Assembly (NCBI GenBank): GCA_001557505.1 | Contig: LSAX01000012.1 | Coordinates: 620,001-684,000, forward strand | Length of the DNA stretch: 64,000 bases | DNA from: Reticulascus tulasneorum | Lineage: Eukaryota; Ascomycota; Sordariomycetes; Glomerellales; Reticulascaceae | Direction: 5' to 3' | Shown: positions 1-64,000 of the stretch, piece by piece | Layout: every line of letters begins with the position of its first letter | How positions within the stretch are numbered: position 1 is the stretch's first letter | Program-made: the position numbers and the translations under genes | Notes under the pieces: model-generated | Databases searched by the model: none | Told to the model about the DNA's origin: nothing | What the model saw: the letters and a program-made list of their open reading frames with translations, nothing else

Positions 1-3000
1 CTCGGCCTCCTCCCACCGGCCCTGGTTCCAAAACGTCGACGCGAGGTTGGCCATGCTCGTCAGCGTGTCAGGATGATCTAGCCCGAGCTTCGTCTTGCGA
101 GTCTCCATCACCTGCACCTCTAGCGTCTCGGCCTCCTCCCACCGGCCCTGGTTCCTGTACGTCGACGCGAGGTTGGACATGCTCGTCAGCGTTGAGGGAT
201 GATCTGGCCCGAGCTTCGTCTTGCTCGTCTCCATCACCTGCACCTCCAGCGTCTCGGCCTCCTCCCACCGGCCCTGCTTGCTATACGTCAACGCGAGGTT
301 GGCTATGCTTGTCAGCGTGTCAGGATGATCTAGCCCGAGCTTCGTCTTGCGAGTCTCCATCACCTGCACCTCCAGCGTCTCGGCCTCCTCCCACGGGCCT
401 TGGTTCTTGTATGTTGACGCCAGGTTGGCTATGCTTGTCAGCGTGTCAGGATGATCTGGCCCGAGCTTCGTCTTGCTCGTCTCCATCACCTGCACAAACA
501 GCGTCTCGGCTTCCTCCCACCGGCCCTGCTTCCTGTACGTCGACGCGAGGTTGGCCATGCTTGTCAGCGTGTCAGGATGATCGGCTCCGAGCTTCGTCTT
601 GCTCATCTCCATCACCTGCACCTCCAGCGTCTCGGCCTCCTCCCACCGGCCCTGGTTCCTGTACGTCGACGCGAGGTTGGCCATGCTTGTCAGCGTCGAG
701 GGATGATCTGGCCCGAGTCTCATATTGCTCTTCTCCATCTCCTGCACAAACAGCGTCTCGGCTTCCTCCCACCGGCCCTGGTTCCTGTACGTCGACGCGA
801 GGTTGGCCATGCTCGTCAGCGTTGAGGGATGATCTGGCCCGAGCTTCGTCTTGCTCGTCTCCATCACCTGCACCTCCAGCGTCTCGGCCTCCTCCCACCG
901 GCCTTGGTTCCTGTACGTCGACGCCAGGTTGGCCATGCTTGTCAGCGTGTCGGGATGATCTAGCCCGAGCTTCGTCTTGCGAGTCTCCATCACCTGCACC
1001 TCCAGCGTCTCGGCCTCCTCCCACCGGCCCTGGTTCCAGTACGTCAACGCGAGGTTGGCCATGCTCGTCAGCGTTGAGGGATGATCTGGCCCGAGCTTCG
1101 TCTTGCTCATCTCCATCACCTGCACCTCCAGCGTCTCGGCCTCCTCCCACCGGCCTTGGTTCCTGTACGTCGACGCCAGGTTGGCCATGCTCGTCAGCGT
1201 GTCAGGATGATCTAGCCCGAGCTTCGTCTTGCGAGTCTCCATCACCTGCACCTCCAGCGTCTCGGCCTCTTTCCACCGGCCTTGGTTCCTGTACGTCGAC
1301 GCCAGGTTGGCCATGCTTGTCAGCGTGTCAGGATGATCTGGCCCGAGCTTCGTCTTGCTCATCTCCATCACCTGCACAAACAGCGTCTCGGCCTCCTCCC
1401 ACCGGCCTTGGTTCCTGTACGTCGACGCCAGGTTGGCCATGCTCGTCAGCGTGTCGGGATGATCTGGCCCGAGCTTCGTCTTGCTCGTCTCCATTACCTG
1501 CACCTCCAGCGTCTCGGCCTCCTCCCACCGGCCCTGGTTCCAAAACGTCGACGCGAGGTTGGCCATGCTTGTCAGCGTCGAGGGATGATCTGGCCCGAGC
1601 TTCGTCTTGCTCGTCTCCATCACCTGCACATCCAGCGTCTCGGCCTCCTCCCACCGGCCCTGGTTCCAAAACGTCGACGCGAGGTTGGCCATGCTCGTCA
1701 GCGTGTCAGGATGATCTAGCCCGAGCTTCGTCTTGCGAGTCTCCATCACCTGCACCTCCAGCGTCTCGGCCTCCTCCCACCGGCCTTGGTTCTTGTATGT
1801 TGACGCCAGGTTGGCCATGCTCGTCAGCGTTGAGGGATGATCTGGCCCGAGCTTCGTCTTGCTCGTCTCCATCACCTGCACCTCCAGCGTCTCGGCCTCC
1901 TCCCACCGGCCCTGGTTCCAGTACGTCAACGCGAGGTTGGCCATGCTCGTCAGCGTTGAGGGATGATCTGGCCCGAGCTTCGTCTTGCTCGTCTCCATCA
2001 CCTGCACCTCCAGCGTCTCGGCCTCCTCCCACCGGCCCTGGTTCCTGTACGTCGACGCGAGGTTGGACATGCTCGTCAGCGTTGAGGGATGATCTGGCCC
2101 GAGCTTCGTCTTGCTCGTCTCCATCACCTGCACCTCCAGCGTCTCGGCCTCCTCCCACCGGCCCTGCTTGCTATACGTCAACGCGAGGTTGGCTATGCTC
2201 GTCAGCGTGTCAGGATGATCTAGCCCGAGCTTCGTCTTGCGAGTCTCCATCACCTGCACCTCCAGCGTCTCGGCCTCCTCCCACCGGCCTTGGTTCTTGT
2301 ATGTTGACGCCAGGTTGGCTATGCTTGTCAGCGTGTCAGGATGATCTGGCCCGAGTCTCGTCTTGCTCTTCTCCATCTCCTGCACAAACAGCGTCTCGGC
2401 TTCCTCCCACCGGCCCTGGTTCCAGTACGTCAACGCGAGGTTGGCCATGCTCGTCAGCGTTGAGGGATGATCTGGCCCGAGCTTCGTCTTGCTCATCTCC
2501 ATCACCTGCACCTCCAGCGTCTCGGCCTCCTCCCACCGGCCTTGGTTCCTGTACGTCGACGCCAGGTTGGCCATGCTCGTCAGCGTGTCAGGATGATCTA
2601 GCCCGAGCTTCGTCTTGCTCGTCTCCATCACCTGCACCTCCAGCGTCTCGGCCTCTTTCCACCGGCCTTGGTTCCTGTACGTCGACGCCAGGTTGGCCAT
2701 GCTTGTCAGCGTGTCAGGATGATCTGGCCCGAGCTTCGTCTTGCTCATCTCCATCACCTGCACAAACAGCGTCTCGGCCTCCTCCCACCGGCCTTGGTTC
2801 CTGTACGTCGACGCCAGGTTGGCCATGCTCGTCAGCGTGTCGGGATGATCTGGCCCGAGCTTCGTCTTGCTCGTCTCCATCACCTGCACCTCCAGCGTCT
2901 CGGCCTCCTCCCACCGGCCCTGGTTCCTGTACGTCGACGCGAGGTTGGCCATGCTTGTCAGCGTCGAGGGATGATCTGGCCCGAGCTTCGTCTTGCGAGT

Positions 3001-3906
3001 CTCCATCACCTGCACAAACAGCGTCTCGGCCTCCTCCCACCGGCCCTGGTTGCTATACGTCGACGCGAGGTTGGCCATGCTTGTCAGCGTGTCAGGATGA
3101 TCTGGCCCGAGCTTCGTCTTGCTCATCTCCATCACCTGCACCTCCAGCGTCTCGGCCTCCTCCCACCGGCCCTGGTTCCTGTACGTCGACGCGAGGTTGG
3201 CCATGCTTGTCAGCGTCGAGGGATGATCTGGCCCGAGCTTCGTCTTGCGAGTCTCCATCACCTGCACAAACAGCGTCTCGGCCTCCTCCCACCGGCCCTG
3301 GTTGCTATACGTCGACGCGAGGTTGGCCATGCTTGTCAACGTGTCAGGATGATCTGGCCCGAGTCTCATATTGCTCTTCTCCATCTCCTGCACAAACAGC
3401 GTCTCGGCTTCCTCCCACCGGCCCTGGTTCCTGTACGTCGACGCGAGGTTGGCCATGCTTGTCAGCGTGTCAGGATGATCTGGCCCGAGCTTCGTCTTGC
3501 TCATCTCCATCACCTGCACCTCCAGCGTCTCGGCCTCCTCCCACCGGCCTTGGTTCCTGTACGTCGACGCCAGGTTGGCCATGCTCGTCAGCGTTGAGGG
3601 ATGATCTGGCCCGAGCTTCGTCTTGCGAGTCTCCATCACCTGCACAAACAGCGTCTCGGCCTCCTCCCACCGGCCTTGGTTCCTGTACGTCGACGCCAGG
3701 TTGGCCATGCTTGTCAGCGTGTCAGGATGATCTGGCCCGAGCGTCGTCTTGCGAGTCTCCATCACCTGCACATCCAGCGTCTCGGCCTCCTCCCACCGGC
3801 CCTGGTTCCAAAACGTCGACGCGAGGTTGGCCATGCTTGTCAGCGTGTCAGGATGATCTGGCCCGAGCGTCGTCTTGCGAGTCTCCAAAACTTGTTTGAA
3901 TGGTAC
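1..3906 (-). repeat. 31 tandem 126-bp TPR-coding repeats
   Basis: Units begin at 1, 127, 253 and so on every 126 bp up to 3781, with no spacing change in the units I checked. Read on the minus strand each unit encodes 42 residues: TLEVQVMETRKT..LGLDHPDTLTSMANLASTYRNQGRWEEAE. Most residues are fixed. Change is concentrated at a few sites: E/F/D before VQ, the ETR/ETS/EMS/EKS segment, L/P/A before DHP, D/S in HP(D/S)TL, and YR/FW/YW/YS/YK before (N/K)Q. The unit at the gene-internal end (above about 3880) is degenerate. The array continues past the left edge, so the copy number is a minimum. Confidence 0.95.
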
Positions 3907-6006
3907 TTCCGCTTCTCTATACCGTCCATCATAGAAAAGACATATTCCATATCCCCATAATAGATCACGCCTATCCTCGTTGTTCCCAACAGCACGACTC
4001 GACTCGATCGCGTAATATGCGTGCGGCATATACGACCTCCACTCCACTCTATTGTCATGACCAATGTCTGCTAGCAACTTTGCCAGTCTTGCGATGACTT
4101 TGCCGGTCCAACCAAGTAGTAATTCTTCCTTCCGGAGCCAATTCCGCGTCGCTAGGTGCACTAGTCGATGGATATCGACATCGGAGTGCGCAGATCGCTT
4201 AGCAATGAATGAGTAGCCTTGTAGCGTCCCCATCGCCTCCATCTCTTTCTTCCGCGATTGACCTGGCGGTAGAAGCGACTGTGGAATATCTTTGGCATCC
4301 ACACAAGCCATGAAAGATAAGTACTCGGCCGCAAGAGGGTCGCGCTGCCGCATCTGCTCGAAGGAGATGAGCCAAGTAGTGGCTACTGGGTTTTTAATAT
4401 CGTGATACCGTCCTTCGTCCTCGAAATCCTCGCTGAGGAGGCTAATCACGTCCTCCTCTTGCTCTTCCAGAAGCGACAGATAGTCCCGCAAGCTTATTCC
4501 ATTCTCGTTGATATATACTGCTGCCTGTACAATAGCTAACGGAAGATAAGTTAATTGGGTAAGTAAAGCCGTTGTCTCTCTTTGATTATCAAGTAGGTCC
4601 TGGTCAACCAGATAATTTCGTAGCAGCAGCTCGCCGCCGACTTTGTCCATTTCCGACATTTCTACTACGTTGCGGCTGGCAAGCTTAACGGCCGTCTTCT
4701 TATCACGTGTCGTAAAGATGATAGACCCGTGGCTACTTCTTGGGAGGTAGTCAATCAGACGCCCGGGTTCCTGCTGAAGTTTGTCTATCCAGATGTTAAC
4801 ATCATCGGCATTGTCAAATATTAGAAGCCACTGGCCAGCGCTCTCGCTGCTTAGGTAGTCCTGCACGAGCTTCCTTATGTCAGCCTTATCACGGTCGCAT
4901 CCGGGTATGCCAAGCTGCTTGGCGGCATTAAGAAAGGCCTGCGCAAGGCTCTCTCTACTTGTTGCAGGTATCCAGATGACTGAGCAGTCCTTATGTTTGT
5001 CCTTTATTCGATAGGCTAACTCAAGCGCGAGCTGCGTCTTACCAACCCCGCCAAGCCCTGTGATTGCGACCTTCACGGTCTGAAGTCCTGTGAAGAGCAC
5101 CTCGCTAAGCTTCTTCAACTCGGATTCGCGGCTGGTGAAGGAAGGATTTCGTTCGAATGGCACGATCCAAGTGTGGTTTTTAGCTATAGATAAATTAGCA
5201 AATCAATAGAGGCGGATTTAAAAGAACTTGATGGTTGATATACTCTCATGGCGGATTGTATCCTCATGGCCCATCACATCACCGATCTCTTTCCTAAGCC
5301 GACGAACTGCATGTGCCTTCCCTTCGCCATATATAAGTGGCATGAAAATACCGAAAATGCCGAGAAGAGCGTATGCCCAATCTTCCTCGTAAGTAGTCTG
5401 CCGTTTCTCAGCCCATCGGAACCGCTCCTCGGTTTCAAATTCAGAGAGGGAGGCTCCACGGAGTGCTAGAATGGCAATCCCTGTGATTTCGTGGATCTCA
5501 TTCTCAAGAGAACTCTTGTCGCCAAGTCGACGTCCATCATTAGTGAAGAACTCAACAGATGCCGGCGCTATAAGCTCCTGAAGCGTCCAGCCTCGAGTAA
5601 ACCATTTACTAGCCCGAAAAGCCGGCTCCCATGCGAGCTTAGACTGCTGACTACTCTCAGATGTTGTAGCCGACACATCTGATAAGTACACGTAGCATCT
5701 AGTGGCATTTTGATACCAGCGGAACATAGAGTTGATTGACTTGGAGAGCTCGTTAATGTCTGATTTGTTGATGCAGCAAGTGTCTACCCAGCAGTAACAT
5801 AGGCCGTCTCGGCTCGCTTGTTCTACGCAGAATCTGATCTTGTCGTATCCAGCCTTGTCGCTCCCAGTGCCGGTATCCAGGTCTTTAAAAGTGGCCTCTT
5901 GGCCATCGGGCCCCCATGTGTGCGACAGTATGGCGTACTGGGGAATATCAGAGACTAGATCCTTGGTCAGGCTGAACTTGCCTTCGCTGCAATATATGAG
6001 TCGCAT
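1..6006 (-). CDS. HET - NB-ARC - TPR NLR-type protein, 3' end off the window
   Basis: A fungal NLR-like signalling protein of the type linked to heterokaryon incompatibility and immunity. Exon 1 (5244-6006) encodes a HET domain: start MRLIYC, then YAILSHTWG, CYCWVDTCCI, RGWTLQELIAP and YALLGIFG. A 60-nt intron (5184-5243, GTATAT...CTATAG, branch TGCTAAT) leads into exon 2, which I found open in the same frame to position 1. It continues with WIVPFERNPSF and an NB-ARC domain: P-loop GLGGVGKTQLALELAYR near 5010-5065, Walker B WLLIFDNADD near 4830, IIFTTRD near 4700 and YLPLAIVQAAVYI near 4530. From about 3900 to the edge it is a TPR array (kinesin-light-chain-like, 42-aa units). About 1,980 residues are visible and the stop lies outside. 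It starts 424 bp from a divergent STAND gene. Family assignment is firm; the recognised ligand is unknown. Confidence 0.92.
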
Positions 6007-6430
6007 GGTCTAGAACAGCGTTGATCAACGAACGGGTCAATCGGGAATCGCAAACGATGGTCGCTATCGAGCTCGATATCGATAGCGGAAGCACAGTTGA
6101 AAGAGGTAGAAGAATTATTACGCTGGTTGGAGATTATGGTCGTACAAGGCAAGGCTGGCTGGCAGGCAGCATGGCCCCCCACACGAAGCATACTTAGGTA
6201 CCTAGGTACCTAATCCAGGTTCGGGTTATCAGCTAATCACCCCTGTCGATGTTACCCTCCATGGTATTGCGCCCCACCACGGGTTTCCTGGCTGAAAACC
6301 AGACAATGATGACCAACGCAGCCATCCTTTGGATCTCGTCATGTCTTGATTCTTTGCATCTCCACATCAGCTTCGAGTCGTCGAATAAACAGGTCTTCCG
6401 GTCGCCGGCCTCTCCACTTGCCTGCTCCGC
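6007..6430. promoter_or_regulatory. Divergent promoter between the NLR and STAND genes
   Basis: This 424-bp interval lies between two divergent start codons (6006 minus, 6431 plus) and has no coding evidence. It contains a perfect 20-bp palindrome at 6194-6213 built from TTAGGTACC, TA and GGTACCTAA arms. The shared position suggests common regulation of the two NTPase genes. That is inference from layout only. Confidence 0.5.
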
Positions 6431-7291
6431 ATGGACCCGTTGTCCGTGACGGCTAGCGCCGCCGGTATCATCTCGTTGGGCATCCAGGCGACCAAATCCC
6501 TCGTCGACTACTACTCGGCTTATAAGAGCCAGAAATCCGATGTCGCCGGCGTCGTCAAGAAGCTAGAACTTCTTCTCGGCTTGCTCCAGATTTCGCGTAA
6601 GCAGTTGGACGAACGCATATTCCGCGCCGGCGACCAAGATCTGCTCGACAAAATTGAAAGCTCAATTCAATTTTGCAACGAATGTGTCGACGAACTCCAG
6701 TTCGGGAGCAAAAAGTTCGGGGGCGAGACTGACACCGCCAGAAGGCCCATCGGCGGCAAGCGGTCTTTCGCCCAGACTGCTGCGTACCGATTGATATACC
6801 CTCTCCGACAGAGCACGCTGCAAAAACTTAACGAGAACGTGGAGGAGGTCGTCTCGCATTTATCCCTAGCGCTACAGCTACTGCAGGCCAAAGATATCGG
6901 CAATATCCAAGATGACGTCGAGGACACAAAGGCACTGCTTGATCTGGTTAGAGCCGACCAGATCGAGGGGAAGACCCGCGAGTGGCTAAAGGCCCCCGAT
7001 GCCACCATCAACTTCAACGACGCTTGCAAGAAGAGGCACAGTGGCACCGGCCTCTGGCTCACCGGGGGTTCCTCGTTTGCTCTCTGGCTCGCAGAGCCCA
7101 ATTCCCTCTTGTGGCTCAAAGGCTTCGCCGGCTGCGGCAAGTCGGTCTTGTGTTCCACCGTCATCCAGCACGTGGCTCGGCATCGGAGGTCTAGCCGACG
7201 CATCGGCATCGCATTCTTCTTCTTCACCTTCAACGACTTGGCTGACTGGGCAATCAGATTAGCACCACGAGCGCCAGAGTTGGTAATATGA
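6431..7291 (+). pseudogene. Truncated STAND (fungal N-terminal domain + NACHT fragment)
   Basis: The first ~190 residues match the helical N-terminal domain common in fungal STAND/ankyrin proteins (start MDPLSVTASAAGIISLGIQ, then a VDYYSAYK segment). The P-loop strand LLWLKGFAGCGKSVLCSTV follows at about residues 226-244. The next family element begins normally (IGIAFFFFTFND) and is then lost: the tail (LADWAIRLAPRAPELVI, stop at 7289-7291) is unlike the family, and Walker B and the sensor and repeat regions are absent. The full family is usually more than 900 residues, against 286 here. The break near 7240 lies where a convergent transcription-factor gene begins on the other strand. It could be a functional short protein, but I think a rearrangement relic is likelier. 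Confidence 0.65.
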
Positions 7292-7394
7292 CCGTTCATT
7301 GTGAGACTTTGGCTCCCTACGGGCAAGTTTACACGACCAGGTTTTCTATAGCCTGTCGACAGTTCAATCGAAGGTTTTCTTATATTAGGCAAAT

Positions 7395-9324
7395 TTGGCA
7401 TAATATGATAAGAAGTTATCATAGCGGTCAACTTTTTCAAGTAGTCTAGTTCATGATCAAGGAAGGCAAGATCGTGCTGGACCCATATTCGCTGGAGAAT
7501 ACTCCGAAGTCCATGCAAGCTCCTCAGACTTGAGGTCTTCATTGTCCTCTCAATGAGCTCTAAAATGAGCATCCTTCGATCATCCGTCTTAGCCTTGTAT
7601 CCAACAATTAATAGTGGAAATGCTAGGTTGAAAGTTTCCAAGCCGCCAATGATTGTAAAAGCTCTGTCAACCATGGTGTCAATTTGCAAGGAGGTTCCTG
7701 AAAAGTTCCGCGATGCCCTCCTCAGGTAGATCAGAGCAGCTAGCCTATATATCTCTAGTGTAGCCACCTGCGTTTTGTTCAACCCGGACGTAGTATTCGT
7801 AATATCTTCTCGGACCGATAGGTCAATATCATTTATCCTGTTCTCGAGACACCATAAGGAATTCTCATATTCCATGCTGTGGTATGTCGAGCTTGTTGGT
7901 TCGAGTATCGTCTCGAAGATGAGATATAGAAGCCGAAGGATTTCATGTGAGCAGCCTAAAACACCTTTTATCTATATTGTATTGGTAATTAATAAAGTGC
8001 GAAGGTGAAGTTTTGAAATATTTCCGCCTTACCTCTCGTCTCTGGCAGGCTGCCCAGCCTAGTTGTTCGCAATTGCCTACTGGTTTGATAACTTTTCTGT
8101 ATACCGTAGGCTCTATGAATGTATGCCAATGCCGAAGGCTAAACTGGTTTATGACTGCATGATAATCCACCCAGTCTAGGATTCTGGAAAACTCACCGTG
8201 GACCATTTGACTGCCCAAATCTGTATGGTCGATCAAATACTTTGCTCCACTCAGGTACCCTAGCACGTGTATCCTGATTAGCAATCTTTTCAGACAATCC
8301 ATTTGTCTCCTGCACGAATAGATAACGGAGGAACTGATACAATAGACTGCGCAAATCACTTTAGGCCAAACAGGTCTCGAAAATAAGAAGGTAATTTGCT
8401 ACTTACAGAACCATTGGTTTGACGTATCAGGCGTATCGAGCATCTTCAGAGCTAGTCAATATTCAAATAGTGTTAGATGTATATTGGAACTTAGAAATAC
8501 CTCAAAGTGGCAGAGTATCATACCAGCCGCAATATTTTGGATGATTCTAGGACCTTCCCTATAGGGTCTGCCGGTTGTTACCAGTGTGCGTAGAGCGCGC
8601 GCTTTTAACCGATAAGCTTCAGATTGCAGGCCGTGACGGTGGAGTGACGAGAGTGCCAAAGCCGATTGCAGCACCGCCATAGAGGATAGCGAACTATCTG
8701 AAAGAGCTAGGCGTAGCAGAAGACCCAAGAATTCATTCTCATCGGTGTCGAAATTGGCTAGTGTAGAAGAAGCCGTATACTTGACTGCAGGCATTAGTTT
8801 TCGTGGAGATCTACGAGTATCAATAGGCTTACAATAATCAAGAAGTTCCCTTTCCTCATGGGCTAGTTGGATGGGGAGTCATGACAGCGCAGCAGGTGGG
8901 TCAGATCGCTTTATCACTAATAGTCCTGTATGGCCACGAAGACCTACCATGGGGAGTGTCAGCTACATTCAAGCAGTCGACAGTAGATGACCAGACCTTG
9001 ACTCGCGGCAAGATAATCATGGAGCTGGATATCCCACGAGGTGGCATTAACAAAGCTCGCATGAAAGACACTCTGCGTAACACTAGACCTATCCTGGTTA
9101 TGTGTCAAACTTCTCTTCGTGTTATTGGCCCTCGGCCAGGATAGCCGCAAGCCGTACTGACAAACCCTGCCAAACCTGACACACTTCGAACAACGCGGAT
9201 GCCCGTGGTTGCACAATGCTCTTGTATCTATAATGCTTGAGCGATCAGCCACCAGAAGGGATGGTATGGGTAAAGCAGCTACCGCTTCCGTACCCTTACA
9301 AGCCCAGCATGAGCTAGCATTCAT
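7395..9324 (-). CDS. Zn2Cys6 transcription factor with fungal TF domain (multi-exon, possibly decayed)
   Basis: Exon 1 begins at ATG 9324. Removing a 66-nt intron (9228-9293, GTACGG...TATAG) gives a perfect zinc cluster with C-x2-C-x6-C-x6-C-x2-C-x6-C spacing (CWACKDTRALC, NHGHPRCSKC, VRFGRVC), followed by YGLRLSWPR. Later exons carry typical C6-factor segments: NATSWDIQLHDYL (near 9030), LLDYF joined to KYTASSTLANFD across intron 8785-8832, LLLRLALSD and AAGMILCHFE, intron 8444-8500, then FSRILDWVDYHAV and FSLRHWHT (near 8150), CSHEILRLLYLIFETILEPTSS (near 7900), and a C-terminal WVQHDLAFLDHELDYLKKL (near 7450). Not every joint can be spliced in phase, notably around 8040-8100 and 8840-9000. 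No stop follows the conserved end, and the frame runs on antisense to the STAND fragment. Family is sure; exon edges and intactness are not. Confidence 0.72.
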
Positions 9325-9996
9325 TTTGACCAAGGCACCGGAGAAAGGCGGGCGGTGGAATCTCGTTACAGCGATTGCTCGATTTATGGAGACGGAGTTT
9401 TAGGATTGTTTCCTTGAGTTCCCCATCTAGAAGCTGATAATGAATAAGCATGAAGAAAAGAAGAAAAGAAGAGGAGCAAGAAAGTTGCCATCTTTCTGCT
9501 CAGGGTTACCGGGGCATGCTGCATTCCGGCAAGTGGGCCAGAACTAGTTAGGCGCCTTACCATTCTTCCTCATTCCAGAAACCAGTCAACTTTTTTGTAT
9601 TTAAAGTGGACTCTACTTAGGCGCTCTGGGCCTAGCGTCTCATAGTTACTTCAAGGCCTGTGGGAATGCATCCGCTATACCAGTTTACCCCTGATATGGC
9701 AGACAATTGAAGCGCGATCCGTGAGAATCTGCGGAAAACACGACTCGCAAACAGTATGGAGATTGGAAATCAAATGGAAGGAGAATGTGATGTTCTGAGA
9801 GTGATTAGGAATCAGGATGAATGGGGCACAGGATGCTCTGAGAAATGTTTCTGGGCAATATAAAACACCTTACTGCTCCTGATATCTAGGTTCATCAGCT
9901 CCACGACTGGCCACTACCATATCGGTATGCACTAAGCTCAATCTCAGCTTCAACTCCTTACAAAATTCTTTTACCAGCCATAAGTTTTAAGTACCA
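9325..9996. promoter_or_regulatory. Intergenic region with TATA box for the dehydrogenase gene
   Basis: No gene is visible in this 672-bp interval. A TATAAAA at 9859-9865 lies 132 bp before the ATG at 9997 and is followed by a pyrimidine-rich leader, a plausible core promoter. The left part would be the upstream region of the minus-strand zinc-cluster gene. Confidence 0.5.
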
Positions 9997-11041
9997 ATGT
10001 CTTCGTACGTGATCACAGGAGTATCTAAGGGCTTGCGCAGGTATCATCCTGCCTGACATACGGAAGCAACTGCTGACAAGTTACTAACTTAGTTTGAGTT
10101 CCTCCGACAGCTCTCAGAAGACCCAAATAATACCATCTTTGGTCTCGTACGGGATAAAGTGGCCACCGAGGCAAAGGTCGCCGCTGAAATTCCTCGGAAG
10201 AATATTCACATCATCCAGGCAGATACAACGGACTATGAGGCATTGAAGGTGAGCTGGAGGATGTGTTCGAAGAAGACGAGCCCGATCTGACGTGATAACC
10301 CTAGGAAGCAGCTCATTTAGTTTCTGAGAAAACGAGCGGGAGCCTGGATTACCTGATTGCCAATGCCGGACTTCAGGAAACCAGGACTGGCTTGGTTGGC
10401 TTCGATACCCTGTAAGTTTCAATCACAAAAGAAATATTGTCAGGGAAGTTCGAATCGTTATTGATTCTTCCCCTTAGGGCCAGCGATCCGGCAGACCTCG
10501 AAGAGGATTTGATTGACCACTTCCGAGTCAACGCTGTCGGTCCCGTCCATCTTTGCAACACATTCATGCCGTTGATCCTAAAAGGTCGCGCCAAGAAAGT
10601 CATTGCCATCTCCACGGGAATGTCGGACACTATCATGACGACAAAGGCCGATTTATTCCAATGCACATCTTATGCCATGAGCAAGGCATCTCTCAATGTG
10701 GCTGTGGCCAAATTCAGCGCCTTATACCGTGAGCGAGGCGTTCTTTTCATGAGCATATGTCCTGGGAGCGTATCCACCGGCAATATTAAGATTGGTACGC
10801 AGTCCTCTGATTATTTGAATGTAATGACCTTGCTAATAAAAATTTAATAGAAACCGAGGAGGATCAAGCGAAGGCGATGGCCCTGTTTGCCAAGCTTAAA
10901 ATCTATCAACCCAATTTCAAGGGTCCTGATACGCCAGAGGATGCTGTCAAATCAGTCTTGGCCCTCGTGGAAAAAGCTACTGTCGACGGTGGCTATGCGG
11001 GCGCTTTCCTTTCCCACAAAGGTAACAAGGAGTGGCTTTGA
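9997..11041 (+). CDS. Short-chain dehydrogenase/reductase (SDR), five exons
   Basis: An NAD(P)-dependent oxidoreductase of the classical fungal SDR type. Exons: 9997-10040, 10093-10248, 10305-10411, 10478-10794 and 10851-11041, with GT-AG introns of 52-66 nt. Visible elements are MSSYVITGVSKG (N-terminal nucleotide-binding strand), LDYLIANAGLQ (NAG motif), VNAVGPVHLCNTF, VIAISTGMSD (catalytic Ser), SYAMSKASL (YxxxK) and SICPGSVSTG. The natural first splice (10041-10092) leaves exon 2 (FEFLRQLSEDPNN) one base out of phase. An alternative donor at 10021 (GTATCT) restores phase for a 264-aa product but removes VSKGLR, part of the TGxxxGxG loop. The gene is therefore either a recent one-base indel allele or uses an odd splice. 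Substrate unknown; no direct evidence ties it to the NRPS 6 kb away. Confidence 0.85.
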
Positions 11042-11737
11042 GATTGCTTGATACTCGGTTAGGTTTGGTGACAGTCGTCCTATAATGGAAGTTTGTGCTG
11101 CGCAAAGCCTGGAGATTCATCAACATCGCTACGCTGTAATTAATTCGCCACAAGTCTATTGTTTCCACTGATATCAATGACTTAATCGCTAGTATCATGA
11201 CGATCACGTAGGCCGATCAGCTAATCGGCGAGCCCTCTCACTTGTCACCGCACAATAGAAGATAACATCCCACAGTCTAGTCTTTCGAGTCGGTCTATGA
11301 TTCCTCCAAGGAGGCAAGGTTAGACTTATGGAGCGATATGTGAGCCGCATGATTAGCAAGACCAGAGAAGATTTTCTCACACAGAAAGCAGATGCCTAAA
11401 GGCACTTCAAAGCGGTTGGTTGGAGCGTTGGCTTCAGTTGATGAGTTACTGTAACAACAATATCGGTAAAATTGTGAGAACAGCTCTTGTCGACTAATCT
11501 AATGCATACATGATAACACGCAGCTTGCAAATTGGTTGCACATTTCGGCATCCATAAATAGTACATTTAATGCCCAGTGGTTACTCGGTCCCGCTCCCTT
11601 AAATAAATCCTACAAATATCACTTTAACCTCAATTTAGGCTCTGCAGGATGCTCTCAACGTCTACGCTAGCGCACGGCGGTACGACTAGGCTACCAAGCT
11701 CGTAGGCTAGTTTAATGAATGGGCCGGGGGGGAATGA
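11042..11737. other. Intergenic, no gene seen
   Basis: AT-rich sequence between the SDR stop and a GC-rich coding relic. I see no convincing reading frame, RNA gene or repeat. Confidence 0.5.
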
Positions 11738-11968
11738 TACAAGGTCGAGCTGGGCGACGAGATCTTGCGCTTGCCCGCGCCGCAGTACAGGAAGATCGAC
11801 TCGCAAGCGACGGTCAAGGAGAACAGCTTGGCGGGCGACAAGTCGGACGAGATGAGGAACCGGGTGGCGACCCAGAATGCGACGGCGCAATCCAAGCCGC
11901 ATGTGGAAGCCATCTCCACGGCGAGCGAAATGCACAAGACGTTGGCAGCGGCGTTTGGTACAAGTTAG
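11738..11968 (+). pseudogene. Orphan C-terminal exon relic of an unrecognised gene
   Basis: A short open stretch reads YKVELGDEILRLPAPQYR, then KIDSQATVKENSLAGDKSDE, and ends KTLAAAFGTS with TAG at 11966-11968. Nearly every codon ends in G or C, as in real exons of this genome, while flanking DNA is AT-rich and an in-frame TGA lies just upstream (11735-11737). No start codon or splice partner is visible, so this looks like the 3' exon of a degraded gene. Two other frames are also open here, so the frame choice rests on codon bias. I do not recognise the family. Confidence 0.3.
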
Positions 11969-12128
11969 AGGAGGTTTGGCTGGTGTCGGTGTGAAATGGA
12001 TATTCTTCTTGTTTGAAAGCTGCCATCTTTCTTTTGGTCATGCTTGGACACTTTATCCTGACTATCCAAGACGCCGCCTTAGCAAGAGAGTAGTGCTTAT
12101 ATATTGGAGTAGCACAGTATGCATATAG

Positions 12129-13364
12129 TTATCTCCAAAGAACCAACCAGCCTCGTTCATCTATCTTGACGGTTCGAACCGCGAGACATCCACCGGGCAG
12201 GACCAAATCCCCTAGCCACACCTCACCAAACATCTCCGGCCGTCTCTCCTCTTTATAACACTGATTATCGCACAGCCGCACCATAACCTGCGGTACGATC
12301 TTCGGGATATTCCTCTCGGCATATTCACCCCACCAAGGATGATCCTCGTTGGGCATAAACTGGTCCATCCGCATGAAATGCTGCTCCTTCGGCACAGGAG
12401 GCGCCCATACCGATCGTGGATCTGTGTCTCCAAAGGTCTTGATTCTATCTCCAATCTGCATATATTTCCATGTGGCGACCTGTAGCAGCCATCTAACTTT
12501 CTTCCGCCATGAGAGTATAGCTGCGTGGAATGCCGGGCTGAGGATGACGTTGGACAGCGTCTCCACGTGAGGCTCGGCTTCCTTCAAAGCAGGATCTGAG
12601 TTGAAGAGCTTGTAGAACCGGCGTAGCTCAGGCACGTCTTCGTAGTCGACTGTTTGCACTGGGGCATCGGCTAGTAGGCCAAAGAGACCGGATGCCAGGG
12701 CGGCTGCCCTATCGACATGGAGCGAGATGGCTACCAGAGTCGTGTAAATGGTTATTTCTTCGAAACTTTCTACGATTTGTCGGAGATCCTCCGCCCTTTC
12801 ATCTACAAACACGTTATACACTGGCATGCTTGGGGTTACAGATGCCACGGAATCGGCGTCAGATGATGGTGAAGAGTCCATCAGCTCTCCCAAGTTAAAA
12901 GGATAGAGTAAATCTCCGATTAGGGATGTGCGCATGTAATATACCTAGCTTGCCCTGCAGATGAGCATTTCCACCGGGGTATAGTCGAAGGGTGGAATGT
13001 AGGCATCATATCGCATGTAGAATTCTTCATTCCTTCTGCGCGTCCAGTTGAGATGAAGCGCCCGGTCAATCTTGGGCTGGACCCATATTGATGCTAGGCT
13101 GGTATCGTCCTGCGACAACTGGTGATTGCCCCATTCGAAGACCACCTCCCGTGCTTCAAGGCAGACCGAGGCGATGAGGGGCACGCGGGCGTTCTGAAAG
13201 GTGGTACGGTTGGGCCAGCAGGCTTGACGAGAGTCTTTGCCGTCGAGGAGCGTGTAGGGGAAATCTTCCTCTGCGATGCGGCGAGGAAGACAAAACATCC
13301 ATATGAGACGACGGAGCTCGACAGGGAAGTCGTTAAATTGGGGGAATGAGTCGTGAGTATCCAT
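12129..13364 (-). pseudogene. 2EXR-domain protein gene with one in-frame TAG
   Basis: The first 139 codons carry a 2EXR domain as found in many ascomycete proteins of unknown function (FPQFNDFPVELRRLIWMFCLP, IASVCLEAREVVFEWGN, HLNWTRR). A TAG at 12945-12947 follows MLICRAS. The same frame then continues at once with VYYMRTSLIGDLLYP and stays open for 268 codons from the next ATG (12935) to the stop at 12129. I could find no GT-AG intron that removes the TAG and keeps the frame. The whole unit would be 411 codons. Either the gene is disrupted, or two shorter proteins or readthrough apply; the TAG-G context is not a known readthrough motif. The downstream part (QVATWKYMQIGDR, WWGEYAERNIPK, DLVLPGGCLAVRTVKIDE) fits the usual C-terminal half of such proteins. 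Confidence 0.7.
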
Positions 13365-16300
13365 GCTGATTTGACCTGCGGCAAGTGAGATCCCGATGAG
13401 AATGAGGATTCATTTAGGAGATTAAGGAGGTGACATAATTGAGGTGAAGATGCTGAAGCAGGTTATCGGATGGTATAGGGCAAATTTGGCTGACTTTGGG
13501 GATAAACTCAGCCCTGATTAGGGTTGTGAGTCATGTGGGGACGTTATGTAAGGGCAGATAGCTTTATTTTCTCGTGTTTCTCAGATAGACTAAAGACAGG
13601 GATACGTGAGTCCTGCAGTAGAAATCCGGCCATATGGTTCGCGTCGGTAATATATATAACTGCACAATCGTTATCCTACCAAGCCAGGCCAAATGGTTAC
13701 GCAGCAGCCTAAGGACCATCTTGTCTGAATACAAGACAAGAAGAGACATAGACAAGCTAAATGTAATTAGTCTTCTAACCCTGATCAAAGCTGTCTGTGA
13801 TAGTCAGAGCGCTTGTACACACGCAGCGGTCATTTAGGAAAGTGTTATAGAACCTAGGTATTGGGCATAAGGCAACGTGGTTGTGGGGTTTGGAGTGTGG
13901 TTGAGTTGGCTGGCCTTACTTACCCTACTCTTATTTTTAGGATAAGTTATAGATTGCTCGATATTGACCAATTTCTTCTCCCAGGTCAAGCCGTCTACCT
14001 TTCTTCTTTTTCTTCTTCTTTCCTTGTTTTTCATCTCTAGGTTGGGGTTTGGCAGTTAAAGTGTTGTTGCAGTCTAAAAGCAGCGTCCAAAGCATGCCAA
14101 CATCGGGAGAAGCAAACCCTCAATCATATACCATATTGCGGTGAACTATTCTCTTTAGTGTGATCTTGCGGCATGCGACGGACTAAGCTCTTGAGTTATG
14201 CAAAACAGTCTCACCACTGACAGGATTGGTGAACCTGACACTGGCTCCATGAACTGGAGTATATAATTTCAAAATTATCCAAGCACAGCAAAGTCATAAT
14301 TGAGGAGTAGCCCAAGGCTAAGCCACGCAGCGGATCACATAGGCCTCGCAGAACCTACCACGACAATAAAGGAGAAAAGAAATGACGTCGATTTTAGTCT
14401 CTAATTTAATGAGCGAAACGGCCGCCGTAGTTAATAGCCAAGTGCCTAAAAGAGAGAGAGTTTGGTCGCGTAAAGGCATAGAAACGCAGCGAAAGTTGGT
14501 TGTGCACCACAACTGCTTATAACTAGGCGGGATCTTGATCTATTTCTGGTAGGTACTTATTTTACACTGCGCTTGATCGTACCTTTGAAAAGCGGCAGGG
14601 TTGTTTCATTTCTCATCTGCTGTGATGAATTTGGCAATAATACGATGTGAAAACCGAGATGATGTGGTGTTGATTTTCCAAGTCGGAAGTGGGCAAATTG
14701 CCCACAAGCGGTAGGTACGTGTCTAGGTACTCCGGACCTCGTCATCACCGATGTGCCTGGTACATGATAATAAACTGTCTAAAAAGACAATAAGCCGATA
14801 ATATTAATGCCCCATTCAGGCGGTACGTATTATTAAGTAAGCTAGACGACATTCATAGAGGTGTTGTGATGCGATGTGAGCTGCACCAAGACGAGACGAG
14901 ACCAGACCCCATTTTTCTGAGGTGATGGGAACTCACTGTCACTCGCCAGAGATCTGATCACATAAGCTGGAACCAGGCCCGACACGACTCAGCTTACCAT
15001 ACTTCGTATGCTGCCGCTTTCGCACCACGACTGTCGGCGCAAGACTTGGCAATTATTACCACGCACCACGGCGACTTTCATGTGACTATCTACGCTGGAA
15101 AAAGCCTTGCAGCCGCCTGACAATGGGGCCAGGAGTACCTGATATTAATTATTAAGCGGCGCTGGAGGACGGGAGCAGCCGCGAATTTTCTTGGGAGCAG
15201 AACTTAGTGATAATAGCCGTTAGCGTTTGTTCTGCAGTGGCCTTCAAAGGGTTCCTGTGACCCCGCGCCCTCAGCTCATTCGTTGGAGGTCCATAGCGAG
15301 CGCGCCTTAAACGCACTAAGGGTCACTATAAATGTACTAGGTAATTAGGGCTTCTGGCGCCATAATTGTCCTCTTGGCACCCTGTCACTCCCGATTGCTG
15401 AGAGGTCGTCTGAGCCCCAGGTAACTTCAATAGCAAGCGTATGAGTCTCAGCTGACGCCGTCCAGGTCTCCACAACAGCCTCGAGGCCGCTACTCCGTCT
15501 CGATGCCGATGCCAACGTGGATATTCCGTTTGACTGAGCCAATGACGATGAGCATCCCATTCTCCGTGCGCGATCTTTGTCGAGGACAGTAACTCTTAAG
15601 CCTGTGATTCATGCGGCTCGTAACTTTAGGTGAACGGCTGCACTGTAAGCCGCAATTTGTTTTCGTAGCGATGCTCTGCGTATGTCCCCCCTCAATCAAA
15701 GCGCAAATTCATGCTCCATTCCCAGTGACTTCAATTGTCCCCGATGAACCTTTCAACATCCTCAGGCGCTTCTTTTTGTATGAGACCGGCCACTTTTCCT
15801 GTGCTGGTCTTCATGCACTGGAAGACGGTGATTGAATTCACAAGCCCACGACTGCTGATTACCTCGTGTTTCCGCGATGGACCTCCTCTTCGAGGTAGGG
15901 CACACTTAGCTGCAGCACTCATCCACGCCAGCCATCTACCTACGGGAAGTCACGATAGAATAACAGCAGCTGAGATGTCCACGGCCAAACTGTGCTAGAG
16001 AGGAGAGTAGCCGTCGTAATGGCTGTAATGTCTAGGTCCGTAGAACCAAGCGAAATCCCACGTTGAGTGTCGATCTCGAGGTACCGCTTCTCGTTCTGCT
16101 CCCAGTGCTGCCATGCCGTAATATTCCACATACAAGCCTCTTTTAGATGCATTCAGCCTGCTTGTCGAATAGATAACGCGGTGATTTTGGCTGCTCCAGC
16201 GCATCTCTGGAGTCGTTAGTGTTTTCGTCGTGCCTTCCATTTCCTTCTCCGTCGCTCGTTTGGTTGCCAGAACTAATGAGAAAGATGAATCTCACAGCTG

Positions 16301-17186
16301 CGCTTAATCATCTCGGTGCCCTTCTTCTGCTGGTAATACGCAAGTCCCAACATCCGATGTCGTTATCCATGTGCTGGAAAGGAGGGTCAGAGTCCTGAAG
16401 CCTTGTACCAGTACTTGGTCGACAGGGGGGGATGGACTGGACATGTAGATAAAGAGAGCTATATCCACCCTTAGACAGCTACCTGAACCTCAAGCAATCA
16501 AGCTCTTTAGCCCATTTGAGCACCAAGCTTTCACAAGGTACAAGGGCCCAAGAGTCCTCTCAGCATCACGCTACTAGGACTTCTGTTAAAGTCCCAGATC
16601 CCTGAAAGCAAGCTGTATTACATCTGCTGATCTAGCAGCCGGGGCCATAACGGCATGGACACGCAATCTGGAGAACGAGTACAATCGGCCAAGATTGATC
16701 CAACAACCGCAGCCGAGTAATACGCCCAGTAGGTCCTGGTGTGTCCGTGACATAGCTGCCAAAAGCCTTATTACCCGTCAGGACACTCAGCCCACAACAC
16801 AGAATTGTAGTAGTGAAGTTTAGCATCCATACAACAAGACGAATTAGTGAGACATGCTATACAGTTTGATAACCCAATAGAGTCAAAACATTACCACGAT
16901 CACCCGAGTGCTTCTCATGCCCTTGATCGTTGCTGAGCAACTCTTTGAAGAAAGGAACTGTGGTCTTGATACAGGTACACTAACTGTATACACTAATTAA
17001 TAGGCACTCCGTTTTTGAACTAATAATACATAACCATAAAATGCGAGGTAGGGTCAACCAATCGCTGGGTGTTGGATTCGTAAATCGGCACACAGTGGCT
17101 GACACCCAGTCTTGACGAAGAGTCTCAATGAGGCATAATGCTCGCGTTGACGGAAGAACAAACTATCTAGGTGACCAGAAATGTAT
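13365..17186. other. Gene-poor region with scattered coding-like fragments
   Basis: A 3.8-kb stretch without a gene I can support. A 17-bp inverted repeat (GTGGGCAA, A, TTGCCCAC) lies at 14689-14705. On the minus strand 16632-16826 reads as a 64-aa peptide with a signal-peptide-like start (MLNFTTTILCCGLSVLTG). Fragments at 15940-16240 (MWNITAWQHWEQNEKRYLEI) and 15345-15560 also look coding, but I could not splice them into one gene. The NRPS 3' end is at the right border, with no continuation of module sequence beyond its stop. Confidence 0.4.
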
Positions 17187-20100
17187 TCATGTCCAAAGCA
17201 CTGGCATCTCGATGCCGTTTAATTTAGAGAATCTGGCAGCAACGGCTGACAAGCGTGGATCGTCGAAAATGTCCCTGACTGTAAGCGTGAGACCGGCCTT
17301 GCGCGACATGGGGACGACCTGGATAGCGGTGATCGAATCACCGCCCAAGCGGAGGAAGCTGTCGTCCCGACCAATGGATTCGAGGGGAAGGTCCAAGACG
17401 GCCGACCAGATCCGTTGTAGGATCCTCTCTTTGTCGGTCTGCGGATCGCGCTTCTTTCCGTCTACCAGGCTATATCTTTCTAGTTCGTCTCTGCTCAATG
17501 CGGCCGTCATGGTGCGGAGCTTGTTTCTGTCCAGTTTGGTAGAGGTGATGAAAGGCATGCGGCGACAGGGAATGTAGATTGTTGGGATCATGTAACGTGG
17601 GAGGCGCACACTCAGCTGGCTGACCAAAGCGGCGACGATGGTTTCCAAGTCGGGGGTGAGTGGGAGAAAAATGCTTTGGGGTGTGTTACCGAGATCCATC
17701 GATGCAACGGTATCGAGGATGGCGTTGTCGCCTCCGGTATCTCCGCCAATGCAAAAGTACGCAGCGAGGCTTGCTCTACCTTCAGACCGGAACACATCCA
17801 CAGCTACTTGTTGAACTCCTTCCATCGCAACTCGTATGTGGTGCTCGACTTCGCCGAGTTCGACCCGGAGGCCCCGGATCTTCACCTGCATATCCTTGCG
17901 GCTGGAAAACTCAATCGTGCCGTCGGGGTTATAGGAGCACAGGTCACCGGATTTGTAGAACCGACTCCAACAAGGCAAGTGGCGCCGTGGCACCCAGTCG
18001 GGAAGCAAGTCTGTTATGGTCTCGGCGGTCCGCTTCCGGTCTGACAGGTACTCTCGCAGCAGGGTCGGGCCTTGGATGACGACCTCGCCCAGGCATCCCG
18101 TGGGGGCCAGACGACTATGGTCTTGTGGATCGACGATCCAGCAATTGCCACCTACCGGCCGCCCTATTGTCAGAGGCGATTCATCTATCGACTTCCACTC
18201 GTGCAGGGTACTGAAGACGCAAGTCTCTGCGGGACCCCAGCCGTTGACAAGGCGCACCTTGCCAAACCAGGTTTGGAGAATATCTTGACCAACAGCCTCG
18301 CCGGTCAAGAGCAAGAGCCTTAAGCTTGGAACATCCTCTGGTTTCAATGTGCGGACGAAAGCAGGTGTCAAAATGGCTGAGTTAACGCCTGAGTTATGAA
18401 TAAACTGTTGCAGGCTATTCATGCGGACGTGATCGGACGGGACGCAAAGACAGCCACCGGAGATCAGGGTACTGATGGCCTCGCCGATGCAGGCATCGAA
18501 CACGTAAGAAGAAAACTGCAGCATTCGAACGTCGGGCGTCAGACCTAGCTTTTTGGAGATCGCATTCTGGCTAGTGCAGACGGACCCGTGCTCCATGACA
18601 AGACCCTTAGGGACGCCGGTGCTTCCGGACGTGAACAGAACGTAGGCCGCACTGCTTGAGGAGACGGTACATGCTGGCGGGGCGTCGCTGGTCCCGGCTA
18701 CAGCCGACAGCGTCTCGTCGAGGCCACGCGTCACCGTTAAGACACTCGCAACCAGCCCCGCACACATCTCGTGGCTACTAGGAGAGACGAGGGCCAGTTG
18801 GGCACCGGTCTGATGAACGACCTGCTGCTGGCGTTGGATGGGATGCGAGGGATCGAGGGGCACCCACGCGGCACCCGCTTTGTTGATTGCTAATATCGCC
18901 ACAAAGAACCATATCGATTTCTCAAAGCAGACATGCACAAGGTCTTCAGGGAGAATATCGAAGTCTCGGACGAGGTGGTGAGCTAATCTGTTTGCTGCGC
19001 GGTCGAGCTGGCTGTAGGTCATATCGCCATCCCATGATTGGATAGCGGGGGCATTCGGTCGCAACCTCGCTTGCTCTGCGACGAGTTGGTGGACACATCC
19101 GTCGACTATCTCTGGTTCTTCAGCGTTCCAGGAGAGGGCCTTGTCAAGATCCCACGGGCCGGTGCTAGAGATGGAGGCGAGGGGCGTTTCATCTTGCGGG
19201 AGAAGCTGCTGGACAACATGGTCAAAGTGGTTCAACAATGCCACGATCTGGGGCTCGGCAAGCATGTTTACATCGTAGACAGCATCCAGCACGATGGTAT
19301 CGTCATTGACATGACACTGGACGACGAGTGGGTACGTAAAGTAGCCTTTCAAGGCCTCTTCTAGATCAGACTGTCCTAGTTCTGGGGACTCCAGGATCGA
19401 TTCGCCGGCATTATCTGAAGAGCCTAGTTGGGCAGGCTGAATCACCAAGAGACTCGAGAAGTCACATGCATCTCTGGCATCTTCGCTGACCTTGGCAATA
19501 TTCTGTAAACCATACTGCTCAAAAGCGACCATCTCTGACGCTTGTGCTTGAATGGCTTCCAGGAATTCTGACACCGGCTGCTGTCGGTCGAGTCGAACTC
19601 TGACTGGCACTGTGGCAACCAGAAGACCGGCCATACTCTCCACACCGGCGACAGGGGCTTGGCGTCCCGAGATGGATGTCCCAAAGCACACGTCATCCGT
19701 GTTGCAGTACTGGGCAAGCATAATGGCCCACGCAGCACGCAGGATAGACGCCCTTGTGATGGATGAGCTCTTCGGCAAGGGAGCGGCGATAATTTTCTTC
19801 AAGGATCGGGTCGAGACTGCAGCGGCGCGGCTGGGCGACGGAAAGGTGGCGCGCTTTGCCTCTTGGAGTTGTTCCTTCCAATACTGGATCGCAGCGTTGG
19901 GGTCTATCTGCATGGTGTACTTGATGAAACTGGAGAAGGGATGTAAAGCCGGGAGACTGTGTCCATGGTATGTCTGCGATAGTACATCCATGACAATTTT
20001 CATGCTCCAGCCGTCACTAATTGCGTGGTGGACGGTTAAGACAAAATACCACATGCTGTCATGGCTCTTATCGCCAATGCCACCATGGACGAGAGCATAG

Positions 20101-20439
20101 CGGCACAAGCGTGAGCCGTATGTCATGTTGACGTCCCGTGGTGCGCGAAGCGCTGCACGTAGGTCCATGCCGTCAGTAACCTCCCAGGAGACATCGTCTT
20201 TGACAAGTACCTGAAAGGCAATACCGCGGAGGAAAACGATTCTTGTACGCAGACTACCACAAACCTTGACTGTCTGCTCCCAGGCCATTTTGAAGCGGTC
20301 GACATCCACGTTTGCAGCGACATGGTATATATATTTGGCAATGTGAGAGCCAGGTTGCTTGACAGAAAGAGCCATAAACCCGTCCTGGAGCTTCGTGCAA
20401 GGAAATATGTCCTGAATCGGTTGACCGCGCTTCAAACCA
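17187..20439 (-). other. NRPS module 9 (C-A-T), last module, no release domain
   Basis: Boundaries approximate. C motif HHAISDGWS, with KLQDGF where others have KLQEGF. The A domain shares the DACIGE pocket segment with module 7, code DAGILTGVFK. Carrier LRLGGDSI ends the protein, followed only by FSKLNGIEMPVLWT. Confidence 0.85.
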
Positions 20440-23400
20440 CATTCCTGTCGTGCTTGTGATAGCACCATTTTGACATCCTGAGTTGGAAGTAAGCCGAATG
20501 GCTCTGTCACTAATACATCATCGCCTGTCGACCCTTCAGCTGCAGCAGCCATGCGGTCAAGCCGGGAGTCTTTGAATATGGAGGCTACCGTTAGACGGAT
20601 CCCTTGCTGGCGTGCAGCCGCGACAAGATGAATCGCGCTAATCGAGTCGCCTCCAATGCGCAAAAAGCTATCCGTCTTCCCGATCTCTTGAGGTGCGGTC
20701 TTCAACACTTGTGCCCACAAATCTCTCAACGTCAGCTCCATTTCAGTAGATGGGGCTACCCTGATCTGACTTGCTAAGGAGTACATGGCGAGCTGGTTGG
20801 GAGATAGTTCCTTGAGAATAGATTGTAGAGCCGTCCTATCAATCTTCATCGACGTGCTAATCGGCATGTGTCGCAAAGGTAGGTACGTGGCGGGTACCAT
20901 ATAGAGCGGCAGCACATCCTTCAGCTGCTCAGCCAGACTTGCGATGGTGGTCTGGGTGGTTTCATCCAATGCCAGGAGGGGACTTTTGGTGTTGGCCGCT
21001 TGTTCCCCGCGCTGCTCGTCACTAAAACTGATGAACGCGACTAGTGTTGCTCCGGACTCCCGGCGCATTACATCCACTACTGTATGCTTAACGTCAGGTA
21101 TAATCATTTTGATGTTATACTCAATCTCTCCAAGCTCGATGCGCTGGCCACGTAGCTTTATTTGCGTATCCTTTCTTCCAAGATAGTCGATGGTACCATC
21201 GAGATTATATCGGACCAGATCCCCGGTTTTATAGAAGCGTAACCCCACACCAGCCATGGAGAGAGGCAGCCACTTAGGAGCCTGAATAAAGGAGTGGTTT
21301 GTTCTTCCTTTATTGTTCAGGTACCCGCGAGCCAGAGTCGGACCCTGGACAAGAAGTTCACCGAGGCAGCCTATAGGAGCCAACTTGTGGTGATCGTTAC
21401 GGTCCACGATCCAGCAGAGGCTGTTGAAGCCCCGGCCGATTGTGGTCGGAGAGTCGTCTGCAGACTCGTAAATATACGTCGTGCAGCATATACCGGTTTC
21501 TGTGGGACCATATGCATTGATAAGCTTAGCAGACCCCTGCCATGCCTTTAATGTGCCTCTTGTAGGTGCCTCGCCACCAAGCACCAGGATTCTCAAACTA
21601 GGAACTTTCTCCGGGCTGAGAATGGCGGATAGGGACGGCGTTAACATGGCTACATTAACTGATGTTCGTTGGATGTAACCGGTAATGTCCTGCAAGCGAT
21701 CGGCATCAGATGGGATGTAAAGAACCCCCTTAAATACTAATGTTGTGAAGATTTCGAGAAGACTCATATCAAACACATAATTAGCGAACTGTAACACCTT
21801 AGGTGCTTGATCTATGGCATTAGCCTTGCCAAAGGCCAAAATACTCGAAGATATAGCCGCGTGCTCAACAACGATTCCTTTAGGCTTTCCAGTAGAGCCG
21901 GACGTAAACATAACATAGGCGGCATTACTAGGGGAAGGTTTCGAAGATGAAAAGTTAATTGACGTATCGACTGGGAGCTGTGCCACAAGCGCCTGCGACA
22001 GCACGACGACATGCGACGCCATGTGGGCACATGAGCCAGCAGTCGCGGGTGATACCACCATGAGTTTGGCATCAACTTCCGAAACAATTGATTGACGGCG
22101 ACTGACTGGGTGCGATGGGTCGAGAGGTACGAAAACACCACCAGCTTTTAAGACACCTAGCATAGCTACGATTGTCCACATAGATTTCTCGAAACAGAGA
22201 GGCACCATTGTTTCGGGTCGAACGCCAAGCTGAGACAGATAATTAGCAAGGCGTGTAGAGAGCTGGTCGAGCTCCCTATATGTTAAGGTGCCGTCCCAAG
22301 ACAAAACAGCCGGCGCCTCTTCGGCAACTGTAGCTTGTTCTGAGATCAGATCGTGAAGGCAAATATATGTTGCCCTAGGCGGAGTCAAAGAATTCCACAA
22401 CGTTGCCTGTTCTATATCCCATGGCCCTGCAACTGAGACGACACTGAGTGGACTCTCATTTTGCAGAAGAAGCTGCTGGACAACGTGGTCGAAGTGGTTG
22501 AGCAAAGCCACAGTCTGGAATTCGGCCAGCAGGTTCGCATCGTAGACGACCTCCAGCACGACAGTATCGTCGTGCATGTGACCCTGTACAATGAGTGGGT
22601 AGGTAAAATAGCCCTCTAATGCTTCTTCCTGATCGGACTGCCCTAATTCCGGTGGGTCCAAAATCAATTCACCAGCATCGTCGGAAGAGCCTAGTTGGGC
22701 TGGCTGGATCACCAGGAGGCTCGAGAAATCGCAAACCTCTCTGGCATCTTCGCTGACCTTGGAAATATTCTGCAAACCATACTGCTCAAATGCGGCCATC
22801 TCTGACGCTTGTCTTTGAATGGCTTCCAGAAATCCTGACACGGACTGCTGGCGGTCAAGCCGCACTCTCACTGGCACTGTGGCAACCAGGGGACCGGCTA
22901 TGCTTTCCACGCCGGCGACAGGGGCGTGACGTCCTGAGATGGATGTCCCAAAACACACGTCATCATTGTCGCAGTACTGGGCAAGCACAATGGCCCACGC
23001 GGCACGCAGAACAGTTGCTTTTGTGACAGATGAGCTCTTCGATAAGGGAGCGGCGATAGTCTTCTTCAGGGATCGGGAGGAAATCTTAGAGACGCGGCTG
23101 GGCGAAGCAGGGAAGATGGCTCGCTTCGCCTCATGGAGTTGAGTTTTCCAATACTGGCTCGCGGCGTTGAAGTCTATCTGCATGGTGTACTTGATGAAAC
23201 TAGAGTAGGAATGCAAGGCTGGAATGCTGCGTCCATGGTAGGCTCGCGATAGTACATCCATAACGATATTCATGCTCCAGCCGTCGTAGATGGCGTGGTG
23301 GGCGGTCAGGACAAAGTAGCGTTCGTTGTCATGGCTGATGTCGCTATAGTCGCTGTGGATGAGAGCATAGCGGCACAGGCGCGAGCCGTATGTCATATTG

Positions 23401-26400
23401 ACGTTCTGTGATGTGCGAAGCGCTGCACGAAGGTCGATGCCGTCAGTCACCTCCCAGGCAACATCGTCTTTGACCAGTACCTGAAGGGCAGTGCCGTGAA
23501 GAAAAACGATCCTTGTTCGCAGATTGCCGCAGGCCTCAACCGTCTGCTCCCAGGCCGTTTTAAAGCGATCCATATCAATATTCTCGGCGAGACGGTACAC
23601 AAACTTGGCCATGTAAGAGCCAGGCTGCTTCGCCGAAAGAGCCATAAGCCCTTCTTGAAGCTTGGTGCAAGGGAATGCATCATCGATTACCTGTGTATTT
23701 CCTAGGGTGCACTGGCCTCGGACGCTAATGTCATAGCTGGCATTATTATCAAGCTTGTGAAGCTTGGTAGAAGGGCCTTGCGCTTCAGCTTTGATGAGAC
23801 TACATAGAGGTTCATCGAGAAGACTAAAATGGGGAACTTGTTCAAGACACCGTTGCATGTCAGTAACGTCAATGTCGGATACACAAGCTGCGACGGATGA
23901 CAAGCGCGGATCGTCGAAAATGTCCTTAACTGTAAGAATGAGACCAGCCTCCCGCATCATAGGGACGACCTGGATAGCAGTGATCGAATCACCGCCTAAG
24001 CGGAGGAAGCTGTCATCTCGGCCGATGGATTCGAGGGGAAGCTTGAGGACGGCCGACCAGATCCGCTGCAGGGTCTTCTCTGTGTCGGTCTGCGGATCGC
24101 GCTTCTTTCCGTCTACCAGGCTATATCTTGCCAGTTCGTCTCTGGCAAGCGCAGCCGTCATGGTGCGGAGCTTGTTTCTGTCAAGCTTGGTGGAAGTAAT
24201 AAAAGGCATGTGGCGGCAGGGAATGTAGATTGTTGGGATCATGTATCGAGGGAGGCGTACAGTCAGCTGGCCAACCAAAGCGGACACGATGGTTTCCAAG
24301 TCGAGGGTGAGTGGAAGGAAAATGCTTTGAGATGTGTTACCTGGACCCATCGTTACAACGGTATCGGGCTTGGCGTTGTCGGCTCGAGTGTCTCCGCCAA
24401 GGCAGAAGTACGCAACAAGGCTTGCTCCAGCGTCAGATCGGAACACGTCCACGGCTACCTGTTGAAGACCTTCCATCGCAACTCGTACGTGGTGCTCTAC
24501 CTCGCTAAGCTCAACCCGGAGGCCACGGATCTTGACCTGGGTGTCCTTGCGACTTGAGAATTCGATCGTGCCGTCGGGGTTGTAAAAGCACAGGTCTCCT
24601 GACCTGTAGAACCGATTCCAATGGTGTATGTGTCGCTGTGGTGCCCATTCGGGGAGCGAGTCTGCCATGCTCTCGGCGGTCCGCTTACGGTCTGATAGGT
24701 ACTCTCGCAGCAGGGTTGGGCCTTGGATAACGACCTCACCCAGGCATCCCGTGGGGGCCAGACGACTATGATCTTGCGGATCGACGATCCAGCAATGGCC
24801 GCCTACCGGCCGTCCTATTGTCAGAGGAGATTCATCTATCGAATTCCATTCGTGAAGGGTACTGAAGACGCAAGTCTCTGCAGGACCCCAGCCGCTGACG
24901 AGGCGCACCTTGCCAAACCAGGTTTGGAGAATATCCCGACCAACAGCCTCACCGGCTAACATCAGTAGTTTCAAACTAGGAACGTCGGCCGGCTTCAGTG
25001 TGCGGACAAAGGCAGGAGTCAAAAGGGCCGAGTTGACACCCATGTTGTGAATAAACTGCTGCAAGCTGTTCATACGGATTTGTTCGGATGGAACACAGAG
25101 ACAGCCGCCTGAAATCAAGGTACTAATGGTTTCGCCGATGCAGGCATCGAACACGTAAGAAGAAAACTGCAGCATTCGGACTTCAGCCGTCATGCCTAGC
25201 CTCTTGGAGATCGCTTTCTGGCTAGTGCAGACGGAACCATGCTCCATAACAAGGCCTTTAGGTACGCCGGTGCTTCCGGACGTGAACAGGACGTACGCCG
25301 CATTGCTTGAGGACACCGTACATGCTGGTGGGGCGTCGCTGGTGTCCGCTACAGCCGACAGCGTCTCGTCGAGGCCACGCGTCACCGTTAAGACACTCGC
25401 AACCAGCCCCGTACACATCTCCTGGTTACCGGGGGATACGAGGACAAGTTGGGCACCGGTCTGATGAACGACCTGCTGCTGGCGTTGGATGGGATGCGAG
25501 GGGTCGAGGGGCACCCACGCGGCGCCAGCTTTGTTGATTGCCAAAATCGCTACAAAGAACCATACCGACTTTTCAAAGCAGACATGCACAAGGTCTTCAG
25601 GGAGAATATCGAAGTCTCGGATGAGGTGGTGAGCCAATCTGTTTGATGCGCGATCGAGCTGGCTGTAGGTCATATCACCATCCCACGATTGAATTGCGGG
25701 GGCGTTGCGCCGCAGCTGCGCTTGGTCTGCGACGAGCTGGTGGACACAGCTGTCTACTATCTCTGGGTCTTCGGCGTTCCACGAGAGAGCATTATCGAGG
25801 TCCCACGGACCGGCACTAGACACGCAGGCGAGGGGCGTCTCATCTTGCGGGAGAAGCTGTTGCATGACGTGATCAAAGTGGTTTAGCAACGCCACAACTC
25901 GGGCCTCAGCTAGCACTTTTGCGTCGTAGACCACATCCAGTTCGACAGTATGATCATACATGTGGCACTGGAAGACAAGCGGGTAGTTGAAATAGCCCTC
26001 TAGAGTGTGATCTGATGTTTCTTGGTCAATAGCAGCCGGCCGGAGGATTGAGCTGGTGGGGCCGTCTGATGCCATCAAGTGCTTTGCTGGCTGAATCACC
26101 AGGAGGCTCGAGAAATCGCATACCTCTCTTGCATCTTCGCTCACCTTAGCAATATTTTGTAGACCATGTTGCTCAAAAGTGACCATCTCCGATGCTTGAG
26201 TTTGAATGATGTCTAGAAATTTTGACACAGACTGCTGGCGGTCAATTCGAACTCTGACAGGCACTGTGGCAACCAGAAGACCGGCCATGCTCTCGATGCC
26301 GGCGACCGGGGCATGCCGTCCCGAGATTGAAGTTCCGAAACACACATCGTCTGTATCACAGTACTGGGCAAGCACGATTGCCCAAGTGGCTCGCAGGATA

Positions 26401-29400
26401 GACGCCCTTGTGATGGAGGAACTCTTCGGCAAGGAAGTGCGGATGGTCTTTTTCAAGGATCTAGTCAAAACCGCAGAGCCACGGCTGGGCGAAGCGGGGA
26501 AGATGGCACGTTTCGCCTCGTGCAGTTGTTTCTTCCAATATTGGTTTGCGACGTCGGAGTCGAGCAGCATGGTGTACTTGACAAAACTGGCGTAAGGACG
26601 CAAGGCCGGGATACTCAGTCCACGGTAAGACTGTGACAACAAGTCTGTAATGAGACGTATAGTAAGGCCATCAACAACTGCGTGATGAATAACCCAGACA
26701 AAATAACGCCCCTTTTTGTCAAGATTAGAATTGTGGACAATGGCGTAGCGGCAGAGGCGCGAGCCGTACGTCATGTCGATGTCCCGGGACGCATCGAGTG
26801 TTGCACGAAGGTCCATGTGGTCTGTTTCTTCCCATAAGATATCATCTTCTATGAGCACCTGTAGTGTAGAGCCGCGGTGGAAAACGATCCTTGTACGAAG
26901 ACTGCCGCAAAGCTCAACCGTCCGCTCCCAGGCCTTTTTGAAGCGATCTAGATCAACGCTTTCAGCGAGACGGTATACAAATTTAGCCATGTAAGAGCCT
27001 GGCTGTTTGACCGAAAGAGCCATGAAACCCTCTTGAAGCTTAGTGCAAGGGAACACGTCCTCGATCACCTGTTTACCTCCCAGGTTGCACTGCTCTCGGA
27101 CGTTAAAGTCATTGGTCGCGGACTCATCAAGCTTGTCCAGGCTGTTGAGAGGACTTTGAGCTTGGGCTCGGATATGATCACGTAGAGGTTCATCGATAAG
27201 GCTGAACTGTGGGATTTTCTCGAGACCTCGCTGCACGTCGGTGACGTCAATGTCGGATACACAATCTGCGACAGCTGACAAGCGTGGGTCGTCGAAAATG
27301 TCCTTGACTGTGAGTGCAAGACCGGCCTCGCGCGACATAGAGATGACTTGAATAGCGGTAATAGAATCACCGCCTAAGCGGAGGAAGCTGTCATCCCGGC
27401 CGATGGATTCGAGGGGAAGCTTGAGGATGGTCGACCAAATCTGTTGAAGGGTCTTCTCTTTGTCGGTCTGTGGATCACGCTTCTTTCCGTCTACCAGGCT
27501 ATATCTGGCTAGGTCGTCTCTGCTCAGTGCGGACGTCATGGTGCGAAGCTTGTTTCTGTCTAGTTTGGTAGAGGTGATAAAAGGCATGCGGCGGCAGGGA
27601 ATGTAAAGAGTAGGGATCATGTAACGAGGCAGGCGAACACTCAGCTGGCCGACCAACGCAGAAACTATGGCTTTCAAGTCGGTGGTGAGCGGGAGGAATA
27701 GACTTTGAGGAGCGTTACGGAGTTCAAGAGAAGTGGTGGCCTCAGAGTCGGTGTTGGAGACAGGTACGTCATAATCAGTGCAGAAGTACGCAACAAGACT
27801 GGCTCCGCTGTCAGAGTGAAATACGTCCACGGCTACTTGCTGAACACCTTCCATCGCAACCCGTATGTGGTGCTCTACCTCGCTAAGCTCAACCCGGAGG
27901 CCACGGATCTTGACCTGGGTGTCCTTGCGACTTGAAAATTCGATCGTGCCGTCGGGGTTATAGAAGCACAGGTCACCTGACTTATAAAACCGATTCCAAC
28001 GCGGCAAGTAACGCCGTGGCGCCCAGTCAGGGAGCGAGTCTGTTATGGTCTCAGCGGTCCGCTTACGGTCCGACAGGTACTCTCGCAGCAGGGTCGGGCC
28101 TTGAATAACGACCTCTCCCAGGCATCCAGTAGGGGCCAGACGACTATGGTCCTGTGGATCGACGATCCAGCAATGGCCGCCTACCGGTCGACCTATTGTC
28201 AGAGGCGACTCACTGATCGACTTCCACTCGTGCAGGGTACTGAAGACGCAAGTCTCTGCGGGACCCCAGCCATTGACGAGACGCACTTTGCCAAACCAGG
28301 TCTGGAGGATGTCTTGTCCCACCGCCTCGCCTGCCAAAAGCAAGAGCCTTAGGCTGGGGACGTCCTCTGGTCTCAGTGTGCGGACGAAGGCTGGAGTCAG
28401 GAATGCCCAGTCTACCCGCATCTCGCTAATGAATTCTTTCAGACCGTTTATACGGGATTCCTCCGAAGGGACACAAATGCAGGCACCGGAAATAAGGGGA
28501 GCGATGATTTCGCCGATAGAAAGGTCGAACACGTAAGCAGCAAATTGCAGCATTCGGACATCAGGTGTCAGGCCTAGCCTTTTGGAGATTGCTTGCTGGC
28601 TAGTGCAAATAGAACCATGCTCCATGACAAGACCCTTAGGGACGCCAGTAGTTCCCGACGTGAAAAGAACGTAAGAGGCGTTGTGAGAGGAGACCTCACA
28701 TGCTGGTGGGGCGTCGCTAGTCTGAGCTATCATCAACAAGCCCTCGTCAAGATCAGATGTCACCGATAACACACGCGCAACGAGCCTAGTACACATCTGG
28801 TGGTTGCCGGGAGAAACGAGGACAAGTTGGGCACCGGTCTGATGAACGACCTGCTGCTGGCGTTGGATGGGATGCGAGGGGTCGAGGGGCACCCACGCGG
28901 CGCCAGCTTTGTTGATTGCCAGAATCGCTACAAAGAACCATACCGACTTTTCAAAGCAGACATGCACAAGGTCTTCAGGGAGAATATCGAAGTCTCGGAC
29001 GAGGTGGTGAGCCAATCTGTTTGATGCGCGGTCGAGCTGCCTGTAGGTCATATCGCCATCCCATGATTGGATGGCGGGGGCATTGGGCCGTATCCGCGCT
29101 TGGTTTGCGATGAGTTGGTGGACACAGCTATCGATTATCTTCGGTTCTTCGGCGTTCCAAGAGAGGGCCTTGTCGAGATCCCACGGGCCGCTACAAGATA
29201 TGGAGGCGAGCGGGACCTCATCTTGCAAGAGTAGCTGCTGCACGACATGATCGAAATGGTTGACCAATGCCGTGACCTGGACCTCAGCCAGCTCATTGGT
29301 GTCATAGACCACGTCCAACAAAACGGTATCATCCTGCATGTGGGCCTGAAATACGAGTGGATAGTTGAAGTAGCCCTCTATAGTTTGGTCTACTAAGTCT

Positions 29401-32400
29401 TGGTCAATGTGAGCAAGCCGGAGGATTGAGCCGGTAGTGTCGTCTGAAGCCATCAAGTGTTTTGCCGGCTGGACCACCAGAAGGCTGGAGAAATTACACA
29501 CATCTTTAGCATCTTCGCTTACTTTGGCAATGTTCTGCAGACCAAACTGCTCATATGCGACCATCTCTGACGCTTGAGTTTGAATGGTGTCTAGAAATCG
29601 TGACACAGGCTGCTGGCGGTCAAGCCGAACTCTGACTGGCACCGTGGCAACCAGAAGACCGGCCATGCTCTCGATGCCGGCGACCAGGGCGTGACGTCCC
29701 GAGATTGACGTCCCGAAGCACACGTCGTCTGTGTCACAGTACTGGGCAAGCACGATGGCCCACGCCGCTCGCAGGATAGAGGCCTTTGTGACAGAAAAAT
29801 TAATTGGCAAGGGAGCGTCGATGGCCTTTTTCAAGAATCGAGTCGCGTGCTTGGAGCCGTGGTTGAGCGGAGCGGGGAAGATTGCTCGTTTCGCTTCATG
29901 AAGCTGTTCCTTCCAATACTGGCTGGCGGCATTGGAGTCGAGCATCATGGTGTATTTGATGAAACTGGTGTAGGGACGCAAGGCTGGGATAGTCGGTCCC
30001 TGGTAGGCCTGCGACAACAATTCAGTAATGAGACGTATAGTAAGACCGTCAACAACTGCGTGATGAATAACCCAGACAAAATACCACCCGTTCCTATCTT
30101 GATGTTCGTCATGTACGATAGCGTAGCGGCAGAGGCGTGAGCCGTACGTCATGTCAACGTTCTGTGACGTATGGAGCGCTGTGCGAAGGTCCATACCGTC
30201 TGTTACTTCCCATAAGATATCATCTTCTATGAGCACCTGTAGTGTAGAGCCGCGGTGGAAAATGATCCTTGTACGAAGACTGCCGCAAAGCTCAACTGTC
30301 CGCTCCCAGGCCTTTTTAAAGCGATCTATATCAATACTTTCAGGGAGACGGTATACAAACTTAGCCATGTAAGAGCCTGGCTGTTTGATCGAAAGAGCCA
30401 TAAACCCTTCTTGAAGCTTAGTGCAGGGAAATACGTCTTCGATCACCTGTTTGTTTCCTAGATTACACTGCTCTCGGGGACTAACCTCATAATGCGTGTT
30501 CCTATTGTGCTTGTTTGGCTTGTTAGAAGGACCTTGAGCTTCAGCTTGGATGATATCACGTAAAGGTTCATCGAGAAGACTGAAAGGTGGGACATGCTCA
30601 AGATACCGCTGCATGTCGGTGGCGTCAATTTTGGACACACTAGCAGCGACGGCTGACAAACGCGGATCGTTGAATATGTCCTTGACTGTGAGAGAGAGAC
30701 CAGCTTCGCGGGACATAGGGATGAGTTGGATAGCAGTGATCGAATCGCCGCCTAAGCGGAGGAAGCTGTCATCCCGGCCGATGGATTCGAGGGGAAGCTT
30801 GAGGACGGCCGACCAGATCCTCTGCAAGGTCCTCTCTGTACTGGTCTGCGGATCGCGCTTCTTTCTGTCGACCAGGCTATATCTTGCCAGGTCGTCCTGT
30901 CCAAGTGCGGCTGTCATGGTACGGAGCTTGTTTCTGTCCAGTTTGGTAGAGGTAATAGAAGGCATGTTGCGACAGGGAATGTAAATTGTTGGGATCATGT
31001 ATCGAGGGAGGCGCACACTCAGCTGGCCAACCAAAGCGGCTACCTTAGTTTCCAAGTCGGGGGTGAGTGGGAGGAAAATTCCATGGGATCCGTTACCTGG
31101 ATGCATCGCCACAACGGTATCGGGGTTGGCGTTGTCGGCTCGAGTGTCTCCGCCAAGGCAGAAGTACGCAACAAGGCTCGCTCCAGCGTCAGACCGCAAT
31201 ACGTCCACAGCTACTTGTTGAACACCCTCCATCGCAACCCGTACGTGGTGCTCGACTTCGCCGAGTTCGACGCGGAGGCCACGAATCTTGACCTGGGTGT
31301 CCTTGCGACTTGAAAATTCGATCGTGCCGTCGGGGTTGTAGAAGCACATGTCACCTGACTTGTAGAACCGATTCCAATGGGGTATATGTCGCCGCGGTGC
31401 CCATTCGGGGAGCGAGTCTGTTATGGTCTCAGCGGTCCGCTTACGGTCCGACAGGTACTCTCGCAGCAGGGTCGGGCCTTGGATAACGACCTCTCCCAGG
31501 CATCCCGTAGGTGCCAGACGACTATGATCCTGCGGATCCACGATCCAGCAATGGCCGCCTACCGGCCGCCCTATTGTCAGAGGCGACTCACTGATCGACT
31601 TCCACTCGTGCAGGGTACTGAAGACGCAAGTCTCTGCGGGACCCCAGCCATTGACGAGACGTACTTTGCCAAACCAGGTCTGGAGGATGTCTTGTCCTAC
31701 CGCCTCGCCTGCCAAAAGTAGGAGCCTTAGGCTAGGGACGTCCTCTGGTTTCAGTGTGCGGACGAAGGCTGGAGTCAGGAATGCCCAGTCTACCCGCATC
31801 TCGCTAATGAATTCTTTCAGACCGTTTATACGGGATTCCTCCGAAGGGACGCAAATGCAGGCACCAGAGATGAGGGGAGCGATGATTTCGCCGATAGAGA
31901 GGTCAAACACATAAGAAGCAAACTGCAGGATTCGGACGTCAGGCGTCAGGCCTAGCCTTTTGGAGATTGCTTGCTGGCTAGTGCAGACGGCACTATGCTC
32001 CATTACAAGACCTTTGGGGACGCCAGTGGTTCCAGACGTGAAAAGAACGTAAGCGGCGTTGCGAGAAGAGACCCCACACGCCGGAGGACTCTTGCTAGTC
32101 TCGGTCGCTGCCGATAGTGTCTCGTCGAGATCACGCGTCACCGCTAGGACACGCGCAACCAATCCTATACATAGTTCGTAATTATTAGGAGAGAGAAGAG
32201 CGAGCCTTGCACCAGTCTGATGAACGACCTGCTGCTGGCGTTGGAGGGGATATGAGGGATCGAGAGGCACCCACGCGGCGCCAGCTTTGTTGATGGCCAA
32301 AATCGCCACAAAAAACCATATCGACTTTTCAAAGCAGACATGCACAAGGTCTTCAGGCTGAACATCGAAATCTCGGACGAGGTGGTGAGCCAATCTGTTT

Positions 32401-35400
32401 GATGCGCGATCAAGCTGGCTGTAGGTCATATCGCCATCCCACGATTGGATGGCGGGGGCGTTGGGCCGCATCCACATTTGCTCTGCGACGAGCTGATGGA
32501 CACATGCGTCAACTATCTGTGGCTCTTCGGCGTTCCAGGAGAGGGCTTGGTCGAGATCCCAAGGCCCGGTGCTAGAGATGGAGGCGAGCGGTCTCTCATC
32601 TTGCGAGAGAAGCTGCTGAACAACGTGGTCAAAGTGATTTAACAACGCCAGGACCTGGAACTCAGCTAGTACATTTGCATTGTAGACGACATCTAGCACC
32701 ACGGTACGACTATGCATGTGGCCCTGAAAGACAAGTGGATACGTAAAGTAGCCGTCCAAAGCCGCCTCCTGATCTGACCGTCTCAATTCTTGCGAGGCCC
32801 AAATTGCTTCACCAGTGTTCTCGGATGAGCTCAGTTCGCCAGGCTGGATCACCAAGAGGCTCGAGAAATCGCAAATCTCTCTTGCATCTTCGCTCAACTT
32901 GGCAATATTCTGCAAACCGTACTGCTCAAATGCGACCATCTCTGATGCTTGAGTTTGAATGGCGTCTAGAAATCTTGACACAGACTGCTGGCGGTCAAGC
33001 CGAACTCTGACTGGTACCGTGGCAACCAGAAGACCGGCCATGCTCTCGATGCCGGCGACCGGGGCGTGACGGCCCGAAATTGACGTCCCGAAGCACACGT
33101 CGTCTATATCACAGTACTGGGCAAGCACGATGGCCCACGCCGCTCGCAGGATAGAGGCCTTTGTGACAGAAGAATTACTCGGCATCGGCGCATTGATGGT
33201 TCTTTTCAAGGATCGAGTCGCGTGCTTGGAGCCGCGGTTGCGTGAGCTAGCGGTTGAAATTGTGGCCGGGAAAACAGCGCGCTTTGCCTCATGAAGTTGA
33301 TCCTTCCAATATCGACTCGCAGCGTCGGAGTCGAGATGCATGATGTACTTGATGAAACCGGCGTAGGGATGTAAGGTCGGGATGCTGAAACTATGATACA
33401 TCTGTGATAATAGTTTGGTAATGAGTCGTATGGAAAGACCGTCAACAACCGCGTGGTGGACAACCCAAACAAAATATCGGCCGGGCTTCTGTTGATTATC
33501 GTCGTGAACAACAGCGTAGCGGCAAAGGCGTGAACCGTATGTCATCCCGACATCCTGTGATGCTCGAAGAGCCGCACGAAGGTTCATGCCGTTGGTGACC
33601 TCCCATTCAACGTCATTTTTGATTAAAATCTGAAAGGCAGTGCCCTGAAGGAAAACAATCCTTGTTCGCAGATTACCGCAAAGTTCGATCGTCTGCTCCC
33701 ACGCCTTTTTAAAACGGTCTATTTCCACGCTTTCAGCGAGACGGTATACAAACTTGGCCATATAAGAGCCAGGCTGTTTGACCGAAAGAGCCATAAACCC
33801 TTCTTGAAGCTTCGTGCAAGGAAACGCGTCTTCAATCACTTGTGTGTCTCGTAAGTTGCACTGGTCCCTGAGGTCAATCTCAGAGCTCATATTCGCATCA
33901 GGCTCATCTAGCCTGAAGGGAAGACCTTGAGCTTGGGCTTGGACAAGAACACGCAAAGGTTCATCGAGAAGACTAAAATGTGGGGGTTGCTCAAGATATT
34001 GCTGCATATCGGCGCTGTTAGCTTTGGACGCCCGAGCAGCGACGGCTGACAAGCGCGGATCATCAAAAATGTCCTTGACTGTAAGAACGAGACCAGCCTC
34101 GCGCGACATAGGGACAACTTGGATAGCAGTGATCGAATCACCGCCTAAGCGGAGGAAGCTGTCGTCCCGACCAATGGATTCGAGGGGAAGCTTGAGGACG
34201 GCCGACCAGATCCGCTGCAGGGTCTTCTCTGTGTCGGTCTGCGGATCGCGCTTCTTTCCGTCTACCAGGCTATATCTTGCCAGTTCGTCTCTGGCAAGCG
34301 CAGCCGTCATAGTGCGGAGCTTGTTTCTGTCAAGCTTGGTGGAAGTAATAAAAGGCATGTGGCGGCAGGGGATGTACAGTGTTGGGATCATGTAACGAGG
34401 GAGACGCACACTCAACTGGCCAACCAAAGCGGCTACCTTAGTTTCCAAGTCGGGGGTGAGTGGGAGGAAAATGCCTTCGGATATGTTTCCTAGATCTATC
34501 GCTACAATGGTATCGGGGTTGGCGTTGTCGGCTCGAGTGTTTCCGCCAAGGCAGAAGTACGCAACAAGGCTCGCTCCAGCGTCAGAGTGGAACACGTCCA
34601 CGGCTACTTGTTGGACACCATCCATAGCAACCCGTACGTGGTACTCGACTTCGCCGAGTTCAACTCGGAGCCCACGTATCTTGACCTGCGTGTCTTTGCG
34701 GCTGGAGAATTCAATCGTGCCGTCGGGGTTATAGAAGCATAGGTCGCCGGACTTGTAGAACCGATTCCAACGAGGCAGATGGCGCCGCGGCACCCAGTCG
34801 GGGAGCGAGTCTGTTATGGTCTCAGCGGTCCGCTTACGGTCTGACAGGTACTCTCGCAGCAGGGTCGGGCCTTGGATAACGACCTCTCCCAGGCATCCCG
34901 TGGGTGCCAGACGACTATGATCCTGCGGATCGACGATCCAGCAATGGCCGCCTACCGGCCGCCCTATTGTCAGAGGCGACTCACTGATCGACTTCCACTC
35001 GTGCAGGGTACTGAAGACGCAAGTCTCTGCGGGACCCCAGCCATTGACGAGACGTACTTTGCCAAACCAGTTCTGGAGGATGTCTTGTCCCACCGCCTCG
35101 CCTGCCAAAAGTAAGAGCCTTAGGCTAGGGACGTCCTCTGGTCTCAGTGTGCGGACGAAGGCTGGAGTCAGGAATGCCCAGTCTACCCGCATCTCGCTAA
35201 TGAATTCTTTCAGACCGTTTATACGGGATTCCTCCGAAGGGACGCAAATGCAGGCACCGGAAATGAGGGGAGCGATAATTTCGCCGATAGAGAGGTCAAA
35301 CACGTAAGCAGCAAATTGCAATATTCGGACTTCAGGCGTCAGACCTAGCCTTTTACAGATTGCTTGCTGGCTAGTGCAAACCGCTCCATGCTCTATGATA

Positions 35401-38400
35401 AGACCTTTGGGGACGCTAGTACTTCCCGACGTGAAAAGAATGTAGGCCGCGTTGCTTGAGGAGACCTCATATGCCGGGGGGGCGTCGCTAGTCTCGGCTA
35501 TAAGCGACAGGGCCTCGTCAAGATCGGATGTCACCGCTATTACACGAGAAACTAGCCTAGTGTAGATTTCATGGTTGTCAGGAGACACGAGGGCAAGTTG
35601 GGCACCGGTTTGGTGAACAACCTGCTGCTGGCGTTGGATAGGATGCGAGGGATCAAGGGGCACCCACGCGGCGCCGGCTTTATTGATGGCCAAAATCGCC
35701 ACAAAGAACCATATCGACTTTTCAAAGCAGACATGCACAAGGTCTTCAGGCTGAACATCGAAATCTCGGACGAGGTGGTGAGACAATCTGTTTGCTGCGC
35801 GATCAAGCTGGCTGTAGGTCATATCGCCATCCCATGATTGGATAGCGGGGGCATTCGGTCGCAACCTCGCTTGCTCTGCGACGAGTTGGTGGACACATCC
35901 GTCGACTATCTCTGGTTCTTCAGCGTTCCAGGAGAGGGCCTTGTCGAGATCCCAAGGCCCGGTGCTAGAGATGGAGGCGAGCGGTGTCTCATCTTGCAAG
36001 ACAAGCTGCTGTACGACGTGATTAAAGTGATTCAGCAACGCAACGACTTGGAACTCAGCCAGCACATTTGCATTGTAAATGACGTCGAGCGCGACGTTAT
36101 CATCATGCATGTGGCCTTGAAAGACGAGCGGATAAGTAAAATAGCCTTCCAACGCCTCTTCCTGATCGAGCTGCCCTATTTCTGGGGAGTCCAGGATCAA
36201 TTCACCGGCATTGTCGAAGGAGCCCAGCTGCGCTGGCTGAATTACCAAGAGGCTCGAGAAGTCACACGCATCTCTAGCGTCTTCGCTTACTTTGGCAATG
36301 TTCTGCAGACCAAACTGCTCAAAAGCGACCATCTCTGATGCCTGTGTCTGAATAGCATCCAGAAATTTTGACACAGACTGCTGGCGGTCAATCTGAACTC
36401 TGACCGGCACTGTGGCAACCAGAGGACCAGCCATGCTCTCGATGCCGGCGACCGGGGCTTGGCGGCCTGAGATCGACGTCCCGAAACACACGTCGTCTGT
36501 GTCGCAGTACTGGGCGAGCACCATGGCCCACGCGGCTCGCAGAATTGATGCCCTTGTGATAGAAGAGCTCTTCGGCAATGAAGCGGTGATGGTCTTTTTC
36601 AAAGATCGGGTCAGAATCCCAGACCCGCGGTTGGGCGAAGAGGGAAAGATGGCTCGCTTTGCTTCATGAAGTTGTTCCTTCCAATACTGGTAGGCCGCGT
36701 CGGAGTTGAGATGCATAGTGTACTTGATAAAACCGGCGTAGGGATACAAGGTCAAGATACTGAGTCCACGGTAGGCTTGCGACAGTACATCCATAATAAC
36801 ATTCATGCTCCAACCGTCATAAATAGCGTGGTGAGCGGTCAAGACAAAGTACAGTTGGTCGCCTGGATTGTCGCCGCTATGTTCTCCGTGGACGAGAGCA
36901 TAGCGGCAGAGTCGCATCCCGTATGTCATATCGACGTTCTGTGATGCGCGAAGGGCTGCACGAAGGTCCATAGAGTCGACCACGTCCCATGCGACATCAT
37001 TTTTGATAAGTACCTGAAAGGCAGTGCCGTGGAGGAAAATGATCCTTGTACGCAAACTGCCACAAATCTCCACCGTCCGCTCCCACGCCTTTTTGAAGCA
37101 ATCTACATCGACGTTTGTATTTAGACGGTACACAAATTTTGCGATGTGGGACCCTCGCTGTTTGACTGAAAGAGCCATGAACCCTTCTTGGAGCTTGGTA
37201 CAAGGGAATGCGTCCTCAATCACCTGACTATCCTTTAGACGACAGTCTCGTCGCGCTTGCGATAGCACCATCGTCATGTGCTCAGTTGAAAGTAAACCGA
37301 ATGGCTTCATCTCCAATCCATCGTCGCTCGTCGACCCTCCAGCTGCAGCAGCCAGGCGGTCAAGCCGGGAGTCCTTGAATATGGCGGCGACAGTCAGATG
37401 GATCCCGTACTGACGTGCTGCCGCTACGAGCTGAATCGCGCTAATCGAGTCGCCTCCAATGCGCAAAAAGCTATCCATCTTCCCGATTTGTTGAGGCGTG
37501 GTCTTCAACACCTGTGCCCACAGATCTCTTAGCTTCAGCTCCATTTCAGTAGACGGCGCTACCCTGCTCCGACTCGCCAAGGAGTATGTGGCAAGCTGGT
37601 CGGGTGGCAGGTTCTTGGCCATGGACTGAAGACCTGTCCTGTCAATCTTCATCGACGTACTGAACGGCATTTGTAACAGAGGTAGGTACGTAGCGGGCAC
37701 CATATAAACCGGCAGGAGATCTTTCAGCTGCTCATGCAGATTTTCAATCGCGGTCTTGGTGGTTTCTTCCATTGCCATGAGTTTGAGGTGGCTCTCGGCA
37801 GTAGTCGCTCGTCCTCCACTCTGATTATCACGAAAGCTGATGAACGCGACTAGCGTAACACTGGACTCACGTTGCACTACATCCACCACCGCATGTTCGA
37901 CGTTGGGCAGGAACACCTTCACGTTATACTCGATCTCTCCGAGCTCAATGCGCTGGCCGCGTAGCTTGATTTGGGTATCCTTTCTTCCAAGGTACTCGAT
38001 CGTGCCGTCGAGGTAATATCTGACCAGATCTCCAGTTTTGTAGAATCGTAGCCCCGCACCAGCCATGGAGAGAGGCAGCCATTTGGGAGCCTGGATAAAA
38101 GCGTCATTTGTTCTCTCTTCGTCGTTGAGGTACCCTCGAGCCAGGGTTGGACCTTGAACTAGAAGCTCGCCGACGCATCCAACTGCAGCTAACATCTGGT
38201 GGTCGTTCCGGTCTACAATCCAACACAGGCTGTTGAAGCCCTGGCCGATTACGGTTGGAAGCTCGTCAGACGACATGTATGTATGCGTCGTGCAGCACAT
38301 ACAGGTTTCGGTTGGACCATATGCGTTTATAAGTTTACTAGATCCCTGCCATATCTTTATCGTTTCTCTTGTAGGGGCCTCGCCACCAAGTATCATGGTT

Positions 38401-41400
38401 CTCAGACTAGGGACCTTTTCCGGTCTGAGGAGGGCAGCAAAGGATGGGGTTAATACGGCTGTAGTAATTGATTTCCTTCGGATATAACCAGCAATATCCT
38501 CTAAGCGATCGACGTCTGATGGGATATAGAGAACACCACCAAATACTAAGGTTAAAAATATTTCAAAAATACTCATATCAAATATATAACTTGAAAACTG
38601 CAAGACCTTAGGTGCATCGCCCAACGTATTAGCATTTCCAAAGGCCATAATGCTTGAGGATAAAGCGGAGTGTTCAACAACAATTCCCTTAGGCTTGCCT
38701 GTGGAGCCGGACGTAAACATAACATACGCGGCATTGCTAGAAGAAGGGCGGGGGGATGATTGGTTGATTGATATCTCGGCTTCGAGTTGTTCCATAAACG
38801 CTTGCGAAAGCACGACGATATGCAATGCCATATGCGCACATGATTTAGCAGTAGTAGGTGATACTACCATAAACTGCGCGCCGATTTCCGAAACAATCAT
38901 CTGACGGCGACTGACTGGGTGAGATGGGTCGAGAGGCACAAACACACCACCCGCTTTCAGGATACCAAGCATGGAGATGACTGCCCACATGGATTTCTCG
39001 AAACAGATGGGAACCATTGTCTCAGGCCGAACACCAAGCCGGGATAGATGATTAGCAAGTCGTGTGGAGAGCTGGTCGAGTTCTGAATAGGTAAAGGTGC
39101 CGTCCCAAGAAGAAATAGCCACGGTTTGTTCGGCGATTTTAGCCCGTTCCGAGATCAATTCTTGGATGCAAGTATATGTTGCGCCAGGCAGAGTCATGGA
39201 GTTCCACGAAGTTACCTGTTCCAAATCCCATGGCCCAGCAACAGAGATCGTACTGAGTGGAGCCTCATCCAGTAGAAGAAGTTGCTGCACAACGTGATCG
39301 AAGTGGTTCAGCAAGGCCACGATCTGGAATTCGGCCAGCAGGTGTACGTCATAGATGACGTCTAACACGACGGTATTGTCATGCATGTGGCCCTGTAAGA
39401 CGAGTGAATAGTTGAAGTAGCCCTGTATAGTCTGGTCTAATATATCCTGGCTAATGGTAGTTGCCTGGAGGAGTGAGCTGGCGGTGCTGTCTGACGCCAT
39501 CAAGTGTTTTGCCGGTTGAATGGCCAAGAGGCTCGAGAAATCGCACACCTCTCTAGCATCTTCGCTTACTTTGGCAATGTTCTGCAAACCATACTGTTCA
39601 AACGCGACCATCTCAGATGCTTGTGTTTGAATGGTTTGCAGAAATCTTGACACGGGCTGATGACGGTCAAGTCGCACTCTGACTGGCACAGTGGCAACTA
39701 GAGGACCAGCCATACTCTCGACGCCGGCTACCGGGGCGTGGCGTCCTGAGATGGACGTCCCGAAGCACACGTCGTCTGCGTCGCAGTATTGGGCGAGCAC
39801 GATAGCCCAAGCGCCACGCAGAACAGAAGCTTTTGTGATAGAAGAGTCTTTCGGTAACGAAGCATCGATCGTCTTTTTTAATGATCGAGTCGCGCGCTCA
39901 GAGGCGCGGCTGGGTGAACTACGGCTAGCTGCATGCGCCGGGAAGATGGCGCGCTTCGCCTCATGAAGTTGTTCCTTCCAATACTGTCTGGCGGCGCCGG
40001 AGTCGAGATGCATGATGTACTTGATGAAACTCGCGTAGGGGTGCAAGATTGGGAGGCTTAGTCCAAAGTAGAACTGCGACAAAATTTCGGTAATAAGACG
40101 TATAGTGATGCCATCAACCACTGCGTGATGGGCGACCCAGACAAAATACCGCCCGTCGTTGTCCTGATTATCATCGTAAACGATAGCGTAGCGACAGAGG
40201 CGTGACCCATATGTCATACCAACCTCCTGCATGTCTTGAACCGCTTCAAGAGAGCTCTTACCGCTGATTACCTTCCATTCGACGTCATCTTCAACTAATA
40301 TCTGCACTGCAGTGCCGCGGATGAGGGCAATCCTCGTTCGCAGATTACCGCACAACTCAACCGTCTGCCCCCAAGCATATTGGAAGTGATCTACATCAAC
40401 ATCCTTACCCAGACGGTAAACAAACTTGGCTATATAAGAACCTGGTTGCTTGACCGAAAGAGCCATAAGCCCTTCTTGAAGCTTGGTGCAAGGAAATGCG
40501 TCTTCGATCACCTGCGTGCCTCTCAGATTGCACTGCCCTCGGACGTCAACGTCAGAGCTCACATTCTCATCAGGCTCGTCTGGCCTGATAAGAGGACCCT
40601 GAGCTTGGGCTTGAATGGGACCACGTAAAAGTTCATCCAGAAGACTGAAATGTGGAACTTGTTCGGGACAACGCTGCAAGTCCGTGGCGTCTATTTGGGT
40701 TGCACAAGCTGCGACCGCCGACAAGCGCGCATCGTCAAAAATGTCCTTCACCGTAAACTGGAGACCAGCCTCACGAGACATAGAGACGACTTGAATAGCA
40801 GTAATCGAATCACCGCCCAAGCGAAGGAAACTGTCGTCCCGGCCAATGGATTCGATTGGAAGACTCAGTATGGCCGACCAAATCCGTTGCAGGGTCTTCT
40901 CCGTGTCGGTCTGCGGATCGCGCTTTTTCCTGTCTACCAGGCTGTATCTTGCTAGGTCTTCTCTGCCAAGTGCGACAGCCATGGCGCGGAGCTTATTTCT
41001 ATCCAGCTTGGTGGAGGTGATGAAAGGCATGCGGCGGCAGGGAATGTAAAGGGTAGGGATCATGTAACGAGGGAGACGAACACTGAGCTGGCCAACCAAG
41101 GCGGCGATCATGGTTTCCATCTCGGCGGTAAGTGGAAGAAAAAAAGTTGAGTGGGCGTCACCGACATCATCAATTGGAACAGCATCAGCGTTGCCGTTAG
41201 CGTCGGAGGCGGCCTCCGCAACTGGCATGTCGCCATCAATGCAGAAGTACGCAACTAGGCTGGCTCCGCCGTCAGCGCGGAATACGTCCACAGCCACCTG
41301 TTGGACACCTTCCATCGCACCCCGTACGTGGTGCTCGACTTCGCCGAGTTCGACGCGGAGGCCACGGATCTTCACCTGGGTGTCCTTGCGACTTGAAAAC

Positions 41401-44400
41401 TCGATTGTACCATCGGGGTTATAAAAGCACAGGTCTCCTGACTTATAGAACCTATTCCAATGGGGCAAGTGGCGTCGTGGTGCCCATTCGGGGAGCGAGT
41501 TTGTCATGCTCTCGGCGGTTCGCTTGCAGTCCGACAGGTACTCCCGCAAGAGCGTTGGCCCTTGAATGAAGACCTCGCCCAAGCATCCAGTAGGAGCTAG
41601 GCGACTATCGTCCTGCGGATCGACAATCCAGCAATTGCCACCTACCGGCCGCCCGATTGTCAGAGGCGATTCATCTATTGAATTCCACTCGTGCAGAGTG
41701 CTGAAGACGCAAGTCTCTGCGGGACCCCAGCCGTTGACGAGACGCACTTTGCCAAACCAGGTCTGGAGGATGTCTTGTCCCACTGCCTCGCCTGCCAAAA
41801 GCAAGAGTCTTAGGCTGGGAACATCCTCTGGTTTCAGTGTGCGAACAAAGGCGGGAGTTAGGAATGCCCAGTCTACCTGCATCCTGTTAATGAATTCTTT
41901 CAGACCGTTTATACGGGAATGCTCTGAAGGGACACAAATGCAGGCACCAGAGATGAGGGGAGCGATGATTTCGCCGATAGAGAGGTCAAACACAAAAGAG
42001 GCAAACTGCAGGATTCGGACGTCAGGCGTCAGGCCTAGCCTTTTGGAGATTGCTTTCTGGCTAGTGCAAACGGCACCATGTTCCATGACAAGACCCTTGG
42101 GGACACCAGTGCTTCCCGACGTGAAAAGAACGTAAGCGGCGTTGCTAGAGGAGACATCACATGCCGGTGGACTATTGCTAGTCTCAGCAATCACCGACAG
42201 TGTCTCGTCGAGATCACGCGTCACCGCTACCACACGCGCAACTAACCCAGTGCATAGTTCGTAGTTTTTGGGAGAGACGAGAGCGAGCCTTGCACCAGTT
42301 TGATGAACGACCTGCTGCTGGCGTTGGATGGGATGTGAGGGATCGAGGGGCACCCACGCGGCGCCAGCTTTGTTGATGGCCAAAATCGCCACAAAGAACC
42401 ATATAGATTTCTCAAAGCAGACATGCACAAGGTCTTCAGGGAGAATACCGAAACCTTGAATGAGGTGGTGTGCCAATCTGTTTGATGCGCGATCAAGCTG
42501 GCTATAGGTCATATCGCCATCCCACGATTGGATAGCGGGGCCATTAGGCCGCATCCACGCTTGCTTCGCGACGAGCTGGTGGACACATCCGTCAACTATC
42601 TCTGGTTCTTCAGTGTTCCAGGAGAGGGCCTTGTCGAGATCCCAAGGACCGGCGCTAGAGATGGACGCCAGCGGTGTCTCATCTTGCAAGACAAGCTGCT
42701 GTATGACATGATCAAAGTGATTCAGCAATGCGACGATCTGGAACTCAGCCAGCACATTAGCATCGTAGACTACATCCAGCATGATGGTATCGTCATTGGT
42801 ATGGCATTGGACGACCAGTGGATAGGTAAAATAGCCGTCCAAGGCCTCTCCCTGATCGGAATGCCCTAGTTCTGGGAGGCCCAAGATTGATTCACCAGCA
42901 TTATCGGAAGAGCCCAGTTGTGCTGGCTGAACCACTAGGAGGCTCGAAAATTCGCACACCTGTCTAGCGTCTTCACTCACTTTGGCGATATTCTGTAGAC
43001 CATATTGCTCAAATGCGACCATCTCTGAAGCTTGTGTTTGGATGGCTTCCAGAAATCCTGACACGGATTGCTGGCGGTCAAGCCGAACTCTAACTGGCAC
43101 CGTGGCTACCAGAAGACCTGCCATGCTCTCGATGCCGGCGACCGGAGCTTGGCGGCCTGAGATGGATGTCCCAAAGCACACATCATCTGTGTCGCAGTAC
43201 TGAGCCAGGACGATTGCCCAAGCGGCTCGGAGGATAGACGCCCTTGTGATGTAGGAGCCCTTCGGCAGGGAAGCGCTGGTGGTCTTTTTCAAGGATCGGG
43301 TCATAACCTCGCAGCCATGGCTTGGCAGAGTTGGGAATATGGCGCGTTTCGCCTCGTGGAGTTGTCCCATCCAATATTGGCTCGCGGTGTCGGGGTCGAG
43401 ATGCATGGTGTACTTGATGAAATTGGCGTATGGGTACACGGCTGGGGTATCGAGTCTAAGATAGATGCGCGACAGCACATTCATGATAATATTCATGCTC
43501 CAGCCATCACTAATTGCGTGGTGGACAGTTAACATAAAATACCACTTGCTATCTTGGCCATTGTCACCATGGTTGCAGTAGACGAGAGCATAGCGGCATA
43601 AGCGCGAGCCGTATGTCATGTCGACGTTCTGTGATGCGCGAAGCGCTGCACAAAGATCCATACCGTTTGTCATATCCCATTCGACATCGTCGTTGATTAG
43701 TACTTGAAATGCAGTGCTGCCAAGGAAGAAGATCCTCGTGCGGAGATTACTACAAAGCTTGACTGTCCGCTCCCAGGCCATCTTGAAACGGTCGATATCC
43801 ACGTTTGCAGCAACAGGGTATATGTACTTTGCAATGTGAGAGCCTGGCTGCTTGACCGAAAGAGCCATGAACCCTTCCTGCAGCTTAGTGCAGGGAAATA
43901 CGTCCTCAATCGGTTGATCGCCCTTCAGACCACAGTCTTGTCGCGCTTGTGGTAGAACCTTTTTGACATCCAGAGTTGGAAGTAACTCAAACGGCTCCAT
44001 GACCAATACATCGTCGTCCGTCGACCCTCCAGCTGCAGCAGCCATGCGGTCAAGCCGAGAGTCCTTGAATATGGCGGATGCTGTCAGACGGATCCCATGC
44101 TGGCGTGCCGCCGCGACAAGCTGAATCGCGCTAATCGAGTCGCCTCCAATGCGTAAAAAGCTATCCGTCTTGCCTATCTCTTCAGGTGCGGTCTTTAGTA
44201 TCTTTGCCCACAGATTTCTGAGCGTCAGCTCCATTTCAGTGGATGGGGCTACCCTGCTCTGACTCCCCAAGGAGTATGTTGCGAGCTGACCGGGGGGGAG
44301 TTCTTTGACAATGGACTGCAGAGCCTTTCTGTCGATCTTCATCGACGTACTGAATGGCATTTGTCGCAAAGGTAGGTATGTGGCGGGCACCATATAGAGC

Positions 44401-47400
44401 GGCATCACATCTTTCAGCTGCTCAGCCAGACTTGCAAAAGTGGCCTGAGTAGTTTCATCCATTGCCATGAGGCGGTCGAGAGGACTTTCAGTTGCGACAA
44501 CGCGTTCTCCGCGCTTCTGGTCACTAAAGCTGATGAACGCGGCCAGTGTTGCGCCGGACTCACGGTGTGCTACATCCGCCACCACGTGTTCAACGCCAGG
44601 CAGAAACATCTTGATGTTATACTCGATCTCTCCAAGCTCGATTCGCTGGCCGCGCAGCTTGATTTGCGTATCCTTTCTTCCAAGGTACTCGATGATGCCG
44701 TTTAAGTTGTATCGGACTAGATCTCCAGTTTTATAGAAGCGTAACCCAGTACCAGCCATCTGGAGAGGCAACCATTTGGGGGTACGGATAAAAGATTTAT
44801 TTGTTCTCGCTTCGTCGTTGAGGTACCCGCGGGCCAATGTTGGACCTTGGACTAGAAGTTCACCTACACAGCCGACAGGGGCTAGCGTGTGGTGGTCGTT
44901 CCGGTCCACGATCCAGCAAAGGCTGTTGAAGCCCCGGCCGATAGTGGTTGGAGACTCGTCGGACGACTTGTACGTATGCGTCGTGCAGTAGATACAGGTC
45001 TCGGTAGGTCCATATCCATTGATAAGCTTAACTCGTCCATGCCATAACTTCAACGTTTCTTTCGTTGGTGCTTCGCCGACGAGAATTATCGTTTTAAGGC
45101 TTGTTACCTTATCTCGCTCTAGAATAGAAGAGAAGTATGATGTTAACATCGCTGTGTTAATTGCCGATTGTTGAATATAACTAGATAAATTCTCCAATCG
45201 GTCGACATCAGATGGGATATATATGGTGCCACCATATACGAGGGTTGCAAAAATCTCCGATAGACTAATGTCAAACGCGTAGCTAGAGAATTGTAATACT
45301 CGAGACGTTTGGTCTATAGAACAAGCTTTGCCGTGGTCTACAACACTCGAAGAGAAAGCTGAGTGTTGAATAACGATTCCTTTAGGCGTTCCCGTAGAGC
45401 CAGAGGTAAACATAACGTATGCTGTATTACTAGGAGATGGCTTGGAGGATGAAGGGTCGATTGACGTCTCGGCTGGGAGCTGTTCCACGAGCGCTTGGGA
45501 AAGTACCACGACGTGTGATGATATTTGCCCACACGATTCAGCAGTAGCAGGTGATGCTACAATAAGTTGGGCGTCAACTTGGGAGATAATCGTTTGACGG
45601 CGACTGACTGGGTGTGATGGGTCGATAGGCACGAACACACCGCCTGCTTTCAGGACACCAAGCATAGCAATGATTGTCCACATGGATTTCTCGAAACAAA
45701 TAGGCACCATCGTCTCAGATCGAACCCCAAGCCCAGACAGATAATTGGCGAGGCGTGTAGAGAGCTGGTCGAGTTCCGAATACGTGATTGTGCCGTCCCA
45801 AGAAGAAATGGCCAGGGCTTGGTCGGCTATTTTAGCCCGTTCTGAGATCAGTTTGTGGACGCAAGCATACGTTGCGCCAGGTAGAGTCAGAGAGTTCCAC
45901 GAAGTTATCTGTTCTAAATCCCATGGCCCAGCAACAGAGACAGTACTAAGTGGAGTCTCATCTTGCAAGAGTAGCTGTTGGACGACGTGATCCAAGTGGT
46001 TCAGCAAGGCCACAGCCTGGAATTCAACAAGCCGGTTGGCGTCGTAGACGACCTCAAGTACGACAGAATTGTCATGCATGTGCCCTTGGATGACTAGTGG
46101 ATATGTAAAATACCCATCCAGGGACTCTTCGTGACCAGACTGTCCTACTTCTGGATTTTCCAAGATCGCTTCCTCCGCCCCGCCAGACGAGCCCAGTTGG
46201 ACTGGCTGAATTACCAGGAGACTCGAAAAATCACACACCTCTCTGGCGTCTTCGCTCACTTTGGCAATGTTCTGTAGACCATATTGCTCAAAAGCGACCA
46301 TCTCTGACGCTTGTGCTTGAATGGCTTCCAGATATCCTGACACAGATTGCTGGCGGTCAAGTCGAACTCTGACTGGTACTGTGGCAACCAAAGGACCAAC
46401 CATGCGCTCCACACCAGCGACCGGAGCTTGGCGGCCTGAGATGGATGTCCCAAAGCACACATCATCTGTGTCGCAGTACTGAGCCAGGACGATGGCCCAA
46501 GCGGCTCGAAGGATAGACGCCCTTGTGATAGAGGAGCTCTTCGGCAAGGAAGCGCTGGTGGTCTTTTTCAAGGATCGGGTTACAACCTCGGAGTCGCTGG
46601 TAGGTGTAGGTGGGAACATGGCGCGCTTCGCCTCATGCAGTTGTTCCTTCCAATATTGGCTCGCGGCGTCGGGGTCAAGATGCATGATGTACTTGATGAA
46701 ACTGGTGTAGGGATACAAGGCTGGTATATCGCGTCCATGGTAGGCATTCAATAGTATATCCATAACGATATCCATGCTCCAGCCATCGTATATGGAATGG
46801 TGGGTAGTCAAGATGAAGTACCGCTCATTGTCGTGACTCTTGTCGCTATGGTTGACATGGACGAGAGCATAGCGGCAGAGTCGTGAGCCGTAAGTCATAT
46901 GGACTGCCTGTGATGCGCGCAGTGCTGCATGCGGGTCCATGCCGTCGGTCACGTCCCACGCAAGATCCTCTTTGATTATTACTTGAGAGGCAGTATTACC
47001 TAGGAAAACGATCCTCGTCCGCAGACTACAGCAGACCTTGACTGTCTGCTCCCAAGCCCCTTTGAAGCGATCGACATCGACATTTGCAGCGAGACGGTAG
47101 ACAAACCTTGCAATGTGAGAGCCTGGCTGCTTGACCGAGAGAGCCATGAACCCTTCTTGGAGCTTCGTACAGGGAAATGCATCCTCAATAATATCTGTAC
47201 TTGCTATTTCATGTTGATTCTGAAGCCGTCGGTCCAGGTTTGCGTCAAAATCGATTCCGTTCTCTGCCGAATAGACCAAATTTCCTTTTCTGCTCTCTAG
47301 CAAGCCACGTAGCGATTCACTCAGGAGGCTGAATGGTGTTTCTTTGGCTTGACTAGTACGCCAATGACCATCAAGATCATCCAGTTCGCATGCTTTAGCA

Positions 47401-47927
47401 GCCAGATCTGACAACTGTGGAGTATCGAATATATCTTTGACTGTAATCATAAATCCCAACTCGCGGAGGACAGCAACTACACGGATGGCAATAACAGAGT
47501 CACCTCCTAAGCCGAAAAAGCTGCTGTCACGGTCGATCAAACCTGGGTCAAGACCAATAAACTGAGACCAAGCGTCTCGTAGAGCGACCCCCATAACTTT
47601 CGACAGTATTAGGCGATAGCGAAGTGCCTCGTCGTCGACTCCGCCATCTCCAGCCAAGGTGACTAAGTTCGTGACAATCCACTTCTTCGGGACAGTGGCA
47701 TGACCAGCTAGAGAGTCCATCTTCCCCAAAAGCCTTTTGTAAATGCCTTTCACATCCAAATCACCTAGCCCTTCCGTCGAGACAGATTCCTTGAGCTCGA
47801 GAGCTACCACCCACTGCGGCTCTTCGCCATTCCGGGCAAGATCTAGAATTCTCGCCTGCCTGACTTTCGTATCTCCTAGTAAGTACTCTTCCATCTCCAT
47901 TCGCAGTCGATGTATCTGGAGCTCCAT
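17187..47927 (-). CDS. Giant nonribosomal peptide synthetase, 10,246 aa: A(relic)-T-(C-A-T)x9
   Basis: A single intron-free frame from ATG 47927 (in-frame TAG two codons upstream) to the stop at 17187. An adenylation-domain relic and a carrier domain (FFGLGGDSV) are followed by nine complete condensation-adenylation-thiolation modules of about 1,090-1,130 residues. All nine C domains keep HHxxxDG and all ten carriers keep GGDS. There are no epimerase, methyltransferase, thioesterase, reductase or terminal condensation domains; the protein stops about 30 residues after the last carrier (MPVLWT). Codes read from the A domains in order are DISMIVGIYK, DLGFLAGVFK, DMFVIGAMCK, DLGFLAGVFK three times, DAGLMAGVFK, DMLMVGAICK and DAGILTGVFK. 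A nine-residue peptide, probably Aib-rich, is the inferred product. Modules 2, 4-7 and 9 are near-copies, showing internal duplication. Release must occur in trans, or the line is incomplete. Confidence 0.97.
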   Translation of the reverse strand: MELQIHRLRMEMEEYLLGDTKVRQARILDLARNGEEPQWVVALELKESVSTEGLGDLDVKGIYKRLLGKMDSLAGHATVPKKWIVTNLVTLAGDGGVDDEALRYRLILSKVMGVALRDAWSQFIGLDPGLIDRDSSFFGLGGDSVIAIRVVAVLRELGFMITVKDIFDTPQLSDLAAKACELDDLDGHWRTSQAKETPFSLLSESLRGLLESRKGNLVYSAENGIDFDANLDRRLQNQHEIASTDIIEDAFPCTKLQEGFMALSVKQPGSHIARFVYRLAANVDVDRFKGAWEQTVKVCCSLRTRIVFLGNTASQVIIKEDLAWDVTDGMDPHAALRASQAVHMTYGSRLCRYALVHVNHSDKSHDNERYFILTTHHSIYDGWSMDIVMDILLNAYHGRDIPALYPYTSFIKYIMHLDPDAASQYWKEQLHEAKRAMFPPTPTSDSEVVTRSLKKTTSASLPKSSSITRASILRAAWAIVLAQYCDTDDVCFGTSISGRQAPVAGVERMVGPLVATVPVRVRLDRQQSVSGYLEAIQAQASEMVAFEQYGLQNIAKVSEDAREVCDFSSLLVIQPVQLGSSGGAEEAILENPEVGQSGHEESLDGYFTYPLVIQGHMHDNSVVLEVVYDANRLVEFQAVALLNHLDHVVQQLLLQDETPLSTVSVAGPWDLEQITSWNSLTLPGATYACVHKLISERAKIADQALAISSWDGTITYSELDQLSTRLANYLSGLGVRSETMVPICFEKSMWTIIAMLGVLKAGGVFVPIDPSHPVSRRQTIISQVDAQLIVASPATAESCGQISSHVVVLSQALVEQLPAETSIDPSSSKPSPSNTAYVMFTSGSTGTPKGIVIQHSAFSSSVVDHGKACSIDQTSRVLQFSSYAFDISLSEIFATLVYGGTIYIPSDVDRLENLSSYIQQSAINTAMLTSYFSSILERDKVTSLKTIILVGEAPTKETLKLWHGRVKLINGYGPTETCIYCTTHTYKSSDESPTTIGRGFNSLCWIVDRNDHHTLAPVGCVGELLVQGPTLARGYLNDEARTNKSFIRTPKWLPLQMAGTGLRFYKTGDLVRYNLNGIIEYLGRKDTQIKLRGQRIELGEIEYNIKMFLPGVEHVVADVAHRESGATLAAFISFSDQKRGERVVATESPLDRLMAMDETTQATFASLAEQLKDVMPLYMVPATYLPLRQMPFSTSMKIDRKALQSIVKELPPGQLATYSLGSQSRVAPSTEMELTLRNLWAKILKTAPEEIGKTDSFLRIGGDSISAIQLVAAARQHGIRLTASAIFKDSRLDRMAAAAGGSTDDDVLVMEPFELLPTLDVKKVLPQARQDCGLKGDQPIEDVFPCTKLQEGFMALSVKQPGSHIAKYIYPVAANVDIDRFKMAWERTVKLCSNLRTRIFFLGSTAFQVLINDDVEWDMTNGMDLCAALRASQNVDMTYGSRLCRYALVYCNHGDNGQDSKWYFMLTVHHAISDGWSMNIIMNVLSRIYLRLDTPAVYPYANFIKYTMHLDPDTASQYWMGQLHEAKRAIFPTLPSHGCEVMTRSLKKTTSASLPKGSYITRASILRAAWAIVLAQYCDTDDVCFGTSISGRQAPVAGIESMAGLLVATVPVRVRLDRQQSVSGFLEAIQTQASEMVAFEQYGLQNIAKVSEDARQVCEFSSLLVVQPAQLGSSDNAGESILGLPELGHSDQGEALDGYFTYPLVVQCHTNDDTIMLDVVYDANVLAEFQIVALLNHFDHVIQQLVLQDETPLASISSAGPWDLDKALSWNTEEPEIVDGCVHQLVAKQAWMRPNGPAIQSWDGDMTYSQLDRASNRLAHHLIQGFGILPEDLVHVCFEKSIWFFVAILAINKAGAAWVPLDPSHPIQRQQQVVHQTGARLALVSPKNYELCTGLVARVVAVTRDLDETLSVIAETSNSPPACDVSSSNAAYVLFTSGSTGVPKGLVMEHGAVCTSQKAISKRLGLTPDVRILQFASFVFDLSIGEIIAPLISGACICVPSEHSRINGLKEFINRMQVDWAFLTPAFVRTLKPEDVPSLRLLLLAGEAVGQDILQTWFGKVRLVNGWGPAETCVFSTLHEWNSIDESPLTIGRPVGGNCWIVDPQDDSRLAPTGCLGEVFIQGPTLLREYLSDCKRTAESMTNSLPEWAPRRHLPHWNRFYKSGDLCFYNPDGTIEFSSRKDTQVKIRGLRVELGEVEHHVRGAMEGVQQVAVDVFRADGGASLVAYFCIDGDMPVAEAASDANGNADAVPIDDVGDAHSTFFLPLTAEMETMIAALVGQLSVRLPRYMIPTLYIPCRRMPFITSTKLDRNKLRAMAVALGREDLARYSLVDRKKRDPQTDTEKTLQRIWSAILSLPIESIGRDDSFLRLGGDSITAIQVVSMSREAGLQFTVKDIFDDARLSAVAACATQIDATDLQRCPEQVPHFSLLDELLRGPIQAQAQGPLIRPDEPDENVSSDVDVRGQCNLRGTQVIEDAFPCTKLQEGLMALSVKQPGSYIAKFVYRLGKDVDVDHFQYAWGQTVELCGNLRTRIALIRGTAVQILVEDDVEWKVISGKSSLEAVQDMQEVGMTYGSRLCRYAIVYDDNQDNDGRYFVWVAHHAVVDGITIRLITEILSQFYFGLSLPILHPYASFIKYIMHLDSGAARQYWKEQLHEAKRAIFPAHAASRSSPSRASERATRSLKKTIDASLPKDSSITKASVLRGAWAIVLAQYCDADDVCFGTSISGRHAPVAGVESMAGPLVATVPVRVRLDRHQPVSRFLQTIQTQASEMVAFEQYGLQNIAKVSEDAREVCDFSSLLAIQPAKHLMASDSTASSLLQATTISQDILDQTIQGYFNYSLVLQGHMHDNTVVLDVIYDVHLLAEFQIVALLNHFDHVVQQLLLLDEAPLSTISVAGPWDLEQVTSWNSMTLPGATYTCIQELISERAKIAEQTVAISSWDGTFTYSELDQLSTRLANHLSRLGVRPETMVPICFEKSMWAVISMLGILKAGGVFVPLDPSHPVSRRQMIVSEIGAQFMVVSPTTAKSCAHMALHIVVLSQAFMEQLEAEISINQSSPRPSSSNAAYVMFTSGSTGKPKGIVVEHSALSSSIMAFGNANTLGDAPKVLQFSSYIFDMSIFEIFLTLVFGGVLYIPSDVDRLEDIAGYIRRKSITTAVLTPSFAALLRPEKVPSLRTMILGGEAPTRETIKIWQGSSKLINAYGPTETCMCCTTHTYMSSDELPTVIGQGFNSLCWIVDRNDHQMLAAVGCVGELLVQGPTLARGYLNDEERTNDAFIQAPKWLPLSMAGAGLRFYKTGDLVRYYLDGTIEYLGRKDTQIKLRGQRIELGEIEYNVKVFLPNVEHAVVDVVQRESSVTLVAFISFRDNQSGGRATTAESHLKLMAMEETTKTAIENLHEQLKDLLPVYMVPATYLPLLQMPFSTSMKIDRTGLQSMAKNLPPDQLATYSLASRSRVAPSTEMELKLRDLWAQVLKTTPQQIGKMDSFLRIGGDSISAIQLVAAARQYGIHLTVAAIFKDSRLDRLAAAAGGSTSDDGLEMKPFGLLSTEHMTMVLSQARRDCRLKDSQVIEDAFPCTKLQEGFMALSVKQRGSHIAKFVYRLNTNVDVDCFKKAWERTVEICGSLRTRIIFLHGTAFQVLIKNDVAWDVVDSMDLRAALRASQNVDMTYGMRLCRYALVHGEHSGDNPGDQLYFVLTAHHAIYDGWSMNVIMDVLSQAYRGLSILTLYPYAGFIKYTMHLNSDAAYQYWKEQLHEAKRAIFPSSPNRGSGILTRSLKKTITASLPKSSSITRASILRAAWAMVLAQYCDTDDVCFGTSISGRQAPVAGIESMAGPLVATVPVRVQIDRQQSVSKFLDAIQTQASEMVAFEQFGLQNIAKVSEDARDACDFSSLLVIQPAQLGSFDNAGELILDSPEIGQLDQEEALEGYFTYPLVFQGHMHDDNVALDVIYNANVLAEFQVVALLNHFNHVVQQLVLQDETPLASISSTGPWDLDKALSWNAEEPEIVDGCVHQLVAEQARLRPNAPAIQSWDGDMTYSQLDRAANRLSHHLVRDFDVQPEDLVHVCFEKSIWFFVAILAINKAGAAWVPLDPSHPIQRQQQVVHQTGAQLALVSPDNHEIYTRLVSRVIAVTSDLDEALSLIAETSDAPPAYEVSSSNAAYILFTSGSTSVPKGLIIEHGAVCTSQQAICKRLGLTPEVRILQFAAYVFDLSIGEIIAPLISGACICVPSEESRINGLKEFISEMRVDWAFLTPAFVRTLRPEDVPSLRLLLLAGEAVGQDILQNWFGKVRLVNGWGPAETCVFSTLHEWKSISESPLTIGRPVGGHCWIVDPQDHSRLAPTGCLGEVVIQGPTLLREYLSDRKRTAETITDSLPDWVPRRHLPRWNRFYKSGDLCFYNPDGTIEFSSRKDTQVKIRGLRVELGEVEYHVRVAMDGVQQVAVDVFHSDAGASLVAYFCLGGNTRADNANPDTIVAIDLGNISEGIFLPLTPDLETKVAALVGQLSVRLPRYMIPTLYIPCRHMPFITSTKLDRNKLRTMTAALARDELARYSLVDGKKRDPQTDTEKTLQRIWSAVLKLPLESIGRDDSFLRLGGDSITAIQVVPMSREAGLVLTVKDIFDDPRLSAVAARASKANSADMQQYLEQPPHFSLLDEPLRVLVQAQAQGLPFRLDEPDANMSSEIDLRDQCNLRDTQVIEDAFPCTKLQEGFMALSVKQPGSYMAKFVYRLAESVEIDRFKKAWEQTIELCGNLRTRIVFLQGTAFQILIKNDVEWEVTNGMNLRAALRASQDVGMTYGSRLCRYAVVHDDNQQKPGRYFVWVVHHAVVDGLSIRLITKLLSQMYHSFSIPTLHPYAGFIKYIMHLDSDAASRYWKDQLHEAKRAVFPATISTASSRNRGSKHATRSLKRTINAPMPSNSSVTKASILRAAWAIVLAQYCDIDDVCFGTSISGRHAPVAGIESMAGLLVATVPVRVRLDRQQSVSRFLDAIQTQASEMVAFEQYGLQNIAKLSEDAREICDFSSLLVIQPGELSSSENTGEAIWASQELRRSDQEAALDGYFTYPLVFQGHMHSRTVVLDVVYNANVLAEFQVLALLNHFDHVVQQLLSQDERPLASISSTGPWDLDQALSWNAEEPQIVDACVHQLVAEQMWMRPNAPAIQSWDGDMTYSQLDRASNRLAHHLVRDFDVQPEDLVHVCFEKSIWFFVAILAINKAGAAWVPLDPSYPLQRQQQVVHQTGARLALLSPNNYELCIGLVARVLAVTRDLDETLSAATETSKSPPACGVSSRNAAYVLFTSGTTGVPKGLVMEHSAVCTSQQAISKRLGLTPDVRILQFASYVFDLSIGEIIAPLISGACICVPSEESRINGLKEFISEMRVDWAFLTPAFVRTLKPEDVPSLRLLLLAGEAVGQDILQTWFGKVRLVNGWGPAETCVFSTLHEWKSISESPLTIGRPVGGHCWIVDPQDHSRLAPTGCLGEVVIQGPTLLREYLSDRKRTAETITDSLPEWAPRRHIPHWNRFYKSGDMCFYNPDGTIEFSSRKDTQVKIRGLRVELGEVEHHVRVAMEGVQQVAVDVLRSDAGASLVAYFCLGGDTRADNANPDTVVAMHPGNGSHGIFLPLTPDLETKVAALVGQLSVRLPRYMIPTIYIPCRNMPSITSTKLDRNKLRTMTAALGQDDLARYSLVDRKKRDPQTSTERTLQRIWSAVLKLPLESIGRDDSFLRLGGDSITAIQLIPMSREAGLSLTVKDIFNDPRLSAVAASVSKIDATDMQRYLEHVPPFSLLDEPLRDIIQAEAQGPSNKPNKHNRNTHYEVSPREQCNLGNKQVIEDVFPCTKLQEGFMALSIKQPGSYMAKFVYRLPESIDIDRFKKAWERTVELCGSLRTRIIFHRGSTLQVLIEDDILWEVTDGMDLRTALHTSQNVDMTYGSRLCRYAIVHDEHQDRNGWYFVWVIHHAVVDGLTIRLITELLSQAYQGPTIPALRPYTSFIKYTMMLDSNAASQYWKEQLHEAKRAIFPAPLNHGSKHATRFLKKAIDAPLPINFSVTKASILRAAWAIVLAQYCDTDDVCFGTSISGRHALVAGIESMAGLLVATVPVRVRLDRQQPVSRFLDTIQTQASEMVAYEQFGLQNIAKVSEDAKDVCNFSSLLVVQPAKHLMASDDTTGSILRLAHIDQDLVDQTIEGYFNYPLVFQAHMQDDTVLLDVVYDTNELAEVQVTALVNHFDHVVQQLLLQDEVPLASISCSGPWDLDKALSWNAEEPKIIDSCVHQLIANQARIRPNAPAIQSWDGDMTYRQLDRASNRLAHHLVRDFDILPEDLVHVCFEKSVWFFVAILAINKAGAAWVPLDPSHPIQRQQQVVHQTGAQLVLVSPGNHQMCTRLVARVLSVTSDLDEGLLMIAQTSDAPPACEVSSHNASYVLFTSGTTGVPKGLVMEHGSICTSQQAISKRLGLTPDVRMLQFAAYVFDLSIGEIIAPLISGACICVPSEESRINGLKEFISEMRVDWAFLTPAFVRTLRPEDVPSLRLLLLAGEAVGQDILQTWFGKVRLVNGWGPAETCVFSTLHEWKSISESPLTIGRPVGGHCWIVDPQDHSRLAPTGCLGEVVIQGPTLLREYLSDRKRTAETITDSLPDWAPRRYLPRWNRFYKSGDLCFYNPDGTIEFSSRKDTQVKIRGLRVELSEVEHHIRVAMEGVQQVAVDVFHSDSGASLVAYFCTDYDVPVSNTDSEATTSLELRNAPQSLFLPLTTDLKAIVSALVGQLSVRLPRYMIPTLYIPCRRMPFITSTKLDRNKLRTMTSALSRDDLARYSLVDGKKRDPQTDKEKTLQQIWSTILKLPLESIGRDDSFLRLGGDSITAIQVISMSREAGLALTVKDIFDDPRLSAVADCVSDIDVTDVQRGLEKIPQFSLIDEPLRDHIRAQAQSPLNSLDKLDESATNDFNVREQCNLGGKQVIEDVFPCTKLQEGFMALSVKQPGSYMAKFVYRLAESVDLDRFKKAWERTVELCGSLRTRIVFHRGSTLQVLIEDDILWEETDHMDLRATLDASRDIDMTYGSRLCRYAIVHNSNLDKKGRYFVWVIHHAVVDGLTIRLITDLLSQSYRGLSIPALRPYASFVKYTMLLDSDVANQYWKKQLHEAKRAIFPASPSRGSAVLTRSLKKTIRTSLPKSSSITRASILRATWAIVLAQYCDTDDVCFGTSISGRHAPVAGIESMAGLLVATVPVRVRIDRQQSVSKFLDIIQTQASEMVTFEQHGLQNIAKVSEDAREVCDFSSLLVIQPAKHLMASDGPTSSILRPAAIDQETSDHTLEGYFNYPLVFQCHMYDHTVELDVVYDAKVLAEARVVALLNHFDHVMQQLLPQDETPLACVSSAGPWDLDNALSWNAEDPEIVDSCVHQLVADQAQLRRNAPAIQSWDGDMTYSQLDRASNRLAHHLIRDFDILPEDLVHVCFEKSVWFFVAILAINKAGAAWVPLDPSHPIQRQQQVVHQTGAQLVLVSPGNQEMCTGLVASVLTVTRGLDETLSAVADTSDAPPACTVSSSNAAYVLFTSGSTGVPKGLVMEHGSVCTSQKAISKRLGMTAEVRMLQFSSYVFDACIGETISTLISGGCLCVPSEQIRMNSLQQFIHNMGVNSALLTPAFVRTLKPADVPSLKLLMLAGEAVGRDILQTWFGKVRLVSGWGPAETCVFSTLHEWNSIDESPLTIGRPVGGHCWIVDPQDHSRLAPTGCLGEVVIQGPTLLREYLSDRKRTAESMADSLPEWAPQRHIHHWNRFYRSGDLCFYNPDGTIEFSSRKDTQVKIRGLRVELSEVEHHVRVAMEGLQQVAVDVFRSDAGASLVAYFCLGGDTRADNAKPDTVVTMGPGNTSQSIFLPLTLDLETIVSALVGQLTVRLPRYMIPTIYIPCRHMPFITSTKLDRNKLRTMTAALARDELARYSLVDGKKRDPQTDTEKTLQRIWSAVLKLPLESIGRDDSFLRLGGDSITAIQVVPMMREAGLILTVKDIFDDPRLSSVAACVSDIDVTDMQRCLEQVPHFSLLDEPLCSLIKAEAQGPSTKLHKLDNNASYDISVRGQCTLGNTQVIDDAFPCTKLQEGLMALSAKQPGSYMAKFVYRLAENIDMDRFKTAWEQTVEACGNLRTRIVFLHGTALQVLVKDDVAWEVTDGIDLRAALRTSQNVNMTYGSRLCRYALIHSDYSDISHDNERYFVLTAHHAIYDGWSMNIVMDVLSRAYHGRSIPALHSYSSFIKYTMQIDFNAASQYWKTQLHEAKRAIFPASPSRVSKISSRSLKKTIAAPLSKSSSVTKATVLRAAWAIVLAQYCDNDDVCFGTSISGRHAPVAGVESIAGPLVATVPVRVRLDRQQSVSGFLEAIQRQASEMAAFEQYGLQNISKVSEDAREVCDFSSLLVIQPAQLGSSDDAGELILDPPELGQSDQEEALEGYFTYPLIVQGHMHDDTVVLEVVYDANLLAEFQTVALLNHFDHVVQQLLLQNESPLSVVSVAGPWDIEQATLWNSLTPPRATYICLHDLISEQATVAEEAPAVLSWDGTLTYRELDQLSTRLANYLSQLGVRPETMVPLCFEKSMWTIVAMLGVLKAGGVFVPLDPSHPVSRRQSIVSEVDAKLMVVSPATAGSCAHMASHVVVLSQALVAQLPVDTSINFSSSKPSPSNAAYVMFTSGSTGKPKGIVVEHAAISSSILAFGKANAIDQAPKVLQFANYVFDMSLLEIFTTLVFKGVLYIPSDADRLQDITGYIQRTSVNVAMLTPSLSAILSPEKVPSLRILVLGGEAPTRGTLKAWQGSAKLINAYGPTETGICCTTYIYESADDSPTTIGRGFNSLCWIVDRNDHHKLAPIGCLGELLVQGPTLARGYLNNKGRTNHSFIQAPKWLPLSMAGVGLRFYKTGDLVRYNLDGTIDYLGRKDTQIKLRGQRIELGEIEYNIKMIIPDVKHTVVDVMRRESGATLVAFISFSDEQRGEQAANTKSPLLALDETTQTTIASLAEQLKDVLPLYMVPATYLPLRHMPISTSMKIDRTALQSILKELSPNQLAMYSLASQIRVAPSTEMELTLRDLWAQVLKTAPQEIGKTDSFLRIGGDSISAIHLVAAARQQGIRLTVASIFKDSRLDRMAAAAEGSTGDDVLVTEPFGLLPTQDVKMVLSQARQECGLKRGQPIQDIFPCTKLQDGFMALSVKQPGSHIAKYIYHVAANVDVDRFKMAWEQTVKVCGSLRTRIVFLRGIAFQVLVKDDVSWEVTDGMDLRAALRAPRDVNMTYGSRLCRYALVHGGIGDKSHDSMWYFVLTVHHAISDGWSMKIVMDVLSQTYHGHSLPALHPFSSFIKYTMQIDPNAAIQYWKEQLQEAKRATFPSPSRAAAVSTRSLKKIIAAPLPKSSSITRASILRAAWAIMLAQYCNTDDVCFGTSISGRQAPVAGVESMAGLLVATVPVRVRLDRQQPVSEFLEAIQAQASEMVAFEQYGLQNIAKVSEDARDACDFSSLLVIQPAQLGSSDNAGESILESPELGQSDLEEALKGYFTYPLVVQCHVNDDTIVLDAVYDVNMLAEPQIVALLNHFDHVVQQLLPQDETPLASISSTGPWDLDKALSWNAEEPEIVDGCVHQLVAEQARLRPNAPAIQSWDGDMTYSQLDRAANRLAHHLVRDFDILPEDLVHVCFEKSIWFFVAILAINKAGAAWVPLDPSHPIQRQQQVVHQTGAQLALVSPSSHEMCAGLVASVLTVTRGLDETLSAVAGTSDAPPACTVSSSSAAYVLFTSGSTGVPKGLVMEHGSVCTSQNAISKKLGLTPDVRMLQFSSYVFDACIGEAISTLISGGCLCVPSDHVRMNSLQQFIHNSGVNSAILTPAFVRTLKPEDVPSLRLLLLTGEAVGQDILQTWFGKVRLVNGWGPAETCVFSTLHEWKSIDESPLTIGRPVGGNCWIVDPQDHSRLAPTGCLGEVVIQGPTLLREYLSDRKRTAETITDLLPDWVPRRHLPCWSRFYKSGDLCSYNPDGTIEFSSRKDMQVKIRGLRVELGEVEHHIRVAMEGVQQVAVDVFRSEGRASLAAYFCIGGDTGGDNAILDTVASMDLGNTPQSIFLPLTPDLETIVAALVSQLSVRLPRYMIPTIYIPCRRMPFITSTKLDRNKLRTMTAALSRDELERYSLVDGKKRDPQTDKERILQRIWSAVLDLPLESIGRDDSFLRLGGDSITAIQVVPMSRKAGLTLTVRDIFDDPRLSAVAARFSKLNGIEMPVLWT
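20440..23709 (-). other. NRPS module 8 (C-A-T)
   Basis: Boundaries approximate. The C domain looks chimeric: its first half (GSYMAKFVYRLAENIDMDRF) resembles modules 5-7, while its second half (SHDNERYFVLTAHHAIYDGWS) resembles module 1. The A domain has FDMSLLEIF and AYGPTETGIC, code DMLMVGAICK, substrate not assigned. Carrier motif LRIGGDSI. Confidence 0.85.
23710..27089 (-). other. NRPS module 7 (C-A-T), swapped pocket
   Basis: Boundaries approximate. C motif HHAVVDGLTIRLI. The A domain has Aib-type flanks but a different pocket segment (FDACIGETISTLISGG through GVNSALLTP), code DAGLMAGVFK, substrate not assigned. Carrier motif LRLGGDSI. Confidence 0.85.
27090..30469 (-). other. NRPS module 6 (C-A-T), Aib-like code
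   Basis: Boundaries approximate. C motif HHAVVDGLTIRLI. A3 loop SGTTGVPKG, code DLGFLAGVFK. The A8 motif reads RVELSEVE (Gly to Ser). Carrier motif LRLGGDSI. Confidence 0.85.
30470..33859 (-). other. NRPS module 5 (C-A-T), Aib-like code
   Basis: Boundaries approximate. C motif HHAVVDGLSIRLI. A3 loop SGTTGVPKG, code DLGFLAGVFK. Much of the A domain is near-identical to modules 4 and 6. Carrier motif LRLGGDSI. Confidence 0.85.
33860..37229 (-). other. NRPS module 4 (C-A-T), Aib-like code, altered A3 loop
   Basis: Boundaries approximate. C motif HHAIYDGWS. Code DLGFLAGVFK. The A3 phosphate-binding loop reads SGSTSVPKG (near 35401-35436) where all other modules have Gly at the fifth position, so ATP use may be weakened. 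Carrier motif LRLGGDSI. Confidence 0.85.
37230..40534 (-). other. NRPS module 3 (C-A-T)
   Basis: Boundaries approximate. C motif HHAVVDGITIRLI, a subtype found only after Aib-like A domains. The A domain has FDMSIFEIF and AYGPTETCMC, code DMFVIGAMCK (substrate not assigned). Carrier motif LRIGGDSI. Confidence 0.85.
40535..43934 (-). other. NRPS module 2 (C-A-T), Aib-like code
   Basis: Boundaries approximate. C motif HHAISDGWS. The A domain is of the YSQLDRASNRLAHHL type, with FDLSIGEII and GWGPAETCVF, giving DLGFLAGVFK, which I associate with Aib from memory. Carrier motif LRLGGDSI. Confidence 0.85.
43935..47215 (-). other. NRPS module 1 (C-A-T)
   Basis: Boundaries approximate. The C domain starts at EDAFPCTKLQEGF and keeps HHSIYDGWS. 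The A domain is of the YSELDQLSTRLAN type, with FTSGSTGTPKG and FDISLSEIF. The code is DISMIVGIYK, with no substrate I can name. Carrier motif LRIGGDSI. Confidence 0.85.
47216..47927 (-). other. NRPS start: adenylation C-terminal relic + carrier T1
   Basis: The first ~120 residues resemble only the C-terminal subdomain of an A domain. LRMEMEE sits where the A8 motif RVELGEIE is expected. GDGGVDDEALR sits where A10 (NGKVDRKAL) is expected, with the catalytic Lys replaced by Gly. The substrate-binding part is absent. Carrier T1 (DRDSSFFGLGGDSV, near 47490-47560) is intact and would have to be loaded in trans, for example by the neighbouring AT. Confidence 0.7.
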
Positions 47928-49493
47928 TATGCCCTAAACAGCTGAGGTCTGCTAGTGTTATGCCTAGAATTGATGAAGTGGATGTACGTGTTTCTCAAAT
48001 TGATGCAAGTACCTATTAGAGAAAGCGTTGTCTTAATTTCTTCCGCGCAGCAAATACTAGCAGAATTAAGGTGAGGAATTTGGTAGACTCTCAGAATAGG
48101 CTTGCCGCCATAACTTAGACTAAGCTCAATAAGAGGGTTAAGATGTATACCAAGATAGTATTACTAATTATCCCTTGAGTGTCAGAAGGCCGCACCCGTG
48201 CACAGGCCTTTCACTGCATGGATTCAGCTCCCTGTAATCAACACAGGCAGGGCACCTTAAAATGGAATGATGCGATTTACAGCACTATGTCCACTAATTA
48301 CAGTCATCATTCCTTACTAGGTATAGTAGTCCCAGTACTTGACCTGGGTATCTTAATTACCTATCTTATTTCTGGCGGCCCGGGGGCGATTCTGGACGAC
48401 GGACCTTGATTACAGCGGGCCTAGGGCAAGCTCCCTAGTCTAAGCCTGTAATGCAGCCTTCTGACACACGCTGAAAGAGGATATTATTCTACCTGCCAGT
48501 TTTATTATTCATCCTCCGGACATAATACAACCCCCCCCCCCCCTTATTAGTTCAAAGACAAAGTCGCAAAAGGAGTAACTTAGCGTTGAGGAGAGGAGGA
48601 GATGGTTCTCCTGGATGAGCGAGACTCAGCCTCTTCTCGATGGATCCGGCATCTGGCTCGCTGCAATCGCTCCCTTTGCCCATGTACTGTTATTTTCAGG
48701 CGACACACTCCATCCCGGTTTCGATTGCAACAAATCCATTTAACTTATTTTGATGTTACAAACTTACAGGAAATTCTTAGCATCGTTAATTGCCTTAAGA
48801 TTCTCAAATATGAAATCCACTACGCGGTTTGCTAACTTTGCAAACTTTGAAAATAAAAAAAGCCAATTTAGGTATTGAGTAATTTAAGTCGACTTTGCAG
48901 GATTTCACAATACAAACTGGGTCGAGGAAATGCCGCAAAACTAAATACGCTAAGGTACTCAAGGGACGGACATGTGTGCCCCATTTGGGTGGTTGTTGAG
49001 ATATCCTGCCCCAGAATATACCTACGTAAAGAAATGGCAAGTCACTAGAGCTGAGCCGAAATCCGAATCGATGGATTGTATGATACACTTTGTCCCAGTC
49101 CAAGAGTCCAAGCCACCGCCAGTACTGCTGTTAGAGTTCACGGATCCCCCAGAAAGATGTGGTAAACTAAGAAGATGCTGGGCTCAGATTCTACTTGTTG
49201 TGGATGACTCGCAGAGTCACTGAGACTGGTACCAAAGCATTTTCCCAAGAAGAAAGTCTTCCGTTACAAATATTCATTGCTGAAAAACCCATCTTTATTG
49301 CCAGGTTGATGCCAATCTAGGCCATGGTGCCAAAGTATGAATGACATATAGCTATATTCCTATCAGAGTGTTGTTTGTCAGGGCAATCGTTATAATGGCA
49401 ATTTGAGACTGGAAATTCATGGATAAAACAAGATCTATCTAATTTCCACAACCTTCCGCACGAAATTCCCGCGGATATCGTGACACTGTTATC
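47928..49493. other. Gap between KS-AT and NRPS genes
   Basis: This interval of 1,566 bp separates the two synthetase genes, which lie on the same strand. I see no carrier or adenylation sequence in it. It contains a MITE-like element (48179-48467) and a run of 13 C at 48531-48543. The NRPS promoter should lie here. Confidence 0.6.
48179..48467. mobile_element. Possible MITE with terminal inverted repeats
   Basis: A 289-bp non-coding segment begins with GTGTCAGAAGGC (48179-48190) and ends with its exact complement GCCTTCTGACAC (48456-48467). The match extends inward to about 16 bp with one mismatch. I see no transposase and no clear target-site duplication, so the class is undetermined. Confidence 0.5.
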
Positions 49494-52400
49494 TCAACAT
49501 AGCCACTGGACTTCAAAAACATCCTTGTCTTCTTTGAAAATCGAGCTGTATAAATGGTCCCCAATCAGTTGTACCAAGGAGTCCCGCGTGTTTTGGATGT
49601 TGGGCAAAAGGAGCCCTTGCGTTTGTATCGATGTGAATTGTCTTGACTCTTCATCTCTGGGGATGTCTTCTTCAGTCGCGGCTGATGGGTGTTTGTTGGG
49701 AGATAGTGCCATCCGCCAGTCCTTTGTCTGGGGCTCTCTTTCTTCATTGCCAGAAGCAACGTCATACCTCCTAGAGTAGTTTGGCATGTCTGTGAGCACC
49801 GTTCCCCCTATTGTCACTACATTCATGTCGAAAGCCACATGTTCCTGGTACAGCCGACCAAGGGTCTTCAACATTGATTTCCTTCCACCCTCATTACGAA
49901 CGAGCGTTGGTACGTATAGGGCCGAGTCCTGTACGCCGAGTGATTGAAATATATCCCGCAGCGGAGCCGATAATGTAGCATTAGCGCCAATCTCGAGGAA
50001 CAATTTGCGGTCGCCAGTACGTTTCAGCATTAACTGTATAGCTGGAGAGAAAAGCACAGGGGATTCTAGGTTGCTTCTCCAGTAGGATGGCCCTAGTTCA
50101 GTTCCTTCTCTCGCTTCTTTGGCCGTTACGGTAGAGAAGAATGGAATCAACGACTTTTTCTCAAAGCTCAAACTTTGCAAGAAGTTTTCGTATGAGTCGC
50201 CGATGTCTCGCATGTGGTTTGAATGATAGGCAATTTCTCCATTGAGCCGACGGACCAAGCATTCTGGGTGACTCGCTTTCACGCGGTCCAAGATTGCTTC
50301 TAGCCGGTCATTGTCTCCTGATAAGGTGACATTGTTTGGGCTGTTCTCGCATGCAATGGAAACGCCATCTTCGAGGAACATGGACACAGCATCGCAACTC
50401 AGGCCCACTACAGCCATCCCTCCACGCCGCCTTGTTTGTTTGGCAACCTGTCCGTAGTAGTATGCTATGGAGATGGCTGTTTCGAGTGACAGTGATCCCG
50501 ACGCATAGGCAGCTGAGATTTCACCACTGGAATGGCCAACAACAGCAGCCGGGTGTATGTTCCAAGTTCTCAGCAAATTGACGAGCCCAATTTGCACTGC
50601 AACACATATTGGCAGAGACAGTTCGGGTCGGTTTAAAGTGGTTTCGCCCCGTGGCCGCATTAATTCTTCTTTTTAAGTCCGTCAGCTTGGTTATATATAT
50701 CACAATTCACCCCGACTAACCTTGCATTGTCCAAGCTGGTGCGTTGGCCAGTTTTCCCAGAGCTATATCCATCGCTCTGATATCAGATTGGAATGAAGGG
50801 AAGCTGTTAAAGAGGTCACATGCGATCCCTAGCCATTGTGATCCTTGACCAGTGAATACAAAATACACAACTCCGGGTATGTCATGCCTTTCGACAGGCG
50901 ACATTTGCAATGGGCTCAGTCCGTTAGTGATAGCGAATGCTCGATATAACAAGTGTTCCCTGCGAACACCAAGAGTAAACGAGACATCGCACAAGCCATC
51001 TTGGTGCTTTTGGGTGTAGTCTTCTATGTCGGAAGCCATCTTTCGCAAAGATGTCGGGTTATTGGCCGAAATCACGAGGAGGTGATGGCGAGCTTCCTGA
51101 GCCACCGACGTTTCTCTGACTAGAGACTTTGGAGATTCAGTTACCGCCTAATAGAGGTTAGATCATCTTCAGTGCAGTAGTTCAAGTGCGAGTTACATTG
51201 GTATTGTCGCTTTGAATCCTGGTATTATTGTTCAAAACAGAATAAACCTGATTGGTTAGCCCTGATCCTTGTTTGATGCTCTTGTTGGATTGAAGTGTGT
51301 TGTGCTCGTAGACCAGAAGTGCCTTGATCAAACTTGAGATTCCCGAGGTCCATTCCGAGTCAGTATTATTTCGCTTGACCTGTGCCTGTAAGACACCGAA
51401 TAATGGGATGGAAAGATTTCGGCATACTCACAGATCCAATGGAGACTTTCTCACTCTCAAACATCTCCTTCATGTTTTTCACATCGACCGAATCATCATC
51501 ATATCCATTGACAATACCATTGTACTCGGTCAAGATGCCATTTTTAGCAGCTGGAATGTTAGCATGGTGATGAACCTTCCCTATCAGCGCCTCCTGATGC
51601 TCCGAGCAAGGGCTTATTATACCATGCGTTTCCCCGTCCAAATTTGCAGCGCTTGCTTGAATAATACCACGAATTGGATCTTCGTCTTTCAGCGCATAAC
51701 TAAATCTTTTGATATAAATGGCGCTGATGCCCTCGCCGCAGAAGTAGTCATCCGCCCCTGAAAATCTACTCAAACTACTCGGCGACTCAACAGGTTGCAT
51801 GCCAGGTGCAGCTACCAGTGATTGAGGCACAAGCAGATTCGTCCCAACGACCACAGCCGAGTCGCACACTCCAGAATTTATAGCCTCAAAAGCCTCATAA
51901 ACCCCAAAGAGCGATAGTGAACCCGCAGTGTTGAAAGTGATGCTGTTGGTATCGCCATCAGCCTTGCACATTTAACGGGGCTGTCCATACAAACCTTGGG
52001 CCGTTCAGATTGTACTGGTGTGAAATGATCTCTGCTAGATTGGTACTCTTTCGACTAGTGACCCGCTGCAGATCTTCTGCAGGGAGGTTATGGTGATCAT
52101 CACCAGAAACTTCAACATAACAACCTATGTTGGCGCCTCGCCAATCTGTCTGACCGCCATTCTCCATGCACTCTCGAATAACTTCGAGCAACAGTACCTC
52201 ATAAGGATCGTTTTTTTCTTCTTCCGCCTCGCTTGCCAAATCGGATGATTCTTTCATGTTGTCAAGCTTGCTCTCCAGGTAATTATCATGCCCACTGTTT
52301 TCTGCTATCTCGCGCTTGCGATTACTAGGATAGTTCCAGCGGAAGTTGTATCGATTCTCAGGGGTTTGACACTGAGCCGAGTCATTTTTGACCAGGTGTT

Positions 52401-52650
52401 CCCACATTGAATCTGTGGTGTTGATGTTGCCTTGCAATCTAAGTCCGATTCCCACAATGGCAATGGGCTCGGTATTCTTTTCAGACCCTGGGTGTGACTG
52501 TTCTTCGGCGGCATTGTAATTATCTTCATCAGGTCCAAGTTTTGAATGCCGTGTTGGCGCCATTGTTGGTCGGGCCTGTTGTGCAACGTAACTCGTGATA
52601 GCGGTAGTGAACGTGCGACGAAGCTCAAAGTCGATTTCAGTTAATGACAT
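49494..52650 (-). CDS. KS-AT protein with catalytically dead ketosynthase (983 aa, five exons)
   Basis: Exons 51995-52650, 51432-51942, 51197-51379, 50721-51147 and 49494-50668 join in phase through GT-AG introns of 52, 52, 49 and 52 nt. The KS domain starts at EPIAIVGIG (residue 61). Its active-site Cys is Gly226 (TAGSLS for TACSSS), the first His is Asn360 (EYNG for EAHG) and the second His is Asp396 (VKRNNTD for VKxNIGH). DPQQR is also altered to DPYEV. The AT domain is conserved: VFTGQGSQW, catalytic GHSSGE (Ser639) and AYHSNHM. After LTDMPNYS comes a linker, then SLVQLIGDHLYSSIFKEDKD, which resembles the first helix of a carrier domain, and the protein stops there. No DH, KR, ER or complete carrier follows. 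Peptaibol synthetases begin with KS-AT-carrier, so this is probably a detached starter unit loading NRPS carrier T1. A decaying relic is the alternative, though splice sites and frame are intact. Confidence 0.9.
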
Positions 52651-53303
52651 GTGAATTTATCCAAGTCAAAAGTTTATGATACAGATGTTGCTTGTTGGAT
52701 ATATTCCATGCACAGAACCCCATAAATTCATTTCAACGTTGTTGACTAAGTGTCTATATTCATCACGTCAGAGACTGAGTAATTGTCGACATGATGTAAG
52801 CAAATCGGATGAGGCTTGTGTGCTTCTCCTCTGGCGCTGAGCGTAACATAATTCCTGGGCATCCAACATTGCACTGAAGCTCGGATTTTATAACGTCACG
52901 AAACTATTGAAAGACCTTGTATAGTTAGCTATTGGTACGGGATTGTCGATTTATTGAAATTAGTGTCTTGGAACTAGTATGCATTGGATTTTCTTACATT
53001 AAACACAGCCTCGTCAGCACTGAAGCGGAACGGAGTAGGCCTGCAACGCGGGGAGCCAGTGCCCCAGATTATGTATTTATCCGCCTGGCCCAACTTTTGG
53101 ACACCACAAAAGTCTTTTGATCCTGATACGAAGTCGGAGACGGCAGAACCTCTACCATGAATGCTGTGATACATTGAATTGGCGTTCATTTTGTCTCCGG
53201 AAACAAACAAATATATTATTACGCACCTCTACGTATTCCACAGAGACGCTTGTCAATACCGAGCTTACCTGCCTTTTTTTTCAGCTGTCTGCGCAGGATT
53301 CCA
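52651..53303. promoter_or_regulatory. Divergent promoter, KS-AT / HAD hydrolase
   Basis: The KS-AT start (52650, minus) and the HAD start (53304, plus) face apart across 653 bp, which suggests co-regulation. A pyrimidine tract ending in CAG (53272-53284) before the HAD start could be the acceptor of a 5' leader intron. No coding evidence otherwise. Confidence 0.45.
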
Positions 53304-54074
53304 ATGTCTCCTCTGAAGCACTTTTCGTTGTTGTCATTTGATTGCTATGGGACTTTAGTGGACTGGGAGGGTGGTATCATTCTCGCTCTGCATCCGTTGA
53401 TCAGCCGTCTCAATGACTCAAGTCCTTACAAAACCAACAACACGATTTTGTTGCAACGTTATTCCCATTACGAAGGTCAAACTCAAGCAAAACACCCAGC
53501 CATGAAGTATTCGTCTGTTCTTGAAGCGGTATACAAGGAGATGGCAAGCGAGTTCGGGTTGAGTGACACAATCACAGCAGAGGAAGTGTCAGCCTTCGGC
53601 AACAGTATCGGCAACTGGAAAGCTTTCCCAGACACTGTTAAGGCCTTACAGGACCTGAAGCATCACTACAAACTTGTAATACTTTCAAACGTGGATAGAG
53701 AATCGTTCAGCCGAACGCTTAATGGGCCCCTCGCCGGCATTTCGTTCGATGCCGTGTACGTTGCGGAAGACATCAAGACATATAAACCAGATTTACGAAA
53801 TTTCGAATATCTCGTTACTCGTTGCGAAAAGGAATTAGGAGTGCATCGGAAGAAGATACTTCATACAGCCTATGCGCTTAACCATGACTTGGTCCCGGCA
53901 ACGACATGCGGACTTGCAACGTGCTGGATTAAGAGAGAACCTAATTCCATGGGAGGAGAACTCTCTAGGGTGCAACACCAAGTCGACCTGACGGCCCAGT
54001 TTCCCACGTTGAGAGACATGGCTGATGCTGTGGACGGGGAGTTCTTTGATCAGGACCATAAGTTGGAAACGTGA
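53304..54074 (+). CDS. HAD-type hydrolase (haloacid dehalogenase-like), candidate TqaF-like aziridine opener
   Basis: A 256-aa single-exon protein starting MSPLKHFSLLSF; an in-frame ATG 18 codons upstream (53250) is possible, but the later start fits the family. Motif I is FDCYGTLVDWE with the nucleophilic Asp, motif II is VILSNVDRES, motif III Lys lies in TYKPDLRNF, and NHDLVPATTCGLATCWI fills the last conserved block. This is the 2-haloacid-dehalogenase-like branch. In the tryptoquialanine pathway the HAD enzyme TqaF opens an aziridine intermediate on the route from valine to Aib. The same role is inferred here because the NRPS carries Aib-like modules and a TqaM-family protein lies 2.3 kb away. 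Generic dehalogenase or phosphatase activity remains possible. Confidence 0.9.
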   Translation: MSPLKHFSLLSFDCYGTLVDWEGGIILALHPLISRLNDSSPYKTNNTILLQRYSHYEGQTQAKHPAMKYSSVLEAVYKEMASEFGLSDTITAEEVSAFGNSIGNWKAFPDTVKALQDLKHHYKLVILSNVDRESFSRTLNGPLAGISFDAVYVAEDIKTYKPDLRNFEYLVTRCEKELGVHRKKILHTAYALNHDLVPATTCGLATCWIKREPNSMGGELSRVQHQVDLTAQFPTLRDMADAVDGEFFDQDHKLET

Positions 54075-56359
54075 TTTGGACTTAGATCTTTTCTTTGCGG
54101 CCATTCTTTAGGACTAAGCTATTTCAACAAACCACTTAACAATACAATATTGCCAGACTAACCTTATGACGGGTGAAGTCTGTGTTCCGGAGCGTGTATT
54201 AGAATTTGGGTCAGGTCATTGACAGAACTGTAAAGGGCTTCAGTAGTAGTAGGGGTGGTGGTGCTGGGTTGGCAAGGTGGTATTTAGCGCCGGAACACCT
54301 AATGATAATGGCAATGGGCGCTCACCGTGTCTTTCTATGTAGCACTGGTATGTTACAAGATGGGCAATGTTATAAGCGTTAAATACTCTTGTAACCATTG
54401 AATCGGATATTATAAATTTGGAGGAGAGACAGGTCTGCAGATGGGGTTGAGATATCGATGTACAATATCCAAAGTAAGTTTACGAGAACACCGCTTGTTC
54501 GGAACGGTGTGTAAAGCTGCCCAATTTTACAACCAGCTAGTCGTCAGACAAGTGTATTGTAATCTAGTAGTTGAGCCAGATCAATCTGCATTTACAGGGA
54601 CAAACTAGTCCCCTTATCTAATGGGGGAACAGGCTTAAAATTTGTGGAGACACTTGTGCTACTCTCTTGGTTGGATTTAAGCGAAGAAGCCTGTGGTGTT
54701 CAATGTATTTGATAAAGCTAGACTAGTTAAGGCCGGGGTTGTTTACGTTGTGTGTCTCGTGTGGTTAAACTATGGTAGCGGCGGCAGATAACTTTCTGAC
54801 AGAAGTGAGGGTATACTGAAGTTTGTCTGAGCTCCAGGAGTATTTGCTGTGCGCGTTAGCGTGGTTAAACCTCTCGTGGTATTCGGAAAGTCTCCATGCC
54901 CTGTCCTGGCCGTAACCCGCTAGTTAAGTTCGTGTTGGTTGATGGTCGTAAGGTATCTCATCAGGCGTACGGAGCTCTGGCGGCCGTCCCTACCAGAGAT
55001 ACCAGGCATATATTCGGCCCACCAGTCTTGAAAAGATCCTCCCGCACAATACCTTAGTTTGCATCTTAACGTAATTACATGTCGGTGTCAGAGGTACTGG
55101 GGAATTATGGTTGCTCTACGCGTTACTAGCGAGTCTGCAGCTTCGTTCCCTTGGATGCCAATGTGGACTGGGTCCTACTTGACCTTCACTGGTATGGGTG
55201 CTTTCTTGGCCGTGTACCGGAAATTGAGAAGAAGCATTTGTGAGTAGATGGTGGGAATGCTATCATGGCATTGCACAACAGCTAGGCAGACGGTGATGTG
55301 GACCGTTTCTTTTCGGCCTCGGCATCATGTTCCTCGGTACCTGGCAGATGACGGCATCTAGAGTGTGTGAGACAGGTTCCTTTGTATACAGTAAAAAGTA
55401 TGCCCGTAACCTGTAGCTTTTACATTTAATTTTGGCCAGCCTATGCATGCAAATATTCTCTGAGAGCCAAAACTCACAGCCCAATCAGCAAAGTAAAGTC
55501 TTTAATTGCTTGCTACCAGCCGGCCTTGTCAGGTGGTGGGAACTTGTAGCACGATTGGCAGAGTACTGCTCTCGGAAATTCGGAGAGACTTTATATCGCG
55601 TCGGTGAGGACTGCTGAGCACGAGGGGTTGCCCTTGTTCCACTGCTGATTCTGCGTCTATACTCCGTTTTTAGGTTTTACTGCAGGGAGCGTAGGACCTA
55701 TCTAGCAGACCTCAGCTCTGTAGAGCGCTTTGGGTGTGACAAGAGCGTGCACCGCATTCTACGTAGAGGAGGGGAGGGCTTCAGTTGACTTTGTTGAGGC
55801 TCTTGATGTGGCCATCCACAGTCTCCTGGCCAATAGCCAACATAGCCCCAATACTAATCATAACCAAGAAGGCATCAGGCCACATATGCATCTCAGGAAA
55901 CGAGACTGCTGAGACTCTCCGTAAAGAGCAGAGCGCCTATCACTGCACTGGCGCTGCCCCCACCAACCTACAGCCACCTCGTCAAGAAAGAAACCAAGTC
56001 GGAACGCCAGAAGCGTCTACAAGAGAAGTAAACCAAATATATATCTGCAAGCTAAGGTAGATAAGCTACGACCTCCCTAGCACAGACACGCCCGTCGTGA
56101 GAACTCACAACCCTCAACCGACACGAATTACGCTTGTTACTCACAACCAGAACAAGACACGGTAGACACGCAGAATACCATACGGGCTAAAAGAGCAGAG
56201 GCATAGTCGCATTATAAAGGTTCTATCAAGGTTGTGAAGCGAACTAATCAATGACTGGTTTGCAGAAGAAATCGCTGCTCAGTCAATTTAGCTACCTAAT
56301 TAAAGAGTTTTCGTAGCCGAAGCTGCGAATACAGCTCTTGCTATGGTAGGAAATTGTAT
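54075..56359. other. Intergenic, no gene seen
   Basis: A 2.3-kb interval between the convergent HAD and class II aldolase-fold genes. Only short unsupported frames occur. I looked for an Fe/2-oxoglutarate oxygenase (the expected TqaL partner) and saw none. Confidence 0.5.
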
Positions 56360-57466
56360 TTAAAAGGTAGAACGGCAATCCACTTTCATATTTTCAACCC
56401 CAATCCTAATAACATCGCCGGCCATTTCGATCTCGTACTGGATGTCCGGCTGTGCCTCCGCGTACAGCCAATTCTTTTCACCCGCCATGGCAAAATTGAA
56501 TTGTGCCAACGCATCTGGAATGATATGCTTCTTCAGCGAAGGATTACCCGCGCATGCAGCTTCTACTCGCAGCTGAATCTCGCAGCTACGATCCAGTAGC
56601 CCAAATAGAAACGACGCCTCATCCGCAGTGGAACCGACTGTAAGGAGTCCGTGGTTCAACAAAAGCGCAGCTTTACCCTTACTTCCCAGCGCGCGTGCGA
56701 TACGCTGGCCTTCCTCTTCGGCAGTCACAATGCCAGCATACTCGTTCATGACGGCGATTGAGCCGTATAAGTCGCAAACATCTTGCGTAATCATATCCAA
56801 CGGCTTACCAAATACAGTCCAGGCACGGCCGGCGATCGTATGCGCATGGCAGATTGAGTGAATATCGTGACGAGCTTTGTGGATCTCCGAATGGATATAG
56901 TAACCAGGGGAATTCACTGGACGAGACTACAAAAGGACATGTGAGACAAGCTTTGGGCCATGACTACTCCTGTCTGGAATTGGAGCTAAGGCAACTTACA
57001 GTGTTACCACCAACGAACTTTCCGCTACCAATCTCAAGGCACAGCATGTCACTGGCGTTCAGAAGTGCGAAGTGTTTCCCTATCGGATTCATCCAGATAA
57101 AATCGGGATGTTCCGGATCCCGAACGCTAATGTGACCCGATATTCCTTCAGTGAAGCCGACACGTGCCCAGTTACGCAATACTGCTGCCATGTGCACGAG
57201 GATATGCTCCCGATGCGCTTGGAAAGAGTCGAAATGCGGAATGCCTGACATGAGCTCGCACTTGTCAGCAACGACACCATATCTATACAAAGACAATGCA
57301 ACCAAATTCCCGACGGATTCGCACCTGTAAGTGGATTTTGACCGTGGCTAAGTTTTGATAAGTGGCATTCTGTAGTCTCATTCACTAGCAATGAGAGTTT
57401 AGTCTCTGGGACTGTGGCCAGTGCTTCCTGAGCATCAGGTTTCACGGTCATGGTTGAGGACATCAT
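56360..57466 (-). CDS. Class II aldolase/adducin-fold protein, candidate TqaM-like Aib enzyme
   Basis: Exons 57325-57466, 57000-57244 and 56360-56926 join in phase (introns of 80 and 73 nt) into 317 aa, starting at [10 protein letters not shown]. Conserved blocks: [63 protein letters not shown], the metal-binding CHAH ([11 protein letters not shown]), and [11 protein letters not shown] carrying the third metal His. The fold is shared by sugar-phosphate aldolases and by the NovR/CloR-like non-heme iron oxygenases. TqaM of the tryptoquialanine pathway belongs to the latter and performs the last oxidative decarboxylation giving Aib. With the HAD neighbour and Aib-like NRPS codes, the TqaM role is the best inference. 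Class II aldolase-like proteins are common in fungi, so it needs confirmation. Confidence 0.9.
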
Positions 57467-58924
57467 TGCCAGCTTACGAACAACAATCCGAAGTAAATGA
57501 AGAAGATCCGTATGAGAAACGCGCTCCTCAATCCAGTAACGTCGGTCCAAGATGAATGACCCAGCTAAGAATTTGGTGGTCCATGGTGTAGAACTTGGGG
57601 AAACGAGCTGACTAGGCCCCGCAGCACGTGTGCGCAGTCCTCCTATATTACGTGTCTACGGATTGCGAGCTCTAACCACACCTGTCAGTTTCTTACGTGA
57701 TAATCACCAGAAATAATCGGAGGTTTCATGTCAACTTGCTTCGAACACTAGCAACCGGAAATTTTGATCCATTCCAGACCTAACTAGTCGTTCAAGATGG
57801 GGTAATTAGTCTTCTCTAAAGTTCATGTGTGGTTCAGTAGACAGCGGCAAGTTAGTCTTTGCTACTGACTGAGGTCCCACTACCCCCCTCGATCCATACA
57901 AGCCATCGAGGTGGTGTAAAATGTTGAACGTAGTACTATTTGCCGTATTTCTAGCCCATCTTTCTATTCTCAAAACGATGGGGTCCACCCGAGATCTCAT
58001 ACCCACAAATCCTCAGCAACCTCAACGCATCAACATGGGTAACCAAGTGCGGCAATCGATAAAAAAATTGAATATCTGCGTGCGTTCAAGTCCTTTACCA
58101 GGTGTCTTCTGGACACGAATAGCCATCCCTAATGCGCTCATTGTTGCCATTGTTTGCTTCACAGTGTGTGCCCGAGTCTAGAAGCTGCTCGAATCATTTC
58201 CCCATAATCCTTCGGATCATCGTAAGATTGTGCTTTACATCAATCTCACTGTTGATCATTTCATGGTTCGCCTAGTGTACAATATCGTTTTTTCACGCGG
58301 CATATGTCATGCAGAAACATGAACGAAATGGCAACCAGAAAACGAGTCTACATAGCAAAAGGGGTAATGTGAGGACTCAAAACGACCTGGCTTGCTTGGA
58401 GCCAGTAGGGTACACTCTGGCCCCGATTACGTGTGCCACTCCCACGCAGCGGATTCCCTTCTATTATGCGTTAGTTACTCGGAGTTTGGCCATAATAGTA
58501 ATATTTGAAACATGCCCAGAGAATGAATGATTCAATGCTTTCTGGGGGCTAGTCAATATGTGCGAAAAGCCTGAGCCATCAGTATGCCAGCAGAGTTTCT
58601 ACTATTTGCAGGCTGACATGCATCACCAATAATCCACTAGCATAAGTGATGGAATTTCGTCCATACGACCCCTGGAGCCATACACATCACACTGAATCTC
58701 CTGCCCTACCTACTCCTTGCCAATACCTAGAAATAAGATTGAGTAAACCTAGCTAAAAACAGCTGCTCAGCAACCTGAGCAGCTGGTCTGTTGGCATACG
58801 GCTTGCACATCGCAGCACGAGGATGGCCGCTAGTACTGTGTTGGAGCGATTGCGATGCCACGCTTCTTCCTCTTCGGTAGACAATGCCATCATCAAGGCC
58901 CAAAGATTTGGTTGCTAGATCTTG
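57467..58924. other. Intergenic, no gene seen
   Basis: About 1.46 kb between the aldolase-fold start and the bZIP stop, so it includes the aldolase promoter. No convincing gene, RNA or repeat is visible. Confidence 0.5.
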
Positions 58925-60333
58925 TTAACACTCTTTTTGTGAGGTGAGAATTGGCAAGATTCTTACTTCATTTCGAATCATCTTTTTTGCCGTCAGGAAA
59001 GCCGATTCAGACAGTGCCACGTTGGCCCTGTTTTGCGCATCAATTACTGGATTGATGCTTGTCTTAAGATTGATGCGCGAGCCGTTACCCTCGAGGACCA
59101 ACATGCTCTCGGTCATCTTCAATATCTCGTCGTGGAACCCTCGTCGCTCCCAATCGGTCCACTGATTCGCTGCCTGAAATACTTCTGCCATCACTTTGGG
59201 TAGCCTCCTGTTGCGGCTCATCCTCTGTGCATTGGCCAGCGGTGACAAGTCGCCAAAGTCCTCAGTATAATATGCTGTTATCATCTCGTCGAAGTTGTCA
59301 AATCCTGCTGTTTGAACGCATTCCATCATGAATTCGAAGCGCTCATCCAGCGATGAGTTGCTTGCTACCAAAACTGGGGAATCCGGCATATCCGTGGCTG
59401 AGTCGATTTTCACGATAGCCAATTGGGTGCTGCCAGACACACTCGGCTGTGGTGGTGAGTTCGGTAGATCACCCAAATAAGAAGGTTCACGATTCACTTG
59501 TGAAAGCATTTCTGAAGTCCAAACTTCACTCATATTGCTGAAGTCCATGATACTGCTGCTATCCGGTGTGAAAACACTGATGCAGCCCGCCCCTTCTGCA
59601 CGACCCGTGTTAGTCATATTCCCTCCCGCTACCTCGCTGTCACCATCAATTGTTGGTGGTGAGGGGGAAGAGCTTGCCCTGAGTATTTGATTTCCCATTG
59701 TCCTTCTGACCATTGACTTGCACATCTCGCGAGTTGCTGACTGCCTGCTTAGACATTTGCGTATAGTCAAAATTTACGTTTTCAGACTGGTTCCTAGTGT
59801 GTTCCGGTCGCTTACCAAGCGACGAATGTGTCTGAGGTGGCTGGGTCGCTGCAGTATCCGTGGGTTGTGAGTGCTGTCCGTAGAGCTTGGTTTCGCCACT
59901 GTCCATCATATGTTCGTTGAAGTTTGGTTGTAATCCACGCGACCGCTCCAGGGTCGGCTTTCCTGGTGATTTCGGTGTTAAAGATTCCACTCCAGCCATG
60001 GGTGGGGGACTATGGTCGTCTGTAAGTTGACGGGAACAATCGTCGTTAAGTACATAGTCCTTGTTCTCGCCATTTTGTAGAACTGCGCGTTCGTGATAGT
60101 TGACTGTTTCCTGGAGCTTCTCGAGGCGTGCCCTTAATCGCTGGCCTTCTACTAGTTACCGATGCATGCTCTGGCATTGATGGAATGTGGAAGGGTATTC
60201 ACTGACGATATGTTCTCTGAGCAATTCTGTTTTGAATCCTCTTCTTTTCCTTTGGATCCTTGACATCCGACCAATCGTCTTCAAGGCCGAGCTCACTGGC
60301 GGATGATGCAGGGTATGGATGTGATGACTCCAT
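58925..60333 (-). CDS. bZIP transcription factor, candidate cluster regulator
   Basis: Exons 60207-60333, 59778-60145 and 58925-59725 join in phase (introns 60146-60206 and 59726-59777) into about 431 aa. The first splice restores a textbook fungal basic region: KDPKEKKRIQNRIAQRTYR followed by QRLRARLEKLQETV, with N-x-x-A-Q-R-x-Y-R intact. A low-complexity Ser/Gln/Pro-rich middle follows. The C-terminal block (DERFEFMMECVQTAGFDNF, EDFGDLSPLANAQRMSRNRR, WERRGFHDEILKMTESM) is one I recognise from other ascomycete bZIP factors associated with secondary metabolism. The second intron could also end 15 nt earlier, so the exact junction is uncertain. Its position next to the biosynthetic genes makes a pathway-specific role plausible but unproven. 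Confidence 0.88.
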
Positions 60334-63300
60334 AGCCGGTGAGGACACAACTTGCGGTGTCTGTAAAAGATATTGTAGAGAGTGATACAGGGAGGATACG
60401 AAGAGAGCGAACGATCAGCTGGATCCGCTGAGACTAGTAGCGACCTAAGCAGCACTTGCTTATAAGGTTAATCGCGACCCTGGGCCCTCGCAAAAAATTC
60501 CCGTATTAAGCCAAGCCAATTAGACCGGCATGCGTATGAGAATTGATACCCTGGAACAATGCAACCATGGCGATGAACTTTGGACAAGTGCACAGACGAT
60601 ACCTTCAAAAGTTCCTTCCTTCCTTCGGCGATGCAGCGCATCGGCACAATCTAAGCGCGACTTCAAAACATGTTTATTATTCACTTGGCCGCTTCCAATT
60701 TTTACCCGTCTTCGGTCACGATTTCATACCCGTTCCCGGCCATACGTCAACGCCAAGACGCATTGTGTTCAAACTGTTCCCATTCTCCTTTGTACCTCAT
60801 TCCTGTTAAGTTAATGATCTGCCTGGCATAGCATGAGATTTGTGTGATTAACCCTCCTATTATAGACTTTCTCGTCTGGAATGGGTTAGTTCACCTGGCA
60901 ATCGTTCTTTTGCGCTGGTCACCGCGCTGGCGATCTGCGCATGTAGCATTCGTGGGGGTGCTAGGCCTCTCAACGGAAGTAAACGGAGACACATCTAGTA
61001 TTACGAACGAGGAGCGTCTGATTATATCTGCTCGATTTTCACCAACGAGAGGATCGGCAATTATTGCGCCATTGCTCCTTTTAGGAGCCTCTAAGCGGCG
61101 TATGATGTCAGGCACCGAGGTTGTGTGGTTTTCAAAAGTCGAAAGGCTGATAACTCCTGCTTAGCTGACGAGGATACTCATCGATATGCTGAGTGCTAAG
61201 TCGGAACAATCCTCCGCAGTGGCTGGTCTGGAACGATCCGTAGAAGCTGCACCTCCTGCGCTAGAGGAGAGCGAGGGATAACTGACTACCTAGGTAGTAA
61301 ATGTACTACTGTAGCCTAGTGGGCATTACGCCGTGCACAAACTAGAAATTGATTGACGTGATGTAGGGATTACACAGAGAGGTGAAAGAAGGACGATTTC
61401 TACGCATGGCGTGCCAAGTCTGCGTCTTTACGGCTTGCATGCTCCAATCCATATGTATCGAGATCACAAAGAATCATTTCGAACTTTCCTAGAGATAACT
61501 AGCCGGGCTAGCGTACGCACTAGCGTACTTTCACCGCGTATGGGAGGTAACGTACTTTGGTTGACCAAACCAAGAACGCGTGGCCGCTGTTATCCCACCG
61601 CCCAAGGACCTTATGGTCGAACGGATGTAACTATGGAGGAAGCCTGATTGACTCGCACCAGATGCCGATGAGGCACACTCACGTAGCACCGCATTCCTGT
61701 GCTACCGAGGTCTTCCATGGCCAGTACGAAGCAGCTCAGGCTCTACTCCGTATTGCGAATCAATAACTAGCGGCCGCAATGCCGGGGTTGAACCCCGATT
61801 GGTAGGGTCAGGATCGGCCCCACTGCAATATGTCGGCTTCACCGACTCTCCCGCATCCTGTAGGATCATAAACCAAGGTGAGTATGTCCTTGGCACCATT
61901 TAAAAACCACCTGAAGAGGCAGCACTGACACTTCAAACGGTACTTTCGCGTTTTGTGATTCTTGATGAACATGCAGCCTCTTCTGATCCTATTGGGTGCT
62001 TTGATAGCCCTTGCGTTTCAGTGGCTCTCTCCCTTACATGCCACAGGATGCGAGCGGCACGCCCCAAAATCGGGGAAGTGTGGTGTCTCGGCCGGTGCTG
62101 CTACTACGTAATTGTGCAACGTACGAATTTAAAAAGAGGCGGGCATACGAGGAGTTGTACTACGTAGTAAGCCAGATCTACACGAGACCCCCCGAATGTT
62201 TGGTTGGTCTGTTAGTTTTGGCGCCGAGCCGGGCCAATGAAAAATAAGTCGGCACAAAGCTCTACAAACCTAGCGGTATATTGGTCGAAGTTCTAGACAT
62301 CAATAAACCAATGGTCCAAGTTGCTTTGTGCGGCTAGTAACATATTATTCTAATGCCACGTGCATGTTTCCTGTTATGGACTCGGGAAGGATAACTGGCT
62401 CTACAGGGCTACTACGGGGCGCGCTAAATTAGTAGGAAGCGCACTAACAAGCATTCACACAGAGCCGACGCACACGGGCCGCCAGTTAGATCACCTTAGT
62501 GGACAGATCCTAATTCTGACAGGCGGCCGCCGATCCTTGCCAGGACTTCCCCCACACTTTGAAGCACACTTTTGAATGCTGATGGGGCACATCGGCAGCA
62601 GGGTGGCACGATGTTCGGGGATGGCCTCAGCTGAACAAAAGTTCCCCCATCCAGAAATGCAGATCTTTTTTAACAAAAAAAATTGATTCTAGGAAAGGAG
62701 AGAATTCGATAATTGATGGCAAGACCCATGCAATTTCGTATGTTAGGCGAATGAGCGAGGATGTGGCTTGATGTGAAACATGCAGTTGCTAAAGTTGTTC
62801 CAAGACCCCGACAGATCTGACAGTGGCGAATATGCCGGGTATGTGTGCCGGTATATCTGACTCTTGGTTCAGTGACGTTGGCTTGCATTGATATATCAGC
62901 CCGATGCATACAACTCAGGGTCACTGGACCAATGCATGCGATTTCGAAGCGTATCGGTCGTATCTGCCGATTTATGCACTTGAATGGAGACCGCGCCTCG
63001 CTGGACAAAGCGCTTGCATGATTGTCTGTGGCCGTATAATGGCGGCGGCTACGCTTGTTTAATATAGCTTCAACTTCAAGAGACTAGCGAGAGAAGAACT
63101 ACCGCCTTCCCTATCGGTTCAAAGCGTCTTGGACACTCTCCGAAAACATGAACTAACGAATCCACATCTGATGGACATTTCCTCATGCGCAGTGGCCACA
63201 TCGGGAATCGGCTCCACTCAGCCCGTCTTACTGTCATTTTTAGAGGGACTCGCCCAATCAAACGAGAACTCTGTCAAGTTTCAAAAGCACGAGCAACTCA

Positions 63301-64000
63301 CGCCTGCTAGGAGAAATAGTTCAGTTCTCGTTTTGGACCAACGGATCTTGTAGATACCTATTATGTCGTTTGATTAAGGCTACCCCATGCTTCGGCACGT
63401 GATCGTCCCGATCGTTCCATTACAAAAGCAGTTTTTCTTTTACAGTTTGCCTTGCGCAGGTACAGGAGATAATGTGCTGCAAGCCCAGGACGGCTCGTGC
63501 CAGTACACCATATATTTAATTCATTCTGTTTAGTATATTTGTTAGTCCTTGCCCCGTGAGGTTCTCAACTATCATACCAGGTCCCCCTTGCCATGATCAG
63601 GGCTCAGCAACTGAGATGGACCATTTCACAGCTTTGATGAGATACCTTTGTGCATAGCTTATCATGTGCATGACTTTTTAAACTAAGCCTACAGGTATGA
63701 TTTGGTGATCTAGATGTACCTGGGGTATAAACCTCACGGCCTCCATTTCACCTTTCACGATTGTTACAGAAGCGTCTGCTATATCGAATATTGTAGCAAG
63801 CGGCGCAAACTGTCTGGTCATACCATTTACAGAACGTGGTTCTGGCTAGGAACTCGAGGCTTTCCATTTCACAGTTCTCAAGCGAACTTTACTGCCTCCA
63901 GGCATTTTATCGGTTATCATCTGCACGACTGAACCCGCTGGCGAATTAGGAATCGTCCTTCCATCTCTAGAAAAGGAAACCTCCGTCAAGAGGTTAGCCT
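60334..64000. other. Right flank, no gene seen
   Basis: About 3.7 kb with only short overlapping frames on both strands, none with family motifs, codon bias or plausible splicing. No tRNA, repeat array or transposase is recognisable. Direct copies of CTAGCGTAC occur near 61510-61530. Confidence 0.5.

Follow-up and report, generated by a model that had tools for sequence, protein, structure and literature searches.

A candidate Aib-dependent lipopeptaibiotic locus with paired synthetases and linked HAD hydrolase and TqaM-clade genes in Reticulascus tulasneorum

Several described fungal pathways invite comparison with the locus analyzed here. The leucinostatin synthetase LcsA of Purpureocillium lilacinum starts with a PCP, continues in ten C-A-PCP modules, with Aib residues at A4, A7, and A8, and ends in an NAD domain; its cluster is described with bZIP genes, two PKSs, an acyl-CoA ligase, and a thioesterase, and neither "aldolase" nor "dehalogenase" appears in the main text of that report (PMC4946873). 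In Trichoderma, Tex1 and Tex2 combine a KS, AT, and carrier starter with a very large NRPS (PMC11610996, PMC9961477), while Tolypocladium clusters carry two large NRPSs each (16 + 10, 13 + 8, and 11 + 5 modules), and the cited sections on them name no TqaF or TqaM gene (PMC4517408, PMC6367777). The con cluster of Coniochaeta has three NRPSs that together make one 21-residue peptide, coniotin, with an acylated N-terminus and three consecutive Aib residues (PMC11774467). For the supply of Aib, the TqaL–TqaF–TqaM pathway provides the model, in which TqaF is a HAD-type aziridine hydrolase whose product is the substrate of TqaM (PMC11880133). TqaF is stated to reside in the Tqa cluster of Penicillium, and thus supply genes beside an NRPS have precedent; in the TqaLFM-ti system, however, the efrapeptin cluster contains tqaL, whereas tqaFM reside on a different contig, no less than 854 kb distant, and Trichoderma has about 100 ORFs between tqaLF and tqaM (PMC11880133, PMC12192607).

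We analyzed a stretch of 64,000 nucleotides (the window) together with its genomic surroundings. With a probability of roughly 0.7, we read the locus as an Aib-dependent lipopeptaibiotic one, with a HAD/TqaM supply arm, paired synthetases, release by an unfused enzyme, and a bZIP regulator. It is probably an extension of known antibiotic-peptide pathways and not a new kind of system. What the earlier note had observed on the locus as a whole was confirmed, and its interpretation as a whole is partly supported.

The window NRPS is encoded on the minus strand by a single uninterrupted ORF (17187–47927) of 10,246 aa with the architecture T0-(C-A-T)x9, and the nine modules claimed before thus lie within one ORF. 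A motif scan found ten T, nine C, and nine A domains, and Pfam matches in the first 3,342 aa comprise three of each kind. The protein begins with an orphan carrier in a PCP-(C-A-PCP)n layout: at 47358–47927 (minus strand), it has an N-terminal A-domain relic (the A8–A10 part) and a divergent carrier, T0 (PF00550). It ends on a T domain, with the last GGDS motif about 50 aa before the end of the ORF, in which the motif scan showed no TE, R, or terminal C domain. A starter-type C1 is unsupported; judged by identity alone, C1 is 63–76% identical to the other eight C domains, which are 64–78% identical to one another. By analogy, the layout is that of LcsA minus the reductase, with nine modules instead of ten and in a different order; the PKSs and thioesterase of the LcsA cluster were not seen in the window, and the use of Aib would be a further shared feature (PMC4946873).

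These codes were read by motif anchors, with the final residue K set as constant. DLGFLAGVFK, previously noted as occurring four times, is indeed found in 4/9 A domains, all on the minus strand like the other five: A2 (41283–42596, putatively Aib-type), A4 (34593–35906), A5 (31200–32513), and A6 (27822–29135), that is, in modules 2, 4, 5, and 6. A7 (DAGLMAGVFK; 24444–25757) and A9 (DAGILTGVFK; 17793–19106) are of the Aib-type A-domain type with a different pocket, and A1 (DISMIVGIYK; 44571–45866), A3 (DMFVIGAMCK; 37878–39173), and A8 (DMLMVGAICK; 21069–22364) represent a second A-domain type. Over their full length, the six "GVFK" domains share 80–89% mutual identity. Because they are module duplicates, the identical codes do not count as four independent events, and we rejected that reading. 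Core motif A3 reads FTSGSTS in domain A4 (Gly to Ser) compared to FTSG[ST]TG in the other eight domains, and the activity of A4 is therefore less sure.

A second synthetase lies 8.8 kb beyond the window end (C4:692.8–726.8 kb), in an open frame of 11,406 codons that runs in the opposite direction to the window NRPS. Matches to A and T domains reveal a T0, ten A domains, and ten further T domains; we infer the layout beyond these matches. Its A-domain types are those of the window NRPS, in the same order plus one insertion. Its T0 and A relic are 69% identical to their counterpart in the window NRPS, and both frames open on an orphan carrier and close on a carrier. Among 96 scored matches from 157 candidates, the 13 that reach at least 81% identity to A5 (A5 included) all fall within these two synthetases, between which the KS-AT, HAD, TqaM-like, and bZIP genes sit. 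The earlier proposal of one nine-residue pathway is therefore revised to a pair of synthetases with nine and ten A domains. Two large NRPSs per cluster are also the rule in the Tolypocladium examples; here, however, the two agree in how their A-domain types follow one another except for one insertion, and TqaF and TqaM candidates are both present (PMC4517408, PMC6367777). The con cluster is alike in its several NRPS genes and, by prediction, in the three consecutive Aib residues and acylated N-terminus, but each synthetase here has its own start carrier (PMC11774467).

One putative supply gene encodes a class II aldolase-fold enzyme (57466–57325, 57244–57000, 56926–56360, minus strand; two introns), which scores over the PF00596 cut-off. 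It matches TqaM (9m09) at 509.5 bits and 78.7% identity over 272 aa, and in an 8-row tree it clusters with 9m09 and 9n43 in a three-member group (support 100/99), within which it pairs with 9n43 (84/84) and not with 9m09. The other rows were three genome paralogs (two of them, L002 and L003, partial), NovR, and 4xxf, and the PDB rows comprised aligned stretches only. The suggested membership in the TqaM family, apart from NovR, is thereby borne out. The other class II aldolase loci of the genome are 35–51% identical to TqaM (over stretches of at least 60 aa). We rejected a sugar-aldolase reading in view of the TqaM match and the tree grouping; fuculose-phosphate aldolase models reach 37–45 bits. 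By its sequence, the protein is a TqaM-clade enzyme, predicted to convert 3-amino-2-hydroxy-3-methylbutanoate to Aib.

The position of this gene bears on the substrate of the DLGFLAGVFK modules, for which we infer Aib. These modules could instead be specific for proteinogenic residues with small or branched side chains, such as Ala, Val, or Leu, with the TqaM-like gene serving Iva or another pathway. Clade 1 of the peptaibol A domains mixes Aib domains with others for Iva, Leu, Ile, Ala, Gly, Val, and Ser (PMC4517408), signature comparison is reported as limited for peptaibol synthetases (PMC12192607), and neither DLGFLAGVFK nor its seven-letter stem, two near variants, or the stems of three other codes was matched in the main texts searched. 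However, just two synthetases in the genome carry matches to this A-domain type (among the 96 scored of 157), and the TqaM-clade gene is flanked by both; we consider a proteinogenic substrate unlikely.

The second supply candidate is a HAD-type hydrolase (53304–54074, plus strand; PF00702/PF13419 over cut-off), which had been proposed to belong to the TqaF family. Its closest structure in the PDB comparison is L-azetidine-2-carboxylate hydrolase (3smv; 184.8 bits, 44% identity), followed by 8hp5–8hp7, named (S)-2-haloacid dehalogenase (164–167 bits). Classical L-2-haloacid dehalogenases score 34–36 bits, which makes such an assignment unlikely, though 8hp5–8hp7 come close to the best match; the best NCBIfam model, TIGR01428 (haloacid dehalogenase type II), stays under its cut-off (117.2 versus 125.4 bits). 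The protein retains FDCYGTLVDW, ILSNVD, and TYKPD, the nucleophile and lysine motifs, as in the strained-ring hydrolase subfamily. The proposal thus gains from the much nearer azetidine-ring hydrolase and is tempered by the 8hp5–8hp7 scores, and we regard the protein as a candidate TqaF that may instead be an AzhA-type hydrolase.

Alternatively, Aib supply could be encoded elsewhere, the HAD protein being an AzhA-type detoxification hydrolase that lies beside the TqaM-like gene by chance and TqaF being the copy on C17 or another gene. AzhA, a HAD azetidine-2-carboxylate hydrolase, is present in many fungi (PMC8016842), and the nearest solved relative of the window protein is an enzyme of this activity. 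The second close HAD protein, on C17, is 42% identical to 3smv, nearly as close as the window protein, and the two share 40% identity with each other. Linkage argues against this explanation: the HAD gene accompanies a TqaM-clade gene and two Aib-type synthetases, and its start codon is 653 bp from the divergent start codon of the KS-AT gene. We therefore judge it rather improbable.

As to the claim that synthetase and precursor supply share one locus, the HAD and TqaM-clade genes between the synthetases are candidates for the later steps, but none was found for the first. TqaL is absent from the window and none was identified in the genome, where the 17 PF03171, 45 PF02668 (TauD), and 5 PF05721 (PhyH) matches all lie off C4. 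PDB comparisons of three PF03171 loci singly (L009, L024, and L020) and of six as a profile gave no entry named TqaL among the matches listed (the best 60 of 87 for the profile), and therefore the TqaL structure may be of another 2OG subfamily or differently named.

A KS-AT starter was also proposed, and a KS-AT gene does adjoin the NRPS, with an open frame in five exons (52650–51995, 51942–51432, 51385–51197, 51147–50721, 50668–49494, minus strand; 985 aa). Introns of the window genes were predicted from the genomic sequence, using reading frames and GT-AG boundaries. The AT retains its own motif, GHSSGE, but the catalytic motifs of the KS are gone, with NTAG, EYNG, and VKRNNTD at what we take to be the positions of the usual Cys, His, and His motifs. 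The starter is not arranged as KS-AT-carrier in cis: the KS-AT is a separate gene, and the carrier T0 is on the NRPS. Elsewhere on C4, AT matches are confined to 359 and 475 kb.

Neither synthetase frame showed a release domain. The window NRPS lacks a C-terminal NAD(P)H reductase, and the PF07993 matches of C4 are limited to 825,703 and 1,158,759–1,159,560; the single PF00975 thioesterase match on C4 is at 371,978. Genome-wide searches (one family or query each) placed no R-domain, TE, or PKS beside the synthetases. As in Tex1/Tex2, a KS, AT, and carrier accompany a very large NRPS, but with a separate starter KS-AT, lost KS motifs, and a missing C-terminal reductase (PMC11610996, PMC9961477), and hence the peptides are not expected to end in a peptaibol alcohol. 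A pseudogenized cluster, suggested by the lost KS motifs, the N-terminal A domain cut down to its last part, the ORF without an R or TE domain, and the altered A3 core motif of module 4, is very improbable given the open frames of both synthetases and of the five-exon KS-AT gene, HHxxxDG in 9/9 C domains, a truncated start that both synthetases have in common, and the PCP with which LcsA too begins (PMC4946873).

For the Aib-dependent reading, TqaLFM biochemistry suggests the following route. A TqaL-like oxygenase encoded elsewhere would convert L-valine (or isoleucine) to an aziridine, the HAD hydrolase would open the ring to give 3-amino-2-hydroxy-3-methylbutanoate, and the TqaM-clade enzyme would yield Aib (or isovaline) by oxidative decarboxylation. 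An acyl group may be loaded on T0 by the trans-acting AT of the KS-AT protein, its KS being non-catalytic, or come from another acyl source. C1 would pass it to residue 1, and the nine modules would assemble X-Aib-X-Aib-Aib-Aib-Y-X-Y. The paralogous synthetase would make a second peptide of like plan with one more residue, and both would be let go by an enzyme not fused to the synthetases. TqaLFM systems likewise combine an NRPS with a nearby HAD hydrolase and TqaM-clade enzyme, but here the genes of these two enzymes lie between two peptaibiotic-type synthetases, and TqaL was not found (PMC11880133, PMC12192607).

More tentatively, the whole might be a self-supplied twin line, in which two divergent paralogous synthetases of 9 and 10 modules share a detached, condensation-dead KS-AT starter, one HAD/TqaM pair between them, and a trans release enzyme, and yield a matched pair of acyl-Aib peptides that differ by one residue because two genes encode them and not through module skipping; we hold this combination to be possible but doubtful. 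If the main reading is correct, Aib precursor supply and use are joined at a single locus, where nature also provides two "module insertion" variants. This would give direct access to the codes of Aib A domains, which are still hard to predict, to the first-step enzyme, necessarily elsewhere, and to product release by synthetases without a release domain.

The dead KS motifs, the orphan T0, the missing release domain, the second synthetase, and the bZIP gene were absent from the earlier note. The last of these (58925–60333, minus strand; first intron 60206–60146, 3′ exons provisional) scores just under the cut-off with both Pfam bZIP models, and its product would be a likely regulator; bZIP genes are also part of the LcsA cluster (PMC4946873). 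Around these genes, ORFs of no evident role in the window flanks have Pfam matches typical of HET, NB-ARC/TPR, NACHT-like, SDR, 2EXR, and Zn-cluster/Fungal_trans_2 genes.

The locus is real and very probably serves the formation of Aib peptides. Its synthetase gene, on the reverse strand at 17187-47927, is a stop-free ORF of 10,246 amino acids in which a motif scan found a T-(C-A-T)x9 layout; within the first 3,342 residues, Pfam recognised AMP-binding, condensation, and PP-binding stretches, three of each. Read via motif anchors, without structural superposition and with the last K entered as a constant, the A-domain codes are DISMIVGIYK (A1), DMFVIGAMCK (A3), DAGLMAGVFK (A7), DMLMVGAICK (A8), DAGILTGVFK (A9), and DLGFLAGVFK in A2, A4, A5, and A6, which bears out the claim of an earlier note that this nine-module NRPS carries the last code four times. 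A2, A4, A5, A6, A7, and A9 form one A-domain type (80-89% identity) and A1, A3, and A8 the other (71-75%), with 41-44% identity across the two. The core motif A3 reads FTSGSTS in domain A4 and FTSG[ST]TG in the remaining eight A domains. The DLGFLAGVFK code, its stem DLGFLAG, two near variants, and the stems of three other codes are absent from the main texts of the open-licence papers searched, so that Aib is here a putative substrate.

A genome search with A5 returned 157 candidates. Among the 96 that were scored, 13 matches (A5 included) are at least 81% identical to A5, six in the window NRPS and seven in a second synthetase outside the window; the next closest lies at 46%. This second synthetase is encoded on the opposite strand of the same contig (C4) by an open frame 11,406 codons long, with A-domain matches from C4:694,879 to 726,255. 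From 5' to 3', identity to A5 runs 45, 90, 44, 89, 100, 89, 83, 44, and 84% along the window NRPS and 45, 84, 81, 45, 89, 89, 86, 81, 46, and 81% along the second synthetase. Both have the same order of A-domain types, the second with one module more, among modules 2-3.

Residues 1-190 of the window NRPS resemble the C-terminal part of an A domain plus a carrier (29-49% identity to its own modules). PF00550 scores 46.1 bits on this N-terminal carrier (T0), which is 32-41% identical to the protein's other T domains, and no A core was seen upstream of the protein's start. C1 is about as close to the remaining C domains (63-76%) as those are to each other (64-78%). The T0 fragment (residues 1-215) finds the second frame at 692,824-693,468 with 69% identity; ten more T matches follow, the last of which (726,628-726,840) already includes a stop. 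Given this T0-like match and the stop within the last T match, both synthetases begin with an orphan carrier and seem also to end with one. The window NRPS, which ends about 50 residues past its last GGDS, lacks a TE, a reductase, and a terminal C domain, and no release domain was seen by eye in the DNA 3' of it. Genome-wide, PF07993 has 24 matches, those on C4 being confined to 825,703 and 1,158,759-1,159,560, and PF00975 has five, with 371,978 as its sole position on C4.

The KS-AT starter that the earlier note placed beside the NRPS is present as a gene (52650-49494, reverse strand) whose five exons, predicted from reading frames and separated by GT-AG introns, give an uninterrupted frame of 985 residues, and its product matches PF00109 and PF00698 above and PF02801 below the cut-off. 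All three KS catalytic positions are altered: NTAG, EYNG, and VKRNNTD stand where the KS Cys, His, and His motifs belong. The AT retains GHSSGE. Tex1 begins with KS-AT-ACP, its starter being inferred to acylate the first Aib (excerpt of PMC11610996), and KS deletion is reported for Trichoderma synthetases (excerpt of PMC9961477). In view of these reports, the altered KS motifs, and the kept GHSSGE, the protein may plausibly work in trans through its AT alone. None of the 31 AT matches genome-wide is a second AT near the two synthetases.

The aldolase-fold gene has predicted exons at 57466-57325, 57244-57000, and 56926-56360 (reverse strand) and a product of 317 amino acids, which scores 509.5 bits against TqaM structure 9m09, 509.1 against 9m0a, 486.5 against 9n43, 178.3 against 4xxf, and 168.7 against NovR; BLASTP identity is 78.7% over 272 residues of 9m09 and 73.2% over 280 of 9n43. 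Ten family matches in the genome gave five other class II aldolase genes for comparison: L001-L003 are 35-51% identical to TqaM, the multi-exon gene seen twice as L007/L008 is 45-56% identical across pieces of 16-69 residues, and L005 has no match to TqaM at 1e-5. Phylogeny, the check proposed earlier for 56360-57466, groups the protein with TqaM 9m09 and 9n43 (100/99) in an eight-row tree with strong support on one of five inner branches and L002 and L003 as partial rows; within that group its partner is 9n43 (84/84), not 9m09. Between the HAD and TqaM-like genes, 55120-55200 (reverse strand) reads VHIGIQGNEAADSL, a motif found in RNase H of non-LTR retrotransposons, and is probably a LINE relic.

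The HAD protein (256 amino acids) is the TqaF candidate. TqaF opens pleurocybellaziridine, and TqaM then oxidises the product to Aib (excerpt of PMC11880133). Alternatively, the protein could be an AzhA-type azetidine-2-carboxylate hydrolase and not TqaF, AzhA of A. nidulans being itself a HAD enzyme of that activity (excerpt of PMC8016842). Its best PDB match is the L-azetidine-2-carboxylate hydrolase 3smv (184.8 bits; the near-identical 8yvw, 182.5), followed by 8hp5-8hp7, named (S)-2-haloacid dehalogenase (164-167 bits), and all other PDB matches reach at most 40.3; its top NCBIfam model, haloacid dehalogenase type II, scores 117.2 bits, below the cut-off of 125.4. Identity to 3smv is 44% for the window HAD, 42% for a HAD on contig C17 (40% identical to the window HAD), and 27% for a third on C1. 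The Penicillium Tqa cluster, which contains TqaF (excerpt of PMC11880133), offers a precedent for supply genes adjoining an NRPS, as does an emerimicin producer in which TqaM and TqaL are tied to Aib (excerpt of PMC11610996).

No TqaL gene was identified in the genome by family searches with PF03171, PF02668, and PF05721, part of the PF03171 loci being compared with the PDB. L024 (C12:1596694-1596984) is a divergent 2OG oxygenase with a weak PF03171 match (E 1.6e-5), whose last 168 residues are without a close solved relative. L018 (C5:17536), L019 (C12:4072889), and L023 (C5:12102) are near-identical 2OG oxygenase copies and hence recent duplicates, with apparent frame changes in L018 and L023 relative to L019.

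In other reported cases, tqaL lies in the cluster with tqaFM distant, or about 100 ORFs separate tqaLF from tqaM (excerpt of PMC12192607). Paired peptaibiotic NRPSs are already known from Tolypocladium (excerpts of PMC4517408 and PMC6367777); within the portions of the open-licence literature consulted, we met no description of a HAD-TqaM pair flanked by two synthetases with TqaL not found alongside. The leucinostatin synthetase LcsA, given as PCP-(C-A-PCP)*10-NAD, with A4, A7, and A8 assigned to Aib (excerpt of PMC4946873), resembles the window NRPS in layout but differs in order and in its NAD domain, which the window NRPS lacks. The leucinostatin cluster includes bZIP genes (same excerpt), and such genes also lie next to TqaL in Trichoderma (excerpt of PMC12192607). 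In the window, the likely bZIP regulator gene at 60333-58925 (reverse strand) gives DDWSDVKDPKEKKRIQNRIAQRTYRQRLRARLEKLQET over a 61-bp intron picked by eye, with bZIP_1 (25.2 bits versus 27.6) and bZIP_2 (22.0 versus 22.3) slightly below their cut-offs.

The genome comprises 42.84 Mb in 35 contigs; C4, on which the window occupies 620,001-684,000, has 1,396,675 bases and starts with CCCTAA telomere repeats. Genes with introns, together with HET and Fungal_trans_2 genes, point to a filamentous fungus. Upstream of the window, at about 17-563 kb, C4 holds at least seven more giant NRPS open frames (75 of 145 candidates scored), of 24,626, 22,758, 17,604, 14,902, 13,783, 13,015, and 7,600 codons, plus one of 3,565. 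Three of them (matched loci L030-L049) have several A-nMT-T modules and a C domain at the end, and one 10-kb piece of these frames has a methyltransferase Pfam match; cyclosporin synthetase has A-nMT-T modules and a terminal C domain. PKS AT matches at C4:359,214-360,217 and C4:474,540-475,542, 5-10 kb off the 14,902- and 22,758-codon frames, perhaps serve a polyketide amino acid, as in cyclosporin. The 24,626-codon frame, with 18 carrier matches, would, barring assembly error, surpass the size given for peptaibiotic NRPSs, "up to 21,000 amino acids" (excerpt of PMC4517408).

At the window's edge, Pfam identifies an NB-ARC protein whose TPR array has about 32 near-identical units (1-5202, reverse), a HET gene (5218-6006, reverse), and the start of a NACHT-type gene (6431-7291, forward; NPHP3_N above, NACHT below cut-off), which would form a block of self-recognition type adjoining the cluster. 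Zn-cluster and Fungal_trans_2 exons at 6667-9333 (reverse; Zn_clus below cut-off) possibly belong to a single transcription factor, and a short-chain dehydrogenase exon lies at 10416-10844 (forward; adh_short above cut-off).
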